From Hyalella azteca (taxonomy: Eukaryota > Arthropoda > Malacostraca > Amphipoda > Hyalellidae): 64,000 nucleotides of DNA. The notes below the pieces were generated by a model that was not told the origin of the DNA, ran no database searches, and saw only the letters and a program-made list of their open reading frames with translations. The position numbers and the translations under genes are program-made. The DNA lies in contig NW_025940654.1 in NCBI RefSeq assembly GCF_000764305.2, positions 8,898-72,897 on the forward strand, given 5' to 3'. How positions within the stretch are numbered: the first letter of the stretch is position 1; every line of letters begins with the position of its first letter. Positions 1 to 64,000 of this stretch are shown here, piece by piece.

Positions 1-590
1 ACGAGATATGTGCACCATATACGTAAGGTACGCAATAAGTGAGATATGGATATGTGAGATACATGATACGAGATACATAAGATACGAGATATGTGCACCA
101 TATACGTAAGGTACGCAATAAGTGAGATATGGATATGTGAGATATGTGATACATGATACGAGATACGTAAGATACGAGATATGTGCACCATATACGTAAG
201 GTACGCAATAAGTGAGATATGGATATGTGAGATATGTGATACATGATACGAGATACATAAGATACGAGATATGTGCACCATATACGTAAGGTACGCAATA
301 AGTGAGATATGGATATGTGAGATGTGAGATACATGATACGAGATACGTAAGATACGAGATATGTGCACCATATACGTAAGGTACGCAATAAGTGAGATAT
401 GGATATGTGAGATATGTGATACATGATACGAGATACATAAGATACGAGATATGTGCACCATATACGTAAGGTACGCAATAAGTGAGATATGGATATGTGA
501 GATATGTGATACATGATACGAGATACGTAAGATACGAGATATGTGCACCATATACGTAAGGTACGCAATAAGTGAGATATGGATACGTGA
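1..590. repeat. 90-bp satellite array
   Basis: About 6.5 head-to-tail copies of a 90-bp A/G/T-rich unit. The landmark GATATGTGCACCATATACG recurs near 5, 88, 178, 268, 358, 448 and 538; the first unit is 83 bp. Copies differ at only a few bases, so the array is young. It runs off the left edge of the window. Confidence 0.95.
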
Positions 591-790
591 GTTATAAAAA
601 TTTTCAGCGATAAATTTGATGAATAAAATATTGTAAATTAATAAATTTATAATATCTTATAAGATATAATTTGTAAATAGTAAGAGAAGTAATAATAATA
701 ATATTTGGAAATTAAATAAATTTTGAAAAATTCCCAATTAATTAATAATTAATTATTTAATGGCTCCGGGACCCCAAATTAGGGGCTAAC

Positions 791-1009
791 CTCTTGGGGT
801 TGTTTGATGGGGATGAGCCCTACGACGTATGGGGTCAACATGGCCCTGAGAGCCCCAGCGATGACGGGGTTGTATGGGGCCACATCCTCAGGAGATGTCT
901 CGGGTTCCCCAGGGGTTGCAGGGGTCGGGGAGGGGTCAGGTTGGGGGTACAGCCCCGCCAGACGCCCGCAGGCCCTCAGCGCCGCGACGCTGATCTTGTT
1001 TACAACCTC
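791..1009 (-). CDS. DNAJC13: DNAJC13 exon 29 (last in window)
   Basis: 73 codons, phase 0 to phase 0, from acceptor GTGTGTGCAG to donor GTTAGC. It ends in [18 protein letters not shown], matching the conserved GMLTPYV stretch of RME-8. A Pro/Thr-rich insert of about 20 residues sits in the middle, longer than in vertebrate proteins as I remember them. Confidence 0.92.
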
Positions 1010-4000
1010 CTGCACACACAAGGAGATAAGTGGCTCAAATATTTATTAGTGGGTCAGATAGTGTCCTCATACCAACACAGTCCCTGCGCGAAGTAAATAT
1101 ATGAACTGCCGAGCAAAACTGGGTCAAAATGACCCAAGAAAACGAGGAAAATCATCGATATTTGGACATTGTTTCACTTATTGCCCTGAGTTGTGGGGGG
1201 GGAGAGTGGGGTTCAGGGTGCTGCTCCGCCCACCTGGGCATTGGACTTCTGCCCCCGCTGCCCCGCCCACCTGGGCATTGGACTTCTGCCCCCGCTGCCC
1301 CGCCCACCAGGGCATTGGACTCCTATCTCCGCTGCCCCGCCCACCTGGGCATTGGACTTCTGCCCCCGCTGCCCCGCCCACAGCATTGGACTCCTCCCAC
1401 CGCTGCCCCGCCCACCTGGGCATTGGGCTCCTCCCCCACTGCCCCGCCCACCTGGGCATTGGGCTCCTCCCCCGCTGCCCCGCCCACATGGGCATTGGAC
1501 TCCTGCCCCACTGCCCCGCCCACCTGGGCATTGGACTCCTCCCCCCGCTGCCCCGCCCTCCTGGGCATTGGACTCCTCCCCAGCTGCCCCGCCCACCTGG
1601 GCATTGGACTCCTCCCCAGCTGCCCCGCCCACCTGGGCATTGGACTCCTCCCCTTCCTGCTGCCCCGCCCACCTGAGCATTGGACTCCTCCCCCCGCTGC
1701 ACGCCCCCCTCCTCCAGGGTGTAGTCGTACAGGAAGAGGCGCTGCAGGAGGTGCCACAGGACACCCGCGTGCAGGAGGCGCAGCTGCAGGATGGGGTCAA
1801 CCGCCAGCCCCCCACAGCACTCGACCCCAGCTAGGCTCAGCCCCAGGTGCTCCTGCGGGGGGAACGGGGGATTAGTTATTTGCCTCAATAACAGGACAGG
1901 AGGAGGGCAAATCAGCACACCGTTAAGGAGACAGAGACGAGGGGGAAGAAGAATCTACTTTATGGTATAGAGTGTGTCAAAGGTAGGCGTATCAGGACGA
2001 CCCACATGATAGAAGATGTGTCCGGTTGACCCACCTGATGGTAGAGGGTGTGACAGAGACGGGTGTGTCAGGGTGACCCACCTATTGGTAGAAGAGTGAT
2101 CCATCTGATGGTAGAAAGTGTCAGGTTGACTCACCTGATGATAGAACGTGTGTCAAGGCGACCCACCTCATGATAGAAGGTGTGTCAGGACGACCCACCT
2201 GATGGTAGAGGGTGTGGCAGAGGTGGGTGTGTCAGGGCGACCCACCTGATGGTAGAAGGTGTGTCAGGACGACCCACCTGATAGTAGAGGGTGTGGCAGA
2301 GGTGTACAGGGAAGGTGGGCAGCTCAGCGATGACTCCCCTACAGGTGGGGAAGGCAGCGGCGGCGGTGAAGCAGCGGGCAGTGTGCGTGCACACCTGCAC
2401 CGCCAGTGTGCTGGTGTGCTGCTTCGTGCTCAGCACACCTACACACCTGCTGTACGCCTCCTGCACGATCTGCACAGCACGACACGTGTCAGCCCACCAG
2501 CACACCTGCAGCCCAGACAACACCTACCACCCACCTGCCCACCTTCAAGTCAAAGCCCACAAAGGCCATCTGCGTTTATCCCCAGCCCACCTGTACCCCC
2601 ATGCAGCCCCCAGCCTACCTGTCACACCTCCCAGTCTCCCAGCCTCCCGACCGCCTCCCGTCAACTTTAAACCTCCCAGCTCACCGGCCCACCTGCACCC
2701 CCCATCCCACTACCCGCCCTCAGTCTCCCAGCCCAACAACCGTCTACAGCCCACTTGAAACCTTCCAGTCCAGCAACCCACCTGCGCTCCCCTGCAGCAC
2801 CCAGCTCGCCTCCCGCCTTCCAACCCACCGACCATCTCCCGCCACTTATAACCCCCAGACCACTAACCCACCTGCAGCCCACGTTCCCTGCAGAGCTCGG
2901 TGGCGTTGAGAGCACAGCACTGGATGGTGCGGTGGCACAGCTCGGCAGCAGCACCCAGCAGCGGGTCAGGCTTAGAGAACAGGTCGTCATCTTCACCCTC
3001 CAGCACGACCGTCTTCAGCAGCATGGGGTACCCGGCATACTTGTATGCTGACAGCACTGCATGGGGGAGGGGGGTCAGCATGGGGTACCCAGCATACTTG
3101 TATGCTGACAGCACTGCATGGGGGAGGGGGGTCAGTGCTGGGAGTGTCTATCTTCCTTAACAAATAGATAACAACCTATCAAATTATCAGTAAATTCCAA
3201 AATGAAAAAAAAATAACTTTATAATAGGAAGATGTGAATATCTGAACGTAATTCCTTGCAAAAAAATATATTTGTACGATAGTTTATACCCTAAAAAGAT
3301 TTAGATACCGGCGCGACACCAGATGCCGCCTAAGACTCGGGGAGCGCGTAGACCCCTAATAACTTTAAGCGATTGCAGCGACTTTGCACAGAAGCCGGGG
3401 CGGCCCCCAAATTTTGTTAGGATACGAGTGGTGTACAGGACGCTGCCACTCACCACTGGAGTAGCGGATGTACAGGACGCTGCCACTCACCACTGGAGTA
3501 GCGGGTGTACAGGACGCCGCCACTCACCACTGGAGTAGCGGGTGTACAGGACGCTGCCACTCACCACTGGAGTAGCGGGTGTACAGGACGCGGCCACTCA
3601 CCACTGGAGTAGCGGGTGTACAGGACGCCGCCACTCACCACTGGAGTAGCGGGTGTACAGGACGCCGCCACTCACCACTGGAGTAGCGGGTGTACAGGAC
3701 GCCGCCACTCACCACTGGAGTAGCGGGTGTACAGGACGCCGCCACTCACCACTGGAGTAGCGGGTGTACAGGACGCCGCCACTCACCACTGGAGTAGCGG
3801 GTGTACAGGACGCCGCCACTCACCACTGGAGTAGCGGGTGTACAGGACGCCGCCACTCACCACTGGAGTAGCGGGTGTACAGGACGCCGCCACTCACCAC
3901 TGGAGTAGCGGGTGTACAGGACGCCGCCACTCACCACTGGAGTAGCGGGTGTACAGGACGCCGCCACTCACCACTGGAGTAGCGGGTGTACAGGACGCCG

Positions 4001-7000
4001 CCACTCACCACTGGAGTAGCGGGTGTACAGGACGCCGCCACTCACCACTGGAGTAGCGGGTGTACAGGACGCCGCCACTCACCACTGGAGTAGCGGGTGT
4101 ACAGGACGCCGCCACTCACCACTGGAGTAGCGGGTGTACAGGACGCCGCCACTCACCACTGGAGTAGCGGGTGTACAGGACGCCGCCACTCACCACTGGA
4201 GTAGCGGGTGTACAGGACGCCGCCACTCACCACTGGAGTAGCGGGTGTACAGGACGCCGCCACTCACCACTGGAGTAGCGGGTGTACAGGACGCCGCCAC
4301 TCACCACTGGAGTAGCGGGTGTACAGGACGCCGCCACTCACCACTGGAGTAGCGGGTGTACAGGACGCCGCCACTCACCACTGGAGTAGCGGGTGTACAG
4401 GACGCCGCCACTCACCACTGGAGTAGCGGGTGTACAGGACGCCGCCACTCACCACTGGAGTAGCGGGTGTACAGGACGCCGCCACTCACCACTGGAGTAG
4501 CGGGTGTACAGGACGCCGCCACTCACCACTGGAGTAGCGGGTGTACAGGACGCCGCCACTCACCACTGGAGTAGCGGGTGTACAGGACGCCGCCACTCAC
4601 CACTGGAGTAGCGGGTGTACAGGACGCCGCCACTCACCACTGGAGTAGCGGGTGTACAGGACGCCGCCACTCACCACTGGAGTAGCGGGTGTACAGGACG
4701 CCGCCACTCACCACTGGAGTAGCGGGTGTACAGGACGCCGCCACTCACCACTGGAGTAGCGGGTGTANTCACCCAGCCCCTCACCCGTCCCCCAGCGTTC
4801 TTGTCAGGATGGTAGCGGGCCGCCAGCCTGAGGTAGGCCGTCACCCTGCCCCCAGCACCTCACCCAGCACCTCACCCGTCCCCCAGCGTTCTTGTCAGGA
4901 TGGTAGCGGGCCGCCAGCCTGAGGTAGGCCCTCCTGACGACGTCGTCAGCATGCCGCTGTCCCGGTGTCAGCTCGAGCTCCTCGTAGGCAGCGTCAGCAC
5001 TCATGCTGGGGGGCTGCTTGTGCACCTCCTCCCGCCAGGCTGACAGCACCTTCTTCAGCAGCATCACCTGCATCAGTGTGTTACATATTAGTATGGTTAT
5101 TCAGCATTACATGCAGTATTGTGTTATTTGATATGGTTATTAAAGTGAAGTGATTAATGTTGATCAGCATTAAATGCAGGATTGGGTTCTTTGTTATTAA
5201 AGTTATTCGGCATTAAATGCAGCATCTATTTTATATTATGAAAGTTAACTTAGGTTTTACGTTGATGTAAATTATATTAATCAATTTATAGAAATTTTAT
5301 TTTCAAGTTTTAAAGCCACTGCTTTTCAAGTTTGCTATCTAAGATCATTTAAAGTTTTGCCGGTAATTAAAATTAGATAAATTCTATTAAGAAAGTTCTA
5401 AAGCCACCGTTATTCAAGTTCCATATCCTCAAGTCATTGTAGTTATTCAATGGAAATATTTAATATTTAGTATTTTATCGCTGATGTAACTGAAGTTCTA
5501 AAAACATTTGCTCTTCAGGTTAGTTAAGCCAAGTTTTTATTAAAGAATACCTTCATTTTTGGTTATCCTAAATGATAATATGTTAAAAATTATACAACGT
5601 ACTCTTCACATAGAAATAGCTTTCAATATAATAAAATATTATATAATATAATGTTTAATATAATATAGTATGGTGCAATGTAATATTATATCATAATATA
5701 GCATAACATATATTAATATATAATATGATAAAGCACAGTAATTCATAATAATAAAAATCGTTACTTACTGGATATAGTACAGTGCAGTATAATATTATAT
5801 ATAATAATAAGAACCATTACCCACCGGGTCTTTAAGGCCCTGATTGAAAGCCAAGTGAAGTCTGAGAGCGAGGTTTTTGCGACCAAGTTTTGGTTTTACG
5901 GTTTTGTTCATCAAGTCTGCAACTTTTTTACTTTTTCCGAGATGTAAAAGGGTTGTAATTTTTATTCTCCATTGAATGGTATACTCGGCATCCCTTGATC
6001 AGCCTCCTTGTTTTAAATATTCTTTCTCAAAAAATAGTTATGATCGAGCCTGCTGATACGCGGAGGGAAAATACTACCGCATACTAGCTGCTCAAAGCAG
6101 GCGTTGTGGAAGGTATGAGGGGAAAGAGACGTATTAATTACTGAACTGTCAGTTCACGACGGGTGGCATGGTGAAGGCGAAGTCAATGAGGGGCGAAGAA
6201 TAATACGTGGCCAGTGGTCGGCCTAGTCCAATTAGTTATAGCCGACCGCTGGCCATTCCTCGGCCACCTGAAAGCGACCAGTTGCCGCGAAGAAGGGTCT
6301 GGCTAGGATATCATATTACAAAGAGTACAAGCTCGAGGGTAGCGACTGGCCGAGCTTTGGGCAGATCAAGGATTTTACACGATGGTTGCGAAAAACTCGC
6401 TCTCAGACTTCACTGCATTCTGACTACCAGCCTTAAGTGGGCTAGTACTTAATAATTAAATCCCTGAAAAGGGATTTATTGGGACTGGACTGGATTGAAT
6501 GGTGCTGAGTTGAAGTAAGTGGGATTAAGGCGGAGTGGGGATGCTGCTGAGTGGGTATGGTGGGTCTGAGTGGAGTTGAGGCAGAGTGGGATTGAGGCTG
6601 AGTGAACTAAGTGGGGCTGGGTGGGGTTGAATGATCTGAGTAGAGATACTATAGTTGGATGGGTTTGAGCGGGGTTGATGCTGGCTGGGGGTGAGGCTGA
6701 GCGGGGTTGAGGCTGAGCGGGGTTGATGCTGGCTGGGGGTGAGGCTGAGTGGGGTTGTGGCTGAGAAAGGCTTTTACAAAACCGGTATAGTGTGGCAGAA
6801 TAAGCGTTTCAATATGAACCTGCGTACATTAATTCACACTATAGCTAGCAGGGCCACGGCCACTTCCCAACTCTCCTCATTTGACGATATTCCTTATTCG
6901 AAATTCACTCCTAAATTTCTCCCTAGTACAGGTTAGCCTAAATAAACGTGTATACTTACGCAGACCTGACCTACCATCAATAATATGTACGAGTTAAAAA

Positions 7001-10000
7001 CTCTGTTCGCCAAACACAGACGGTTTTTCCAGCTAGACCCACTAACCACTGACGATGAATCGGGCGCTCTGTATACTTAGGCCGTTACGTGTACTTGAAC
7101 GGTTAAATGTAATTAGTCCTCTACGTGTATTTAAGCGTGTTTTGATAGTTCGGCGTCTGAATGTTTCACAAGAATGTTTCACATGCCACTTCTGATTCAA
7201 CTCGGACCCACTCAATAACCACTAGGCTGGAGCAAGAGATATTCAAGCTCACAGTTTCAAATGAAATATGGCCGCCGATTATTGTGATTTAATCAATCAG
7301 CCTAAATATTAACCAAGTAAATTTCGACGTGGAGTGAGATACCACAGTAGCAGACGTTGTCTACAGTGGCATGACTGTCCCACCAATGGCTTGACAGCAA
7401 TCTTGCACTGAGAGAAATGGGCGGGTCTGGATGACCCACTTTGATGAGTCAACCGCGTCCGAAAATCGATGCACTTTTTTGACTCACTTACCCCATTTGT
7501 GGGTCATACTGACCCATTAAATTTCAAGCATGACTCACTTGTGGCGTTAAATCGCTCTGACGCTCAGATGCTAGGGAAGGTGCTGGTGTCACAGAGGTGC
7601 TTGAGGTAATAGATGTCACAGAAGAGCTCACTCTCGAGCTGGGGGAAGGTGATGTGGGGGATGGGGCAGTACTGGTACTGGGCGCGGGTGTTGCTCACCA
7701 GCCGGGGGGTGAAGTCCCCCAGGTGACATGCTATCTTCTCTATCATGTACCGCCGCATCTCGCGGTTCCAGATGACCTGACATGATTAAATTACGATAAT
7801 AATTACATAATTACATAATGCTAAAGTCTGGTGTCAACCTGGCGTCTCATTGTAAACATAATTGTGTGTAATTGAGACGTTATATTCACTTGAACATCTG
7901 GTAGACACGTGACAGATCACGCGGTCAAGACCTCAGCAGTGGGCGGAAGTGAAGTCTATATAAGGGCTGCAACACTGAGTAAGGCCCCACGCAGTAGGGC
8001 CTTACGTATAGGGCATCACACAGTTCCACATCACACAGGGCCCTACGTATAGGGCATCACACAGTTCCACATCACACAGGGCCCTACGTATAGGGCATCA
8101 CACAGTTCCACGTCACACAGGGCCCTACGTATAGGGCATCACACAGTTCCACATCACACAGGGCCTTACGTATAGGGCATCACACAGTTCCACATCACAC
8201 AGGGCCTTACGTATAGGGCATCACACAGTTCCACGTCACACAGGGCCTTACGTACAGGGCATCACACAATTCCGCTATGTGTGATATTATATAATAATAA
8301 TAATTATATTGTTAGCTTCTCTATCATATAGTGCCGCATCTCACGGTTACAGATAACCTGTTATTATTTATTTATGATAATTACATAATTATAATAGGAA
8401 TAAATAATGATAATAATCATATAATTAAGGAGAGAGGTATAGATATATAGGGGAGGTATACATACCATATACAAGAGAGGTATACCATACCCATGGAGGT
8501 ATACACACAGGAGAGATATACCATACCTCAGGAGGTTTAGATATACAAGAGAGGTATACATACCTCAGGAGTATCGAACTCCCCGAGGAAGATCTCAGCG
8601 AACTTGTCAGGACCGTAGTTGTGCAGGTAGCAAACCATCGCCTCTGGTAGCAGGGGGCCCAGGATGCTCTGCTGCAGGAGGTCGCCCCCCGCCAGTTGCT
8701 GAGACAGTAATTAAATTATTAAATACGTTATACTTTATTATTATATTATGCTGTAATATTTATATTAATTATTACATTATAATTTATTACTATTATATAT
8801 GAAGCCCGAGCGTAGGTACCTATCAAAAAATCTCTGTACATTGATTTATGCGTTCACGACGGATCGCGAAAGGGTGGGGGGTGGTTGAGTTCTTTCACAT
8901 TTAAGATAGGCGGAAATTCCCGGTAGAACACTTAAATAGCTATTCCAAACACTATGTGCTTCAGTTATCCGCCTGCAGTCAACTGGGATGGTTCTCGTGC
9001 CGCCGTTCGCACCATCCTTGACAGAAATTGAGCTCCAGTATCGTCTAGTCTTGCAACCTTGCACCCATGAATGTCTATTTCGAGGCGCTCGCCACTTTGA
9101 CGGGCTCTACTGAAAAGTTAACTTATTGTCAATGCAAACCTATCTCCTCCTAGAGTTTTGAAGCTACATCAATGAGAGATATACCGTTCGATTTGCAAAG
9201 AAAAGATCTACAAAACATCGCATCCATTTTTCTGATTTCGTTATAGTTTGGATTTTATAATGCAAAACAGGAGGGGGGGGTGGCGGGGGTAAAATCGAAA
9301 AATTCAAAAAATTTTACAAAAAATGCCCCCACACCCACAAAAATGAAAAATTCAAAAAATGTATACAATGTTTTATAGATCTGGTCTTTACGCATCGAAT
9401 GATATGTGTTTCGATGTTGTAACTTTAAAACCCTAGGAGGGGATAGAATTCAAAAGTACCCCCTTTTTAGTCCGTTTTCTAAGAATTTCACGTTTTCTTT
9501 CATTTTTTTCGCAAAATTCACAGGAACAAAAAAATTCTCTTTTGGTTTTACACATGTATACCAAGTTTAAAACTAATCCGTCAGTAAATAGCTGAGATAA
9601 AATTTTGCCCAGACGCTCCCCTTAATATAATGAGTTCAATGTTATGAGTGCAACCTCGGACAATAATGTAATATTTATATTAGTTATTACATTATAATTT
9701 ATTATTATTAATATACTGTAATATTTAAATTATTTACTAGATTATAATTAATATTATTAGATTCCTTTAATACCTATTAATACCTAAATATGAGTTAATT
9801 AATCATGGGAAAAATTTTTATCATTAAAAAGAAAAAAAATAATTTTTAACCAAAATTAAATAGTAACATAATAATTAGAAATAAAAATTAAATTGAATAA
9901 TAAATAATAATAATACGTCCCCTGTGATCTGTCACCTCCTGCGGACGGAAGGTCTGTCTGAGGTGACAGAGATGCAGTAGACGGGCGACGGGCAGCACGT

Positions 10001-13000
10001 TAGACCCCACGTACATCAGCACGAAGAAGAACAGACCTGTCGTGTAGACGGTAGACAGGGCGGGGTTGTCTGTCAACACCTCGCACAGCAGCGTGGCCAC
10101 CTGTCAACATAAGTGGGTCAAAACAACCCACCTTCTCACCGCCCCTAACAAAATTTAGAGTCGCCCCTAACAAAATTTAGAGTCGCCCCTAACAAAATTT
10201 AGAGTCGCCCCTAACAAAATTTAGAGTCGCCCCTAACAAAATTCAACAAAATTTAGGGTTGCCCCAGCTTCTGTAAATTTCCAATGGGGAGTGGGTCACA
10301 ACAACCCACCTTCTCGACAATGTCGGGTCAAAGGTGAGCAGGAGCTGGGTGAGGGTGGGTCACAACAACCCACCTTCTCGACAATGTCGGGGTCAAAGGT
10401 GAGCAGGAGCTGGGTGAGGGTGGGCAGACAGAGTGGGTCACAACGACCCACCTTCTCGACAATGTCGGGGTCAAAGGTGAGCAGGAGCTGGGTGAGGGTG
10501 GGCAGACAGAGTGGGTCGGAGGTGTAGCGGCGCACCCTGGCCAGAGGGCGGACGACGCAGCCGTCGGGGGTGCGGGGCGGGAAGTACGAGCACATCCCCG
10601 TCAGCAGGGACAGGCACAGGGATGCTAGGGCGCTCTCCGTCAGTACCGGGGTGCCCTGGGGGTCATTAGTGGTTGTTAATGGTTATGTAATTGTTAATGC
10701 ATTGTTATATAATGGTTAGTGAATGGTTATTGAACGGTAAGTGCCCTGGGGGTGATGAGTGGTTGTTAATGGTTGTATAACGGTTAGTGAATGGTTATAT
10801 AATGAGTACTGAATGGTTATATATCAGCACCGCGGTGGCCTGGGGGTGAATAATGGTGAATATTGGTAATATAATGGTTGGTGAATGGTTATTGAATGGT
10901 TATATAATGACTACTGAATGGTTATTGAACGGTAAGTGCCCTGGGGGGGGGGGATGCTAAATGGCGACTAATGGTGATTAATGGTTGTATAATGAATAGT
11001 AAATGGTTATACAATGGTTATCGAATGGTGATTAATATTGATTAATGGTTGTTTGATGCGTCAGACGTGGCCTCTACATCTGCGTCAGCAGCGTCAGACG
11101 TGGCCTCTACATCTGCGTCAGCAGCGTCAGACGTGGCCTCTACATCTGCGTCAGCAGCGTCAGACGCTACAAGGGTCTAGCCCCTTAAGACCCCTGGGAC
11201 CCTAAGGACCCATCGTGGCGAGTATAGCCTCTACATCTGCGTCAGGAGTATGAGGGTCTACAAGGGTCTAGCCCCCAGGACCTAAGACCCACCGTGGCGA
11301 GCAGGGTCCACTTGAGCTGCGGGACCTGGAGGAGGGGCTTCCAGCCCTCCAGACCCTGGGCCCACACGAGGGTCTTGGCGGTGATGGCCCCGTCAGCGTA
11401 GAGCTCCTTCAGCTCGGGGAAGCTGTAGGGTCCAGCCCGGGTCTTGGCGGCGTCCTGCGACAAGGTCTAGATCACTACAAGGGTCTAGGTCAATACAAGG
11501 GTCTAGGTCACTACAAGGGTCTAGATCAATACAAGGACAAGGGTCTAGGTCACTGCAAGGGTCTAGGTCAATACAAGGGTCTAGGTCACTACAAGGGTCT
11601 AGGTCAATACAAGGGTCTAGGTCACTACAAGGGTCTAGGTCAATACAAGGGTCTAGGTCACTACAAGGGTCTAGGTCACTACAAGGGTCTAGGTCACTAC
11701 AAGGGTCTAGNNNNNNNNNNNNNNNNNNNNNNNNNNNNNNNNNNNNNNNNNNNNNNNNNNNNNNNNNNNNNNNNNNNNNNNNNNNNNNNNNNNNNNNNNN
11801 NNNNNNNNNNNNNNNNNNNNNNNNNNNNNNNNNNNNNNNNNNNNNNNNNNNNNNNNNNNNNNNNNNNNNNNNNNNNNNNNNNNNNNNNNNNNNNNNNNNN
11901 NNNNNNNNNNNNNNNNNNNNNNNNNNNNNNNNNNNNNNNNNNNNNNNNNNNNNNNNNNNNNNNNNNNNNNNNNNNNNNNNNNNNNNNNNNNNNNNNNNNN
12001 NNNNNNNNNNNNNNNNNNNNNNNNNNNNNNNNNNNNNNNNNNNNNNNNNNNNNNNNNNNNNNNNNNNNNNNNNNNNNNNNNNNNNNNNNNNNNNNNNNNN
12101 NNNNNNNNNNNNNNNNNNNNNNNNNNNNNNNNNNNNNNNNNNNNNNNNNNNNNNNNNNNNNNNNNNNNNNNNNNNNNNNNNNNNNNNNNNNNNNNNNNNN
12201 NNNNNNNNNNNNNNNNNNNNNNNNNNNNNNNNNNNNNNNNNNNNNNNNNNNNNNNNNNNNNNNNNNNNNNNNNNNNNNNNNNNNNNNNNNNNNNNNNNNN
12301 NNNNNNNNNNNNNNNNNNNNNNNNNNNNNNNNNNNNNNNNNNNNNNNNNNNNNNNNNNNNNNNNNNNNNNNNNNNNNNNNNNNNNNNNNNNNNNNNNNNN
12401 NNNNNNNNNNNNNNNNNNNNNNNNNNNNNNNNNNNNNNNNNNNNNNNNNNNNNNNNNNNNNNNNNNNNNNNNNNNNNNNNNNNNNNNNNNNNNNNNNNNN
12501 NNNNNGGTAGTACCACTCCTTGAGGTGCAGTGTGCTGGTAGTACCACCCACCTGGTAGTACCACTCCTTGAGGTGCAGTGTGCTGGTAGTACCACCCACC
12601 TGGTAGTACCACTCCTTGAGGTGCAGTGTGCTGGTAGTACCACCCACCTGGTAGTACCACTCCTTGAGGTGCAGTGTGCTGGTAGTACCACCCACCTGGT
12701 AGTACCACCCACCTGGTAGTACCACTCCTTGAGGTGCAGTGTGCTGGTAGTACCAGCCTCTATACAGTTGGAGGAGGTGGGTAGGTGGGCACGCTGGGTG
12801 TGTAGGTGGGCCAGGGACATGAGGTCAGTGAGCACCCGCACCCCGCCCCCCTCCAGCACCTCCCGCACGTTGCCCCGGTGCAGGATCAGCTGATAATATA
12901 TTATAATGTTAGAATAATTACCATATATCATATATATATATAATTATCATATATTATACCACATATATATATATATATATATAATTTTCTTATATATGTA

Positions 13001-16000
13001 GGTATATAATTTTCAAATTATTCCTAACAATTTCGATATTTGGGTAGTATCCTATTTAACATTCAAAATGTCGTTAACAAAATAAAAATGTCCATCGGCA
13101 CGCTGATTTTTGATTTGCCAGGGCAAACGAAAAATATTGTTCGATATATTGAAAAACTAATCAAATTGCCATTAAAACAAATTCTCTAGTCTCCAATGAA
13201 ACCTGCCTAAATGAAAAAATTTTGCCAAAATATACTAATATATAGTAATATATACTAATATATATATATGAGGTTCTTTACCGTGCCTTCAGCACTGACA
13301 GGCAGACACTCACCAGCCGCCCTTGCAACACGTTTTCTGGCTGAGCTTAAGCCTTGCTTACAGTCAACCCGCTTTTTCATGCGTTCCGTAATATAAATAT
13401 AGTATCAACTTAAAGTCAACGCTGTCCTTCAGTCCCCTTGACTGTCTAAGACCAGACCACTTCTAAGAATCCTGAACCGATGGACTGATAGCATAGGGTG
13501 TAGTCAAAACACGAGCTGTGACAGTGGCGCTAACGAACAGATGAGAAGTGAAGTGATTGATTGACAGTGATACTAAATGCAAAATAGTAGTGACTCAGAT
13601 CTAGAAGACAGCCTAAAAATTGGAGTGTGTACCAGGAAAGTGCTCATTAGGTACCCAGACAGTGAACCAAAAGTGGAAATGGAACCCGGTACACAACCCA
13701 GCGCAACATCTACGCCCGCTGCAACGCACGCCGCTGTCGGGCCAACATCGGGATCATCGACGTTGGATATGGTAAATAGCCGACCTGCTATGACATACGT
13801 TCTGAGCCCGAATTAGATTCCAAACTTTCGTGGTCATGTATTGCAAGGCGAGCCACCGGCATCGGTCGGTACGGCTGAAACGGACGTGAAAACATGGTTG
13901 GATCATATGACTATTCATTTTGAATCCACGGGGTTGACTGACGACTGTAGTCGTATCCAGCAATTGGCACAACACACCCATAAAAATGGGGTGATGCACG
14001 AACGGTCGTAAATAAATACCTTAACGATGATCACTTAGGCTTTGCATTTGAAGAGGTGAAAAAGGACCTCCTACTCACGTACTCAGGAGTCACATGCGTT
14101 TCTTTCGTAGACACGTGCCAGCATCACACGTCACGCACCTTACTAAGGAAGACCAGCAGTCTGTCCCGCTCCTGGCAGTGCTGGCAGCGTGCCAGCATCT
14201 GTCACGCACCTTACTAAGGAAGACGAGCAGTCTGTCCCGCTCCTGGCAGTGCTGGCAGCGTGCCAGCATGGTGACGATGTATTTAGTGTCGTTGAAGGGC
14301 CCGATGTCATCATGGTGAAGGCCGTAGACGAGGGCCATGGCCTGCAGACACAAGCACTTCATCGGCACTGCGGGCGTCAGCAGGAACCGGTGGTACAGGT
14401 CGTTGAAAAACTCAGATCTGTAATTATTAATAGTTATTAGGAATAATTAGTTAATATTAATTATTAACAGTGTGACAGTTATTGCTGTTATTGTTAATAA
14501 TTATTATTGATAGTCATTATTATTATTGATAATTATCATTAATTGTTGTTGCTGGCGTCAGCAGGAACCGGTGGTACAGGTCGTTGAAAAACTCAGACCT
14601 GTAACGTTATTATTGATGTTATTGTTAATAATTATTATTATTGATTTATTGATGGTCATTACTTTTATTGATAATTATCATTAATTATTTAAATTTACAA
14701 TACATATTAATTTATTCTGTAACGTAATTATTGTTGTTATTAATTATTATTATTTAAATTTATATTACATATTAATCGTATTTGTAATGTAATTATTGCT
14801 GTGATTTTTATCAATAATTATTGAAATTTATATTAAATTAATGTATTCTGCAACGTAATTATTGTGAATAACTAGTATTATTTATTATTGAAATTTACAT
14901 TAAATATTAATGTCTTCTGCAACATAATTATTATTATTATTTTTTATTCATTATTGAAATTTATATTACATATTATTATAATCTGTAATATAATTATTAT
15001 TGTTATTGTTATTAATAATTGTTATTATTGCTAGTTATTATTATAATTGATAATTATCTTTAATTATTGAAATTTACAATATATATTAATGTATCCCTGT
15101 TATGCATTTATTTTTATTATTATCATTATCATTAATTATTATTAAATCTGAAATTATTGTTAAATATTTATGTATTCTGTAATGTAATTATTGTTATTAT
15201 TATAATTTATATTACATATTAATGCATATATTTATATTTTTTATTTAAATAATAGCACTTTGCTGGGTACAAAACAGTGTGTATGAGTCCTACACTCACG
15301 ACTTGCGTATGGGGGAGTCCTACACTCAGGACTTGCGTATGGGGGAGTCCTACACTCACGACTTGCGTATGGGGGAGTCCTACACTCACGACTTGCGTAT
15401 GGGGGAGTCCTATACTCACGACTTGCGTATGGGGGTCCTACACTCACGACTTGCGTATGGGGGAGTCCTATACTCACGACTTGCGTATGGGGGAGTCCTA
15501 CACTCACGACTTGCGTATGGGGGAGTCCTGCGCCTGCATGGCAGAGTCCTGCTCCAGCAGGATGCGCAGGTAGTAGTCCCCGATGCGGATCTCTTCGTTC
15601 AGGGATGCATACTCAACCTGCGGGGTTAATAATATAAATAAATATGTATTTATTTATTATGTATCATAATAAATACGTATTTATTTATTATGTAGGCATA
15701 TGTATACATAAAATAATTGTTTATAATATATATAACCTGCGGGGCGAGGGGAGGTGAGAGCGGCTGGCATATGTATCATTATAATCATTTTTTATAATAT
15801 AATTAAACACAATGTGTTCTACGTTAATCAACTGCAGCATAACATACAGGCTATCATTGTCATCGGACGTTAGCCAAACTTTTCAGCATATCTGAAAATA
15901 CAGCTTGTCTCACTGCTTTATTATTGCATTATGTTTCAGTTCATCGAAACATCAGTTCACGTAGAGAAAAGATAATTTTATTTAAATATAGATCAGTTTA

Positions 16001-19000
16001 AAAAGAGATACAAGTTTGAAATTACCAAAACCAGAGAAACATATTCATATCATTACTCTGCTTGATAAGTTTTCAAAAACACAGCCACGAGTTATAGCAA
16101 TAGGTACAGAATCGCTAGTTAGGAGAACGGAAGTCATTCCGCTCTCATTACTTACTACAGTACTAGCCTTACTGTAGAGGTGGGGTGAACATGAGTGGTA
16201 GAAACCCATGTAGAACCTCACTGACTGTAGAACTGGTGTGTACATGGGTCAGTTTACCCCCATGTAGAACCCCACTTTCGAACTGACTAACCGACTCTCA
16301 GCCGCTCTGACCTGACCTTGTGCTACCTCGCAACCGCTGAAGTTAAGGTCCGACATCAATGTTACTACGACAGTTAAGTCAGACGTGGCTGCTCCAAAAA
16401 GACCAAAAAGAACTCTCGGTATGTACTATAACCGAAAATGTGCCCGCTAGATAAATAACTAATGCTATTAATAGTGAACGATCACCATCGTACACACCAT
16501 CACTGAATAAGGGGCACCTCACCTCCCACCAGGACACCTCACCCCTCACCTCGAACTCCTGGTAGTTCCAGGACACGGCCCCCTCGCCGGGCACCTCACC
16601 CCTCACCCCTCACCTCGAACTCCTGATAGTTCCAGGACACGGCCCCCTCGCCGGGCACCTCACCCCTCACCTCGAACTCCTGGTAGTTCCAGGACACGGC
16701 GCCCTCGCCGGGCACCTCACCCCTCACCTCGAACTCCTGGTAGTTCCAGGACACCGCCCCCTCGCCGGGCACCTCACCCCTCACCTCGAACTCCTGGTAG
16801 TTCCAGGACACGGCCCCCTCGCCGGGCAGGTCGCGCCCCTCAGCGAACTCCCGCAGCTCCTTCTCCAGCGCCACCCGCAGCTCCTCCCGCGTCTGCGGGG
16901 TCGTGAAATATACTTTCATCTCTTCAGAATCACGTAAGTATTAAGATTATAGGATATAATTAACTAAAATATACAAGTTATTCAACATAAAAATATTAAG
17001 TATTAGGTTTATAGAAGAATGTTGGGGAGTTATACCGCGGCACTCGCCCCCGGGGCACTTACTCCATAACAGTGGCCCCGTGACACGTACCCCGTGGTTC
17101 CAGACGAGATTGGTCATCCCGTGACTCCCCGTGACACGTACCCCGTGGTCTCAGATGAGGTTGGGCAGGGCGTGACTCCCCCGCAACACCCAGTGACACC
17201 CCGTGACACTAACCCCGTGGTTCCAGATGAGGTTGGGCACCCCGTGACACTAACCCCGTGGTTCCAGAAGAGGTTGGGCACCTCGTGACACCCCGTGACA
17301 CGTACCCCGTGGTTCCAGATGAAGTTAGGCACCCCGTTACACCCCGTGACACTAACCCCGTGGTTCCAGATGAGGTTGGGGAGGGCGTGGTCGCGCTGGA
17401 AGTTGTAGTAAAAGAGCGGCCAGTTGGCGGTGGGCTTGAGGTGCTCGCGTCTCTTGCGCAGCACTATGGGACGCTCCCTGAACCTCTCCTCTACGGTCTT
17501 CTCCCGACGCAGACGCTGCTTCCAGTGCTGCACCGCCAGCTGTGCGGGGGAGGGGCGGGGTAGTGGGGTGACGGGGGGTGAGGAGTGACAGAAGTAATAT
17601 CAGGCATGACGGGGTAAGAGTTATGAGGTGTGACAGAAGATGAGAGGTGACGGGGGTGTGGGGTGACGGGGGTGTGGGGTGACGGGGGTGGCAGCAATGA
17701 AAGTTGGAGTGAGGTGACGAATTGTGGCAAGCCAAATTAATCAATAGAATACGAAAAAAATACATGCAACCAACGGTTACCAGCCAAGGAAGCAAGAAGC
17801 AAGAGTTGTATGTACGGTCATGCATAACCAAATATCAAGATGTAGTCAATAAAATAAGAGGAAAATAACCAAGGCAATAGATGGACATTTGCATGAAATG
17901 ATGAAACAACTGCTTGATTAAATCGAGGTGCGGGTACAAATAAAGCAGTCACTGCAATAAACATATCCGTTTTCTAGGAAGTGATGCGTAGAAAACTTTT
18001 TCTTAGCTATGACTCATGTAAACACCAAATTCAGGTTTGATATTCAAATGTCCTGACCACTGACCAGTTAAAAAGTTTTAAGTCTAAGTTTTGAAATTAT
18101 TATGAACTTTAAAAAATTCACCGATAATAAATAGGTACATATAAATCTAAGATAAACATGGCATTTGGTGGCATATACAACTACTGATACGAGATCGGGT
18201 TATTGGGATAATGCGCTAAAAAACCTGCGAGTTACTTGAATTGAAATTCAACCCAAAATTATAATTTTTCAAAAAGTTATTATTCTAAATTCATTGTTAT
18301 TATAGTTCGCAGCATATTTTCTTGTAAAATGTGAAGAGACATTCACAGGCAAGACTTACCAAGTCCTTCTGTGCAGCATAAACAAAAAAAAAAAAAAAGT
18401 TACAAAAGCAGTGATGTTTGTTGCTTGCTCTGCAAAGCATGTGCAAGTGAGAGGTTTGTGCAACAAACTCCCTCAACAACTCACGGCAGGTTCTTGGAGA
18501 GAACTAAACTACCGACTAACTAAACTAAAGCTCCCCGACTAACTGAAAAATATAACTCAGTACTCACTGCAGTGAGTGACAGAGAGCGCATTTTCTCGTC
18601 GACGAAAACATGAAGTCACGGACGAACAGACAGACAGGACGATGGACAGACAGACGGACGGACGGACATGACGAGCGCAAAAGCGCTTTTTTCCCATAAA
18701 TGAGAAAATGCGCTAGAAACTCTTCACCGCCTGGCTCTCCCCAACCTGGGCCAAGACCCATGAAGACCTGGTCCCGAGTTGGGACCCCAAGCGTCCCTCC
18801 CGTGCCCCGACCCCTCTCACAACCCGAACCTTCCTCCCCACCACCCTCTCGGCACTTCATTTTTCTCGGCACTTCTCGGCCTTGCTGAAGCCTCCGATTT
18901 TCTTAGCCTCCCCGCCCTTTCTTTTTTCCTCCCCCCCCCCTTCCCATCATTCGCCCTCCCTCCCTTCCCCTTTTTTGCCCTCTCTCCCTCATTCCCTTCC

Positions 19001-22000
19001 TTTCTTTTAGGCTCCTTTCCCGGGGCGTCCGCGAACGCCGGTCCACTAACTCACCGCCCTACTATCGAAAATCAGCAATGAAAACCAAAAACACGAAAAA
19101 ACTATTACCCCATGAGAAATTATTACCCCGTGAAAATTATTACTCCACGAGAAACTATTACCCCCCGACATGTCATGTGCCACATGAGGTGAGTGGTATA
19201 CTTATCACCACAAGGGCAGAGGTACTCATCATCCCCAGACAGGTACTCACGTCGAGGTGCTTCTCGAGGTACTGCTCGTAGTACTTCTCTATCTGCTTGG
19301 TGGCCGGCTGCAGGCTGCGCTCCACGCCCTCCAGCTTCTGCAACACAACACGAGTTACAACACCGGGTCATATGTGCAACACTAGCACATATGTGCAACA
19401 TAGGGTCATTCGAGCAACACAGGACAAATTACACCACAAGTTACAAAACAACACAAGTTACAACACTAGGGCCTCGCTATCACAACCCGCTTTAGTACAA
19501 CTACTAACCTACATAAGTACACCCATCGGCATAGGTGCACTAAACGGCCTAAGTAAACCGTAGCGGCTGATTTCTCATCTGTAATTGATGGATTTAGCTG
19601 GTAGAGCCCGTCTGTGATTGGCTGACGGAGTTACGAACTCATGTATTTGTGATACTACGGGCCATGGTCCCTACAGCACCGGACCCTTGATGTGCTGGGC
19701 ACTACAGCACATCAAGGATAATATGCTGTAATATTTTTATGTACTTTCAAAATCGCGAAAAGAATTATAAATAAATAAGTATATAATACATGATTGAGTA
19801 ATCAAGACCGTGTTGCAGGACCCACTTTAACGCTGTGTTGCAAGAACCTCCTTCAGGATACTAAGGACCCAGCGACTCACGTCCATGTGGCGCTCCACGA
19901 GGCGCTCGACCTTCTTGGCGGTGGTCTTGACGGCGTCGCCCACCGCCCGCACCACCGCCGACCCCTGCTTGGCGGCCGCCGCCTCTGCCGCCGCCGCGAT
20001 CGCCAGGTTGTCCCTGCGAAGGCGGTGGAGTGATTAGTGTTATTGGTCTGCAGTAAACGGCACCGAATCTGCGCTGATACTGCGACAATACTGCGCTGAA
20101 TCTGCCCTGATACTGCAGTAAACGGCACTGAATCTGAGCTGATATTGCAGTAAACGGCACTGAATCTGCGCAGATACTGCGACAATACTGCGCTGAATCT
20201 GCCCTGATGCTGCAGTAAACGGCACTGAATCTGTGCTGATTCTGCGGCAATACTGCGGCAGTATTGCGCTGATACTGCAGCAATACTGCGCCGACACTGC
20301 GCTGATACTGCGCCGATACTGCATTAATACTGCGCTGATAATGCGGCAATACAGCGCTGATACTGCGGCAATACTGCGGCAGTATTGCGCTGATACTGCG
20401 GCAATACTGCGCCGACACTGCACTGATACTGCGGCAATACTGTGCTGATACTGCGGCAATACTGCGCCGACACTGCGCTGATACTGCGGCAATACTGCGC
20501 TGATACTGCGGCAATACTGCGCCAACACTGCGCTGATTCTGCGGCAATACTGCGCTGATACTGCGGCAATACTGCGCTGACAGTTGAGTCTGTCTATGTC
20601 GTCCACGGGGACGCTGGCGTCCCTCACCTGGGGCTGAGTCTGTCTATGTCGTCCACGGGGACGCTGGCGTCCCTCACCTGGGGCTGAGCCTGTCTATGTC
20701 GTCCACGGGGACGCTGGCGTCCCTCACCTGGGGCTGAGCCTGTCTATGTCGTCCACGGGGACGCTGGCGTCCCTCACCTGGGGCTGAGCCTGTCTATGTC
20801 GTCCACGGGGACGGTCTCTGTGCTCTCGAGGGCGGCCAGCAGTCCCCGAGGGAGGATGCGGCCCAGCAGCTCCATGGCCGCCTCGTTGTTGGCCGTCCAT
20901 AAGCCGACCAAGTGGCGGGACAGCTGCCGCTGACCCAGCAGCCGACCTGAACCATGGTGATTCATTAATACAAATATTCCCATTAAATCAATCATTATTT
21001 TTTCACATTATTCTCAAATAATATTAAATTAGAATTAAAAATTTCAAAATTTTATTTTCATGGATAAAATTATCATATTAAAACAAAGTCACTGAATTAG
21101 TTCAAATAGGAAGCAAGAGGAGGCAACAAAAAAGGCCATTAAAGAAATGGCTAAAAGGGTCCTTAAGATCCTACAGGACGCGCTTCAAATAAAATCTTCA
21201 ATATCCTACTGAGAAGGTCCTTAGGCGAGGCTAAAAAAGACCTTGACTAAGGATGCAACATTGATTGGCCCTAAAGAGGCCACAAATATTATTACTTATG
21301 AGATCCAAAAGAAGGCCGTGAATAAAGGGGCCCTAAAGATTAGCCCCTGGGAAGCCCAAAAAAGGCCCTGAAGAAACAGGCCGCAAAGTTTGGCCCTTAG
21401 TAGGAACAAAATAAGGCCCTGAAGGAGGCCACATAGATTGGGCCTCTTTGAGGCCCAAAAGGAGGCCACAAAGCTTGGCCCCCAGTAGGAACAAAAGAAG
21501 GCCCTGAAGGAGGCCACAAAGACTGGCCCGAAGTGGGAACATAGGAAGGCCCTGTAGAAGCAAGACACATAGATTGGCCTTTATGAGGCCCGGGACGGAC
21601 CGTCGTCGGTGAGGCGGGTGTAGAGGGCCGTGTAGAGGTGGCTGGGGAGAGCGCCCTCGGTGAGGGAGAGCCGCTGCATCATCTCAGGGATGTCGTCGTC
21701 CCCCTCCTCGATGACGGCCTTCAGCACCAGCCCCGCACCCTGCCATACATGTAAGTACTTAGCATCCTTATTATCCTTCTTATACTTAGTAGCCTTTGTA
21801 CACTTGGCATCCTTTTTATACTTAGTATCCTTCGTATACTTAGTTGCCTCAGTATACTTAGTATCCTTCACCCTTACTATCGTTACTTTCCTTTCTATGC
21901 TTAGTATCCTTCATATACTTAGTACCTATCTATGATATCCTTAGTAGGTATCCTTCTTATAGTACTTAGTATCTTTCACCCTTACTATCGTTAGTTTCCT

Positions 22001-25000
22001 TTGTATCCTTACCCTATTTGGTACCATTACTATCCTCTGCATCCTCAGTACCTGGAACAGCTTGTACCTTGTGAGGAGTTTAGGACGTCGTAGTCCACAG
22101 TCACGCTGATGCGCCGCCTTCGTCGTCCTCCGTCTCCGAGTCGTCGCTAGGCAGGTCACCCCGCCCTCGGGTCCCGGATGTAACGTACCTTGACCACTGC
22201 CAGGCTGGGGTGCTGGAAGAGCTTGTACAGCTGCCTGCCGTGTGCCCCACCTTGACCACCGCCAGGCTGGGGTGCTGGAAGAGCTTGTACAGCTGCCTGC
22301 CGTGTGCCCCACCTTGACCACCGCCAGGCTGGGGTGCTGGAAGAGCTTGTACAGCTGCCTGCCGTGTCGCGCCAGGAGCTTGAGGAGGAAGTCGAAGTGG
22401 GCGCCGTCGGTGGTCTCGCTGTAGGGTGCCACCACCGCGAACGTCAGGAAGTCCAGCATGGCGGCGATCACCAGGCCCCCAGTCCCCAGGTTCTGGGGGA
22501 GAATGGGGGTTGAGTGGGGGTTAGGTCCAGGTAGAGTTAAGTAGGGTTAAGGGAGGGTTAACTAGGGGCTGAAGCTAAGACCCCCGTCCCCAGGTTCTGG
22601 GGAAGAATGGGGGTTAAGTAAGGGTTAAGGGAGGGTTAGGTCCAGCTTCTGGGGATCAATGGGGGTTTAAATCGGGTTTTAAGGATGGTTAGGTAGGGGC
22701 TTATCATAAGTCTCCCCCATTCCCAGGTTCTGGAGATGGAGAGGGGTTAAATAGGGGTCTAGGGAGGGTTAGGTAAGGGTCAAACACCAGCCCCCAATCC
22801 AAGGTTCTTTAGAACCAGGGGGTTAAGTTGGGGTTTAAGAAGCGTTAGGTACCTAGGGGTTAAAGATTAAGGGGAGGTGACAAATATCAGCCCCCAGTCC
22901 CCATTTTCTGGGGATGCAGGGGGTTACAGGAGGGGGTTAGGTAGGGGGTTAATCATGAACCCCTCATATTAGGTTGTATGGAGGAGAAATTTTAATTTCT
23001 GGATAGCCAGTTTTGAATTTAATTGAACCCAGCTTCCCCAGTTTTTGGGGAAGCTGGGTTCAATTGAAACATTATAATTAATAATAAATATACAATAAAA
23101 GAAATATATAAATAAAATATATATATAATATAGGTATAGGTATATACCGTATATTATTCAATTGAAACATATTATAAGTGAGCCTTCAGGACACTGCAAC
23201 ACCTGCACCACAAGTAACACCTGTACTGCAACACAACCACGTGCAACACGCACCACGTGCAACACGAAGTTCTCCATGAGTTTCTCCTGGAACTTCTGCG
23301 AGTGCAACAACGATGTTTTGTTGAGTTGCTCCTGCTTGAGGTCGGGGTTGCTATGCATGGGTTGCAGCAGCGCACACAGCAGGTCCAGCGCTGCATGTGT
23401 AACCCCAGCGTCACCCCGCTGCAACCCCCGCATCACCTTCAGCCCCACCTTCTCCCGGAACCTGCAACACGCAACACTATACATATACAAGCATACAAAA
23501 TATACATGTACACCAATATATACACGCAACACTATACATATACAAGCATACAAAATATACATGTACACCAATATATACACGCAACACTATACATATACAA
23601 GCATACAAAATATACATGTACACCAATATATACACGCAACACTATACATATACAACCATACAAAATATACATGTACATATACACGCAATACTATACATAT
23701 ATAAGCATACAAAATATACATGTACACGAATATATACAAATACACACAACACTATACATATACAAGCACACAAAATATACATATAAACGAATATATACAT
23801 ATACACGCAACACTATACATATACAAGCACACAAAATATACATATAAACGAATATATCCATATACACGCAACACTATTCATATACAGGCATACAAAATAT
23901 ACATGTACACCAATATATACATAACACTGCAACACAAATACAAAAAATAGCTGCCCAGTTGCAACACTCTGGCTTTGGGGCATCACCCATAATTAATAGA
24001 ACGTTCACCCATGCACCCAGGTTTATGAACCATTAACCATTTCACCCATTGAAACAATAACTGCATCTGTCGGGGGAACTAACGTAAGCCCGACCGTAAC
24101 ATACGGGGTGGTCCCGTAACTTGTACTTAGTAAGTAACGATAGTTCATTCTTCTCATTTATGTCAGTCAATCACTAGCAAGCGTCCATATCACATGTCAC
24201 ACTATTTCAATCTGTGCGTAGTCTTATACTTCATTGTATAGATTATAATATACTTCATATATAATACTTCATTTTCCGTCATGCGTAAATAAACCATCGC
24301 CGACTCATAGAACATGCGGTTAATTCCATTGTATAGCAAGACCTATACCATCCGCCACAGCATCACCCACAATAGGAGTGACACTCACCCAGGGAGGGAA
24401 GTGAGGGCAGCGAAGCCAGCTTTAGAGGCCACGAGCCTCCTGAGGGCATGGAACTGCGCCTGCAGCTCCTCAGCAGTCACGCTGCTGAGGCCCACAGCAT
24501 TGCTGTGCTGCTGTGGCTGCTGTGGCTGCTGAGTGCTGCTACTGGTGCTGCTGGTGGACGTGGTGCTGCTGCTGGAGGTGCTGCTGGTGGGGAGGGTGGA
24601 GGGTACTGAGGAAGAGGGAACCATCGTAGAAGGTGCGACGTTTGTTGGGGTTGAAGCTGGGGAAGAAGAGTTTGATGACATCGGGGGTTGGAACACGTGG
24701 GTTGTAGAGTTCCCCACGGGGGTTGTGGTGGTTGAGTTTGGGGAGTAAGGGTTATCGTCCCCACGCATGACTATAACCCCTAGAGCCCCGGTGATGAGAC
24801 GTTCTTTGTTCTCAGCGAAGAAACCATCAACGGAAACAGAATGCAGGAGACCCGAGTACGGGACGTTAGCGTTGAACCGTTCAACGGCCTCCGAAAACGG
24901 GCACCCTATAACGGGCTGCTGCAGGAGCCTCAGGCACATGCTCTCCACTTCCTCAGTGACAGGGACCCCAGCAGGACCCAGTCTCTTGCATGGGTCACTA

Positions 25001-28000
25001 GGGGACATCCGAACATGGACCCCAAGATGTCCTGACCCTCTGGCACCATCCATGAGTGACGCTAACAATGCGTCCCGGTCTGAGCAGGTATAGACCCTGG
25101 ACCCGCCCGAGACCCACTCGATCTCAAGGCGTTGCGGGTTGTGCTGGCATCGGACTAAGGCATGGATGTCACTAAGGGGTCTAAGGGTCACCAGCCCATA
25201 GCTCGTAGGATCCCTCTCCACCAGGCAGGACTCGGACAATGCTAGTATCCTACGTATGGTTGTTGCTCCGTCCCCTACAGCAGTCATGTAGTTTGCACCC
25301 ATGCCGTTGGGGTTAGGGGATGGACCCCCCATAGGGGGATCGTAGAGGGCAAGGACCGTGCTGTGGGGATGACGGGCCACAGACACCACCTTCTGTACGG
25401 GGAACTCGCACAGCGACGTCTGATGGATGTCGTCACTGCACATGGTCAACGTATGGTATGTTAGAATTATATGTCCACTGATGCACTGTATATTAACCTA
25501 CACATATATTAGGTATATGTCATACATAGTATGTGACCTTATATTATAGATCATACCTAATATATCATACATCATAACGTAATATGTTACAGTATATTTA
25601 CGCGATCCCTGGTGTGAACCCTAACCTCAGTTATGTCTTGATTGCTTTAAATATTGGCAGAAACTCATGTATTCAAAATGAAAAAAATATTTAAAATTTA
25701 ACTTGAAAATATCATAACTACGGCTGTGATTAATACCCCCAAATTTTACAGATTCTTCAGGTAACATATATAGGTATTAATTTGTCACAGTGCATCGCCA
25801 TAACATTTCAATGTATATACACTCAGGCAGCCAAACTATCTTATAAAAAACACTATCGCATTATTAATATTAAATTACTTGAAAATTACTATCTTATTAT
25901 TTATTATTAATTAAATTAAAAATAACTACCATATTAAAAACACAGCTTCAATCGCTGATGTGCTATTGCACTTGGATTTTGTTAATTAAGACTCCAGTTA
26001 ACATGGATAACAAGTAATTTAATTTTAGAAATGAACAGTTTTAAAAAAAGAGTCACGTTCAAAATTTCAAAACCAGCGTGCCAACAGATTAATGGTCAAT
26101 AAACAGTTCTATAAATCTCTCAGGGCACCGCCACAAGATCCAGCACCTACAAGATCTCAAGTGAGGCGGTAAAGAGTCCCTCGATCTCAAGATCTCAAAA
26201 TCTCACGTCTATGGCCTTGTCCTAATTGAGGACCCCATCCGTCCCCCACACCTGAAGGACCCCATCTCTCTCTCCACACCTGAAGGACCCCATCCGTCCC
26301 CCACACCTGAAGGACCCCATCCCTCCTCCACCCCTAAAGGACCCCATCCCTCCCTCCACACCTGAAGGACCCCATCCCTCCTTCCACACCTGAAGGACCC
26401 CATCCGTCCACCACACCTGAAGGACCCCATCCGTCCACCACACCAGAAGGACCCCATCCCTCCCCCACAACTGAAAGACCCCATCCGTCCCCCACACCTG
26501 AAGGACCCCATCCCTCCCCACACCTGAAGGACCCCATCCCTCCCCCACACCTGAAGGACCCCATCCTACAGGCGAGGACGTGGGTCAGGCTGACACACCT
26601 GAAGGACCCCATCCTACAGGCGAGGACGTGGGTCAGGCTGACACACCTGAAGGACCCCATCCTACAGGCGAGGACGTGGGTCAGGCTGACACACCTGAAG
26701 GNNNNNNNNNNNNNNNNNNNNNNNNNNNNNNNNNNNNNNNNNNNNNNNNNNNNNNNNNNNNNNNNNNNNNNNNNNNNNNNNNNNNNNNNNNNNNNNNNNN
26801 NNNNNNNNNNNNNNNNNNNNNNNNNNNNNNNNNNNNNNNNNNNNNNNNNNNNNNNNNNNNNNNNNNNNNNNNNNNNNNNNNNNNNNNNNNNNNNNNNNNN
26901 NNNNNNNNNNNNNNNNNNNNNNNNNNNNNNNNNNNNNNNNNNNNNNNNNNNNNNNNNNNNNNNNNNNNNNNNNNNNNNNNNNNNNNNNNNNNNNNNNNNN
27001 NNNNNNNNNNNNNNNNNNNNNNNNNNNNNNNNNNNNNNNNNNNNNNNNNNNNNNNNNNNNNNNNNNNNNNNNNNNNNNNNNNNNNNNNNNNNNNNNNNNN
27101 NNNNNNNNNNNNNNNNNNNNNNNNNNNNNNNNNNNNNNNNNNNNNNNNNNNNNNNNNNNNNNNNNNNNNNNNNNNNNNNNNNNNNNNNNNNNNNNNNNNN
27201 NNNNNNNNNNNNNNNNNNNNNNNNNNNNNNNNNNNNNNNNNNNNNNNNNNNNNNNNNNNNNNNNNNNNNNNNNNNNNNNNNNNNNNNNNNNNNNNNNNNN
27301 NNNNNNNNNNNNNNNNNNNNNNNNNNNNNNNNNNNNNNNNNNNNNNNNNNNNNNNNNNNNNNNNAGATGTGTATAAGAGACAACGCTCACCTTGACAGCA
27401 AGGCCCTCCGGCAGTAAGGGCCCCACGCTCACCTTGATAGCAAGGCCCCCCGGCAGTAAGGGCCCCACGCTCACCTTGATAGCAAGGCCCCCCGGCAGTA
27501 AGGGCCCCACGCTCACCTTGATAGCAAGGCCACTGGCAGTAAGGGCCCCACGCTCACCTTGACAGCAAGGCCACTGGCAGTAAGGGCCCCACGCTCACCT
27601 TGATAGCGAGGCCCCCCGGCAGGTCCGACACGGGCAGTAGGGCCTCAATATTGCAGTAATGGTAGCAAGCTATGAGGGCCCCAGTGGCCCCATTGAGCTG
27701 CTCTATGCCACGTGGCGTCGCCACTAGCGCCACAGCCACGCCACAGTCGCCGTCACGGCCCCGGGCCTTCTGCGCCGCACTCCTCTGCGGGACAGGGACG
27801 GTTAGGGCCCCAGAGGGGACGTTTAGGACAGGGCCGCAGAGCGGGCAGTTAGGGACTCAAAGGAGGCAGTTAGAGCCCCAGTTAATTAGGGACAATTAAG
27901 GACGGGAGGGGGCCCTAGAAAAGACGGTTAAGGGCCCCAGAAGAGATGGTTTAGGTCCCAGAAGGGACGATTAGGGCAAGGCCCCAGAATGAATAATTAA

Positions 28001-30846
28001 GACAAGGGCCTCAGAGGAGACGATTGGGCCTGTCTCTTATACACATCTAGATGTGTATAAGAGACAGCAGTAATACCGTTAATGCCATTACTTAATACCA
28101 GTAATACCGTTAATATCATTAATTAATATCGTTAATACCATTAATACCAGTAATACTATTACCTACTTAATACCATTATTTAATACACTTAATACGGTAC
28201 CAGTAACACCGTTACTCAATATCATTAACTAACCTAACAATAACATATACGGATAAATTATCTGCCGTCACAGCTCTTCGTACCTGAAGGCCTGGTAACG
28301 AGAGTAACCGCAGTAAGGGCCCCATGGCAGCAAGGTCCCCGGCAGTAAGGGCCCCACGCTCACCTTGATAGCGAGGAGGCAGTAAGGGCCCCACGCTCAC
28401 CTTGACAGCAAGGCCCCCCGGCAGTAAGGGCCCCACGCTCACCTTGACAGCAAGGCCCCCCCGGCAGTAAGGGCCCAACGCTCACCTTGATAGCGAGGCC
28501 CCGGCAGTAAGGGCCCCACGCTCACCTTGACAGCAAGGCCCTCCGGCAGTAAGGGCCCCACGCTCACCTTGATAGCAAGGCCCCCCGGCAGTAAGGGCCC
28601 CACGCTCACCTTGATAGCAAGGCCACTGGCAGTAAGGGCCCCACGCTCACCTTGACAGCAAGGCCACTGGCAGTAAGGGCCCCACGCTCACCTTGATAGC
28701 GAGGCCCCCCGGCAGGTCCGACACGGGCAGTAGGGCCTCAATATTGCAGTAATGGTAGCAAGCTATGAGGGCCCCAGTGGCCCCATTGAGCTGCTCTATG
28801 CCACGTGGCGTCGCCACTAGCGCCACAGCCACGCCACAGTCGCCGTCACGGCCCCGGGCCTTCTGCGCCGCACTCCTCTGCGGGACAGGGACGGTTAGGG
28901 CCCCAGAGGGGACGTTTAGGACAGGGCCGCAGAGCGGGCAGTTAGGGACTCAAAGGAGGCAGTTAGAGCCCCAGTTAATTAGGGACAATTAAGGACGGGA
29001 GGGGGCCCTAGAAAAGACGGTTAAGGGCCCCAGAAGAGATGGTTTAGGTCCCAGAAGGGACGATTAGGGCAAGGCCCCAGAATGAATAATTAAGACAAGG
29101 GCCTCAGAGGAGACGATTGGCCCCACAAAGGTGTATGATTTTCAAGCATCAAGGAACCTTTAAGGGCTAAGGGCTTTTAGGATTTAATGGCCTCACTAAG
29201 GGAGTAAAAAGTTCAAGCCTTAAGGACAAAGGACTGACCAGGTCATCAGCTAAGGGCTGGGCAAAGGCGTGTCTGTGGCCCAGCGCCTTAGTAAGGATGT
29301 CGGCTCTGTGGTCCGAGGAGAACCGCATGTGGTCCACCTTGTTCTTCTTGTACATACTCAGCTGGAACTCCAGTGCTCCCTGTGGGTAAAGTTGTATATT
29401 GAAAACTAAATAAAATTAAATGCAGTAATCCATATCTGTACATTGACAATTAAATTAAATCAAATTAAATGCAGTACCGTAAGCCATATTGCACTCTAAG
29501 ATAAAATCGCATGAAAATCTCATTATAATCAAAACTTCAAAAAATCTGGAAACTTTACTATAATCAAAAACTCCTGGAAACCTAATATAAAAATTAGAGA
29601 AAACTATTTTTTTTTATTTTTGTGTCACAGTTAAGATTCGTTGTACAGTGTGATGTGTATACTGATGTGTGATATAGACCAGTCACTAACCACTACACTA
29701 GTGGCACTAACCACTACACTAGTGTCACTAACCACTACACTAGTGTCACTAACCACTACACTAGTGTCACTAACCACTACACTAGTGTCACTAACCATAA
29801 CACTAGTGTCACTAACCACTACACTAGTGTCACTAACCACTAGTGTCACTAACCACCACACTAGTGTCACTAACCACTACACTAGCATCACTAACCACTA
29901 GTGTCACTAACCACTAGTGTCACTAACCACTAGCACCACTCACCTGGTTGTTGGTAGTCTTGGTCAGTACGGGGGAGATGCCGACAATGTCCCGGTAGAG
30001 CCAGGTGTTACTAGTGTCACTAACCACTAGTACCACTCACCTGATTGTTGGTAGTCTTGGCCAGTACGGGGGAGATGCCGACAATGTCCCGGTAGAGCCA
30101 GGTGTTACTAGTGTCACTAACCACTAGTACCACTCACCTGGTTGTTGGTACTAGTCTTGGCCAGTACGGGGGAGATGCCGACAATGTCCCGGTAGAGCCA
30201 GGTGTTACTAGTGTCACTAACCACTAGCACCACCCACCTGATTGTTGGTAGTCTTGGCCAGTACGGGGGAGATGCCGACAATGTCCCGGTAGAGCCAGGT
30301 GTTGGTGACCTCCAGGGTGTTGTGGTTGTAGGTTGTGATGCCCTCCTGCCCAATGCCCAGGATACGTTTGTACCTGCACACACAGCTTGTGTACATTACA
30401 AACATCATGGTTGTTGGAATTAATAGCAGGATTATTTGGGTTTGTAACATACCGTATACTAACTTATGATACATAGTGATGTTCACACTGAAAAAAATTC
30501 TTCCATATCACATTGAGGTTACACATAAAAGCAAAAGAAATGTCAGGTGAAGTGGTTAAACCCTATTAGTCTTCCAAGTTGAGTGATTATAAAATTTAAC
30601 ACTACAAAATTAACATAATTAAAGACAGAAATATATACCTATCAGTAATAACAGTAGAGGTAGAAACTTAGTGTTCCATGTTGAATGTTTCAAGAAGTCA
30701 AGGCTACAAAACTAGTATAAATATTACAAAAATAATATAAATATACACACAGCACACTTGAGTGTGTGTGGCAAGACTCACTTGCCCTTCCATGTTGAGT
30801 GTTTCACCACAAGATAGCATCCGATGTCAGGAGCTGGGCCGGCCAT
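791..30846 (-). CDS. DNAJC13: DNAJC13 / RME-8, endosomal J-domain co-chaperone (multi-exon, 3' end beyond window)
   Basis: RME-8 is a large peripheral endosomal protein that recruits Hsc70 through a J domain and works with SNX1/retromer and the WASH complex in endosomal sorting and clathrin removal (family knowledge). About 1,700 codons are visible on the minus strand in exons 30782-30846, 30238-30373, 29239-29379, 28692-28877, 24389-25435, 23254-23461, 22313-22492, 21601-21739, 20778-20946, 19881-20013, 19251-19337, 17357-17539, 16785-16892, 15508-15617, 14210-14417, 12713-12889, 11293-11454, 10452-10655, 9936-10100, 8564-8698, about 7567-7776, 4876-5067, 2872-3056, 2278-2469, 1673-1852 and 791-1009. 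All lie in the order of the animal protein: N-terminal PH-like region, GYF-type module (11293-11454), J domain with HPD (4876-5067), then armadillo-like repeats. Splice phases match at nearly every junction. Missing pieces: one exon probably in gap 26702-27364, the segment after the J-domain exon, and a short piece between exons 22 and 24. The reading frame continues beyond position 791. Confidence 0.96.
1226..1690. repeat. Donor-edge minisatellite of exon 28 (~36-37 bp, ~12 copies)
   Basis: On the minus strand each unit holds the last bases of exon 28 (GAGTCCAATGCCCAG) followed by its donor GTGGGCGGGG. About 12 copies run from the true junction at 1673 into the intron, each with an exact CAG|GTGGGC. 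Long ORFs on both strands here are translated repeat, not genes. Confidence 0.93.
1673..1852 (-). CDS. DNAJC13: DNAJC13 exon 28
   Basis: 60 codons, phase 0 to 0. It contains [20 protein letters not shown], nearly identical to the conserved AGVLWHLL...YDYTLEE block of RME-8. Donor GTGGGC; the junction is the first unit of the adjoining minisatellite. Confidence 0.95.
1975..2280. repeat. Donor-edge repeats of exon 27 (~42 bp, degenerate)
   Basis: Six to seven diverged copies on the minus strand of the exon 27 end (CTACCATCAG) plus donor GTGGGTCGTCCTGACACAC. Only the copy at 2278 joins the real exon. The intronic part is the GTGGGTCA...TGACACAC motif that recurs elsewhere in the window. Confidence 0.85.
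2278..2469 (-). CDS. DNAJC13: DNAJC13 exon 27
   Basis: 64 codons, phase 0 to 0, from acceptor GTGCTGTGCAG to donor GTGGGT. It begins [14 protein letters not shown] and ends [15 protein letters not shown], matching VLQEAFSRCVAVL ... LCRVLYF of RME-8. Confidence 0.95.
2480..2871. repeat. C-rich low-complexity intron with CCCACCTG copies
   Basis: Intron between exons 26 and 27. It is almost pure C/A/T-rich sequence with repeated CCCACCTGCA-like words. These resemble the reverse complement of the exon 26 donor (CTGCAG|GTGGGTT), so this may be a worn donor-edge array. No gene seen. Confidence 0.5.
2872..3056 (-). CDS. DNAJC13: DNAJC13 exon 26
   Basis: Two bases completing a codon, then 61 codons. 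It contains [15 protein letters not shown] and [16 protein letters not shown], the conserved YKYAGYPML ... PLLPAATEL block just after the J domain. Donor GTGGGT. Ends phase 0 into exon 27. Confidence 0.96.
3015..3136. repeat. Acceptor-edge duplication of exon 26 (58 bp, 2 copies)
   Basis: The intron end, acceptor ATGCAG and first ~35 coding bases of exon 26 (YKYAGYPML) are repeated 58 bp further upstream in the intron. Only the copy at 3056 continues into the rest of the exon. Confidence 0.9.
3137..3430. other. AT-rich intron with a dispersed-repeat end
   Basis: No exon seen. The right end (3380-3425) carries the sequence CCCCAAATTTTGTTAGGAT, a terminal word of a dispersed repeat also found at 46701, 48650 and in the array at 10142. 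Confidence 0.5.
3431..4767. repeat. 37-bp minisatellite, 36 near-identical copies
   Basis: Perfect 37-bp period from 3431 to a single N at 4768. The first few units differ slightly and the rest are essentially identical. On the minus strand each unit holds CTCCAG followed by TGGTGAGTGG, a good donor context. By analogy with neighbouring arrays it may be the donor edge of the DNAJC13 exon that should lie here (the segment after HPDKNAGGR, before YKYAGYPML). That exon is absent, so the array is probably collapsed at the N. Confidence 0.93.
4781..4930. repeat. Donor-edge duplication of exon 24 (91 bp, 2 copies)
   Basis: The last ~50 bases of the J-domain exon (from [13 protein letters not shown]) and its GTGAGG donor occur again 91 bp downstream in the intron. 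Only the copy ending at 4876 connects to the rest of the exon. Confidence 0.9.
4876..5067 (-). CDS. DNAJC13: DNAJC13 exon 24: J domain with HPD motif
   Basis: 64 codons, phase 0. It reads [15 protein letters not shown], then [11 protein letters not shown], then [16 protein letters not shown]. The HPD tripeptide is the Hsc70-activating signature of J proteins. The rest of the J domain (helix III/IV) should be in the next exon, which is missing. Confidence 0.97.
5068..7566. other. Long intron, mostly AT-rich, with repeat copies
   Basis: 5100-5820 is AT-rich with degenerate AAGTTCTAAAGCCA-type repeats. 5840-5900 and 6385-6440 are inverted copies of one repeat sharing CTCGCTCTCAGACTTCACT. 6470-6770 is a G-rich degenerate minisatellite (GGGGTTGAGGCTGAG). 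7400-7530 holds GGGTC...GACCCA palindromic motifs. No secure exon. Confidence 0.6.
5825..5839 (-). CDS. DNAJC13: Possible 15-nt DNAJC13 micro-exon (low confidence)
   Basis: On the minus strand TTTCAATCAG, then 15 nt encoding GLKDP, then GTGGGT. It would supply the KDP before VMLLKK and is phase 0 on its 3' side. However, the sequence lies in a dispersed repeat copied in inverse at 6385-6440, so the match may be chance. Confidence 0.2.
7567..7776 (-). CDS. DNAJC13: DNAJC13 exon 22 (3' boundary unclear)
   Basis: Starts GTC ATC TGG after ATGTCAG and reads [17 protein letters not shown], then [18 protein letters not shown], then [17 protein letters not shown]. This is the most conserved stretch before the J domain. 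After FPSI an in-frame TGA follows at 7564-7566 with no good donor. An upstream GTGACA in CTCTGTGACACC is the only in-exon candidate. Either a weak donor, a rearranged exon end or a sequence error. Confidence 0.88.
7998..8275. repeat. 41-bp minisatellite, ~7 copies
   Basis: Units marked by TACGTATAGGGCATCACACA recur every 40-41 bp with few differences. It lies in the intron between exons 21 and 22 and does not touch an exon. Confidence 0.93.
8311..8362 (-). repeat. Relic copy of the exon 22 acceptor edge
   Basis: About 50 bp match the first codons of exon 22 and its acceptor (compare 7732-7782: CTCTATCATGTACCGCCGCA). It is diverged and carries a stop, about 550 bp upstream of the real exon in transcript direction. 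Confidence 0.8.
8440..8575. repeat. Donor-edge repeats of exon 21
   Basis: Degenerate GGAGGTATACATACC units. Copies of the exon end plus donor (CCTGAG|GTATG) recur in the intron, e.g. CATACCTCAGGAGG near 8523. Confidence 0.75.
8564..8698 (-). CDS. DNAJC13: DNAJC13 exon 21
   Basis: 45 codons, phase 0 to 0: [44 protein letters not shown]. Near-identical to the RME-8 block ending [11 protein letters not shown]. Donor GTATGT. Confidence 0.97.
8699..9935. other. AT-rich intron, no gene seen
   Basis: Intron between exons 20 and 21. 8820-9650 has moderate complexity with no coding pattern I recognise; a poly-G run and poly-A runs lie at 9270-9360. 9655-9930 is very AT-rich. Confidence 0.5.
9936..10100 (-). 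CDS. DNAJC13: DNAJC13 exon 20
   Basis: 55 codons, phase 0: [39 protein letters not shown]. Matches the [17 protein letters not shown] block of RME-8. Donor GTGACA, a weak match. Confidence 0.97.
10142..10265. repeat. 22-bp tandem repeat, ~6 copies
   Basis: Unit marked by CCCTAACAAAATTTAGAGTC, the same word that ends a dispersed repeat elsewhere in the window (46701, 44935, 48650). The array may be an expansion of that element's terminus. Confidence 0.9.
10290..10460. repeat. Donor-edge repeats of exon 19 (2 extra copies)
   Basis: The exon 19 end ([15 protein letters not shown]) with donor GTGGGTCGTTG is repeated twice more in the intron (donors near 10371 and 10308). Each copy keeps GAGAAG|GTGGGT. 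Confidence 0.93.
10452..10655 (-). CDS. DNAJC13: DNAJC13 exon 19
   Basis: 68 codons, phase 0. It includes [20 protein letters not shown] and [18 protein letters not shown], matching MCGYFPSRD...IIRPLP and [13 protein letters not shown] of RME-8. Confidence 0.97.
10640..11040. repeat. Acceptor-edge repeats of exon 19, degenerate
   Basis: The junction word GTGCCCTGGGGGT (plus strand; exon start plus CCCCCAG acceptor) recurs near 10741, 10834 and 10936, embedded in AATGGTTATTGAATGG-type repeats. Confidence 0.75.
11055..11292. repeat. Donor-side repeats of exon 18
   Basis: A worn second copy of the exon 18 end and donor lies near 11190-11230 (CCCATCGTGGCGAGTATAG against CCCACCGTGGCGAGCAGGG at the junction), followed by three 36-bp units (GCGTCAGACGTGGCCTC). 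Confidence 0.75.
11293..11454 (-). CDS. DNAJC13: DNAJC13 exon 18: GYF-type module
   Basis: 54 codons, phase 0: [47 protein letters not shown]. This is the GPYGF...WAQGM.GWRPL..IPQLKW motif, a GYF_2-like fold of RME-8. Donor GTGGGT. Confidence 0.97.
11461..11710. repeat. 18-bp tandem repeat next to exon 18 acceptor
   Basis: About 14 copies of an 18-bp unit (GGGTCTAGGTCACTACAA) begin within 10 bp of the exon 18 acceptor and run into the gap. Confidence 0.92.
11711..12505. other. Assembly gap, 795 N
   Basis: Run of N between two different tandem arrays (18-bp on the left, 48-bp on the right). The length may be an estimate. The flanking exons are phase-compatible, so no exon need be missing. 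Confidence 1.
12506..12745. repeat. Donor-edge minisatellite of exon 17 (48 bp, ~4.5 copies)
   Basis: Each 48-bp unit (minus strand) is the last ~35 nt of exon 17 ([11 protein letters not shown]) plus the donor GTGGGTGGTACTACCAG. A multiple of three, so read-through stays open, but the conserved protein is restored by the first donor at 12713. Confidence 0.95.
12713..12889 (-). CDS. DNAJC13: DNAJC13 exon 17
   Basis: 59 codons, phase 0: [33 protein letters not shown], then KEWYYQ. Matches LILNKKNV..L....GIRILVDLLTLAHLHVSRA of RME-8. Confidence 0.96.
13577..14080 (+). mobile_element. Degenerate gag-like retroelement fragment
   Basis: An open stretch with an ATG at 13577 gives an acidic, Ser/Thr-rich leader to about 13816. 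A second frame then continues with [20 protein letters not shown], a pattern like the capsid region of LTR-retrotransposon Gag proteins. The frame change makes it non-functional. It sits antisense in the DNAJC13 intron. Family not determined. Confidence 0.5.
14090..14212. repeat. Donor-edge duplication of exon 16 (~71 bp)
   Basis: The last ~60 nt of exon 16 ([18 protein letters not shown]) with donor GTGCGTGAC are repeated once, about 71 bp downstream in the intron (second donor near 14139). Confidence 0.92.
14210..14417 (-). CDS. DNAJC13: DNAJC13 exon 16
   Basis: One base plus 69 codons. It contains [28 protein letters not shown] and [18 protein letters not shown], matching the [30 protein letters not shown] block. 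Donor GTGCGT. Confidence 0.97.
14553..14606 (-). repeat. Acceptor-edge copy of exon 16
   Basis: About 54 bp repeat the start of exon 16 and its acceptor (compare 14367-14423: AGGAACCGGTGGTACAGGTC). It is nearly unchanged, about 185 bp upstream in the intron. Confidence 0.92.
14607..15250. other. AT-rich intron with TAATTATT-type repeats
   Basis: Mostly TTATTATTGATAATTATCATT-like low-complexity sequence of ~90-bp diverged periodicity (TTGAAATTTATATTACATATTAAT). No gene seen. Confidence 0.6.
15284..15532. repeat. Donor-edge minisatellite of exon 15 (30 bp, 8 copies)
   Basis: Each 30-bp unit (one is 27) holds the exon 15 end GACTCCCCCATACGCAAGTC and the donor GTGAGTGTAG. Copies are nearly identical. 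The unit also ends in AG, so each copy offers both a donor and an acceptor. Confidence 0.96.
15508..15617 (-). CDS. DNAJC13: DNAJC13 exon 15
   Basis: 36 codons plus two bases: [36 protein letters not shown]. Matches [20 protein letters not shown] of RME-8. Donor GTGAGT. Confidence 0.97.
15640..16495. other. Intron, no gene seen
   Basis: AT-rich at 15640-15800, then mixed sequence. 16180-16275 has CCCATGTAGAAC repeats around a CATGGGTCAGTTTACCCCCATG palindrome-like motif. No exon. Confidence 0.5.
16505..16840. repeat. Donor-edge minisatellite of exon 14 (~60 bp, 5 copies)
   Basis: Units contain exon 14 coding ([14 protein letters not shown]) plus donor GTGAGGGGTGAGGTGCC. Four to five near-identical copies run from the true junction at 16785 into the intron. 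Confidence 0.96.
16785..16892 (-). CDS. DNAJC13: DNAJC13 exon 14
   Basis: 36 codons, phase 0: [20 protein letters not shown] then [10 protein letters not shown], matching TREELKDTLESEMRAF...VISWNHHEFEV. Donor GTGAGG is the first in a row of near-identical donors. Confidence 0.96.
17090..17395. repeat. Donor-edge repeats of exon 13 (~36-66 bp, ~6 copies)
   Basis: Repeated copies of the exon 13 end (PNLIWNHG) plus donor GTTAGTGTCACGGGG, in variants with GTACGTGTCACGGGG. The conserved exon is connected only to the copy at 17357. Confidence 0.92.
17357..17539 (-). CDS. DNAJC13: DNAJC13 exon 13
   Basis: 61 codons, phase 0: [50 protein letters not shown]. Matches [36 protein letters not shown] of RME-8. 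Donor GTTAGT. Confidence 0.97.
17540..19250. other. Long intron: GA-rich repeats, AT-rich DNA, C-rich tract
   Basis: 17560-17700 has GACGGGGGTGTGGGGT repeats. 17700-18540 is unremarkable AT-rich DNA. 18715-19075 is polypyrimidine-rich low complexity. 19090-19165 repeats ACTATTACCCC. No exon seen. Confidence 0.55.
18553..18714. mobile_element. MITE-like element, copy 1
   Basis: Shares ~150 bp with 45870-46003. It opens with the palindrome ACTCACTGCAGTGAGT; the inner part is bounded by inverted ends AGCGCATTTTCTC (18585) and GAGAAAATGCGCT (ending 18714). A GGACGGACAGAC-type tract lies inside. No coding capacity. Confidence 0.8.
19251..19337 (-). CDS. DNAJC13: DNAJC13 exon 12
   Basis: 29 codons, phase 0 both sides: [29 protein letters not shown]. 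Charged and helical. It falls where the animal protein has the KEVEKFAKEKVD helix. Donor GTGAGT. Confidence 0.9.
19881..20013 (-). CDS. DNAJC13: DNAJC13 exon 11
   Basis: One base plus 44 codons: [20 protein letters not shown], then [17 protein letters not shown]. The opening RDN matches VRDNVKIA of RME-8. The alanine-rich insert is unusual. Donor GTGAGT. Confidence 0.92.
20045..20582. repeat. ~22-bp tandem repeat beside exon 11 acceptor
   Basis: About 25 diverged copies of CTGCGGCAATACTGCGCTGA, with longer variants near 20050-20230. Open in several frames on both strands, but it is a repeat, not a gene. Confidence 0.93.
20585..20812. repeat. Donor-edge minisatellite of exon 10 (50 bp, 5 copies)
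   Basis: Exact 50-bp period (TGTCTATGTCGTCCACGGGG at 591, 641, 691, 741 and 791 past 20000). Each unit is the last ~35 nt of exon 10 (VDDIDRLSP) plus donor GTGAGGGACGCC. 50 is not divisible by 3, so only use of the first donor (20778) keeps the protein. Confidence 0.97.
20778..20946 (-). CDS. DNAJC13: DNAJC13 exon 10
   Basis: Two bases, 55 codons, two bases. It contains [20 protein letters not shown] and [15 protein letters not shown], matching [16 protein letters not shown]...LLKRILPPGLLAYLES. Donor GTGAGG. Confidence 0.98.
20947..21600. other. Intron with AGGCC-rich degenerate repeats
   Basis: 21000-21120 is AT-rich. 21230-21600 is a diverged tandem repeat (AGGCCACAAAG, GGAACAAAAGAAGGCC) touching the exon 9 donor. 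No gene. Confidence 0.6.
21601..21739 (-). CDS. DNAJC13: DNAJC13 exon 9
   Basis: 46 codons plus one base: [38 protein letters not shown]. Matches GAGLVMKAIIEEGDKEI...LSEGALPRHLHTAMFT. The donor GTCCGT is unusual. Confidence 0.97.
21760..22060. repeat. ~20-bp degenerate repeat (TACTTAGTATCCTT)
   Basis: About 13 diverged copies immediately upstream (in transcript sense) of the exon 9 acceptor. Confidence 0.85.
22065..22340. repeat. Donor-edge minisatellite of exon 8 (62 bp, 3 copies plus a relic)
   Basis: Donor junctions GTCAAG|GT at 22313, 22251 and 22189 are exactly 62 bp apart. Each unit carries [15 protein letters not shown] coding plus intron start. A fourth worn fragment (TACAAGCTGTTCCAG) is near 22050-22065. 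62 is not a multiple of 3. Confidence 0.96.
22313..22492 (-). CDS. DNAJC13: DNAJC13 exon 8
   Basis: 60 codons, phase 0: [53 protein letters not shown]. Matches [25 protein letters not shown] and LFKLFQHPSMAIIK. Confidence 0.98.
22480..23060. repeat. Acceptor-edge repeats of exon 8 (~100-110 bp, ~5 worn copies)
   Basis: The junction word CCCCAGGTTCTGGGG (plus strand; exon start plus acceptor) recurs near 22578, 22720, 22795, 22893 and 23035 in changed forms, separated by GGGGTTAAGTAGGG-type repeats. Confidence 0.75.
23021..23065. repeat. Perfect 20-bp hairpin
   Basis: AATTGAACCCAGCTTCCCCA (23021-23040) pairs exactly with 23046-23065 across a 5-nt loop. Confidence 0.95.
23254..23461 (-). CDS. 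DNAJC13: DNAJC13 exon 7
   Basis: One base plus 69 codons: [57 protein letters not shown]. Matches FRERLGVKVVKAL...[37 protein letters not shown]. Donor GTGCGT. Confidence 0.98.
23462..23935. repeat. ~60-bp minisatellite abutting exon 7 acceptor
   Basis: Eight to nine copies marked by ACTATACATATACAAGCATA and AAAATATACATGTACAC. Starts at the intron end, so the unit includes the GCAACAC of the acceptor region but no exon sequence. Confidence 0.93.
24389..25435 (-). CDS. DNAJC13: DNAJC13 exon 6 (large, 349 codons)
   Basis: Opens [18 protein letters not shown]. Then [60 protein letters not shown] and [18 protein letters not shown] follow, all matching RME-8 in order. Between [13 protein letters not shown] and the C-terminal part lies an insertion of ~90 residues rich in Ser, Thr, Pro and Gln that the vertebrate protein lacks. 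It is probably a disordered linker, and poly-Ser/Gln codon runs suggest expansion. Starts phase 2, ends CCTGG|GTGAGT. Confidence 0.98.
25436..26220. other. AT-rich intron, no gene seen
   Basis: No coding pattern or exon. TATACTATAT-type low complexity near 25480-25600. Confidence 0.5.
26225..26701. repeat. ~21-bp then 58-bp tandem repeats running into the gap
   Basis: 26225-26560 is built of GACCCCATCC(C/G)TCC units. 26560-26701 has 58-bp units with CTGTAG, GATGGGGTCCTTCAG and GTGTGTCAGCCTGACCC on the minus strand, i.e. acceptor-like, short block, donor-like. Possibly the edge of the missing exon 5. Confidence 0.85.
26702..27364. other. Assembly gap, 663 N (missing DNAJC13 exon 5 expected)
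   Basis: Exons 4 and 6 flank it. The animal protein has ~60 residues between them (GGFSRLHLFASEQ...) that are absent from the visible sequence. Confidence 0.9.
27365..27382. other. Residual Nextera mosaic-end adaptor
   Basis: AGATGTGTATAAGAGACA directly follows the N run. This is 18 of 19 bases of the Tn5/Nextera mosaic end and is artificial. Confidence 0.97.
27383..28029 (-). other. Second copy of the exon 4 region (probable chimera)
   Basis: Matches 28521-29120 almost base for base at an offset of 1093 bp, including exon 4 (27599-27784), its introns and the donor-edge repeat. It is bounded on both sides by adaptor sequence, so the duplication is most likely an assembly artefact. Confidence 0.85.
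28030..28067. other. Complete Nextera mate-pair junction adaptor
   Basis: CTGTCTCTTATACACATCT followed directly by its reverse complement: the 38-bp circularisation junction of Nextera mate-pair libraries. Not biological. Confidence 0.98.
28330..28695. repeat. Donor-edge minisatellite of exon 4 (~40 bp, ~8 copies)
   Basis: Units on the minus strand hold GGCCTTGCTATCAAG (exon end, LAIK) and donor GTGAGCGTGGGGCCC. The same array is present in the duplicate copy at 27383-27605. Confidence 0.95.
28692..28877 (-). CDS. DNAJC13: DNAJC13 exon 4
   Basis: 62 codons, phase 0 both ends. [20 protein letters not shown] and [20 protein letters not shown] match [21 protein letters not shown] and YDYRNIEGFVDLSDYQGG. 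An identical copy lies at 27599-27784. Splicing both in would keep frame, but the adaptors there argue for artefact. Confidence 0.95.
29239..29379 (-). CDS. DNAJC13: DNAJC13 exon 3
   Basis: 47 codons, phase 0: [40 protein letters not shown]. Matches GTEFNLTFRK...LKFSTEHRTELLTEALRFR, part of the N-terminal PH-like region. Donor GTCAGT. Confidence 0.96.
29684..29935. repeat. 20-bp tandem repeat (ACACTAGTGTCACTAACCAC)
   Basis: About 13 copies in the intron after exon 2, merging into the exon 2 donor-edge array. Confidence 0.95.
29936..30240. repeat. Donor-edge repeats of exon 2 (~96 bp, 3 extra copies)
   Basis: Three intronic copies (starting near 29941, 30038 and 30134) repeat the last ~70 nt of exon 2 ([18 protein letters not shown]) with its donor and 25 nt of intron. 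Only the copy ending at 30238 joins the full exon. Confidence 0.97.
30238..30373 (-). CDS. DNAJC13: DNAJC13 exon 2
   Basis: One base plus 45 codons: [37 protein letters not shown]. Matches [37 protein letters not shown]. Donor GTGGGT. Confidence 0.98.
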
Positions 30847-30864
30847 GCTTGCTGCCGTGCCAGC
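30782..30864 (-). CDS. DNAJC13: DNAJC13 start exon (coding from 30846)
   Basis: ATG at 30846 gives [20 protein letters not shown], aligned with DLACFYTTKHSWRGKYKR of the family, so this start is well supported. Just upstream, TTTGTTTTGCAG suggests a 5' non-coding exon further right. Donor GTGAGT. Confidence 0.93.
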
Positions 30865-30869
30865 CTGCA

Positions 30870-31535
30870 AAACAAACTACCTACTTTAGAAAACTAATTA
30901 CATGTATATTTCATCTCAAGATAGGTACTACCCGGGTACTTTAACAGTGAAGGTATTATCTCAGAAATTAGTACCTACCATATATGTTAGGGGGATGTGA
31001 CAAATAAATCTGAGGACTCAATTGTTCTAATTGTGAGCTTGTAGGCAAAACTTTCAATGGTACACTTGGATCAAATTAAGAAAGGTAGCAAGTCTCATTC
31101 CATAAATATTTCTAAATTTATTAAGTATCATTTTAGTGTATTGTTTAAAACATGTACCTACATTTTACCATTGCTTCACTTTTGGTCAAAATTTGTGTTT
31201 ATCCTCCACTTCATTTATATAGCTGAATAAACAGCAATCATGATGACCTCAGACAAAATGTATATAAAAAATATATACCGGTATATGGCCTACTCATATT
31301 TATATGGCCTGCTGCTAAGTCATAGCTTGCTTCTAAATTACATACATGAATGCAGTGGGACTTAGAAAATTTCTATGACGATTTGTACTAAATTCCAATA
31401 TTAATTATCACATTTAGAAGGTTATGCAAAAAGAACATGTGCACATCTACCACAATAAAATTTTGTGTTGTGACTCATGAATTGTATCCTATATACATAC
31501 TGTGAGATGGGATAAGATACCAGCAGGGTATTTAA
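30870..31535. other. Upstream region of DNAJC13, no feature recognised
   Basis: AT-rich DNA; the promoter and any 5' UTR exon are not identifiable by eye. Confidence 0.4.
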
Positions 31536-31538
31536 ATC

Positions 31539-33450
31539 AGGACAGTTGTCCCACATTTTGTAGAAATGTGGTGACAGTTGAACTAATCAAAATATTGCAA
31601 GGCTAAAAATAGTGGCATTAACTTCAACATCTATCTATACTACTATATCTATGTAGCATAGAGCAATTTAAGAAATAATACATTTACTACTGGCACCTCT
31701 GGAAAATCCCTGCAAAAAAGGTGTGAAAAGTGAGATTTTGGAAAAGTGCCCTGCTAAGGTCTGTGGCAAATAAATATTCACAATATCAAGAAATTTTACT
31801 TACATAATAGGTACATAAAAGTTGCACACAGGTGTTGGCTTAAAAAAGTGATTGACAGAATTTGCCTACCATCAACCGGGCTACTCAGGACGATTTTGAA
31901 TGTTTTTCATTCATAACTTCTTACCATGAAACATTTCATAAGCAAGTTTAGGCTCATTTCAAAGCTCTTTGCAAGGGCTATCGCATGGCTTCTCCAAAAA
32001 AATTCCATATGCTATTCGTAAGGTGCCAGAAGCAAAAGAAGAGTGTCCCGAGTAGCCCCGTCGAACGGGGCTACTCGAGACACTTGGAATATAACTTCAT
32101 TTTAAAACATTTGAAGCATGCAGAGCGTACTCATCCATTACCAACAGTACTCTGAAGTCCTCCTCTTTCATTGTAGATGATGTAGAGGTAGAATAAATGA
32201 CATTTTCTGTGATTTTTACTTGTTTTTCCTTTATTGATACAATATTACCATATACATTAATTACCGTATTATTGATGTGATATTACCGTATTATTGATGC
32301 GATATTACCGTATCCATGAACATGCCATTGAGCATTTACAACAACCTTGTCCACTGCAAGCTTCATATCAGCAGCCATGTAGCATTTTTGCTGTATCTGT
32401 AAGCTTACAGGACGGCTTGTAATTTCACACCATTTTAATTGGGTTGAGTGAATTTACTATAAAAAATCGTGAAAAACATACCTGAAATAGAAAGGAATGT
32501 TTTAGTGACGACCATCATATGTTTTGGAGAAATAAATCATAGTTTAGGTCAATTACTTTTCATTCTATGATGCCTGGTGCACAATTCTATATAGGTATGA
32601 CATTCTATGCACAATTTTGTGATGACTGATGATGCACTAATTTTTTGATAAGTGAAATTTTTTCGCTGAGCAAGGTAAATGTAATCAATATTCTTTGTTT
32701 TTAACCAATTTTTTTTTGTAACTGGAGCCTTTGCTAACTGAGGTTCTACTGCAAATGCGTTTTTGGGGGGGTGTCCTGAATAGCCCCGGGGGGTGCCCCG
32801 AGTAGCCCTGCCGTGCGGAAATGGCCGCCATTTATTTTTGATTGAGGTATGTAAATTCCGCGAATAAAGTTTTCATGCTGACACTTGTCTTCCACTTTTT
32901 TATAAGCAAAATTTTTTAATACGGCAAATATTTTTTTTACTACAGACCTTAGCAGAAGTAACTTTTCAAAATATCATTTTTCACCATTTTTTTCAGGAAT
33001 TTTTTAAAGCTAGTACTATATGTAGTATTTCTGAACTTCCTTTATACTACATAGATAGGAAAAATGCTGATGTTTACGCCACTATATTTAGTTTTGCAAC
33101 ATTCCAATTAGTTTTGCTACTAAAACAGTTTTATGCCGTGTTGGAGGACTGTCCCAAGTTACCCCGCCCGTCCCGAGTAGCCCCGGTTGACGGTATATCA
33201 TTCCAAAAAAATGGTGGACATTTCTTCAAGATGGAGTAATAAGGGATACCCCTAAAAATGCATTCACAGTAGAACCACAATTAGCAAAGGCTCCAGTTAA
33301 CAAAAAAAAATCAATCACAACAAAAAATTTTGAATCACAAAATTGTGCATAGAATGTCATAGATAGAATTGTGCACCAGGCAACATAGAAAAGTAATTAA
33401 CCTAAACTTTGATTTATTTCTCCAAAAAATATGATGTGGGTCATTCTAAA
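31539..33450. mobile_element. Nest of inverted-repeat DNA elements (CGGGGCTACTCGGGACA termini)
   Basis: The terminus CGGGGCTACTCGGGAC or its reverse occurs at 31876, 32044, 32066, 32771, 32794 and 33169. 31869-31892 and 33169-33193 are inverted ends of a 1.3-kb unit. 31540-31760 is inverted at 32930-33160, and 32500-32790 is inverted at 33220-33450. No transposase ORF, so these are non-autonomous elements inserted into one another. Confidence 0.8.
32044..32082. repeat. 17-bp hairpin of two abutting element termini
   Basis: TGTCCCGAGTAGCCCCG, a 5-nt spacer TCGAA, then the inverted copy with one mismatch: the right end of one element touching the left end of the next. Confidence 0.93.
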
Positions 33451-36230
33451 CTTAAAATATGCTTCACTTCTTATTAAATTTTATAAAATTTAATAAATAA
33501 TACTTGTTTGTGTTGAATATCAACAAATAAAATTGTGGTGTAGTAATTTAATATAAATTTATATAAATTATATGATATATATATATATATAAATTATATA
33601 ATATAAATTATATATATATATATATATATATGATATAAATTTTCTCTCATGACTGTAACTTATAGAAAACTTTTCACAGATTACCTTGTTTACATATTAG
33701 TAATAGGGGATTTCATATGCTGCAAGTTTTCACATTTTTACTTGAAAATTCTCATTTCAGATGATGAATTTTGTTGTGACAATGCAAGGAAATATGGGGA
33801 CATGGTGCCATTAAATGCTTTCTTAATGACCATTTACCTTTGTAATTTTGGAGTTCACCGGCTAAAATTGGAGTGCACACCCTAGAAATTGGAATCTCAC
33901 AGCCTGATAGCAGAACTTTCCTTAACAATTAGATAGAAGATAATTCATCTTGAGGGAATCTCCCAGTTCTGCAAATGGTGGAAATTATCTAGTTGTGACC
34001 TAGTTGGGAAAAGTCCTACTTTTTTCTAAAATATTGCAGCTCTAATATCATTTAATTTTAGTAGGCATGAAATCTTATGGCTCTAATGTCATGTATTTTT
34101 TTTATTGAAGAAATTACAGTTCAAATGTCATTTCATGAAATTTTAAAATTCTGCAATCCACTGTACTATCAGGCTTCCACCAAAATATCCTGCATGGGTA
34201 ATGATTAAAGAGTCAACCCAAAACGTTTTATTGGAGATCATATTGTTGCGGTAACGTCAGACCAAAGGCTGTTTCACACTTGTGCTCAAAGTTCATTTTT
34301 GAGTCCTATGAGTAGAAAAGTAAAGTATCATGGATACCAGCATTATCATACACAAGACATTGGTTTAAGGCTTAATAGATGAGGAAATTAACAATGAATG
34401 GATTCTAAAAATCTGTGGTTTGTCACTATGCGTCAGACTGCATTATCACGAGTTCAGTTGCCTCTAAAGTAGAGACAAATGTTATATTGTTATTGTTGCT
34501 GTTTCTTCATGGGTAAAATTAAAGATTTGGAGTAGGAACATGTGCACAGGCACTACCGCACTGGCAAATCAGTTTGCGGCTTGTTAATGGCTCTCATGGC
34601 TGGGATATGGACTTCACGGCTCAGAGATGAAAGAAATGAGTCCAGCTTGCAAATGATCCATAAAACCACAGCTTGAAAATGCAGTTGCGGTTCAGAGAAT
34701 AAGCTTTTTCCTCACTAGGTTGTGGCCCTGAAGGTAGATATTTTCCATACTAGATTATTATCAGGCAGAATTTTCCAGAAATAGCAGGAAAAAGGATTGA
34801 TTCACAAGAAATTTTCAAAAATAGCATGCAAAAATTAAAAATATGACTTTTACTTGATTTTCAGTACTTTTCACTAAAGAAATGAGCCAAAGTCCAAAGA
34901 AATTATTGAAACTGCAAGATTCCTATCAAGATAATTGTCTCATATCTCATTTTTAATAAAACTGCCTTATTAACCTGAAATATATCAAATTTATACTTTA
35001 ATAAATTTTGTCAAAACTTAGAAGTTAGAAGCAAATATTTTATAATTTTGATTCTCAGAAAGATGGTATAAAATATTAAGCTAATTTCAGTGAAATTTTA
35101 AGAGGAAAAATGTGACATCATTAAATACTTCATAATGATAATTGCATCGTTTGCATTTAAAACTTAAAATTATTCAAAGGATCAAAGTCAAAGTTAAAGC
35201 CACTATAAATTTTGCCTTTTCTATGAAAATCTTCTGTACACTTTTTCAGTTTGGTAGTTGGAAATTTGAGCATTCATCAGCCTTACCACTGCAAATGAAC
35301 AAGTGATTACCTACCTGCTACCTACTCTGTCACAATTCACATAGGTAAGGCTAAATTCTAAAAGTAAAAGAGTGCAATTGACTGATTTGAGTTTGAATAA
35401 GGAATTTTTGCAGTACTGTTCAGATTTCACTACATAGCTGTCATGTTTTAAAGTTGGCGTATCATTCCCAATATAGGTATAACTAATAACTCATTGCAAG
35501 TTTAAATAAACCTAATAACGAAAAATTCTCACCCTTTAGTTTAGATAGATTCAGGTGGCGCAACTGCTGATTGACTCGAAACTGAAAGTCGGGTCTTCTG
35601 ATCTAATCAAGGGAAAGACTAATCTGTGTTTGACGGCTTATCAAAAATTTGATGACAATCGACCATGCGCCAATAGTAAACAATGACCGGTATCTGAAAA
35701 AAAAAACATTCGTGCAACAATAATTGAGCGGTCATTTGGATATGAACATATAAATTTAGATTTGTCAACAAATATTTATCTCTGAAGATTTGTTTTGACA
35801 CATCCCACCGCATCTATGACACACGCGATATGTCACTCAGACGAAGACATCTCACGAACTGTTTTAAACGAGTGACTCAATAATTTGTTTCCGAAAACTT
35901 TCCGAAATGCGAAATAATTATGCTTAAAACATATTTGGTAATCATTTTGTTTCGGAAAGTGCAGACTTTTTAAGCCAATGTTTATTATTTGTCATATTTA
36001 TCTAAGTTCCAGAATAGATATGAGCAATAATTATCTGTTATATACGAAAATAAATTTATGTTTTAAGTCACCGATTGTATTCAATATGCTGCACTTCAAA
36101 ACGTGCAGCTTTCAGTACAAAAAGTTAGATAGGGATGAATGTACTGTATTTTACAGTACATCGCCGACATTTATTTTACGAACTTTCTATCGATAAATAC
36201 CCTAATTCAGTTGTAAAATTCAATGAGAAA
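33451..36230. other. AT-rich intergenic DNA, no gene seen
   Basis: (TA)n-like tracts at 33555-33640. The rest shows no homology I recognise and no long coding ORF. Confidence 0.5.
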
Positions 36231-36234
36231 TTTC

Positions 36235-36670
36235 ACGTTCAGGGCCGGCAAGATTGTGGAAGCTGAACTACGACGGCATGCTGTAGCACCTGGATACTCA
36301 CGGCAGAGGATACGGGAGAGGTATATCATTCTATAAACATGGAAATAATAACTATCCTTTCAGGCCTCTGACTTCGAAAACATGATCCTCAGGATTATGA
36401 CATACCAAAATACTAAGGAGTGGAGACTGTCCAGGATTCTCCCATAATGCAAACCTATTCCGTGGCGGGACCACAGGTTGCTTATCGTCTAACCGTCATG
36501 CCAAAGGAGCTAAGAGGATGGGAATTCACCCATGAAACCTTTAAGGGATTGCTGGACATGTTCCTGGTCACTAAGGTTTACCAGGTTCATTAAGGTTTTG
36601 CCCGTTTACCAGTCTCATTCCACAGAGCTGGTCAACCAAACCATGATAATGTTAACCATGTACTGGGATG
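36235..36670 (+). mobile_element. LINE 3'-end fragment (degenerate)
   Basis: Broken frames read RHAVAPGYSRQRIRERYII and YSVAGPQVAYRLTVMPKELR, then TFKGLLDMFLVTKVYQV. This follows the C-terminal pattern (ERY.I...; NALPKELR; FK..LD.FL..IP) of non-LTR reverse transcriptase ORFs, like the element at 48160-49840. Confidence 0.55.
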
Positions 36671-37234
36671 TCGAATATCAGTATTGAAAATTTAATCGTG
36701 TTTGGCATGTCGCCCGTTCAAGTCATCATAGGGTTTTAGCATCTAACTGAGATCCGAACACGCAACTCACTGCTCCAGTCCTATTTATTTTGGCAAACTC
36801 GGGGAGTACCAAGATTGGCACAAAGGCGCGGATTCGATTACGCTCAGTGCGCAGGTTTCTGGCCATAATCAGCTAGAAAGCTGTAGCAGTGAGTTGCGAC
36901 TTCGAGACCGCAACAAGCTGTGAATGTTCTACTATGTTATGAATCGGTGACTGGCCTCCGGCTTAATAAACGCTGAAACCGCTATTATATTAATATAACT
37001 TCCTTAAATCGGAAATTGAACCTAATTAAATCATTACCTAGACAATATAAATTATAGTTGATTATGCTCGGTAACTTTCATTGAATTGCCGGAACGTCGC
37101 TACAAACCATAACATTTGCAAAATAATACAAAAATGACAAAAAAATTTCACCATATTTTAAATGAAAATTCACAATGAAATTGAGGTGACTTTTCGTCCT
37201 TTCTTTTGCTTCTCAATTCATAATGTTTAATAAA

Positions 37235-37302
37235 GAATTTAAAAGCAAAGAAAACACCAAGCAAATTCACTATTTCTTGGTGTTTTCTTTGCTTTTAAAT
37301 TC
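37235..37302. repeat. Perfect 27-bp inverted repeat
   Basis: 37235-37261 (starts GAATTTAAAAGCAAAG) is the exact reverse complement of 37276-37302, with a 14-nt loop. Confidence 0.95.
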
Positions 37303-37499
37303 CTTGTGAGCTTGTGATATAAGCAGACTTAATGTTTAATGTATTAAAAATTAGATAATTAACATAAAACATATGAGGGAGAAATGAAAATTACTATATG
37401 CTGAAAAGCTGGAAAAACATAAATTGAGGAAAATGTATGATAAATTTTTACCGAATGACGTGGAATGCTGACGAAGATCTCTTCCAACACCTGTGCTAC

Positions 37500-38230
37500 C
37501 GCCCCACATAATGTGCCCCCCCCCCACGTGATGTCCCCTCCTACCCCCACCCAGTCCCCCAGCTACAGTCTCCCCCCACCCCTAACCGCCGTCCCAGCCC
37601 CCACTAACCCCCGTTTCCAGCCCAACTATCTCCGGTCCCAGCCCAAATTAACCCCAGTCCCAGCCCCAACTAACCCCGGTCCCAGCCTCCACTAATCCCG
37701 GTTCCAGCAAAACTAACCCCAGCCCCAGCCCAAAATAACCCCGGTCCCAGCCCCCACTAGCCAATGTCCCAGCTCCAACTAAACCCGGTCCCTTCCCCAA
37801 CTAACCCCGGTCCCAGCCCCAACTAACACCGGTCCCAGGACCCTCTAACCCCGGTCTCTTATACACATCTATGANCTAAACCCGGTCCCTTCCCCAACTA
37901 ACCCCGGTCCCAGCCCCAACTAACACCGGTCCCAGGACCCTCTAACCCCGGTCCCAGCCCACCAACCCCGGTCCCAGCCCCCACTAATCCCGGTTCCAGC
38001 CCAAACTAACCCCAGCCCCAGCCCAAAATAACCCTGGTCCCAGCCCAAACTAACCCCTGTCCCAGCCCTAATTAACACCGGTCCCAGCCCAAACTAACCC
38101 CCTGTCCCAGCCCTAATTAACCCCGGTCCCAGCCCAAACTAACCCCGGTCCCAGCCCCAATTAACCCCGGTCCCAGCCCAAACCAACCCCGGTCACCTAC
38201 CCCCAAGCCCCCCTTAACCCCAGCCCTAGC
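37500..38230. repeat. C-rich ~25-bp minisatellite (CCCCGGTCCCAGCCC)
   Basis: About 25 variable copies. Contains an adaptor remnant at 37854 and an N at 37875, with sequence repeated on both sides of it, so the order here is unreliable. Confidence 0.93.
37854..37870. other. Residual Nextera mosaic-end fragment
   Basis: GTCTCTTATACACATCT inside the C-rich array, five bases before an N. A sequencing-library remnant. Confidence 0.93.
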
Positions 38231-38274
38231 CCCCGCCTCACAGCTGTAGTGGTCACCGCGTGGCAGTGTTGCAA

Positions 38275-38371
38275 TAGAGGTGGTGGGTGGCGGTTACCGT
38301 GAAGGTGGTGGGTGGCGGTTACCGTGAAGGTGGTGGGTGGCGGTTACCGTGAAGGTGGCGGGTGGCGGTTA
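38275..38371. repeat. 25-bp repeat (GGTGGGTGGCGGTTACCGTG), ~4 copies
   Basis: Four copies running into an N at 38372. The reverse strand reads TTCACGGTAACC, donor-like, but no associated exon is recognised. Confidence 0.9.
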
Positions 38372-38372
38372 N

Positions 38373-39472
38373 ACTTCTCACACATGAATGCTGACTTCTC
38401 ACACATGAATGCTGACTTCTCACACATGAATGCTGACTTCTCACACATGAATGCTGACTTCTCACACATGAATGCTGACTTCTCACACATGAATGCTGAC
38501 TTCTCACACATGAATGCTGACTTCTCACACATGAATGCTGACTTCTCACACATGAATGCTGACTTCTCACACATGAATGCTGACTTCTCACACATGAATG
38601 CTGACTTCTCACACATGAATGCTGACTTCTCACACATGAATGCTGACTTCTCACACATGAATGCTGACTTCTCACACATGAATGCTGACTTCTCACACAT
38701 GAATGCTGACTTCTCACACATGAATGCTGACTTCTCACACATGAATGCTGACTTCTCACACATGAATGCTGACTTCTCACACATGAATGCTGACTTCTCA
38801 CACATGAATGCTGACTTCTCACACATGAATGCTGACTTCTCACACATGAATGCTGACTTCTCACACATGAATGCTGACTTCTCACACATGAATGCTGACT
38901 TCTCACACATGAATGCTGACTTCTCACACATGAATGCTGACTTCTCACACATGAATGCTGACTTCTCACACATGAATGCTGACTTCTCACACATGAATGC
39001 TGACTTCTCACACATGAATGCTGACTTCTCACACATGAATGCTGACTTCTCACACATGAATGCTGACTTCTCACACATGAATGCTGACTTCTCACACATG
39101 AATGCTGACTTCTCACACATGAATGCTGACTTCTCACACATGAATGCTGACTTCTCACACATGAATGCTGACTTCTCACACATGAATGCTGACTTCTCAC
39201 ACATGAATGCTGACTTCTCACACATGAATGCTGACTTCTCACACATGAATGCTGACTTCTCACACATGAATGCTGACTTCTCACACATGAATGCTGACTT
39301 CTCACACATGAATGCTGACTTCTCACACATGAATGCTGACTTCTCACACATGAATGCTGACTTCTCACACATGAATGCTGACTTCTCACACATGAATGAT
39401 GACTTCTCACACATGAATGCTGACTTCTCACACATGAATGCTGACTTCTCACACATGAATGCTGACTTCTCA
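38373..39472. repeat. 21-bp minisatellite, ~52 copies
   Basis: Almost invariant 21-bp unit (TTCTCACACATGAATGCTGA plus one base) for 1.1 kb; a single variant unit occurs near 39398. Because 21 is divisible by 3, three frames stay open on both strands, producing long false ORFs. It starts at an N, so the true length is unknown. Confidence 0.98.
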
Positions 39473-39574
39473 CCACCACACACAATTCAAATCTACACAG
39501 GGAAATGTATCCCGGCCACACACCTGAATGGAGGTCACACAGCTGTGTGACAGGTGTCCTGAACATGCATCGCT

Positions 39575-40030
39575 TCTCCATTACTGGCGGCCACTGATGG
39601 ACGCTGTATTGGCGGCCACTAATGGACGCTTTATTGGCGGCCACTAATGGACGGATTATTGACGGCCACTAATGGACGGATTATTGGTGGCCACTAATGG
39701 ACGCTGTATTGGCGGCCACTAATGGACAGATTATTGGCGGCCACTAATGGTCGCATTATTGGTGGCCACTAATGGACGCTGTATTGGCGGCCACTAATGG
39801 ACAGATTATTGGCGGCCACTAATGGACGGATTACTGGCGGCCACTAATGGACGGATTATTGGTGGCCACTAATGGACGGATTATTGGCGGCCACTAATGG
39901 ACGGATTACTGGCGGCCACTAATGGACGGATTGATTGCGGCCACTAATGGATGGATTACTGGCGGCCACTAATGGACGCTGTATTGGCGGCCACTAATGG
40001 ACAGATTATTGGCGGCCACTAATGGACACA
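39575..40030. repeat. 25-bp minisatellite (GGCGGCCACTAATGGACGGA), ~18 copies
   Basis: Eighteen copies with several base variants, in the intergenic region. Confidence 0.97.
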
Positions 40031-40429
40031 ATGTAATAGCTAATCAACGAACCTAATATTAACATTGAAGATACATTTAATTTCATTAACTATAATGTAG
40101 TGAATAAATCGAGATGTTAATTGAACATATAATCCATTAATCAAGCACCACATTAACAAGAAATGAAGTTAATGGACTTATTAAGTCCATTTAATTTAAT
40201 AAATGGAAAAAGAAATGAAGTTAATTGAATTAATTAGTCCATTAAATTTAAAGAGCGGAAAATTTTAGAAACGTAGGAAAATTTATATTTTTAAGCATTA
40301 ATTATATATTACATCTATAAAATATATATTAAATCTATTAATAAAATATTCTAATGGAACTAATGGACATGGCGACGCGAGCGTCATTATCGCGGGCGGC
40401 GTCCGCTGTAGATATCCTGCAGAGATAAC

Positions 40430-40520
40430 AGTCTGCAGCAGCGTCCTGCAGACCTGTGCAGCAGCAGCGTCCTGCAGACCTGTGCAGCAGCAGCGTCCTG
40501 CAGACCTGTGCAGCAGCAGC
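40430..40520. repeat. 26-bp repeat (CCTGCAGACCTGTGCAGCAG) running into a gap
   Basis: Three and a half copies before the N run at 40521. Confidence 0.95.
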
Positions 40521-40673
40521 NNNNNNNNNNNNNNNNNNNNNNNNNNNNNNNNNNNNNNNNNNNNNNNNNNNNNNNNNNNNNNNNNNNNNNNNNNNNNNNN
40601 NNNNNNNNNNNNNNNNNNNNNNNNNNNNNNNNNNNNNNNNNNNNNNNNNNNNNNNNNNNNNNNNNNNNNNNNN
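40521..40673. other. Assembly gap, 153 N
   Basis: N run between the 26-bp repeat and the truncated end of the LINE open frame. Confidence 1.
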
Positions 40674-41745
40674 TTGAGGAACAAGAGAGGCGAATGCAGA
40701 ATTAAAAAGACGTTCATCATGGAAAAGTGCCCTATTCATGAATTTTAAAAGCTGAAATTTGTACATATCGTCAAGTTTTAAAATTTTCGACTGTTTATAT
40801 AACACACTAGTACGAGTCAATGGGATATTGTTTTCGTCGTACCTAACCCGAAATATTGTACGCAACGATTTATTAATTAAGGTGATGACCCGTTTCTTTG
40901 AATTAAAAGGTACCCCACCCCAGATTAGCAACGTGTTTGATAGTTTAGATAAGGACAATGAGCAAAAAAGCGTTCTTAATGATGGAAGAGGTAAAACACT
41001 AGATAGAGCACGCAAGACTCCGTGGGCTTTGCTCAGCCCCTGACAGACGTAGTTAATGTGTTTATTGTAGGAAAACTTATTGTCGATTATTAAACCAAGA
41101 TATTTAAAATCATCGACCCATTCTAAAACTTTCCCATTGAAGGTGATGTCACGTAGAAAGGAAACGGGTCTAGGAGTAAAGAGCATCAACTTCGTCTTAT
41201 CTGTATGAGCCACAAGCCTGTTCTTTAAGAGCCATCTAGACAAATTCACTGTTAGCTCAGAAACATAATCACACGCTTCATCGTAGGAACTTCTAGAGAC
41301 ATATAGGACGGCATCGTCGGCAAAAAGCTTGCAGTTTACGTTAAAAGACAAGGCGATATCATTGATAAAATATTAAAAAATAAAGGCCCAAGTACAGAGC
41401 CCTGATCAGGTACACCTATATTGATGGGTCCTATGGGGGATTTGAAATCATTCAATGCGACAAACTGCTCTCTATTCGCTAGGTAAGACTGGATAAGCAA
41501 AAGGAAAGGCCCTCTAATACCATACCGGTGGAGCTTATTCAAGAGAATTTGGTGATTTACACAATCAAAAGCCTTTTGTAGGTCTAGAAAAAGAGCAACA
41601 CAGTAATCTTTAGAATGATAAGTCCTGAGGAGATCCTTAACTAGATAAAATGTAGCCATTGTCGTATTAGTACCCCTACGAAAACCGAACTGATTATCTG
41701 ATATTATTGAAAATTTGTCGAGAAAATTGGTGAGTCTGGAATGGA
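40674..41745 (-). mobile_element. Non-LTR retrotransposon reverse transcriptase fragment
   Basis: Reads, from 41745 down, DNQFGFRRGTNTT, ALFLDLQKAFDCVNHQIL, GSVLGPLFFNI, LFADDAVLYVSR and LKNRLVAHTDKTKLMLF, then a thumb/connection-like region to 40680. FADD is the catalytic box and LDLQKAFD holds the other catalytic Asp. One base is missing in a T run near 41367-41370, splitting the frame just before FADD. Where the family usually has PQGS it reads PDQGS. Truncated at both ends, by a repeat and by the gap. Jockey/CR1-like; clade not resolved. Confidence 0.92.
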
Positions 41746-41751
41746 GAATTC

Positions 41752-42015
41752 CAGACTGCCAATCAAAACATCCTATATATTGCTAATCAAAACATCCTAT
41801 ATATCGCCTATCAAAACATCATATATATTTCCAATAAAACATCCTATATATTGCCAATCAAATAGCCTATATATTGCCAATCAAAACATCCTATATATTG
41901 CCAATCAAAACATCCTATATATTGCCAACCCAAACGTCCTATATATACAATCAAAACATCCTATATATTACCAATCAAAACATCCTATATATTGCCAATC
42001 AAAACAGCCTATATA
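41752..42015. repeat. ~23-bp repeat (ATCAAAACATCCTATATATT), ~12 copies
   Basis: Directly adjoins the 5'-truncated end of the LINE fragment. Confidence 0.95.
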
Positions 42016-42036
42016 TTGAAAGAGTGAAGCTATTAA

Positions 42037-42215
42037 AAACAAATAAAAAAAAGCTTTTAAAAACCACGTTTTCTTAACGGACAAAAAAGAAAAACATTAA
42101 TTCTTACATAACATTACATAACATTCTACATAACTTTAATGTTATGTAAGAGTAAATGTTTTTCTTTTTTGTCCGTTAAGAAAACGTGGTTTTTAAAAGC
42201 TTTTTTTATTTGTTT
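42037..42215. mobile_element. Long palindrome, MITE-like
   Basis: Arms of about 80 bp are near-perfect inverted copies (left CTTAACGGACAAAAAAG, right CTTTTTTGTCCGTTAAG) around a short centre at ~42125. ACGTGGTTTTT end words recur at 42250 and 42575. Confidence 0.9.
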
Positions 42216-43160
42216 TATTTCATTATTTTTAGTTTAGTAAAAACCAGTAAAACGTGGTTTTTGATAATATTTTTATATTTATTTTCTACTTTTTTAGTTA
42301 GCAATTTTAGCAATTGAAATCGATTTCCAGGGTTGTCAAGTGTGGATGTTCGAGAAAAAACTCAATTCCAAACCGTGAATTTTTCGTGTTTTTCTTATTT
42401 TTTTATAATTTCTGTTTCCGAATTTTTTTTTTAATTATTATTTCTGATGGTCAAATCTTGAATTGTTAGGCAGCATAAGCGTGCATGCCAAATTTCAAGT
42501 TTCCAGGATCTTCAGAAGTGCTCTAAATTAAGGTTTGAATTTTTGATACAGACGGACACGAAGCGAAACTAAGAAAAACGTGGTAATAAAAAATCATGAC
42601 TTCTAAATAGAATTGAAAAATAAATACAAACACATTAAGAAGAGAGCTAAACAAGTCACACAAATAACACAAACACACAAACTTGAAGTAGTATACAGTA
42701 TATCAATATACAGAATAAACATGAGCCAAGCTCGCACACTTGTCTGTGTGGACAGAACACACATGTGTTGTGTACACGAGGTAATATAACACATGTGTAT
42801 TGTGGGTGAATTGATTACGCATTTTGTGTTGGGGGACAAAAGGGGACTTGGTGTGTTGGGGGACAAAAGGGGGACTTGGTGTGTTGGGGGACAAAAGGGG
42901 GACTTGGTGTAATATTATTATTAATCCTCATTTCCCTTCAGTAGATAACATGAATTTTTAATTTGAAACCAATTCATAACTGCGTGTCTATACGCAAGTC
43001 TAATAAAAAAAATAAGTTTTCAAACAAAATAACATGATCTGTATCATCTATTTATTAAAAAGTTTAAATAAACAGTTTAACTGCGTCAATGAAAGTAAAA
43101 TGATTGCGGCCCTGTATGAAAAACGTCAATAGATACAAAAGCGAAGCTTTAAGAAACTTT
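42216..43160. other. Region upstream of the transporter gene
   Basis: AT-rich. At 42830-42910 three copies of a 27-bp unit (TTGGTGTGTTGGGGGACAAA). No recognisable promoter element. Confidence 0.5.
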
Positions 43161-43163
43161 AAG

Positions 43164-43302
43164 ATGGAGGCACCTTCGCCGCCATCTTGTTCCACGCCGC
43201 CATCTTGTACCGCGGCTGCGGTTGAGCCTGTCATGGATGACGTCATGCAGGCCGTGGGCTTCGGCCGCTGGACGTTCATGTTCTTCTTGGTCGCCGCTAT
43301 CG
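43164..43302 (+). CDS. SLC22-like exon 1
   Basis: MEAPSPPSCSTPPSC..., then MDDVMQAVGFGRWTFMFFLV, the cytosolic N-terminus and TM1 start. Donor GTAAGC, phase 1. The CCGCCATCTTGT word occurs twice in the leader. Confidence 0.88.
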
Positions 43303-46300
43303 GTAAGCAACAGCAAACAATTGATCTTGTTACTAATTAAGTTGTTTTATTCCTGCACTCAGAGAATTAAGTTAAGGTGTGTCCAAATACCGACGCGTTT
43401 TTTGCTTTTTCCCTGATAAAATTTAGGTACAGCCTAGGCTTCTGTCAAAGAGTCGCTACAATCGGCTTAAAGCTTTTCTGGGTCTGATTGGCCACTCGGA
43501 CAAATCAACTTCTGGTCAGAATCTCCTTTCCGACTTTTTAGTCGCATGATAGTATGACAAGTGTGACCTGATTTGTACAAGAAGAGTTGACAGAAAGAAT
43601 AACAGGAGTGTGCTGAAAGTATGACAAGTGTTTCATACCGAGTTTCCAGGCAGCCCAGAGGCTTCCCTTTAATACAGAGCCGAAGCGGATATTAGCGGCT
43701 GATTTATGCGCTCCCCGAGTCCTGGGCGGCACCTGATACAGGGAGGCGACTGCATCTAAAATGTCTAAGAGTTCGTTAGGCATCCTCACCCATTAAGTTT
43801 GGCTCAGAAAAAGAGCGTTTCAGTGCTAGAAACTGGATCTCTATTTAGACAATATGATTCAAGCATTTTTCTGTGTTTGTATCTATGATAAATTAAGCCG
43901 AAAAAAATTAAAGAAACGAATTAGACTTTATTGAAATTTCGATGCAATTCTTGCTCTTCTATATGTAATCTTGACCCACTTTGGTCCACTAAACTGGGTA
44001 TCAGTGCTAAGTTCGCGCTTTGTCTGTGCTGAGAGTAGGAAAGTGTGTCACTAGTTGGACAAAATGATCCATTTATTTTTATGTTTAAGTTGACCTGAGT
44101 TGTTCTTAATTTATTATATTTTTCCTAATTATTTTCTGACTGTAACCTAACCCATTCTTTCTAAGTACCCATGTCTCTGGTCGAGAGTGTATAATATTTG
44201 GACCTTATGGCCAATTAATTTAATAAAGTAATAATGACCAAAATTCGTGTTTGATTAATTAATTAAATAATTAATAAAACGTAACGTAATTACGTGTAAC
44301 GTGATTAATAAAAGGTATAAATAATTATTAATATAAATAAAATTTTTTTAGTCAATTAAAGTAAATGATTATAATAATAAAAACTAATAATTATTAGGTA
44401 ATAAATAATTATTAATAATTAACAAACAATCAATAACTATTATTTTATTTTAACATTTTCTTTGATTATTTATTAAATAATAATTATTTTTTATTTAATT
44501 AGTTGATTATTAAAATAAGATTTTGTTATTAATTTCAATTAATGTATAAAAAGTAAAAAAATAATATTTAATTATTTCTATTTATTTAATCAATAAGTTC
44601 TTTAAGTAACTAATTAAATAATCAACTAATTAATTAATTAAATAATTAAACATTTTTCGCATTAATCCGGCAGTGCCCATGTCTCTCGTCGGGAACCTGT
44701 TCGTCTCTGACTTCGTCACGCCGTCTCTGGGCTTCACGTGCACGTCAGAGACCGACGACTGGTGGGACGACTATGATGACTATGATGACTATGATGACTA
44801 TGGCGACTATGGTGACTATAGTGGCGACTATGGTGACTATGAGTTCGAGGATCTGGCAATCAACGATAGCGATTCTTCGCACTACACGACACCTAAAGTG
44901 CAGAGGTAAATGGATACACTCAAAGATTTACCCCAACAAAATTTAGAGTCGCCCCAGCTTCAGGGCCTATACTTTCTAAAAACGTTAAGAGATCGTAAGT
45001 TCATCAGCCAATCATTGACGGCCTTTCAAGCAAAATCCACCAATCATAGACAAGAAAATAGAGCGTAAGTACTTACGTTCACTTAGCAAGTTTTTTTAAG
45101 TATGGCCCCTGGTACCTAATCCAAATCAGAAGCTGCCGCGTCTGTAAATTTTCATTGGGTATGTGGGATTTTTTGACCAAATAGCGATTCACTTCTTACC
45201 CTTGAATGAGTCATACATTTTGGCACTGAAAAATTTGGGCGTATCAGTGCTGCGTTCATGAAGTGTGTCACTATTTGGACGAATTGACCCATTTCTTTTC
45301 TCAGGGTGTGAAGACTTATATATGTGAATATTACGAATTCGCAACTCCGGCAGCCAATCACAGACGAGAAATCGCACGCTACGTGTACTTAGGCTGCTAC
45401 GTGTACATTAGGCCGCTACGTGTACTTAAGTAGGCCGCTACGTGTACTTAGGCCGCTACGTGTTCTTAGGCGGCTACGTGTACATTAGGCCGCTACGTGT
45501 ACTTAAAGTAGGCCGCTACGTCTAAACCATGCAGCCAAATAATTTTAGCTCTAAAACATGAATATCTCGTATATATAAAAATTATCAATGATTTATCGCT
45601 ATAATTTTTATTATTTGAAATTGTTATTTATAAAAAAAATTAAAAATGTATAATTTTTACAAATTAATAATGATTTATTGCTGTAAGTAAGTTTGTTAGC
45701 AGGAATAACTTCACGGGGCGCAAGCTGCTGGACGTCGCACCCTATGACCCCGACCTTGTTGCTACCCCCACCACCCCGCCCCCCCGCCCCGACCCCCACG
45801 GGGAGCTACAACACGAGGTGGAGGACTACAGGTAAGAATGATTATAATTATACAAATAAATAAAAGATATAACTCAGTACTCACTGCAGTGAGTGACAGA
45901 GAGCGCATTTTCTCGTCGACGAAAACTTGAGGTCACGGACAGACGGACAAACGGACATGGCGAGCGCGATAGTGCATTTTTTCCATAAATGAGAAAACGC
46001 GCTGAAAAGGGTTAATATAATATTGTATATTAAATTAATATTTTTATTTATACATTGAAATTCATTTTTTATTTAATTAATATATGTATTTATACATTAA
46101 AATTAAAATTTTAATTAATTAATATTTATATTTATACATTTAAATTATTATTTTACATTGTCTACATGTATAACAACTAACCCAACGGTATCATTAAACC
46201 TACCCACACTCGTGGCAATGAGTGGTGGATTGTCCAAATTTTGATGCACCTTATCCCAGTGAAAATTTACAGACGTGTCAGCTTCTGATTTGAAGTACCA

Positions 46301-49300
46301 GAAGCCGGGGCGACTCTAAATTTTGTTAGGAATATGCCCGCTTGGGTAACTTTTCACCGCTGGGCTAATAAAACAGTCAGAAAAATTGTGTCTGACTCTA
46401 CCATGTTATTTTATGATATAATGTTCATTTTGTACATTTACCATAATTTGTGTAATATCTAAACCCGGAATCCCCTCCCACTGTGTGATATCTACACCCC
46501 CCCCCCCTCTTACCAGGGAGAACTGCAGGGAGGCCCCCCGCGCGTCGCTGGGGGTGGGGGGCGTGACGGTGCAGGAGGGGGCGGCCTGCAGGAGCTTCGA
46601 GTTCCTGCCCTCCGTGTACGGCTGGACCGCCACCGAGGAGGTGGGGGAGGTCTCCTTGGGGAGGGAGGGGTGGGGTAAAAAGGGGAATTAGAGGGGAAGG
46701 CCCTAACAAAATTCGGGGTATGCTTCAGCCTCCGCCCCAGAGTTGCTATGTTCGCGTAAGAGTTATTCTGGGTCAGTTGGCCAACTGATCGCAATCAGCG
46801 ACTAGTCAGAACCTGCTGGCCGACTTTATGGTCTCCTGAGAGTAGGGCAAGAGTTGGCAGAATAAGTACCAGGCGCTTGTAGCTGTCTGATTCGGGGACC
46901 GGAATGTAGACCGAAAAGCGGACATAGAGAAGCTGGTGGACTATGCTCCCCGAGTCCTAGGCGTTCCTTAATCCAGAGCCGTTCTCGGCTTTAAATTTTC
47001 TTAGGGGAGAGCATAGACAAGTGCGTCATGCCGAGCTTGCAAGCTGCTCAAATAGGCTGTACTTTAAGTCCGGCCGCAGCAGACATGAGCGGCTGATTTA
47101 CGCGCTCCCCGAGTCCTGGGCGGCACCTGAGTCAGAGTCTGGCCAGCATCTAAATATGGATACGATTTGGGGACTCCTAATTCTGATAAATTCAATCGAA
47201 TTAAAATTAGTGTCCTAAAATGAAATGAATGATATTCTAAGTAAAATAATTTAATTACAATTATTCATATTAACTAAAGACATATATCAATAAATTGTTC
47301 AGTATTCGCTGGTGTGCGGACGGGCGTGGCTACGCGCGGTTTTCCAGACGCTCTTCACCGTCGGCTGCGTCCTTGGGGCGGCCATCGGGGGGGTGCTCTC
47401 CGACAGGTGGGGGGGAGTGGGTTTGTTGAGATGATGATGGGGGATGATGATGGGGATGGGGTAAGTGGAAGGGGGTATGCGGGGTAATAAAGAGGGTATG
47501 CGGACAATATACTATAATATAATATAATATAATATAATATAATATATCATATTATAGTAAAACAATATAATATAAACCTGCGCCCCCGCAGACACGGCCG
47601 GCAGCGCACAGTCTGCTGGGGCAGCGCCCTCGCCTGCGTGGTGTCCCTGGCGGGGGCCGCCGCCCCCTCGCTGGAGTTGCTGCTGCTGTGTCGACTACTG
47701 CTGGGGATCACGGTCTTCATCGCCGTCAACCCCCTCACTACACTGGGTGTGTGGTGTGTGGTGTGTGTTGTGTGGTGGGTGTGGTGTGTGGCAGGTGTGG
47801 TGTGTGGTGTGTGGTGGGTGTGAGGCAAAGTGGGACTGATAATGCCAATCCACTAATGAGGTCTGAGAGACAGACCTCGAAATTACCGACCAGATACCTT
47901 GACCTCACAGGCCATTAACCCTCTATATACCGCCTAATATGAGTAACCGGAGCAATATTGTCACAGGTCTACTTCTCCAAAAGGATACGTTCTAGTGAGC
48001 GCAAAATGACTTGCACTGATGGTTGCCGCCACGTACAACAACTTTAAAATGTTCTCTGTTGCGTACAAACGTCCTCAGGTTGCTACACTCAATAGTTTAC
48101 GTATAATTTAAGTTGAAAGTTTAGTTACCGGAGAGTCATATACGGCGGTAGAGGATTAAGGCGTTTGAGAAAGAAGTGGTCAGGAGGCTTTATCAGTATA
48201 CGGAAGATGCTGAACTATACAATTGTACAGTTCCGTACCACCAACGCTTGTACGCTTCCGTACGCTTTGTCCGTACCACCAACGCTTTATACTATATAAA
48301 GGAGGGAGCTGGTGCAGACGTGGTACACATTGACTTTGCGCGAAAGCGTTTGACAAAGTCGATCATCCCTATCAAAATTTTGAGTTGGTGGTGACTCTAA
48401 ATTAGTAACCGCCTAGGACTCGGACCGAACTTAAATCAGCTCCTCTATGTCCGCCTTTTTATCTACATTTATCTACATTCCTACAAGCGCCTGGTCCTTA
48501 TTCTGTCAACTCTTGCCCTACTCTCAGGAGACCATAAAGTCGGCAAGGAGGTTCTGACTAGTCGCTGATTGCGATCAGTTGGCCAACTGACCCAGAATAA
48601 CTCTTACGCGAACATGGCAACTTTGGGGCGGAGGCTGACGCATACCCCGAATTTTGTTAGGGATGGGATGTTCTTCAGAAAGCTAAGACTATCGGAGGTG
48701 GGAGGTAGATTATTAGGTTTGATCCACAACTTCTCTACACACAGGGTACAAGCTGTCGCAATTGGAGACTCAAAATCGAGTTAAGCGAGGGTGAGAAACG
48801 TAGTGCCACAGAGCTCGATGCTTGCATGGTCCGATCCTCTTCCGCATCCACATCGCTGACATTGACTCGTATTTTACTAGCGCATCTATATTATCATTTG
48901 ATACAATACAAGAGTGCGGAATCCGATAACAGACAACCTGGCCTGCGAGAGGTTACAGCTAGGAACACCTGTCGATAAACTACGATTATGCCCTAGGGAA
49001 TAATATGCAATTCAACGGCACCAAGTTCGAAGTAATCAGATACAGCACTGGGATGCTGCACCGCTACTTGGAATCGGGCGGCATGCACAGTAATCGAAGT
49101 GAAGCGGATTGTTTAAAACCTCGGAGTGTTAATGAGTGCTGAAGCCACGTTCGATGACCACATTGCGGAAATAGTTGCGAAAGGCAGACAACGGATTGAA
49201 TAGACCTGGCGAACAATTAGAACAAGAAAAGAGGAGCCAAAGATTACACTTTTCGGAGATCTCATGTTTCCCATTCTGGAGTTTTGTTGTCAGCTTTGGG

Positions 49301-52300
49301 CGCCACTCAAAGCAGGTGCGTTGCAGCAATTTGAGGCAGGTCAACAGACTTTCACGTCCAAGATCAGCGGGATAAGGGACCTGCGCTGCTGTGACGGGCT
49401 GGAGCATCTGGGTCTGTACTCACTGGAGAAAAGAAGGGAGAGGTGTATCATTCTGTACACTTTGAAATTTGAACACTCTATACTTAGAAAGTATAACATT
49501 CACAATAGTGACATCACAATGAAAGGAGGAGTAAACTCTGCAGGGTACCCCCATTAGACAACCTACTTGCGGCCAGAATTCAGATTCTTTGGGAAGTATC
49601 TCTTCCCGTGGCAAGACCGTGGCTGTTCAACGCTTTGCCGCAGAAGCTGAGAGGAGGGGTCTTCACCCTTAAGACATTCAAGAGACGACTGGATGCGTAT
49701 ATGAGTAAGATCCCGCATTGTCCAATTACGGGCCAAAACCCTCAGCAAGTGACAAGCAACAGCATCTTGAAAGTCAACAGTCACGTTAAGAGTTGTCTCC
49801 CGGCCCTCGCATGCCAGAAAGTCCCAAACTTGACATAAAGACCCAAGGTGGTGTGTGGTGTCTGCTCTGCCGCCTCCTGCTGTGGGTAGCGGTCTTCATC
49901 GCCGTGAATACTGAGTCTTTGGCACACACCTGTGTGACTGTATAGGTGTGGGTGTGTTCCGATTATAACCCTCTGAATATACTGGATGTGTGTAGACGTC
50001 AATCCACCGACGAATCAGCCTGTGTCTCCCCTGGGTGTGCAGTATAAATTCTGCCATTTCTTGCGATATTGTGCACAATGAGAAATTAAAAATAATATAC
50101 TAATTAATTATCTCGGCAGCACTGGAGGTGTGCCCGGCATCCCACCGCCACCTGTACGGCCCCATCGAGAGCCTCCCCTACGCCGCCATGTTGCCCCTAC
50201 TGGCCGCTGCTGCTTACTTCTGCAGGAACTGGCGCCTCCTGCAGCTCTGCATGGCCCTGCCCCTCCTGCTCGCCCTCCTGCTCTCCTGCCCGCTGTAAGC
50301 CCTCCTGCCCGCTGTATGCCTCCCTCCCCTCCTGCCCGCTGTAAGCCCTCCTGCTCGCCCTCCTGCTCTCCTGCCCGCTGTAAGCCCTAATGCCCGCTGT
50401 AAGTCCTCCTGCTCGCTGTAAGCCCTCCTGCTCTCCTGCCTGCTGTAAGCCCTCCTGCCCTCCTGCCCGCTGTAAGTCCTCCTGCCCTCCTGCCCGCTGT
50501 AAGCCCTCCTGCCCTCCTGCCCGCTGTAAGTCCTCCTGCTCTCCTGCCCGCTGTAAGCCCTCCTGCTCTCCTGCCCGCTGTGAGCCCTCCTGCCCGCTGT
50601 AAGCCCTCCTGCCTGCTGTAAGCCCTCCTTGTAAGCCCTCCTGCTCTCCTGCCCGCTGTAAGCCCTCCTGCTCTCCTGCCCGCTGTAAGCCCTCATGCCC
50701 ACTGTAAGTCCTCGTAGTCTCCTGCTCGCTGTAAGTCCTCCTGCTTCTTTGCCTGCTATAAGTCCTCCTGCTCTTCCTACTGTCCGATGGTCAATTCTGT
50801 TCCATCCTACTCCTACTTATGCTTCCCTTAAACAAAAATGAAAAAAGAACAATTCGTAGGAACAATCGCTGTATGAACTCTTCAAATTTTTCTCTTCAAT
50901 TTCTATACATTAAAAATTGAATAAATAAATGAATCCCCTCGGGGGCGGCAGGGTCATGGACGAGTCCCCTCGCTGGCTGCTCCTGAGGGGGCGTCTCATG
51001 GACGCCGAGAGGGTCATACGGGGGGCGGCGGCCGCCCACGGCACCCAGCACCAGCTGCCAGCTGGGCTGCACCAGCTGCTGGACGCTGTGTACAAGGTAT
51101 AGGCTGCACCAGCTGGTGGACGCTGGTGGGTCATCCTGACACACTTGTCCCGGCAAAAGGGCGAATCAGTGCTACGTCCGCTCTCTGTTCTTGGTGTGGG
51201 TAAAAAAGTTTGTCATAATTAGGACAATGTTCCATTTATTTTACAACACTTCTCTTTACTTTCACTTCTTGTCTGTCTGCTACAAAACGTATAATCAATA
51301 TTCAACACGCTTCTACCTGTCCAATCGATCGGAAATTTGGCACCCTTGCGTAAAGTCGAAGACAATGCATGAATCGATTGACACAATAAAAAATTTTAGG
51401 AATAAAAAAATTTAAAATTAGAAATTTGAATTTTTGTTTTAAATATTTAAAAATAAAATAAGAAATTAATTGTACATGTGTAGCATCGGAGACACTGGCC
51501 TCTTTATAAATGTTGTCTTTAATATATAATTTTTAAACGCATATTATGTATTACTGACTGAGCCCCTCCCCCTCCCCCACCCCAGCGGACGCTGAGGTCA
51601 CAGGGTCCATCGTCCGCCTCCCTAAGGACGCACCTGGTGTCGCTGGTGTCCACCAAGGAGATGCTGACCATCACGGCGGTCACGGCTGCCATGTGGCTTA
51701 TGGAAGGAGCGCTTTACATCAGCCTCCCTCTGAAGGCTCCTGAGTACAGGTGGGGCTGGTGGCCATCGGTGGCCATCTGGAGGTAGTCGAGAAGGCTGAT
51801 GGCCATCTGGTGACCATCTGTTGGTGATGCAGATTGTCGGATTCTATTTGGCCATCTGGCGACCGCCTGGCATGGCGACCAATCACTGCCTGAGTGCTAT
51901 AAAATGTCCATATTTTGACATAAAACATAGATATAGAATGCGATACATAATAATCATAATTTATATCATAAATAGTAACCATAATAACATAATTTCATTA
52001 AAACCTCGAACAAAGCTTATTTTTTAATTGATCACTCATGGCAATGTGCGATACTCTGTCCAAATAGCGATACTTTTTTGTCTTCATTCGGGTCATCCTG
52101 ACCCAGTTTGGTCCGCGGTGTATATCAGTGCAGGACACACGTGCAGGAAGTGTGTCACTCAATGGTCAGTATGACTCATTCATACAATTGAGTGATATTT
52201 TCTAAGCTCATTACAAATTTTCTGATGAATCGAAGTATTTCGATATACAGTGTCATCAATATTTAGCGTTACAACTTTGAGTGGTTAGAACTATGAAATG

Positions 52301-55300
52301 AAAAACAATTGTGAATGTTTGAAAATGTATTTATGTAGGCAGAGGTTCAGGGATACAATTCCCTCGATTTCATTCAAAATGTCCACCATCTGCATCAATA
52401 ACGAGTTGTAGACGCTTAGAGAAAGCCTTACATGAGTCACGAATAACACTCGATCTGCGGGATTTTGGCCCACTCCTTCAGCAGTTTGACCTCTAGGGCG
52501 TCCAAACTGCTATGGTGAACGGTCGAGACCTTGCTCTCAAGGTATGACCAGATCCCAAAAAGATCCCAAAATCCAGAGGATTCAGATCGGGTGACGATGA
52601 TGGCCATTCATCTTTGGTAATGAAGTGGGGAACATTCTCGGACAGCCACTCCTGAGTCGATTTGGCCCCATGGGATGGTGGAGTCCTGCTGGAACGACCA
52701 GGGGCATCATAAATAAATACCATAACCTCCGGGCCAGGTCCCCGTTCCTGTACCTGGGCCTGCTGGGCCTCCTGGAGATGCCTGGGGCGCTGCTGGTGGC
52801 CCCGCTGGGCCGTCGCCTGGGCCGCCGCAGCGCCTGCGCCGTCCTCGCCTGCGTCTGCACCGCCGCCATGCTGGGCCTCGGCCTCCTACGCCTCCACCAG
52901 TACCCTAACGGTGGGTCATGGTGACACACTTGTGCCTTGGCGGTGGGTCATGGTGACACACTTGTGCCTTGGCGGTGGGTCATAGTGACACACTTGTGCC
53001 CTGACGGTGGGCCAGCTGACCATTCATTAATAATATATATAGTACATTTAATTCCTGTATATTATATGCATTTTATAATGTTACTCGTGTAGAGTTTTCC
53101 AATACCCGCGTATATATAACGTTTCACAGCGCAGTTGCCATGTATATCGTTCATCACTACACAATAGACATGTAGTATATTATTTTTAAAACACAATTAT
53201 CTAGTGTATCACTACGCAATTTTGTGGCATGTTTCACACATCACAATTATCTTGTGTATAACTCATATCAAAATTCGGGGACCGCCTAGGCTTCGGCCGA
53301 ATAGTCGCTACACTCGGCGCCAAGCTATTCTGGACTTGCTTGGCCATCCGATCGAAATCAGCTTCTGGTCAAAATCTCATCTCCGATTTCATAGTCGCCT
53401 GAGAGTATGACAAGGGTTGGCCCTGCCGAGTCATACCGAGATAGCACGCTGCCCAGAGGCTACCCTCTAAACCCAGAGCTGAAGCGGACATGAGCGGCTG
53501 ATTTATGTGCTCCCCTAGTCCTGGGCGGCACCTGATGCAGATCCGCTCCCACCTTAAAATTGTGTTAACGACTACACACGTGTGCCATATTTCACACAAT
53601 TGTATGTATGTTGCCACACAGACGGGGTGCTAATGCTGCTGTCCGTGATGGCGTACACATCGCTCGTTGGAGTCTCGCAGGTTCGACTTTTTTGTTGTAT
53701 TGTATTTTTGTAAAATTAATCTATATCATATGAGTGTTCTATAAATTATTGTTGTAATATTGAGTAGTGTTATATTTTTGTTATTTCATAATCGTTAATA
53801 TACGTAACTTCTAACTTGTATGAATAATATTGACCAATTTATCTTTTTTTCAATCAATATTATGATGATTTGAATCATTAAAATGTGAATCAAACAAAAT
53901 TTTAAAGCAATGGAAAGGAAAACAAAAACTACTACATTTCTGTTAAAAACGTTTTCTATTTTTGGGGAGTGGATTTGAAAAGTGCCACAATTCCCTAAAT
54001 ATAATTTGTGCAGTTGATAGTATCGTAAAGGAAGATTCGCACGTAAATGCAGTTTTACCCAAGATGTCACGATGTCCTTTTACCCCAGATAGTGACGATG
54101 TCATGTGACCCCAGATAGTGACGATGCCATTTTACCCCAGATGTTGACGATAACATTTTACCCCAGATGTTGACGATGACATTTTACCCCAGATGTTGAC
54201 GATAACATTTTACCCCAGATGTTAACGATGACATTTTTCCACAGATGTTGACGATAACATTTTACCCAGACAGTGACGATGCCATTTTACCTCGGACATT
54301 GACGATGCCATTTTACCCCAGACAGTGACAATGCCCTTTACATCAGACAGTAACGATGACATTTTACCCCAGATGGTGGCAATACTGACATCAGAACTAT
54401 ACCCCACATCGGTGCGGGCTCTGGGGTCGTCGGTTGGGTACCTGGCCAACTGCGTGGGCAACTGCCTGCCCCCCTTCCTGGACGTCCTCCTGGTGAGCAC
54501 CTAATGTCGTTCATTTCTCAACAAGTGTCACTTTTAGACAATTTAGCTTTGCGTTTCATTGATTAAAAGAAACAATTTCATTTATTAGGCACTGTAGCGC
54601 AGTGGTTAGCGCTAAAGAAAAGCAAGTTAATAGTCTTTTCCGGTGTCATTGGTGGGCGGCGCTCAGTAGATGTCAAATGTGGTGCATCAGAGTTACCATA
54701 GGCGGTGTCCAAAATGAAATCTAGGTACATGTTATTTTGAATTTTAGGTCTCGAGGCAATATTATTATATTTCTTGAAAATACTGTCGTTATATTTCTCG
54801 AAAATACTGGAAATGTTGCAATACTATCTAGTCCTGCAATCGAGCCTAAATATAACGCTCCTTGCAGCCTGTTTGTTCAATTGAACGTACATGATTTACC
54901 GAAAAAATAGTTTGAATTCCTCAGGATTTGATTTTAATGAAAAGTTGGTTCCATTAACCTTAGTCCACTGAATTACCTAGCACCGTTTAAAATAAATTTC
55001 CGGGTGTTAGGTGCATTTGTATTTCCTCCCTATTGGTTCCATTTGTCTCATAACCCTCTCCCCCCTGTCACCCAGCCGGCGTGGGAGAGCTACGTCTCGC
55101 TATTGGTTCTATTTATACCACAATTCCCCCATGTCCCTCAACCAGTGGGGGAGAGCTACGTCTCGCTATTGGTTCTATTTATACCATAATTCCCCCTGTC
55201 CCCCAGCCGGCGGGGGGAGAGCTACGTCTCGCTATTGGTTCTATTTGTACTATAATTCCCCATGTCCCCCAGCCGGCGGGGGAGAGCTACGTCTCGCTAT

Positions 55301-55928
55301 TGGTTCTATTTGTACTATAATTCCCCATGTCCCCAGCCGGCGGGGGAGAGCTACGTCTCGCTATTGGTTCTATTTGTACTATAATTCCCCATGTCCCCCA
55401 GCCGGCGGGGGAGAGCTACATCTCACTATTGGTTCAATTTATACCATAACCTCCCTAATGTCTCCCTATTGGTTCTATTTGTACTACAATCCCCCTCCCC
55501 CCTGTCCCCCAACCGGCGGGGGGAGCTACGTCTCCCTATTGTTTCAATTTATACCATAACCTCCCTCATGTCTCCCTATTGGTTCTATTTGTACTACAAT
55601 CCCCCTCCTCCCTGTCCCCCAGCCGGCGGGGGAGAGCTACGTCTCGCTATTGGTCTACTCGGGGATGGCGTTTGGGTGCGCGTTGCTCGCTCTCTGTCTG
55701 CCCGAGACCAGCGAGCGCCGCATGTACGAGACCGTGCACGAGCTCGTCACTCACCAGCGCGGGACCTCTGACCTCGCTGACCACGAGCGCAAGAATCTCC
55801 ACGATGACGTCAGCTACGAACCTCTGCACAATGACGTCAGCGACGACGGGGATGACCAAGATGACGACGACAGCCACGACCATGTCACTCACCAGCGGTC
55901 GAAAACATCTTGCCTTAATATCGTCTGA
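43164..55928 (+). CDS. SLC22-type organic ion transporter (MFS), 13 exons, complete
   Basis: Member of the SLC22 organic cation/anion/zwitterion transporter branch of the major facilitator superfamily: a 12-helix plasma-membrane carrier. Exons 43164-43302, 44674-44905, 45703-45831, 46517-46640, 47303-47406, 47592-47746, 50120-50294, 50952-51096, 51586-51749, 52738-52910, 53622-53680, 54373-54492 and 55623-55928 sum to 2025 nt (674 aa plus stop) with matching phase at all twelve junctions. Signatures in order: LVCGRAWLRAVFQTLFTVG before TM2, GGVLSDRHGRQ (residues ~235-247, MFS motif A), DESPRWLLLRGR (~355) after TM6, PLGRRLGRR between TM8 and TM9, TSELYPTSVRALG (~540) and LPETSERRMYETV at the end. 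The large first extracellular loop (~66-205) contains an unusual Asp/Tyr tract. The substrate cannot be told from the sequence. An in-frame ATG at 43116 is an alternative start. A possible AATAAA is at 56855. Confidence 0.95.
43430..43745 (+). mobile_element. Dispersed repeat family R (copy in intron 1)
   Basis: Shares GCTCCCCGAGTCCTGGGCGG and the TGGCC-CTGGTCAGAATCTC core with copies at 46701, 47040, 48437 (inverted) and 53272. Non-coding. Confidence 0.75.
44200..44660. other. Very AT-rich intron segment
   Basis: TTAATTAATAATTATTA-like low-complexity sequence up to the exon 2 acceptor. 43960-44090 carries a TGACCCACTTTGGTCCACT / AGTGTGTCACTAGTTGGAC dispersed motif. No exon. Confidence 0.6.
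44674..44905 (+). CDS. SLC22-like exon 2 with DDY tract
   Basis: VPMSLVGNLFVSDFVTPSLG then, at residues ~76-104, an Asp/Tyr/Gly repeat tract (DDYDDYDDYGDYGDY) in the extracellular loop. The tract is a coding trinucleotide-based expansion (GACTATGAT). Donor GTAAAT, phase 2. Confidence 0.93.
44963..45108. mobile_element. MITE family M, copy 1
   Basis: About 146 bp with inverted ends GGCCTATACTTTCTAAA / AAGTATGGCCC. Contains CCAATCATAGACAAGAAAA. Homologous to 61816-61961 (inverted) and 62850-62992. Confidence 0.85.
45365..45520. repeat. ~18-bp repeat (GGCCGCTACGTGTACTTA), ~8 copies
   Basis: Imperfect array in intron 2; a single related word lies at 7078-7100. Confidence 0.9.
45703..45831 (+). 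CDS. SLC22-like exon 3
   Basis: Encodes NNFTGRKLLDVAPYDPDLVA then a Pro-rich stretch and DPHGELQHEVEDYR, part of the extracellular loop. NNFT is a potential N-glycosylation site. Donor GTAAGA. Confidence 0.9.
45870..46003. mobile_element. MITE-like element, copy 2
   Basis: Homologous to 18553-18714, with the same ACTCACTGCAGTGAGT palindrome and AGCGCATTTTCTC / GAGAAAACGCGCT ends. Slightly shorter inside. Confidence 0.8.
46517..46640 (+). CDS. SLC22-like exon 4
   Basis: ENCREAPRASLGVGGVTVQ, AACRSFEFLPSVYGWTATEE: cysteine-bearing end of the extracellular loop preceding the family's W-D-L-V-C block. Acceptor follows a poly-C tract. Donor GTGGGG. Confidence 0.92.
46701..46930 (+). mobile_element. 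Dispersed repeat family R, plus-orientation copy
   Basis: Begins CCCTAACAAAATTCGGGGTA. About 90% identical by eye to the reverse complement of 48437-48662. A partial further copy is at 47040-47140. Confidence 0.88.
47303..47406 (+). CDS. SLC22-like exon 5
   Basis: YSLVCGRAWLRAVFQTLFTV, GCVLGAAIGGVLSD: TM2 and the start of motif A. Strong SLC22 match. Donor GTGGGG, phase 2. Confidence 0.97.
47592..47746 (+). CDS. SLC22-like exon 6
   Basis: HGRQRTVCWGSALACVVSLA, then LLLLCRLLLGITVFIAVNPL: TM3 and TM4. Its donor starts a GTGTGTGGT microsatellite (47747-47822). Confidence 0.95.
48160..49840 (+). mobile_element. Degenerate LINE reverse transcriptase, interrupted by repeat R
   Basis: Broken frames give ADVVHIDFARKRLTK, then (after the insertion at ~48400-48670) GRLLGLIHNFSTHR, NNMQFNGTKFEVIRYSTGM, WSFVVSFGRHSKQ and LFNALPQKLRGGVFTLKTF, the order of a CR1/RTE-type ORF2 from palm to C-terminus. 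Many stops and frameshifts; long dead. Confidence 0.85.
48437..48662 (-). mobile_element. Dispersed repeat family R, inverted copy nested in LINE
   Basis: Reverse complement of 46701-46930, ending ACCCCGAATTTTGTTAGGG. It splits the LINE palm domain, so it inserted after the LINE. Confidence 0.88.
49861..49908 (+). pseudogene. Relic copy of SLC22-like exon 6 end
   Basis: CTGCTCTGCCGCCTCCTGC...GTCTTCATCGCCGTGAA encodes LLCRLLLWVAVFIAVN, closely like exon 6 LLCRLLLGITVFIAVN, and is preceded by the same GTGTGTGGTG that follows exon 6. It lies at the far end of the intron, beyond the LINE. Confidence 0.8.
50120..50294 (+). CDS. SLC22-like exon 7
   Basis: ALEVCPASHRHLYGPIESL, MLPLLAAAAYFCRNWRLLQL, CMALPLLLALLLSCPL: TM5 and TM6. 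Ends CCGCT|GTAAGC, phase 2, the first of many such donors. Confidence 0.95.
50262..50770. repeat. Donor-edge minisatellite of exon 7 (~14-27 bp, ~25 copies)
   Basis: Units combine exon sequence CTCCTGCTCTCCTGCCCGCT with donor GTAAGCC. The array runs ~475 bp into the intron with at least 20 CCCGCT|GTAAG junctions. Confidence 0.96.
50952..51096 (+). CDS. SLC22-like exon 8
   Basis: VMDESPRWLLLRGRLMDAER, GTQHQLPAGLHQLLDAVYK. The ESPRWL signature after TM6 is diagnostic for SLC22. Donor GTATAG; ~28 nt of exon end (CTGCACCAGCTG) is repeated once just after it, followed by GTGGGTCATCC. Confidence 0.97.
51230..51550 (+). mobile_element. Dispersed repeat family S, copy 1
   Basis: ~320 bp shared with 60410-60730 in the same orientation, e.g. 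CACTTCTTGTCTGTCTGCTAC and GACAATGCATGAATCGATTG. Non-coding. Confidence 0.85.
51586..51749 (+). CDS. SLC22-like exon 9
   Basis: RTLRSQGPSSASLRTHLVSL, STKEMLTITAVTAAMWLMEG, ALYISLPLKAPEY: cytosolic loop and TM7. Donor GTGGGG, phase 2. Confidence 0.93.
52369..52725 (-). mobile_element. mariner/Tc1-superfamily transposase C-terminal relic
   Basis: Frames read FQQDS, then AKSTQEWLSENVPHF, WPSSSPDLNPLDFGI, LEVKLLKEWAKIPQI, SCKAFSKRLQLVIDADGGHF and stop (~52370). SPDLNPLD carries the third catalytic acid as Asp. At least two frameshifts; only the last third of the gene is present. The relic ends within ~30 bp of the exon 10 acceptor. Confidence 0.93.
52738..52910 (+). CDS. SLC22-like exon 10
   Basis: SPFLYLGLLGLLEMPGALLV, PLGRRLGRRSACAVLACVCT, AAMLGLGLLRLHQYPN: TM8, motif-A-like loop and TM9. 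Phase fits both neighbours. The acceptor (AACCTCCGGGCCAG) has almost no pyrimidine tract. Confidence 0.95.
52905..53005. repeat. Donor-side repeats of exon 10 (33 bp, 3 copies)
   Basis: Donor GTGGGTCATGGTGACACAC is repeated at 52911, 52944 and 52977. Each unit ends in a CG like the exon. Confidence 0.95.
53272..53540 (+). mobile_element. Dispersed repeat family R, another copy
   Basis: Starts AAATTCGGGGACCGCC and ends CCTAGTCCTGGGCGGCACCT, as in 43430-43745 and 46701. Confidence 0.8.
53622..53680 (+). CDS. SLC22-like exon 11
   Basis: DGVLMLLSVMAYTSLVGVSQ, TM10. 59 nt. The donor GTTCGA is poor, but phase 0 into exon 12 fits. Confidence 0.88.
54060..54385. repeat. Acceptor-edge minisatellite of exon 12 (~27-28 bp, ~11 copies)
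   Basis: Units repeat the intron end ACATTTTACCCCAG plus an exon-start-like ATGTTGACGATGAC (exon: ATGGTGGCAATACTGAC). The last unit at 54373 is the real exon start. Confidence 0.9.
54373..54492 (+). CDS. SLC22-like exon 12
   Basis: 40 codons: MVAILTSELYPTSVRALGSS, VGYLANCVGNCLPPFLDVLL. TSELYPT.VR is diagnostic; TM11. Donor GTGAGC. Confidence 0.97.
54590..54628 (+). mobile_element. tRNA-derived SINE head (A-box-like)
   Basis: CTGTAGCGCAGTGGTTAGCG resembles a tRNA A box with the typical SINE start. No B box nearby, so only a fragment. Confidence 0.45.
55035..55640. repeat. Acceptor-edge minisatellite of exon 13 (~60-70 bp, ~9 copies)
   Basis: Each unit holds an acceptor (TGTCCCCCAG), exon start CCGGCGGGGGAGAGCTACGT (PAGESYVSLL) and ~25 nt of intron (TTCTATTTGTACTATAATTC). 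Only the last unit (55623) continues into the real exon. Confidence 0.97.
55623..55928 (+). CDS. SLC22-like exon 13, terminal
   Basis: PAGESYVSLLVYSGMAFGCA, LPETSERRMYETVHELVTHQ, then an acidic Asp/His-rich cytosolic tail with repeated DDVS(Y/D) and THQR blocks, ending at TGA (55926-55928). Confidence 0.95.
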   Translation, partial: PAGESYVSLLVYSGMAFGCALLALCLPETSERRMYETVHELVTHQRGTSDLADHERKNLHDDVSYEPLHNDVSDDGDDQDDDDSHDHVTHQRSKTSCLNIV

Positions 55929-56429
55929 CGAAGACGAGGAGTCAACCAGTGGGTCTGATGGGCTGAGGTCTGTTGCGAAAAACTGGTTGATTCAACCCCG
56001 ATTATTATTTACGCCTAAGGTAATTATGCATTCTCAGGTTGATAACCTCCGTTCACGACGTTGGAATCATGTTGAATTCTAGTCCAAAATGATCAATGAA
56101 GCTACGTCATTCTTGCAACGTTGTGTTGACATTACAGTACAACATTGAAATGATGTTACTTGTAAGATTCTGTTTCAACATTTAAATTGTGTCGTTTAAA
56201 TTGCATTGATAAAATTCAGGTTTTAGGTCTGCATTGATAATTTTTGGGTTTTTAGGTTAAATTAACGTATTAACCTTGTATATTATTTTTATAAACTCGA
56301 CCGAATTTCATTATCGTATCTGTGACAGTACTTGAGCACCGTACTATAAGCAGCTACATTAGGAAACTAAAACGATGAAGCTATATATAGACAACCCAAT
56401 TATCCATTTGCCTTATACCTATTTCAAAC

Positions 56430-56500
56430 TTACCCGGGATCGAACCCTGACGTTTTTCTTCGCAATTCCTTAGCGCACTTTGCTGCGGTGCACCTTATCG
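56430..56500 (-). mobile_element. tRNA-like SINE fragment
   Basis: The minus strand has ACCGCAGCAAAGTGCGCTAA (A-box-like) and 50 nt later GGGTTCGATCCCGGG, a consensus B box. It may be a SINE head or a decayed tRNA; no clean cloverleaf by eye. Confidence 0.45.
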
Positions 56501-57002
56501 CAGAGTCAATTATGGACAATGCAAACTAACTTTTTCATGCCGTAAAAAGACACTTCTTTCTTAATATTTAATCTACGTATTTCATTTATTCTCACTACAT
56601 TTTACGCAAGTAACATGGATCTGATTAAATACTGGAGACTACAATTATTTTAATACCTTCATTTTTTATATAATTTCATCTAAACCAGTTCTCCCCGACA
56701 ATTTCAAACTCGAATAGCACATGCAGGCTCTGTTGAAATATCCATAGTTGGTTTACGGAAGAAGTTTTAGAATATACTAGTTAAGAAGCATAGGAAAAAT
56801 TAAAATCGTGCATTTACTTTAAAATTAAATATATATATTTTTTCAAATGAAGGAAATAAAGTTCTTTTAAAAATTTGTTTAATTATTGAACTGGCGGGAT
56901 TTTTGAATATGTGCAGGTCAGATCTATTTTTTATACCAGTACTTTTGTTTAAGTAATTGAATTAAGGCAGAATGATTAGGAGGTTACCGTATAGAACGGG
57001 GT

Positions 57003-57235
57003 AACTTGAACCAATGACGGGGTGACTTGGACCATTGACGGGGTGACTTGGACCATTGACGGGGTGACTTGGACCATTGACGGGGTGACTTGGACCATTG
57101 ACGGGGTGACTTGGACCATTGACGGGGTGACTTGGACCATTGACGGGGTGACTTGCACCATTGACGGGGTGACTTGGACCATTGACGGGGTGACTTGGAC
57201 CATTGACGGGGTGACTTGCACCATTGACGTCATTC
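57003..57235. repeat. 21-bp minisatellite (GGGGTGACTTGGACCATTGA), 11 copies
   Basis: Eleven nearly identical units; divisible by 3, so false ORFs appear on both strands. Confidence 0.97.
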
Positions 57236-57454
57236 GATAATTGTTAACTTTTTATGAATAAAAAGCCCATACTTCCAAATCCATGAAAATAAGTTTACCA
57301 CTTACTAATTCTCCAGACAGCAATTTAACGCAGTTCTTGTAACAGTTCATTGTTAAGAGGCGCCAGAGGGCGACAGTGGCGCGAGTCAAGTTGCCAATTA
57401 GCATATATTAAATCGTCAAACTATCTGTATTCACAGTCGAAACGAAGTTCCATA

Positions 57455-57610
57455 TATTTTTACGCTGCAAAATAATGATTATATTGAAGAAATTAATTTT
57501 TACACAATTAGAACGACATATACACAAATTCCATATATTTTTACGTTGCAAAATAATGATTATATTGAAGAAATTAATTTTTTTACACAATTAGAACGAC
57601 ATATACACAG
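57455..57610. repeat. Direct duplication, ~80 bp, 2 copies
   Basis: CCATATATTTTTACG...TTAGAACGACATATACAC is repeated with one- to two-base changes. Confidence 0.93.
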
Positions 57611-60219
57611 TAGTGGCAGTACAAAATTTTATGATCTTTAAATGTTGCACTATCTGTCACACTAGCGGGAATGTTCCGAAGTTTGTTATGCTGAACGGGT
57701 ACTCGCACTCTCTGTAACTATTTACCTACATTTATTGACAACCGTCAATATCGTTCTTCCTACTTATAGCCAATGCACTAATTCTCTGCTTACACGCGAA
57801 TTAAGTTAGCTCGACCACGCAATATGAGGCATTCTTCATGTCCAGCTTCAACAAAACATTTAAATTTGAATATGGAATTAACTTATTATACACGCGCTAG
57901 GTGGCACATAAGAATTGATGCATTGTATTGCCTCAAAATTTACACTTAGCATCTATATTTACATTGTTAATAATGGTTCCACAGCTGAAAACTGCCAGCT
58001 CAGTGGAGTCAAACAATATATAAACAACATCCTAGGAAGGCACTTGGCCAACTGAGTCAAAGCGCTGATTTCCCTGACTCATATGTAGCTTTGCTGCGGC
58101 TTTTGCTGCGTGAAGTAAAGCAAGTGGGTCACTCTGACACACTTCTGAGGATGACTTACTTCTGGAGGCGAAAATTTCTCTCATTGTACGTACATGCCAG
58201 ATAGTTTTCTAGTATGTATCTTGAATTCAATTCAAAATTTTGCTATAAATTTCATATTCAAGAAGAACATCTCATTGACAAATTCAGTAGAAAATCGCGG
58301 AAGGAAGGTTATAGGAACATGTACATTGAAGATTAGAAGGTGTCTGAAAACAAATTTTAAGGATCCTGTTGTTTCCCTTCGTTAAAATGATAATCATAAT
58401 TAACGTTATGTTTATTCACTTATTGATACTTGACACCGCAACAGTTTTTATTACCCAAACCTAATAATTGAGGATAAGGAAATACTTGTTCATATATAAA
58501 AATTTTCATCAATTTTTAACGTCCACAAATATATGACTTATTTCACATAACATTATTTTATCCGTTTACACATATTTTATATTATCCATATAAATAAAGC
58601 AAGCATTGATTAAACATTTGTTTTTCAAGTTCAAGGATAAGAACATTAAGTCATTTATTTCGAAACATATTATGTTGACATAGTGAGAAATTCATTTACC
58701 GATGTGTATTCATTACGAGTCAAAAAATTCAGCATTGGTTCTAATGAGACTTTGAATGTATGGAATTGCGTAACGAAATATAGATTAAAATGACATGATG
58801 AGTTTGATGAGTAGAGATGCTACATGAGGTAGAAGGACTATCCCGAAAGTTTTATGATAAGCAATTCCTAAAGTACCAATTTTTAAACTAATCACGGTAA
58901 TTAATGTACTAAATTTGAACCGCAATCGAGATAGGAAAGATTGTTCAGCAAGCAGCTAATATTAAATATCATTGAATAGCTAACTTAACTACTACGGTAA
59001 TACCTGAGACGTACGGAGTATCAGAAGCGTCGTAGAAATATCAGATAACTTAAGCTGCAATTTACGTTACGAATTTTCCTCCAAAATTCCATTCATATCG
59101 AAATAGCATAACTAACGGCAGTCAAATTAAAACTATTATCTATTAATATCTTTGGTAGTAAACTTTCAGGAAATAGCGTTGAATAGGAAAACGAGATATA
59201 GTAATTTTGAACTTATAACGACTCCTCAGTGATGAGGAAAGTAACAACGTTCATCGTGGGGATTAATTTAGTAGTCGCTTTTATGTAATAAACATATATT
59301 CAGACAGCGTATTTTTTTACTAACCATCCGACTGACCAAAAACACAAGATAAAAACAAGAGTTATGAAAGAATTATGTATGTTCAAAGGGTAGCTTCAAT
59401 CGAAGAATGACGTTAAAATGGGACGTCGCTCACACACGGTTGCCTTTCTGGTTCCTTCATTAACAAAATTATCTAGTTTATGCTTGAATTTGATAATTTT
59501 GAAAAGATATTTTACTTCAGTTTAGTACAACTCTACACACACCAATTGGAAAACTATGTTTAAGAAGAATTTAGGATGGACTATTGCAATCTATTACATA
59601 ATTACATATATAATCATACAAATATTATCATTACATATACATATAATATTAAAAATCACATTGTATCATTGGCATTGGCGGATTAAATAGGTAACATTAA
59701 CATTGATCGATTTTAGTAATATAAAAAATTCGCTATCAAAGCATTTTGATAGTTATTTAAATATAGCACCATAACAAATTTACGGTTGAACTGAAATTTC
59801 TATACGTTAGCAAAAATTTTGTTTTAATACAACGATATAACGATATTCTCACGCGAAATAAACTATGATCATTTGCCCCAATGTTAACTTTCATGAAATG
59901 ACTCAGATTTTATGCACTTTTCGGAAACTTATAAGTCTTTGGTAAAAAACAATGGATTTCAAATTCATTTCTTACTCCCATAAAAATAAATTGCAAATGC
60001 AATCAATTATAATTATTTAAAAACTATAGTGAATGTTAATGGACTGAAGTTCCCATGAATTCAAATCTTTCAGTAACAAATTCGTTCTTAATTTGTTTGG
60101 ATTTATTGAAACATTTTTGGTAGCGCATGGTATCTTTCGGACGTAGCAGTCCCAGGCCACGCTGGAGACAGGATGCTGTTGTTTAGACAGCAGCGCTCGA
60201 CTCAAAATTTTGTGAGTCA

Positions 60220-60335
60220 GTAAAAATGACTCACGACTAATGGCAGTGTGTCAACATGACTCACGGGCAGTGTGTCAACATGACTCACGGGCAGTGTGTC
60301 AACATGACTCACGGGCAGTGCGTCAACGGTGGTTC
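60220..60335. repeat. 24-bp repeat (GCAGTGTGTCAACATGACTC), 4-5 copies
   Basis: Array built from the GTGAGTCA / TGACTCAC motif family. Confidence 0.93.
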
Positions 60336-60409
60336 GTCGCAGATGCGTAGACGTCGGCAGTCATCTCTGAAGAAGTAAAAGAATCACCCTTAGAACGAAG
60401 TGATGTAAC

Positions 60410-60730
60410 AGTATTTAATCTCCTTTTTTACAACAATTCTCTTTAACTTCACTTCTTGTTTGTCTGCTACAAATCTTATAATCGAGATTTAACACACTTC
60501 TACCTGTCCAAACGATCTGAAATTTTTTTACACTTAATTGCGTAAAGTTGTAGACAATGCATGAATCAATAGACCGAAAAAATAATTTTGAAAATGTAAA
60601 TTTTTTTCGTTGTGTCTAAAAAAATTAAAAAGTATTTTTTTTATATAAAAAATATAATAATAAATTCATTGTACATGAGTTACTCGTTAACACTGGGTTC
60701 TTTGGAAGTATTGTCAATAAAAGTAATTTT
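60410..60730 (+). mobile_element. Dispersed repeat family S, copy 2
   Basis: Homologous to 51230-51550 over its length, ~80% by eye. Confidence 0.85.
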
Positions 60731-60894
60731 TAAAATTATATTATTTAATGTATCTACTACAACTTTTAAATGTATCTAAATAAATGTCATACACCACAAC
60801 GCCCTCGCCTCAGCCTCAATGTTTCCTACGATCCCAGTCCCATTATCTTAAACCCATCCTCGTCTCACCCCCCAAACTTCTCTAACCCCCCCCT

Positions 60895-61024
60895 TCACCC
60901 CCAAGGCTCGGGGCGCGTCGCCCCCGCATCGCTGGTGCGCACGCCCCCCTGCTGCAGGAGCGCCAGCAGCTGCAGCTCGTCCGCCTCGCTCAGGCCTGAC
61001 TTACGCAGGTCAATTCTCTCGAAC
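60895..61024 (-). CDS. Unrecognised gene, terminal exon
   Basis: One base plus 42 codons and stop: FERIDLRKSGLSEADELQLL, ALLQQGGVRTSDAGATRPEP, WG. Acceptor AATTAATCAG. Confidence 0.85.
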
Positions 61025-63909
61025 CTGATTAATTAATTAATTATTAATAAGAATACGTCAATCGTGAAGTTCATGAAGTTATTTGGAAATGAATATATAT
61101 GCTAACCAGGAGTTAATAGTTAACATTTTTTTAAATTAGTAAAATATTTTGAAAATGTATTTGTACCGGAGTTTGAGAGTACAACTAACCTGTTCGTTGT
61201 AGGAGCGTAAGCCTGCACGGTGCGGGCCACGGCCCCCCAGTCCCCCGCCTGGGCCCCCAGCACCACCAGCTGGGGGGGCGGCACCGCTGGCAGGGGCACG
61301 GCACCTCCCTCGGTGTCACCCACGGGGGCGTAGACGCCTGGTACATTAATTATTTACAGTTGAAGTCAATATCAAACTATTACTATTATTATTATTATTA
61401 CTATTACTATTGCCATTACTATTACTATCACTATTATTATTACTATTACTATTACTATTGCTATTACTATTACTATTATTATTACTATTACTATTGCTAT
61501 TACTATTACTATCACTATTATTATTATATATCACTATTACTATTGCTATTACTGTTACTATTACTGTTGCTTACAATTCAAATTGCTACTTTCATACAGA
61601 TCATGCTCAATGTTTGCCTATCATTACTGACAGAGAGATGCATATTTGCCGAGGAGCGCCCCTAGGTCGAGGGGACCCATTATCCTGATGGAGAAATAGG
61701 CTGGAGGAGCAGCAGTTGCAGCCAGAGCTGCCACGCCTGCAGCCGTGCCGATACAGCCTTCGAAAGTTTTGATCTTGGATCTGCGTAACGTAAACTGGAA
61801 TGAATTAGTGAACTGGGGCCATACTTTCAAAACTCGCTAAGTGAACGTAAGCCCATACGCTCTATTTTCTTGTCTATGATTGGTGGATTTTGCTTGAAAG
61901 GCCGTCGATGATTAGCTGATGAACTTACGATCTCTTAATTTTTTTTTGAAAGTATAGGCCCTGAAAAAGATCCTTACAATTTATTTCTCAGTCAACAGAC
62001 TGAAACAGTACGGGATTAGGATGGTGCATGTAGTGACAGAACTTCACCAATCGAAAAAGAGACATTTATTTTTTGTGCGGACTATAGTAAAAAATGATAT
62101 GTTTCCTTTTGTTATTTAATTTTGCATCAGAGCATTTGTAGAACTAATTTAGAACTTCTCCATTTCTCGATCGACAAAATAAAAAGATGGCTCATGTCAT
62201 ATAAGCAACTCGTTCGTAAACTGAAGATGACGTTAAAATGACGTTTATCCAACGTATTTTTAACGTCACGCTTTGCACTAGTTGCTCATATGAAGAGAAG
62301 TTGATAAATCCAAGAAGTTGATAAATCCCAGAAGTTGATAAATCCAAGAAGTTGATAAATACAAGAAGTTGATAAATCCAAGAAGTTGATAAATCCGAGA
62401 AGTTGATAAAACCGAAAAGTTGATAAATCCAAGAAGTTGATAAATCCGAGAAGTTGATAAAACCGAAAAGTTGATAAATCCAAGAAGTTGATAAATCCAA
62501 GAAGTTGATAAAACCGAAAAGTTGATAAATCAAACAAGTTGATAAATCCAAGAAGTTGATAAAACCGAAAATTTGATAAATCCATGAAGTTGATAAATCC
62601 ATGAAGTTTATAAATCCAAGAAGTTTATAAATCCAAGAAGTTAATAAATCCCAGCTCACAATCCAATATTTTTCTACACTCAGAACCACAAATGGTTCTG
62701 TATATATAGTGGCACACATTCTGCATACATCAATGGGACGTTTTTTTGTGGGCCCAAATTTGGTTTTTATGACCCACACTATAGGGCCAAAAAGTGCATC
62801 GCTATTTGAACAGTCTCTTAATTTTTCTGAGTATATGTCATTTATTTATGCCCATACTTTCAAAAAAAGTTAAGAGATCGTAAGTTCATCAGCCAATCAT
62901 TGATGGCCTTTCAAGCCAAACCCACCAATCATAGACAAGAAAAGAGAGCGTAAGTACTTACGTTCACTGAGCGAGTTTTGAAAGTATGACTCCTGCTGGT
63001 AGGGCGAGGATGGATGATTTACCTGCTCCCCAGCAGCGGCTGAAGGACCTCATCACACGGCTGGAACTCCTTTACCTGCTCCCCAGCAGCGGCTGAAGGA
63101 CCTCATCGCACGGCTGGAACTCCTTTACCTGCTCCCCTGCAGCGGCTGAAGGACCTCATCACACGGCTGGAACTCCTTTACCTGCTCCCTTGCAGCGGCT
63201 GAAGGACCACATCACACGGCTGGAACTCCGAGTTCAGGTCCAGGAGGTCCAGGAAAAGGTGTCCTGCGTGGCGTTGGACGACCTGCCGCCAGGCGTGGGC
63301 GTTCAGCACCTCTGGGGCCACCTTCACGTTGACGGCCGCGCCCCTAGCGTGGGGCAGCATGAGGGCAACCGCGTCCAGGTCACGACCTGCATAACGTACA
63401 CTGAGAAATATGAATAGGTAATATGGTCCAAATGTTGATACCCTTTCATACCCACAGTCCCACAGTGCGAGCAGAGAGCGGACAAGCGTGTTGTATATGT
63501 TACGTAACATGAAAAGATTATATACTACGGGATACAATTGCAGTGTTACGGGCTACGATAGCATGAACATTACGGCTCGTTATCACAAATCTTACGGCTC
63601 CCTGTCACGAATCTTACGGCTCATTATATGGTGAGTTTTTTTCCTAATTTAGCTAATTTTTATTCTAATCTAATCTTATGAATCTCACTGCTCGTTATGA
63701 TGAACTGATCGCCCCCCTTCCGACTCATCCTAGCTGCGTAGCGCGCAATCTTGTCCTCATGGGGGCAGCTGAGCATCACCTCCCACCACTGCCGGGCTGA
63801 GGCCCCCGCCTCCTCCATGACGCGCTTCACCCACGGCCACTGGGCATCGAAGTCCCCCAGGGCACTGGATTGCAGCTGGGTGACCACTTGGCGGACCACA
63901 CCCGCTGAC
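60895..63909 (-). CDS. Unrecognised gene, last five exons
   Basis: Exons 63689-63909, 63182-63386, 61632-61684, 61190-61337 and 60895-61024 join with exact phase (1, 2, 1, 2) to ~250 C-terminal residues ending at TGA 60895-60897. The sequence is Leu/Ala-rich and probably helical: ALGDFDAQWPWVKRVMEEAG, VNVKVAPEVLNAHAWRQVVQ, IMGPLDLGALLGKYASL, FERIDLRKSGLSEADELQLL. The L-x-L spacing in the last two suggests leucine-rich (ribonuclease-inhibitor-like) repeats, but this is only an impression. The N-terminus lies beyond 64000. Function unknown. Confidence 0.85.
61190..61337 (-). CDS. Unrecognised gene, penultimate exon
   Basis: VYAPVGDTEGGAVPLPAVPP, PQLVVLGAQAGDWGAVARTV, QAYAPTTN. Donor GTTAGT. 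Confidence 0.85.
61380..61565. repeat. (ATTACT)n-type microsatellite
   Basis: Mixed TATTAC/TATTAT hexamer repeats; gives false Tyr- or Asn/Ser-rich ORFs. Confidence 0.95.
61632..61684 (-). CDS. Unrecognised gene, 53-nt exon
   Basis: Encodes IMGPLDLGALLGKYASL between CATCAG and GTCAGT. Called because its phase bridges the exons on both sides exactly. Confidence 0.7.
61816..61961. mobile_element. MITE family M, copy 2
   Basis: Inverted relative to 44963 and 62850. Ends GGCCATACTTTCAAAA / TTTTGAAAGTATAGGCC. Confidence 0.88.
62290..62650. repeat. 17-bp minisatellite (AAGTTGATAAATCCAAG), ~21 copies
   Basis: Imperfect units (CCAAG, CCGAG, CCGAA, CCATG variants) in an intron of the unrecognised gene. 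A long open minus-strand frame here is repeat-derived. Confidence 0.96.
62850..62992. mobile_element. MITE family M, copy 3
   Basis: Ends CCCATACTTTCAAAA / TTTTGAAAGTATGA. With copy 2, inverted and ~900 bp away in the same intron, it could form a ~145-bp stem. Confidence 0.88.
63012..63190. repeat. Donor-edge minisatellite of the unrecognised gene (53 bp, 3 extra copies)
   Basis: Donors GAGCAG|GTAAAGG at 63182, 63129, 63076 and 63023 are 53 bp apart. Each unit includes the exon end (CDVVLQPLQGS) and donor. 53 is not divisible by 3. Confidence 0.96.
63182..63386 (-). CDS. Unrecognised gene, second visible exon
   Basis: RDLDAVALMLPHARGAAVNV, KVAPEVLNAHAWRQVVQRHA, GHLFLDLLDLNSEFQPCDVV. Donor GTAAAG, phase 2. 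Confidence 0.88.
63689..63909 (-). CDS. Unrecognised gene, first visible exon
   Basis: SAGVVRQVVTQLQSSALGDF, DAQWPWVKRVMEEAGASARQ, WWEVMLSCPHEDKIARYAAR, MSRKGGDQFIITS. Acceptor ATTTTCCAG, donor GTGAGA. Confidence 0.85.
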
Positions 63910-64000
63910 CTGGAAAATATTGTGTGAACGATTGAGAAATCGTTGACGATATTTTTTTTATAAATTTTTATTATTATTGTTTTCAATTTCTTTATCAGTG

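Follow-up and report, generated by a model that had tools for sequence, protein, structure and literature searches.

Tandem arrays of short units cross the exon ends of three genes in a 64,000-nucleotide stretch of the Hyalella azteca genome (hereafter the window). In all, 18 of the 40 placed splice donors are spanned, as against 2-3 of 39 acceptors; the units combine an exon end with the start of its intron, donor copies within them are largely intact, and donors are spanned more often than random placement of arrays would give. We think it rather probable that these are minisatellites of the mirage type, with donor edges favoured at least in DNAJC13 of H. azteca. The structure is already known in kind from the "mirages" of amphioxus, minisatellites of intron/exon boundaries (PMC3087553), a precedent on which the preliminary description of this DNA was silent.

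Genes and reference proteins

The minus strand carries DNAJC13 (RME-8), between ~30.8 kb and the left edge of the window. Its exons were placed by tblastn with the human protein and by splice-pair scoring, and 17 consecutive exons gave a single open frame of 1193 residues. The first protein searches led to malacostracans, including the amphipod Trinorchestia longiramus (P0047), and a longer protein query found the deposited "dnaJ homolog subfamily C member 13-like, partial [Hyalella azteca]" (P0094). The latter contains 23 of 24 tested DNAJC13 exon peptides, identical letter for letter, which places the DNA in H. azteca or a very close relative; the sole mismatch, e6, has a low-complexity stretch in the window that is absent from P0094. 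Two missing exon ends were also located with P0094, that of e5 in a 48-nt array beside an N gap and that of e23 in a 37-nt array, and these two donors were positioned only after this comparison. The donors of e21, u1, and u5 are unplaced and were excluded from the counts. The start of e15 has a second, non-tandem copy at 14553-14594, ~180 nt upstream of the acceptor in use.

An SLC22-like transporter gene occupies 43.2-55.9 kb of the plus strand; its frame is open to the stop, and its product matches Pfam Sugar_tr and was aligned with the amphipod relatives P0078 and P0079. Its x5-x6 intron holds a partial, diverged copy of x5 (LCRLLL..VFIAVN) at 49862-49910, ~2.1 kb downstream. Exons of a third gene lie at 60.9-63.9 kb on the minus strand, and a Pfam search with four pieces of it gave no matches. 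Minus-strand fragments at 40341-41782 and 52496-52885 resemble a reverse transcriptase and a mariner-type transposase.

Arrays at exon ends and the choice of donor

Arrays were detected with TRF (score 50+, period 10+) and counted as spanning when they reached at least 3 nt on each side of a splice site (Table 1). They make up 27% of the window, and their share is 33% in intron and 10% in exon. Sixteen of the 37 donors first placed were spanned, and the addition of e1, e5, and e23 brought the count to 18. The distribution is uneven: 16 of 27 donors in DNAJC13, one of 11 in the SLC22-like gene (x6), and one of two in the third gene, so that arrays do occur at exon edges in all three genes, as the preliminary description held, though far from equally. 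On the acceptor side it listed seven repeats; the analysis gave three tandem cases in 39 acceptors (e24, x11, and x12), besides the separate copy of the e15 start. A self-match scan at one shift, used as a second method, gave 16 of 37 donors and two acceptors from a partly different list, without the weak e7 and e20 arrays and with e22 and x7 gained.

Table 1. Positions of arrays and related features in the window (e, DNAJC13 exons; x, SLC22-like exons; u, exons of the third gene).
Feature	Position	Strand	Detection or remark
DNAJC13 exon e2, donor 30238	30238..30373	-
97-nt unit, across e2 donor, 66 nt exon side	29913..30303	-	TRF
~42-nt unit, across e4 donor (28692)	28329..28715	-	TRF
48-nt then 27-nt arrays, across e5 donor	26229..26701	-	Remainder of exon in N gap 26702-27364
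16-nt unit, 2.7 copies, e7 donor (23254)	23227..23268	-	Weak; TRF, not self-match scan
62-nt unit, across e8 donor (22313)	22187..22367	-	TRF and self-match
50-nt unit, across e10 donor (20778)	20585..20813	-	TRF
51-nt unit, across e12 donor (17357)	17076..17389	-	TRF
57-nt unit, across e13 donor (16785)	16535..16828	-	TRF
30-nt unit, across e14 donor (15508)	15285..15529	-	TRF
71-nt unit, 2 copies, across e15 donor (14210)	14130..14269	-	TRF and self-match
48-nt unit, across e16 donor (12713)	12506..12755	-	TRF; adjoins N gap 11711-12505
65/78-nt unit, across e18 donor (10452)	10291..10517	-	TRF
36-nt unit, e20 donor (8564)	8466..8571	-	Weak; TRF, not self-match scan
91-nt shift duplication, across e22 donor (4876)	4769..4930	-	Self-match; TRF shows 12-nt repeat only
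37-nt unit, 36 copies, across inferred e23 donor (~4749)	3430..4767	-	Adjoins single N
32/79-nt unit, across e25 donor (2278)	2148..2304	-	TRF
36-nt unit, across e26 donor (1673)	1220..1700	-	TRF
27-nt unit, across x6 donor (50294)	50272..50774	+	TRF
~37-nt shift duplication, across x7 donor (51096)	51065..51125	+	Self-match only
32-nt unit, from 2 nt before x9 end (donor 52910)	52909..53011	+	TRF; not counted as spanning
53-nt unit, across u2 donor (63182)	63018..63229	-	TRF
57-nt unit, across e24 acceptor (3056)	3019..3135	-	TRF
26-nt unit, 6 nt beyond x11 acceptor (54373)	54053..54378	+	TRF
66/110-nt period, across x12 acceptor	55355..55654	+	TRF; acceptor 55635, ~55623 after P0078 comparison
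19-nt palindrome sites	10433-10451, 2259-2277, 52911-52929, 26676-26694, 51126-51144, 58124-58142, 60246-60312, 7421-7517, others

The basic unit is 16-97 nt long across arrays. On the exon side the 16 TRF donor arrays extend 8-66 nt, in each case less than one basic unit, and the extra copies are therefore intronic, in agreement with the earlier claim that copies reach into the intron only. The claim that unit lengths vary and that the sequences are unrelated was also borne out: in a comparison of 18 arrays (17 donor-spanning arrays and x9, with e7 excluded), a single pair had a stretch in common (18 nt) with E no higher than 0.01. This supports an origin in numerous independent duplications, not in a single mobile repeat.

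An imperfect palindrome of 19 nt, similar to GTGGGTCAnnnTGACnCAC, has 23 matches in the window with up to three mismatches (0.02 expected); several of these fall in a single array or occur on the two strands alike. It forms the first 19 nt of the e18, e25, and x9 introns and of the e5 array, and is common to four compared arrays, falling under the E 0.01 reporting threshold. A palindrome that opens introns and recurs elsewhere in the window is what might be expected of an introner-like mobile element carrying its own donor, but we consider such an element highly improbable, as the palindrome also lies away from exons, occurs in x9 and in only three of the 18 arrays that span donors, and is the one sequence shared at different intron sites, where introners would place one element sequence, apart from the 18 nt of the single pair.

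The units are weighted toward the exon. The exonic fraction has a mean of 0.76 (n = 16 arrays), which none of 5000 simulations reached; GC-weighted placement on 20 array-free donors would give 0.53. On the intron side the unit includes 1-31 nt. Three further arrays, whose starts are no more than 2 nt from the donor (x9, x5, and e22, the last as delimited by TRF), are outside this test, and the fraction falls to ~0.65 when they are added by hand. The GT is kept in 74 of 81 matched copies, many of which are identical letter for letter, while some e16 matches are off register.

Use of the later donors would mostly disrupt the protein. Of 31 later donors examined in 10 DNAJC13 exons (the test leaves aside e4, e5, e7, e22, e23, e25, and e26), 25 would cause a frameshift or run into a stop codon, and six, in e12, e13, and e18, would leave the frame open. 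P0094, a deposited model and not RNA, joins at the exon-proximal donor for 13 of 15 checkable arrayed donors (junction peptides of e2, e7, e8, e10, e12, e13, e14, e15, e16, e18, e20, e25, and e26). The exceptions are e22, which is read beyond the first donor, and one of two e4 copies, which runs into the array. Together the frame test and the gene model point to use of the first donor, and we infer that this donor wins in RNA. Between e22 and e24, P0094 also treats about one unit of the 37-nt array (3430-4767) as coding, and the assembly apparently lacks most of the true e23. That array consists of 36 nearly identical copies with a single N at its end.

Transposase mosaic-end adapter sequence remains in the assembly at 27365-27382, 28030-28067, and 37856-37870, beside gaps and within an intron. 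Adjacent to this sequence is an exact 578-nt copy of the e4 stretch, 1093 nt from its counterpart (27450-28027 = 28543-29120), which is probably a false duplication and may be why the e4 peptide is present twice in P0094. Together with joins marked by a single N at two arrays (4768 and 38372) and the unreliable copy number of long arrays such as that with 36 copies of 37 nt, these features could be taken to mean that the arrays are assembly artefacts, repeats collapsed or expanded and wrongly joined from short reads. We regard this as quite improbable, since all 16 TRF donor arrays are free of N, 10 of the 16 are shorter than 250 nt, copies differ within most donor arrays (67-100% match), and traces of arrays appear in the T. 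longiramus protein model. In P0047, nine SQSHV units follow the end of e11 and repeated EWYYQVLG-like peptides follow the end of e16, as would be expected of a gene-prediction program that ran on into arrays at these two exons. In the window the e16 array differs in apparent unit from the P0047 repeats, and e11 has no array; a comparison of two exons with one protein model thus suggests turnover, or recurrence at one donor.

Donors and acceptors compared with chance

By point coverage, 43% of the first 37 donors are in arrays, compared with 33% of intron. When intron points are matched for GC, the excess vanishes (16 of 37 donors, against 18.9 expected by self-match or 20.1 by TRF), and acceptors look depleted (2 of 39 vs. 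13.8, or 3 of 39 vs. 15.3 expected). Both results go against the reading favoured here. Point coverage was given up as the null model because arrays already fill much of the GC-rich intron and because an array may enter the exon with one unit only. In the null that replaced it, each array was collapsed to one unit, founding rates per start position were taken by GC class from exon-free DNA, and these rates were applied to every position of a unit spanning a donor or an acceptor. The stretch 27365-28329, with the duplicated e4 and adapter, was dropped before counting, and the e16 rows were merged by hand. Array origins per kb were 1.46 (GC <40%), 0.73 (40-50%), 2.76 (50-60%), and 3.79 (>60%), the GC-rich background rate being based on 29 events (17 + 12).

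Against this null, 18 donor-spanning origins were seen where 3.07 were expected, an excess of ~6-fold, and none of 50,000 simulations, which include the uncertainty of the rates, reached 18. Acceptors were at background (2 seen vs. 2.90 expected), the count being two rather than the three of TRF because the non-redundant set no longer contained the x12 array row. For the 37 donors already positioned when P0094 was compared, the result was 16 vs. 3.01 expected, and three stricter array cut-offs gave 15-17 donors vs. 2.26-3.34. DNAJC13 alone gave 16 of 27 vs. 2.61, and the SLC22-like gene alone 1 of 11 vs. 0.32 (P ~0.34). The P values overstate the case because the window was chosen as striking by a reader. 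The excess is carried by DNAJC13; a donor-directed duplication process is possible and may be peculiar to that one gene. Donor arrays may also stay detectable for up to perhaps ~2 times as long as intronic ones, the exonic copy not drifting.

Base composition and tolerance could together produce much of this pattern. Duplication of short DNA would be ubiquitous and more frequent at high GC, with exonic arrays purged, donor-spanning arrays tolerated because they leave the short donor signal whole, and acceptor-spanning arrays surviving less, so that no preference for donors would be needed. Several observations agree with this reading: a third of intron is array, origins per kb are higher in the GC-rich classes, the SLC22-like gene has no clear donor excess, and point coverage puts donors level with GC-matched intron and acceptors below it. 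Moreover, one wholly exonic array was seen where ~22 were expected, a scarcity that matches the prediction from selection on coding sequence. We nevertheless consider this reading somewhat unlikely, as it predicts ~3 donor-spanning origins and 18 were observed. Loss at acceptors is unnecessary for the asymmetry because acceptors are not clearly below their prediction. Tolerance alone accounts for the intronic location of the copies but not, by origin counts, for the ~6-fold donor excess, and we infer that donor edges, at least in DNAJC13, are duplicated more often than other GC-rich DNA, beyond being better tolerated. Both proposals of the preliminary description thus survive in part. Its boundary-directed duplication agrees with the donor counts, mostly from DNAJC13, but not with the acceptors, which stand at random expectation, and its weaker explanation, survival on the intron side, fits the missing exonic copies but not the donor excess.

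The donor motif alone was considered as the hot spot and rejected, although it may contribute. Counted as collapsed cases, intronic sense donor-like sites lay in non-donor arrays at frequencies of 16% with the lower threshold and 30% with the higher one, and intergenic donor-like sites, which are few, gave 15% and 33%; for real donors the figure was 45%. The bias of G-rich donors or R-loops that had been suggested found no support, since the mean GC skew of the transcript strand in 16 donor arrays was 0.03, with no bias toward a G-rich strand, and exon ends at array donors and at other donors showed no clear difference in GC (p 0.22) or skew (p 0.15). CpG was lower at array donors than at other donors (p 0.044, uncorrected).

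The units bear AG/GT or a similar donor, as would be required if introns were gained by duplication of AGGT-bearing segments, each intron then being a duplicate. None of the donor-spanning TRF arrays in the window also covers the next acceptor, whereas an intron gained in the manner of Rogers would be bounded by two copies of a duplicated exonic segment. We therefore hold this origin to be extremely improbable, and the suggestion that the arrays are raw material for intron gain is not upheld in the window.

For the mirage-type arrays that we favour, a short tandem duplication would first include the terminal 8-66 nt of an exon and a few intron nucleotides with the donor. Unequal exchange or slippage would then multiply the unit, so that at the start of the intron the exon end and its donor would be present in nearly identical copies, from two up to some dozens. 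The donor nearest the exon would stay in use, and because of this the protein would be unchanged and the array tolerated.

Relation to known boundary minisatellites

According to the amphioxus report, mirages have units of 10-160 bp with splice signals in many copies, splicing was reported as normal, their length is unstable, with somatic instability at Adh3, and their cause was not known, a role in intron gain being proposed (PMC3087553). The arrays of H. azteca resemble mirages in their tandem units across the exon-intron boundary, in unit length and sequence that vary by locus, in splice signals carried by the copies, and in affecting both exon edges, although acceptors are rare here. They differ in the amphipod host, in their density within one gene, and in a strong bias toward donors, the amphioxus examples showing both edges. 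Reports on splicing and instability exist for mirages, while the H. azteca arrays are known here from sequence and protein models.

Lancelet PGBD5 was also described as having tandem repeats, of 60 and 108 bp, at splice sites, and unlike the present arrays they concern one gene of a chordate (PMC3902484). In a fission-yeast case, several 24-bp AGGT-bearing duplicates are crossed by an intron (cited in PMC4974935). The intron-gain duplications treated in PMC4974935 share with our arrays a local tandem duplication with splice signals, but our arrays occupy one end of an intron that already exists and create no new one. Ordinary intronic minisatellites, such as those in PMC12783039, which are not boundary copies, have a similar size range of units, similarity of copies, and abundance in this genome; the arrays in this window differ from them in that they are tied to exon ends and donors more than random expectation allows. 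In the open-licence literature, represented mostly by titles and the starts of abstracts and including passages of PMC5111886 and PMC7831040, no boundary minisatellites were found outside amphioxus.

Gene models appear to run into arrays (P0094 at e4, e22, and e23; P0047 at e11 and e16), which is a warning for annotation. Dense boundary minisatellites in an arthropod suggest that the phenomenon is wider than amphioxus. The asymmetry between donors and acceptors is measurable and separates duplication bias from tolerance, and the arrays are a natural experiment on the choice of the spliceosome among identical donors. We offer tentatively, and regard as rather doubtful, the stronger proposal that a germline process of amphipods duplicates the exon tail and 5' splice site, stopping ~1-31 nt from the donor, far more often than other DNA; many introns would then begin with long ladders of identical donors, the exon-proximal donor alone being used. 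If it were true, splice donors, not acceptors, would be hot spots of tandem duplication, and the spliceosome would need a rule for picking the first among many identical donors.
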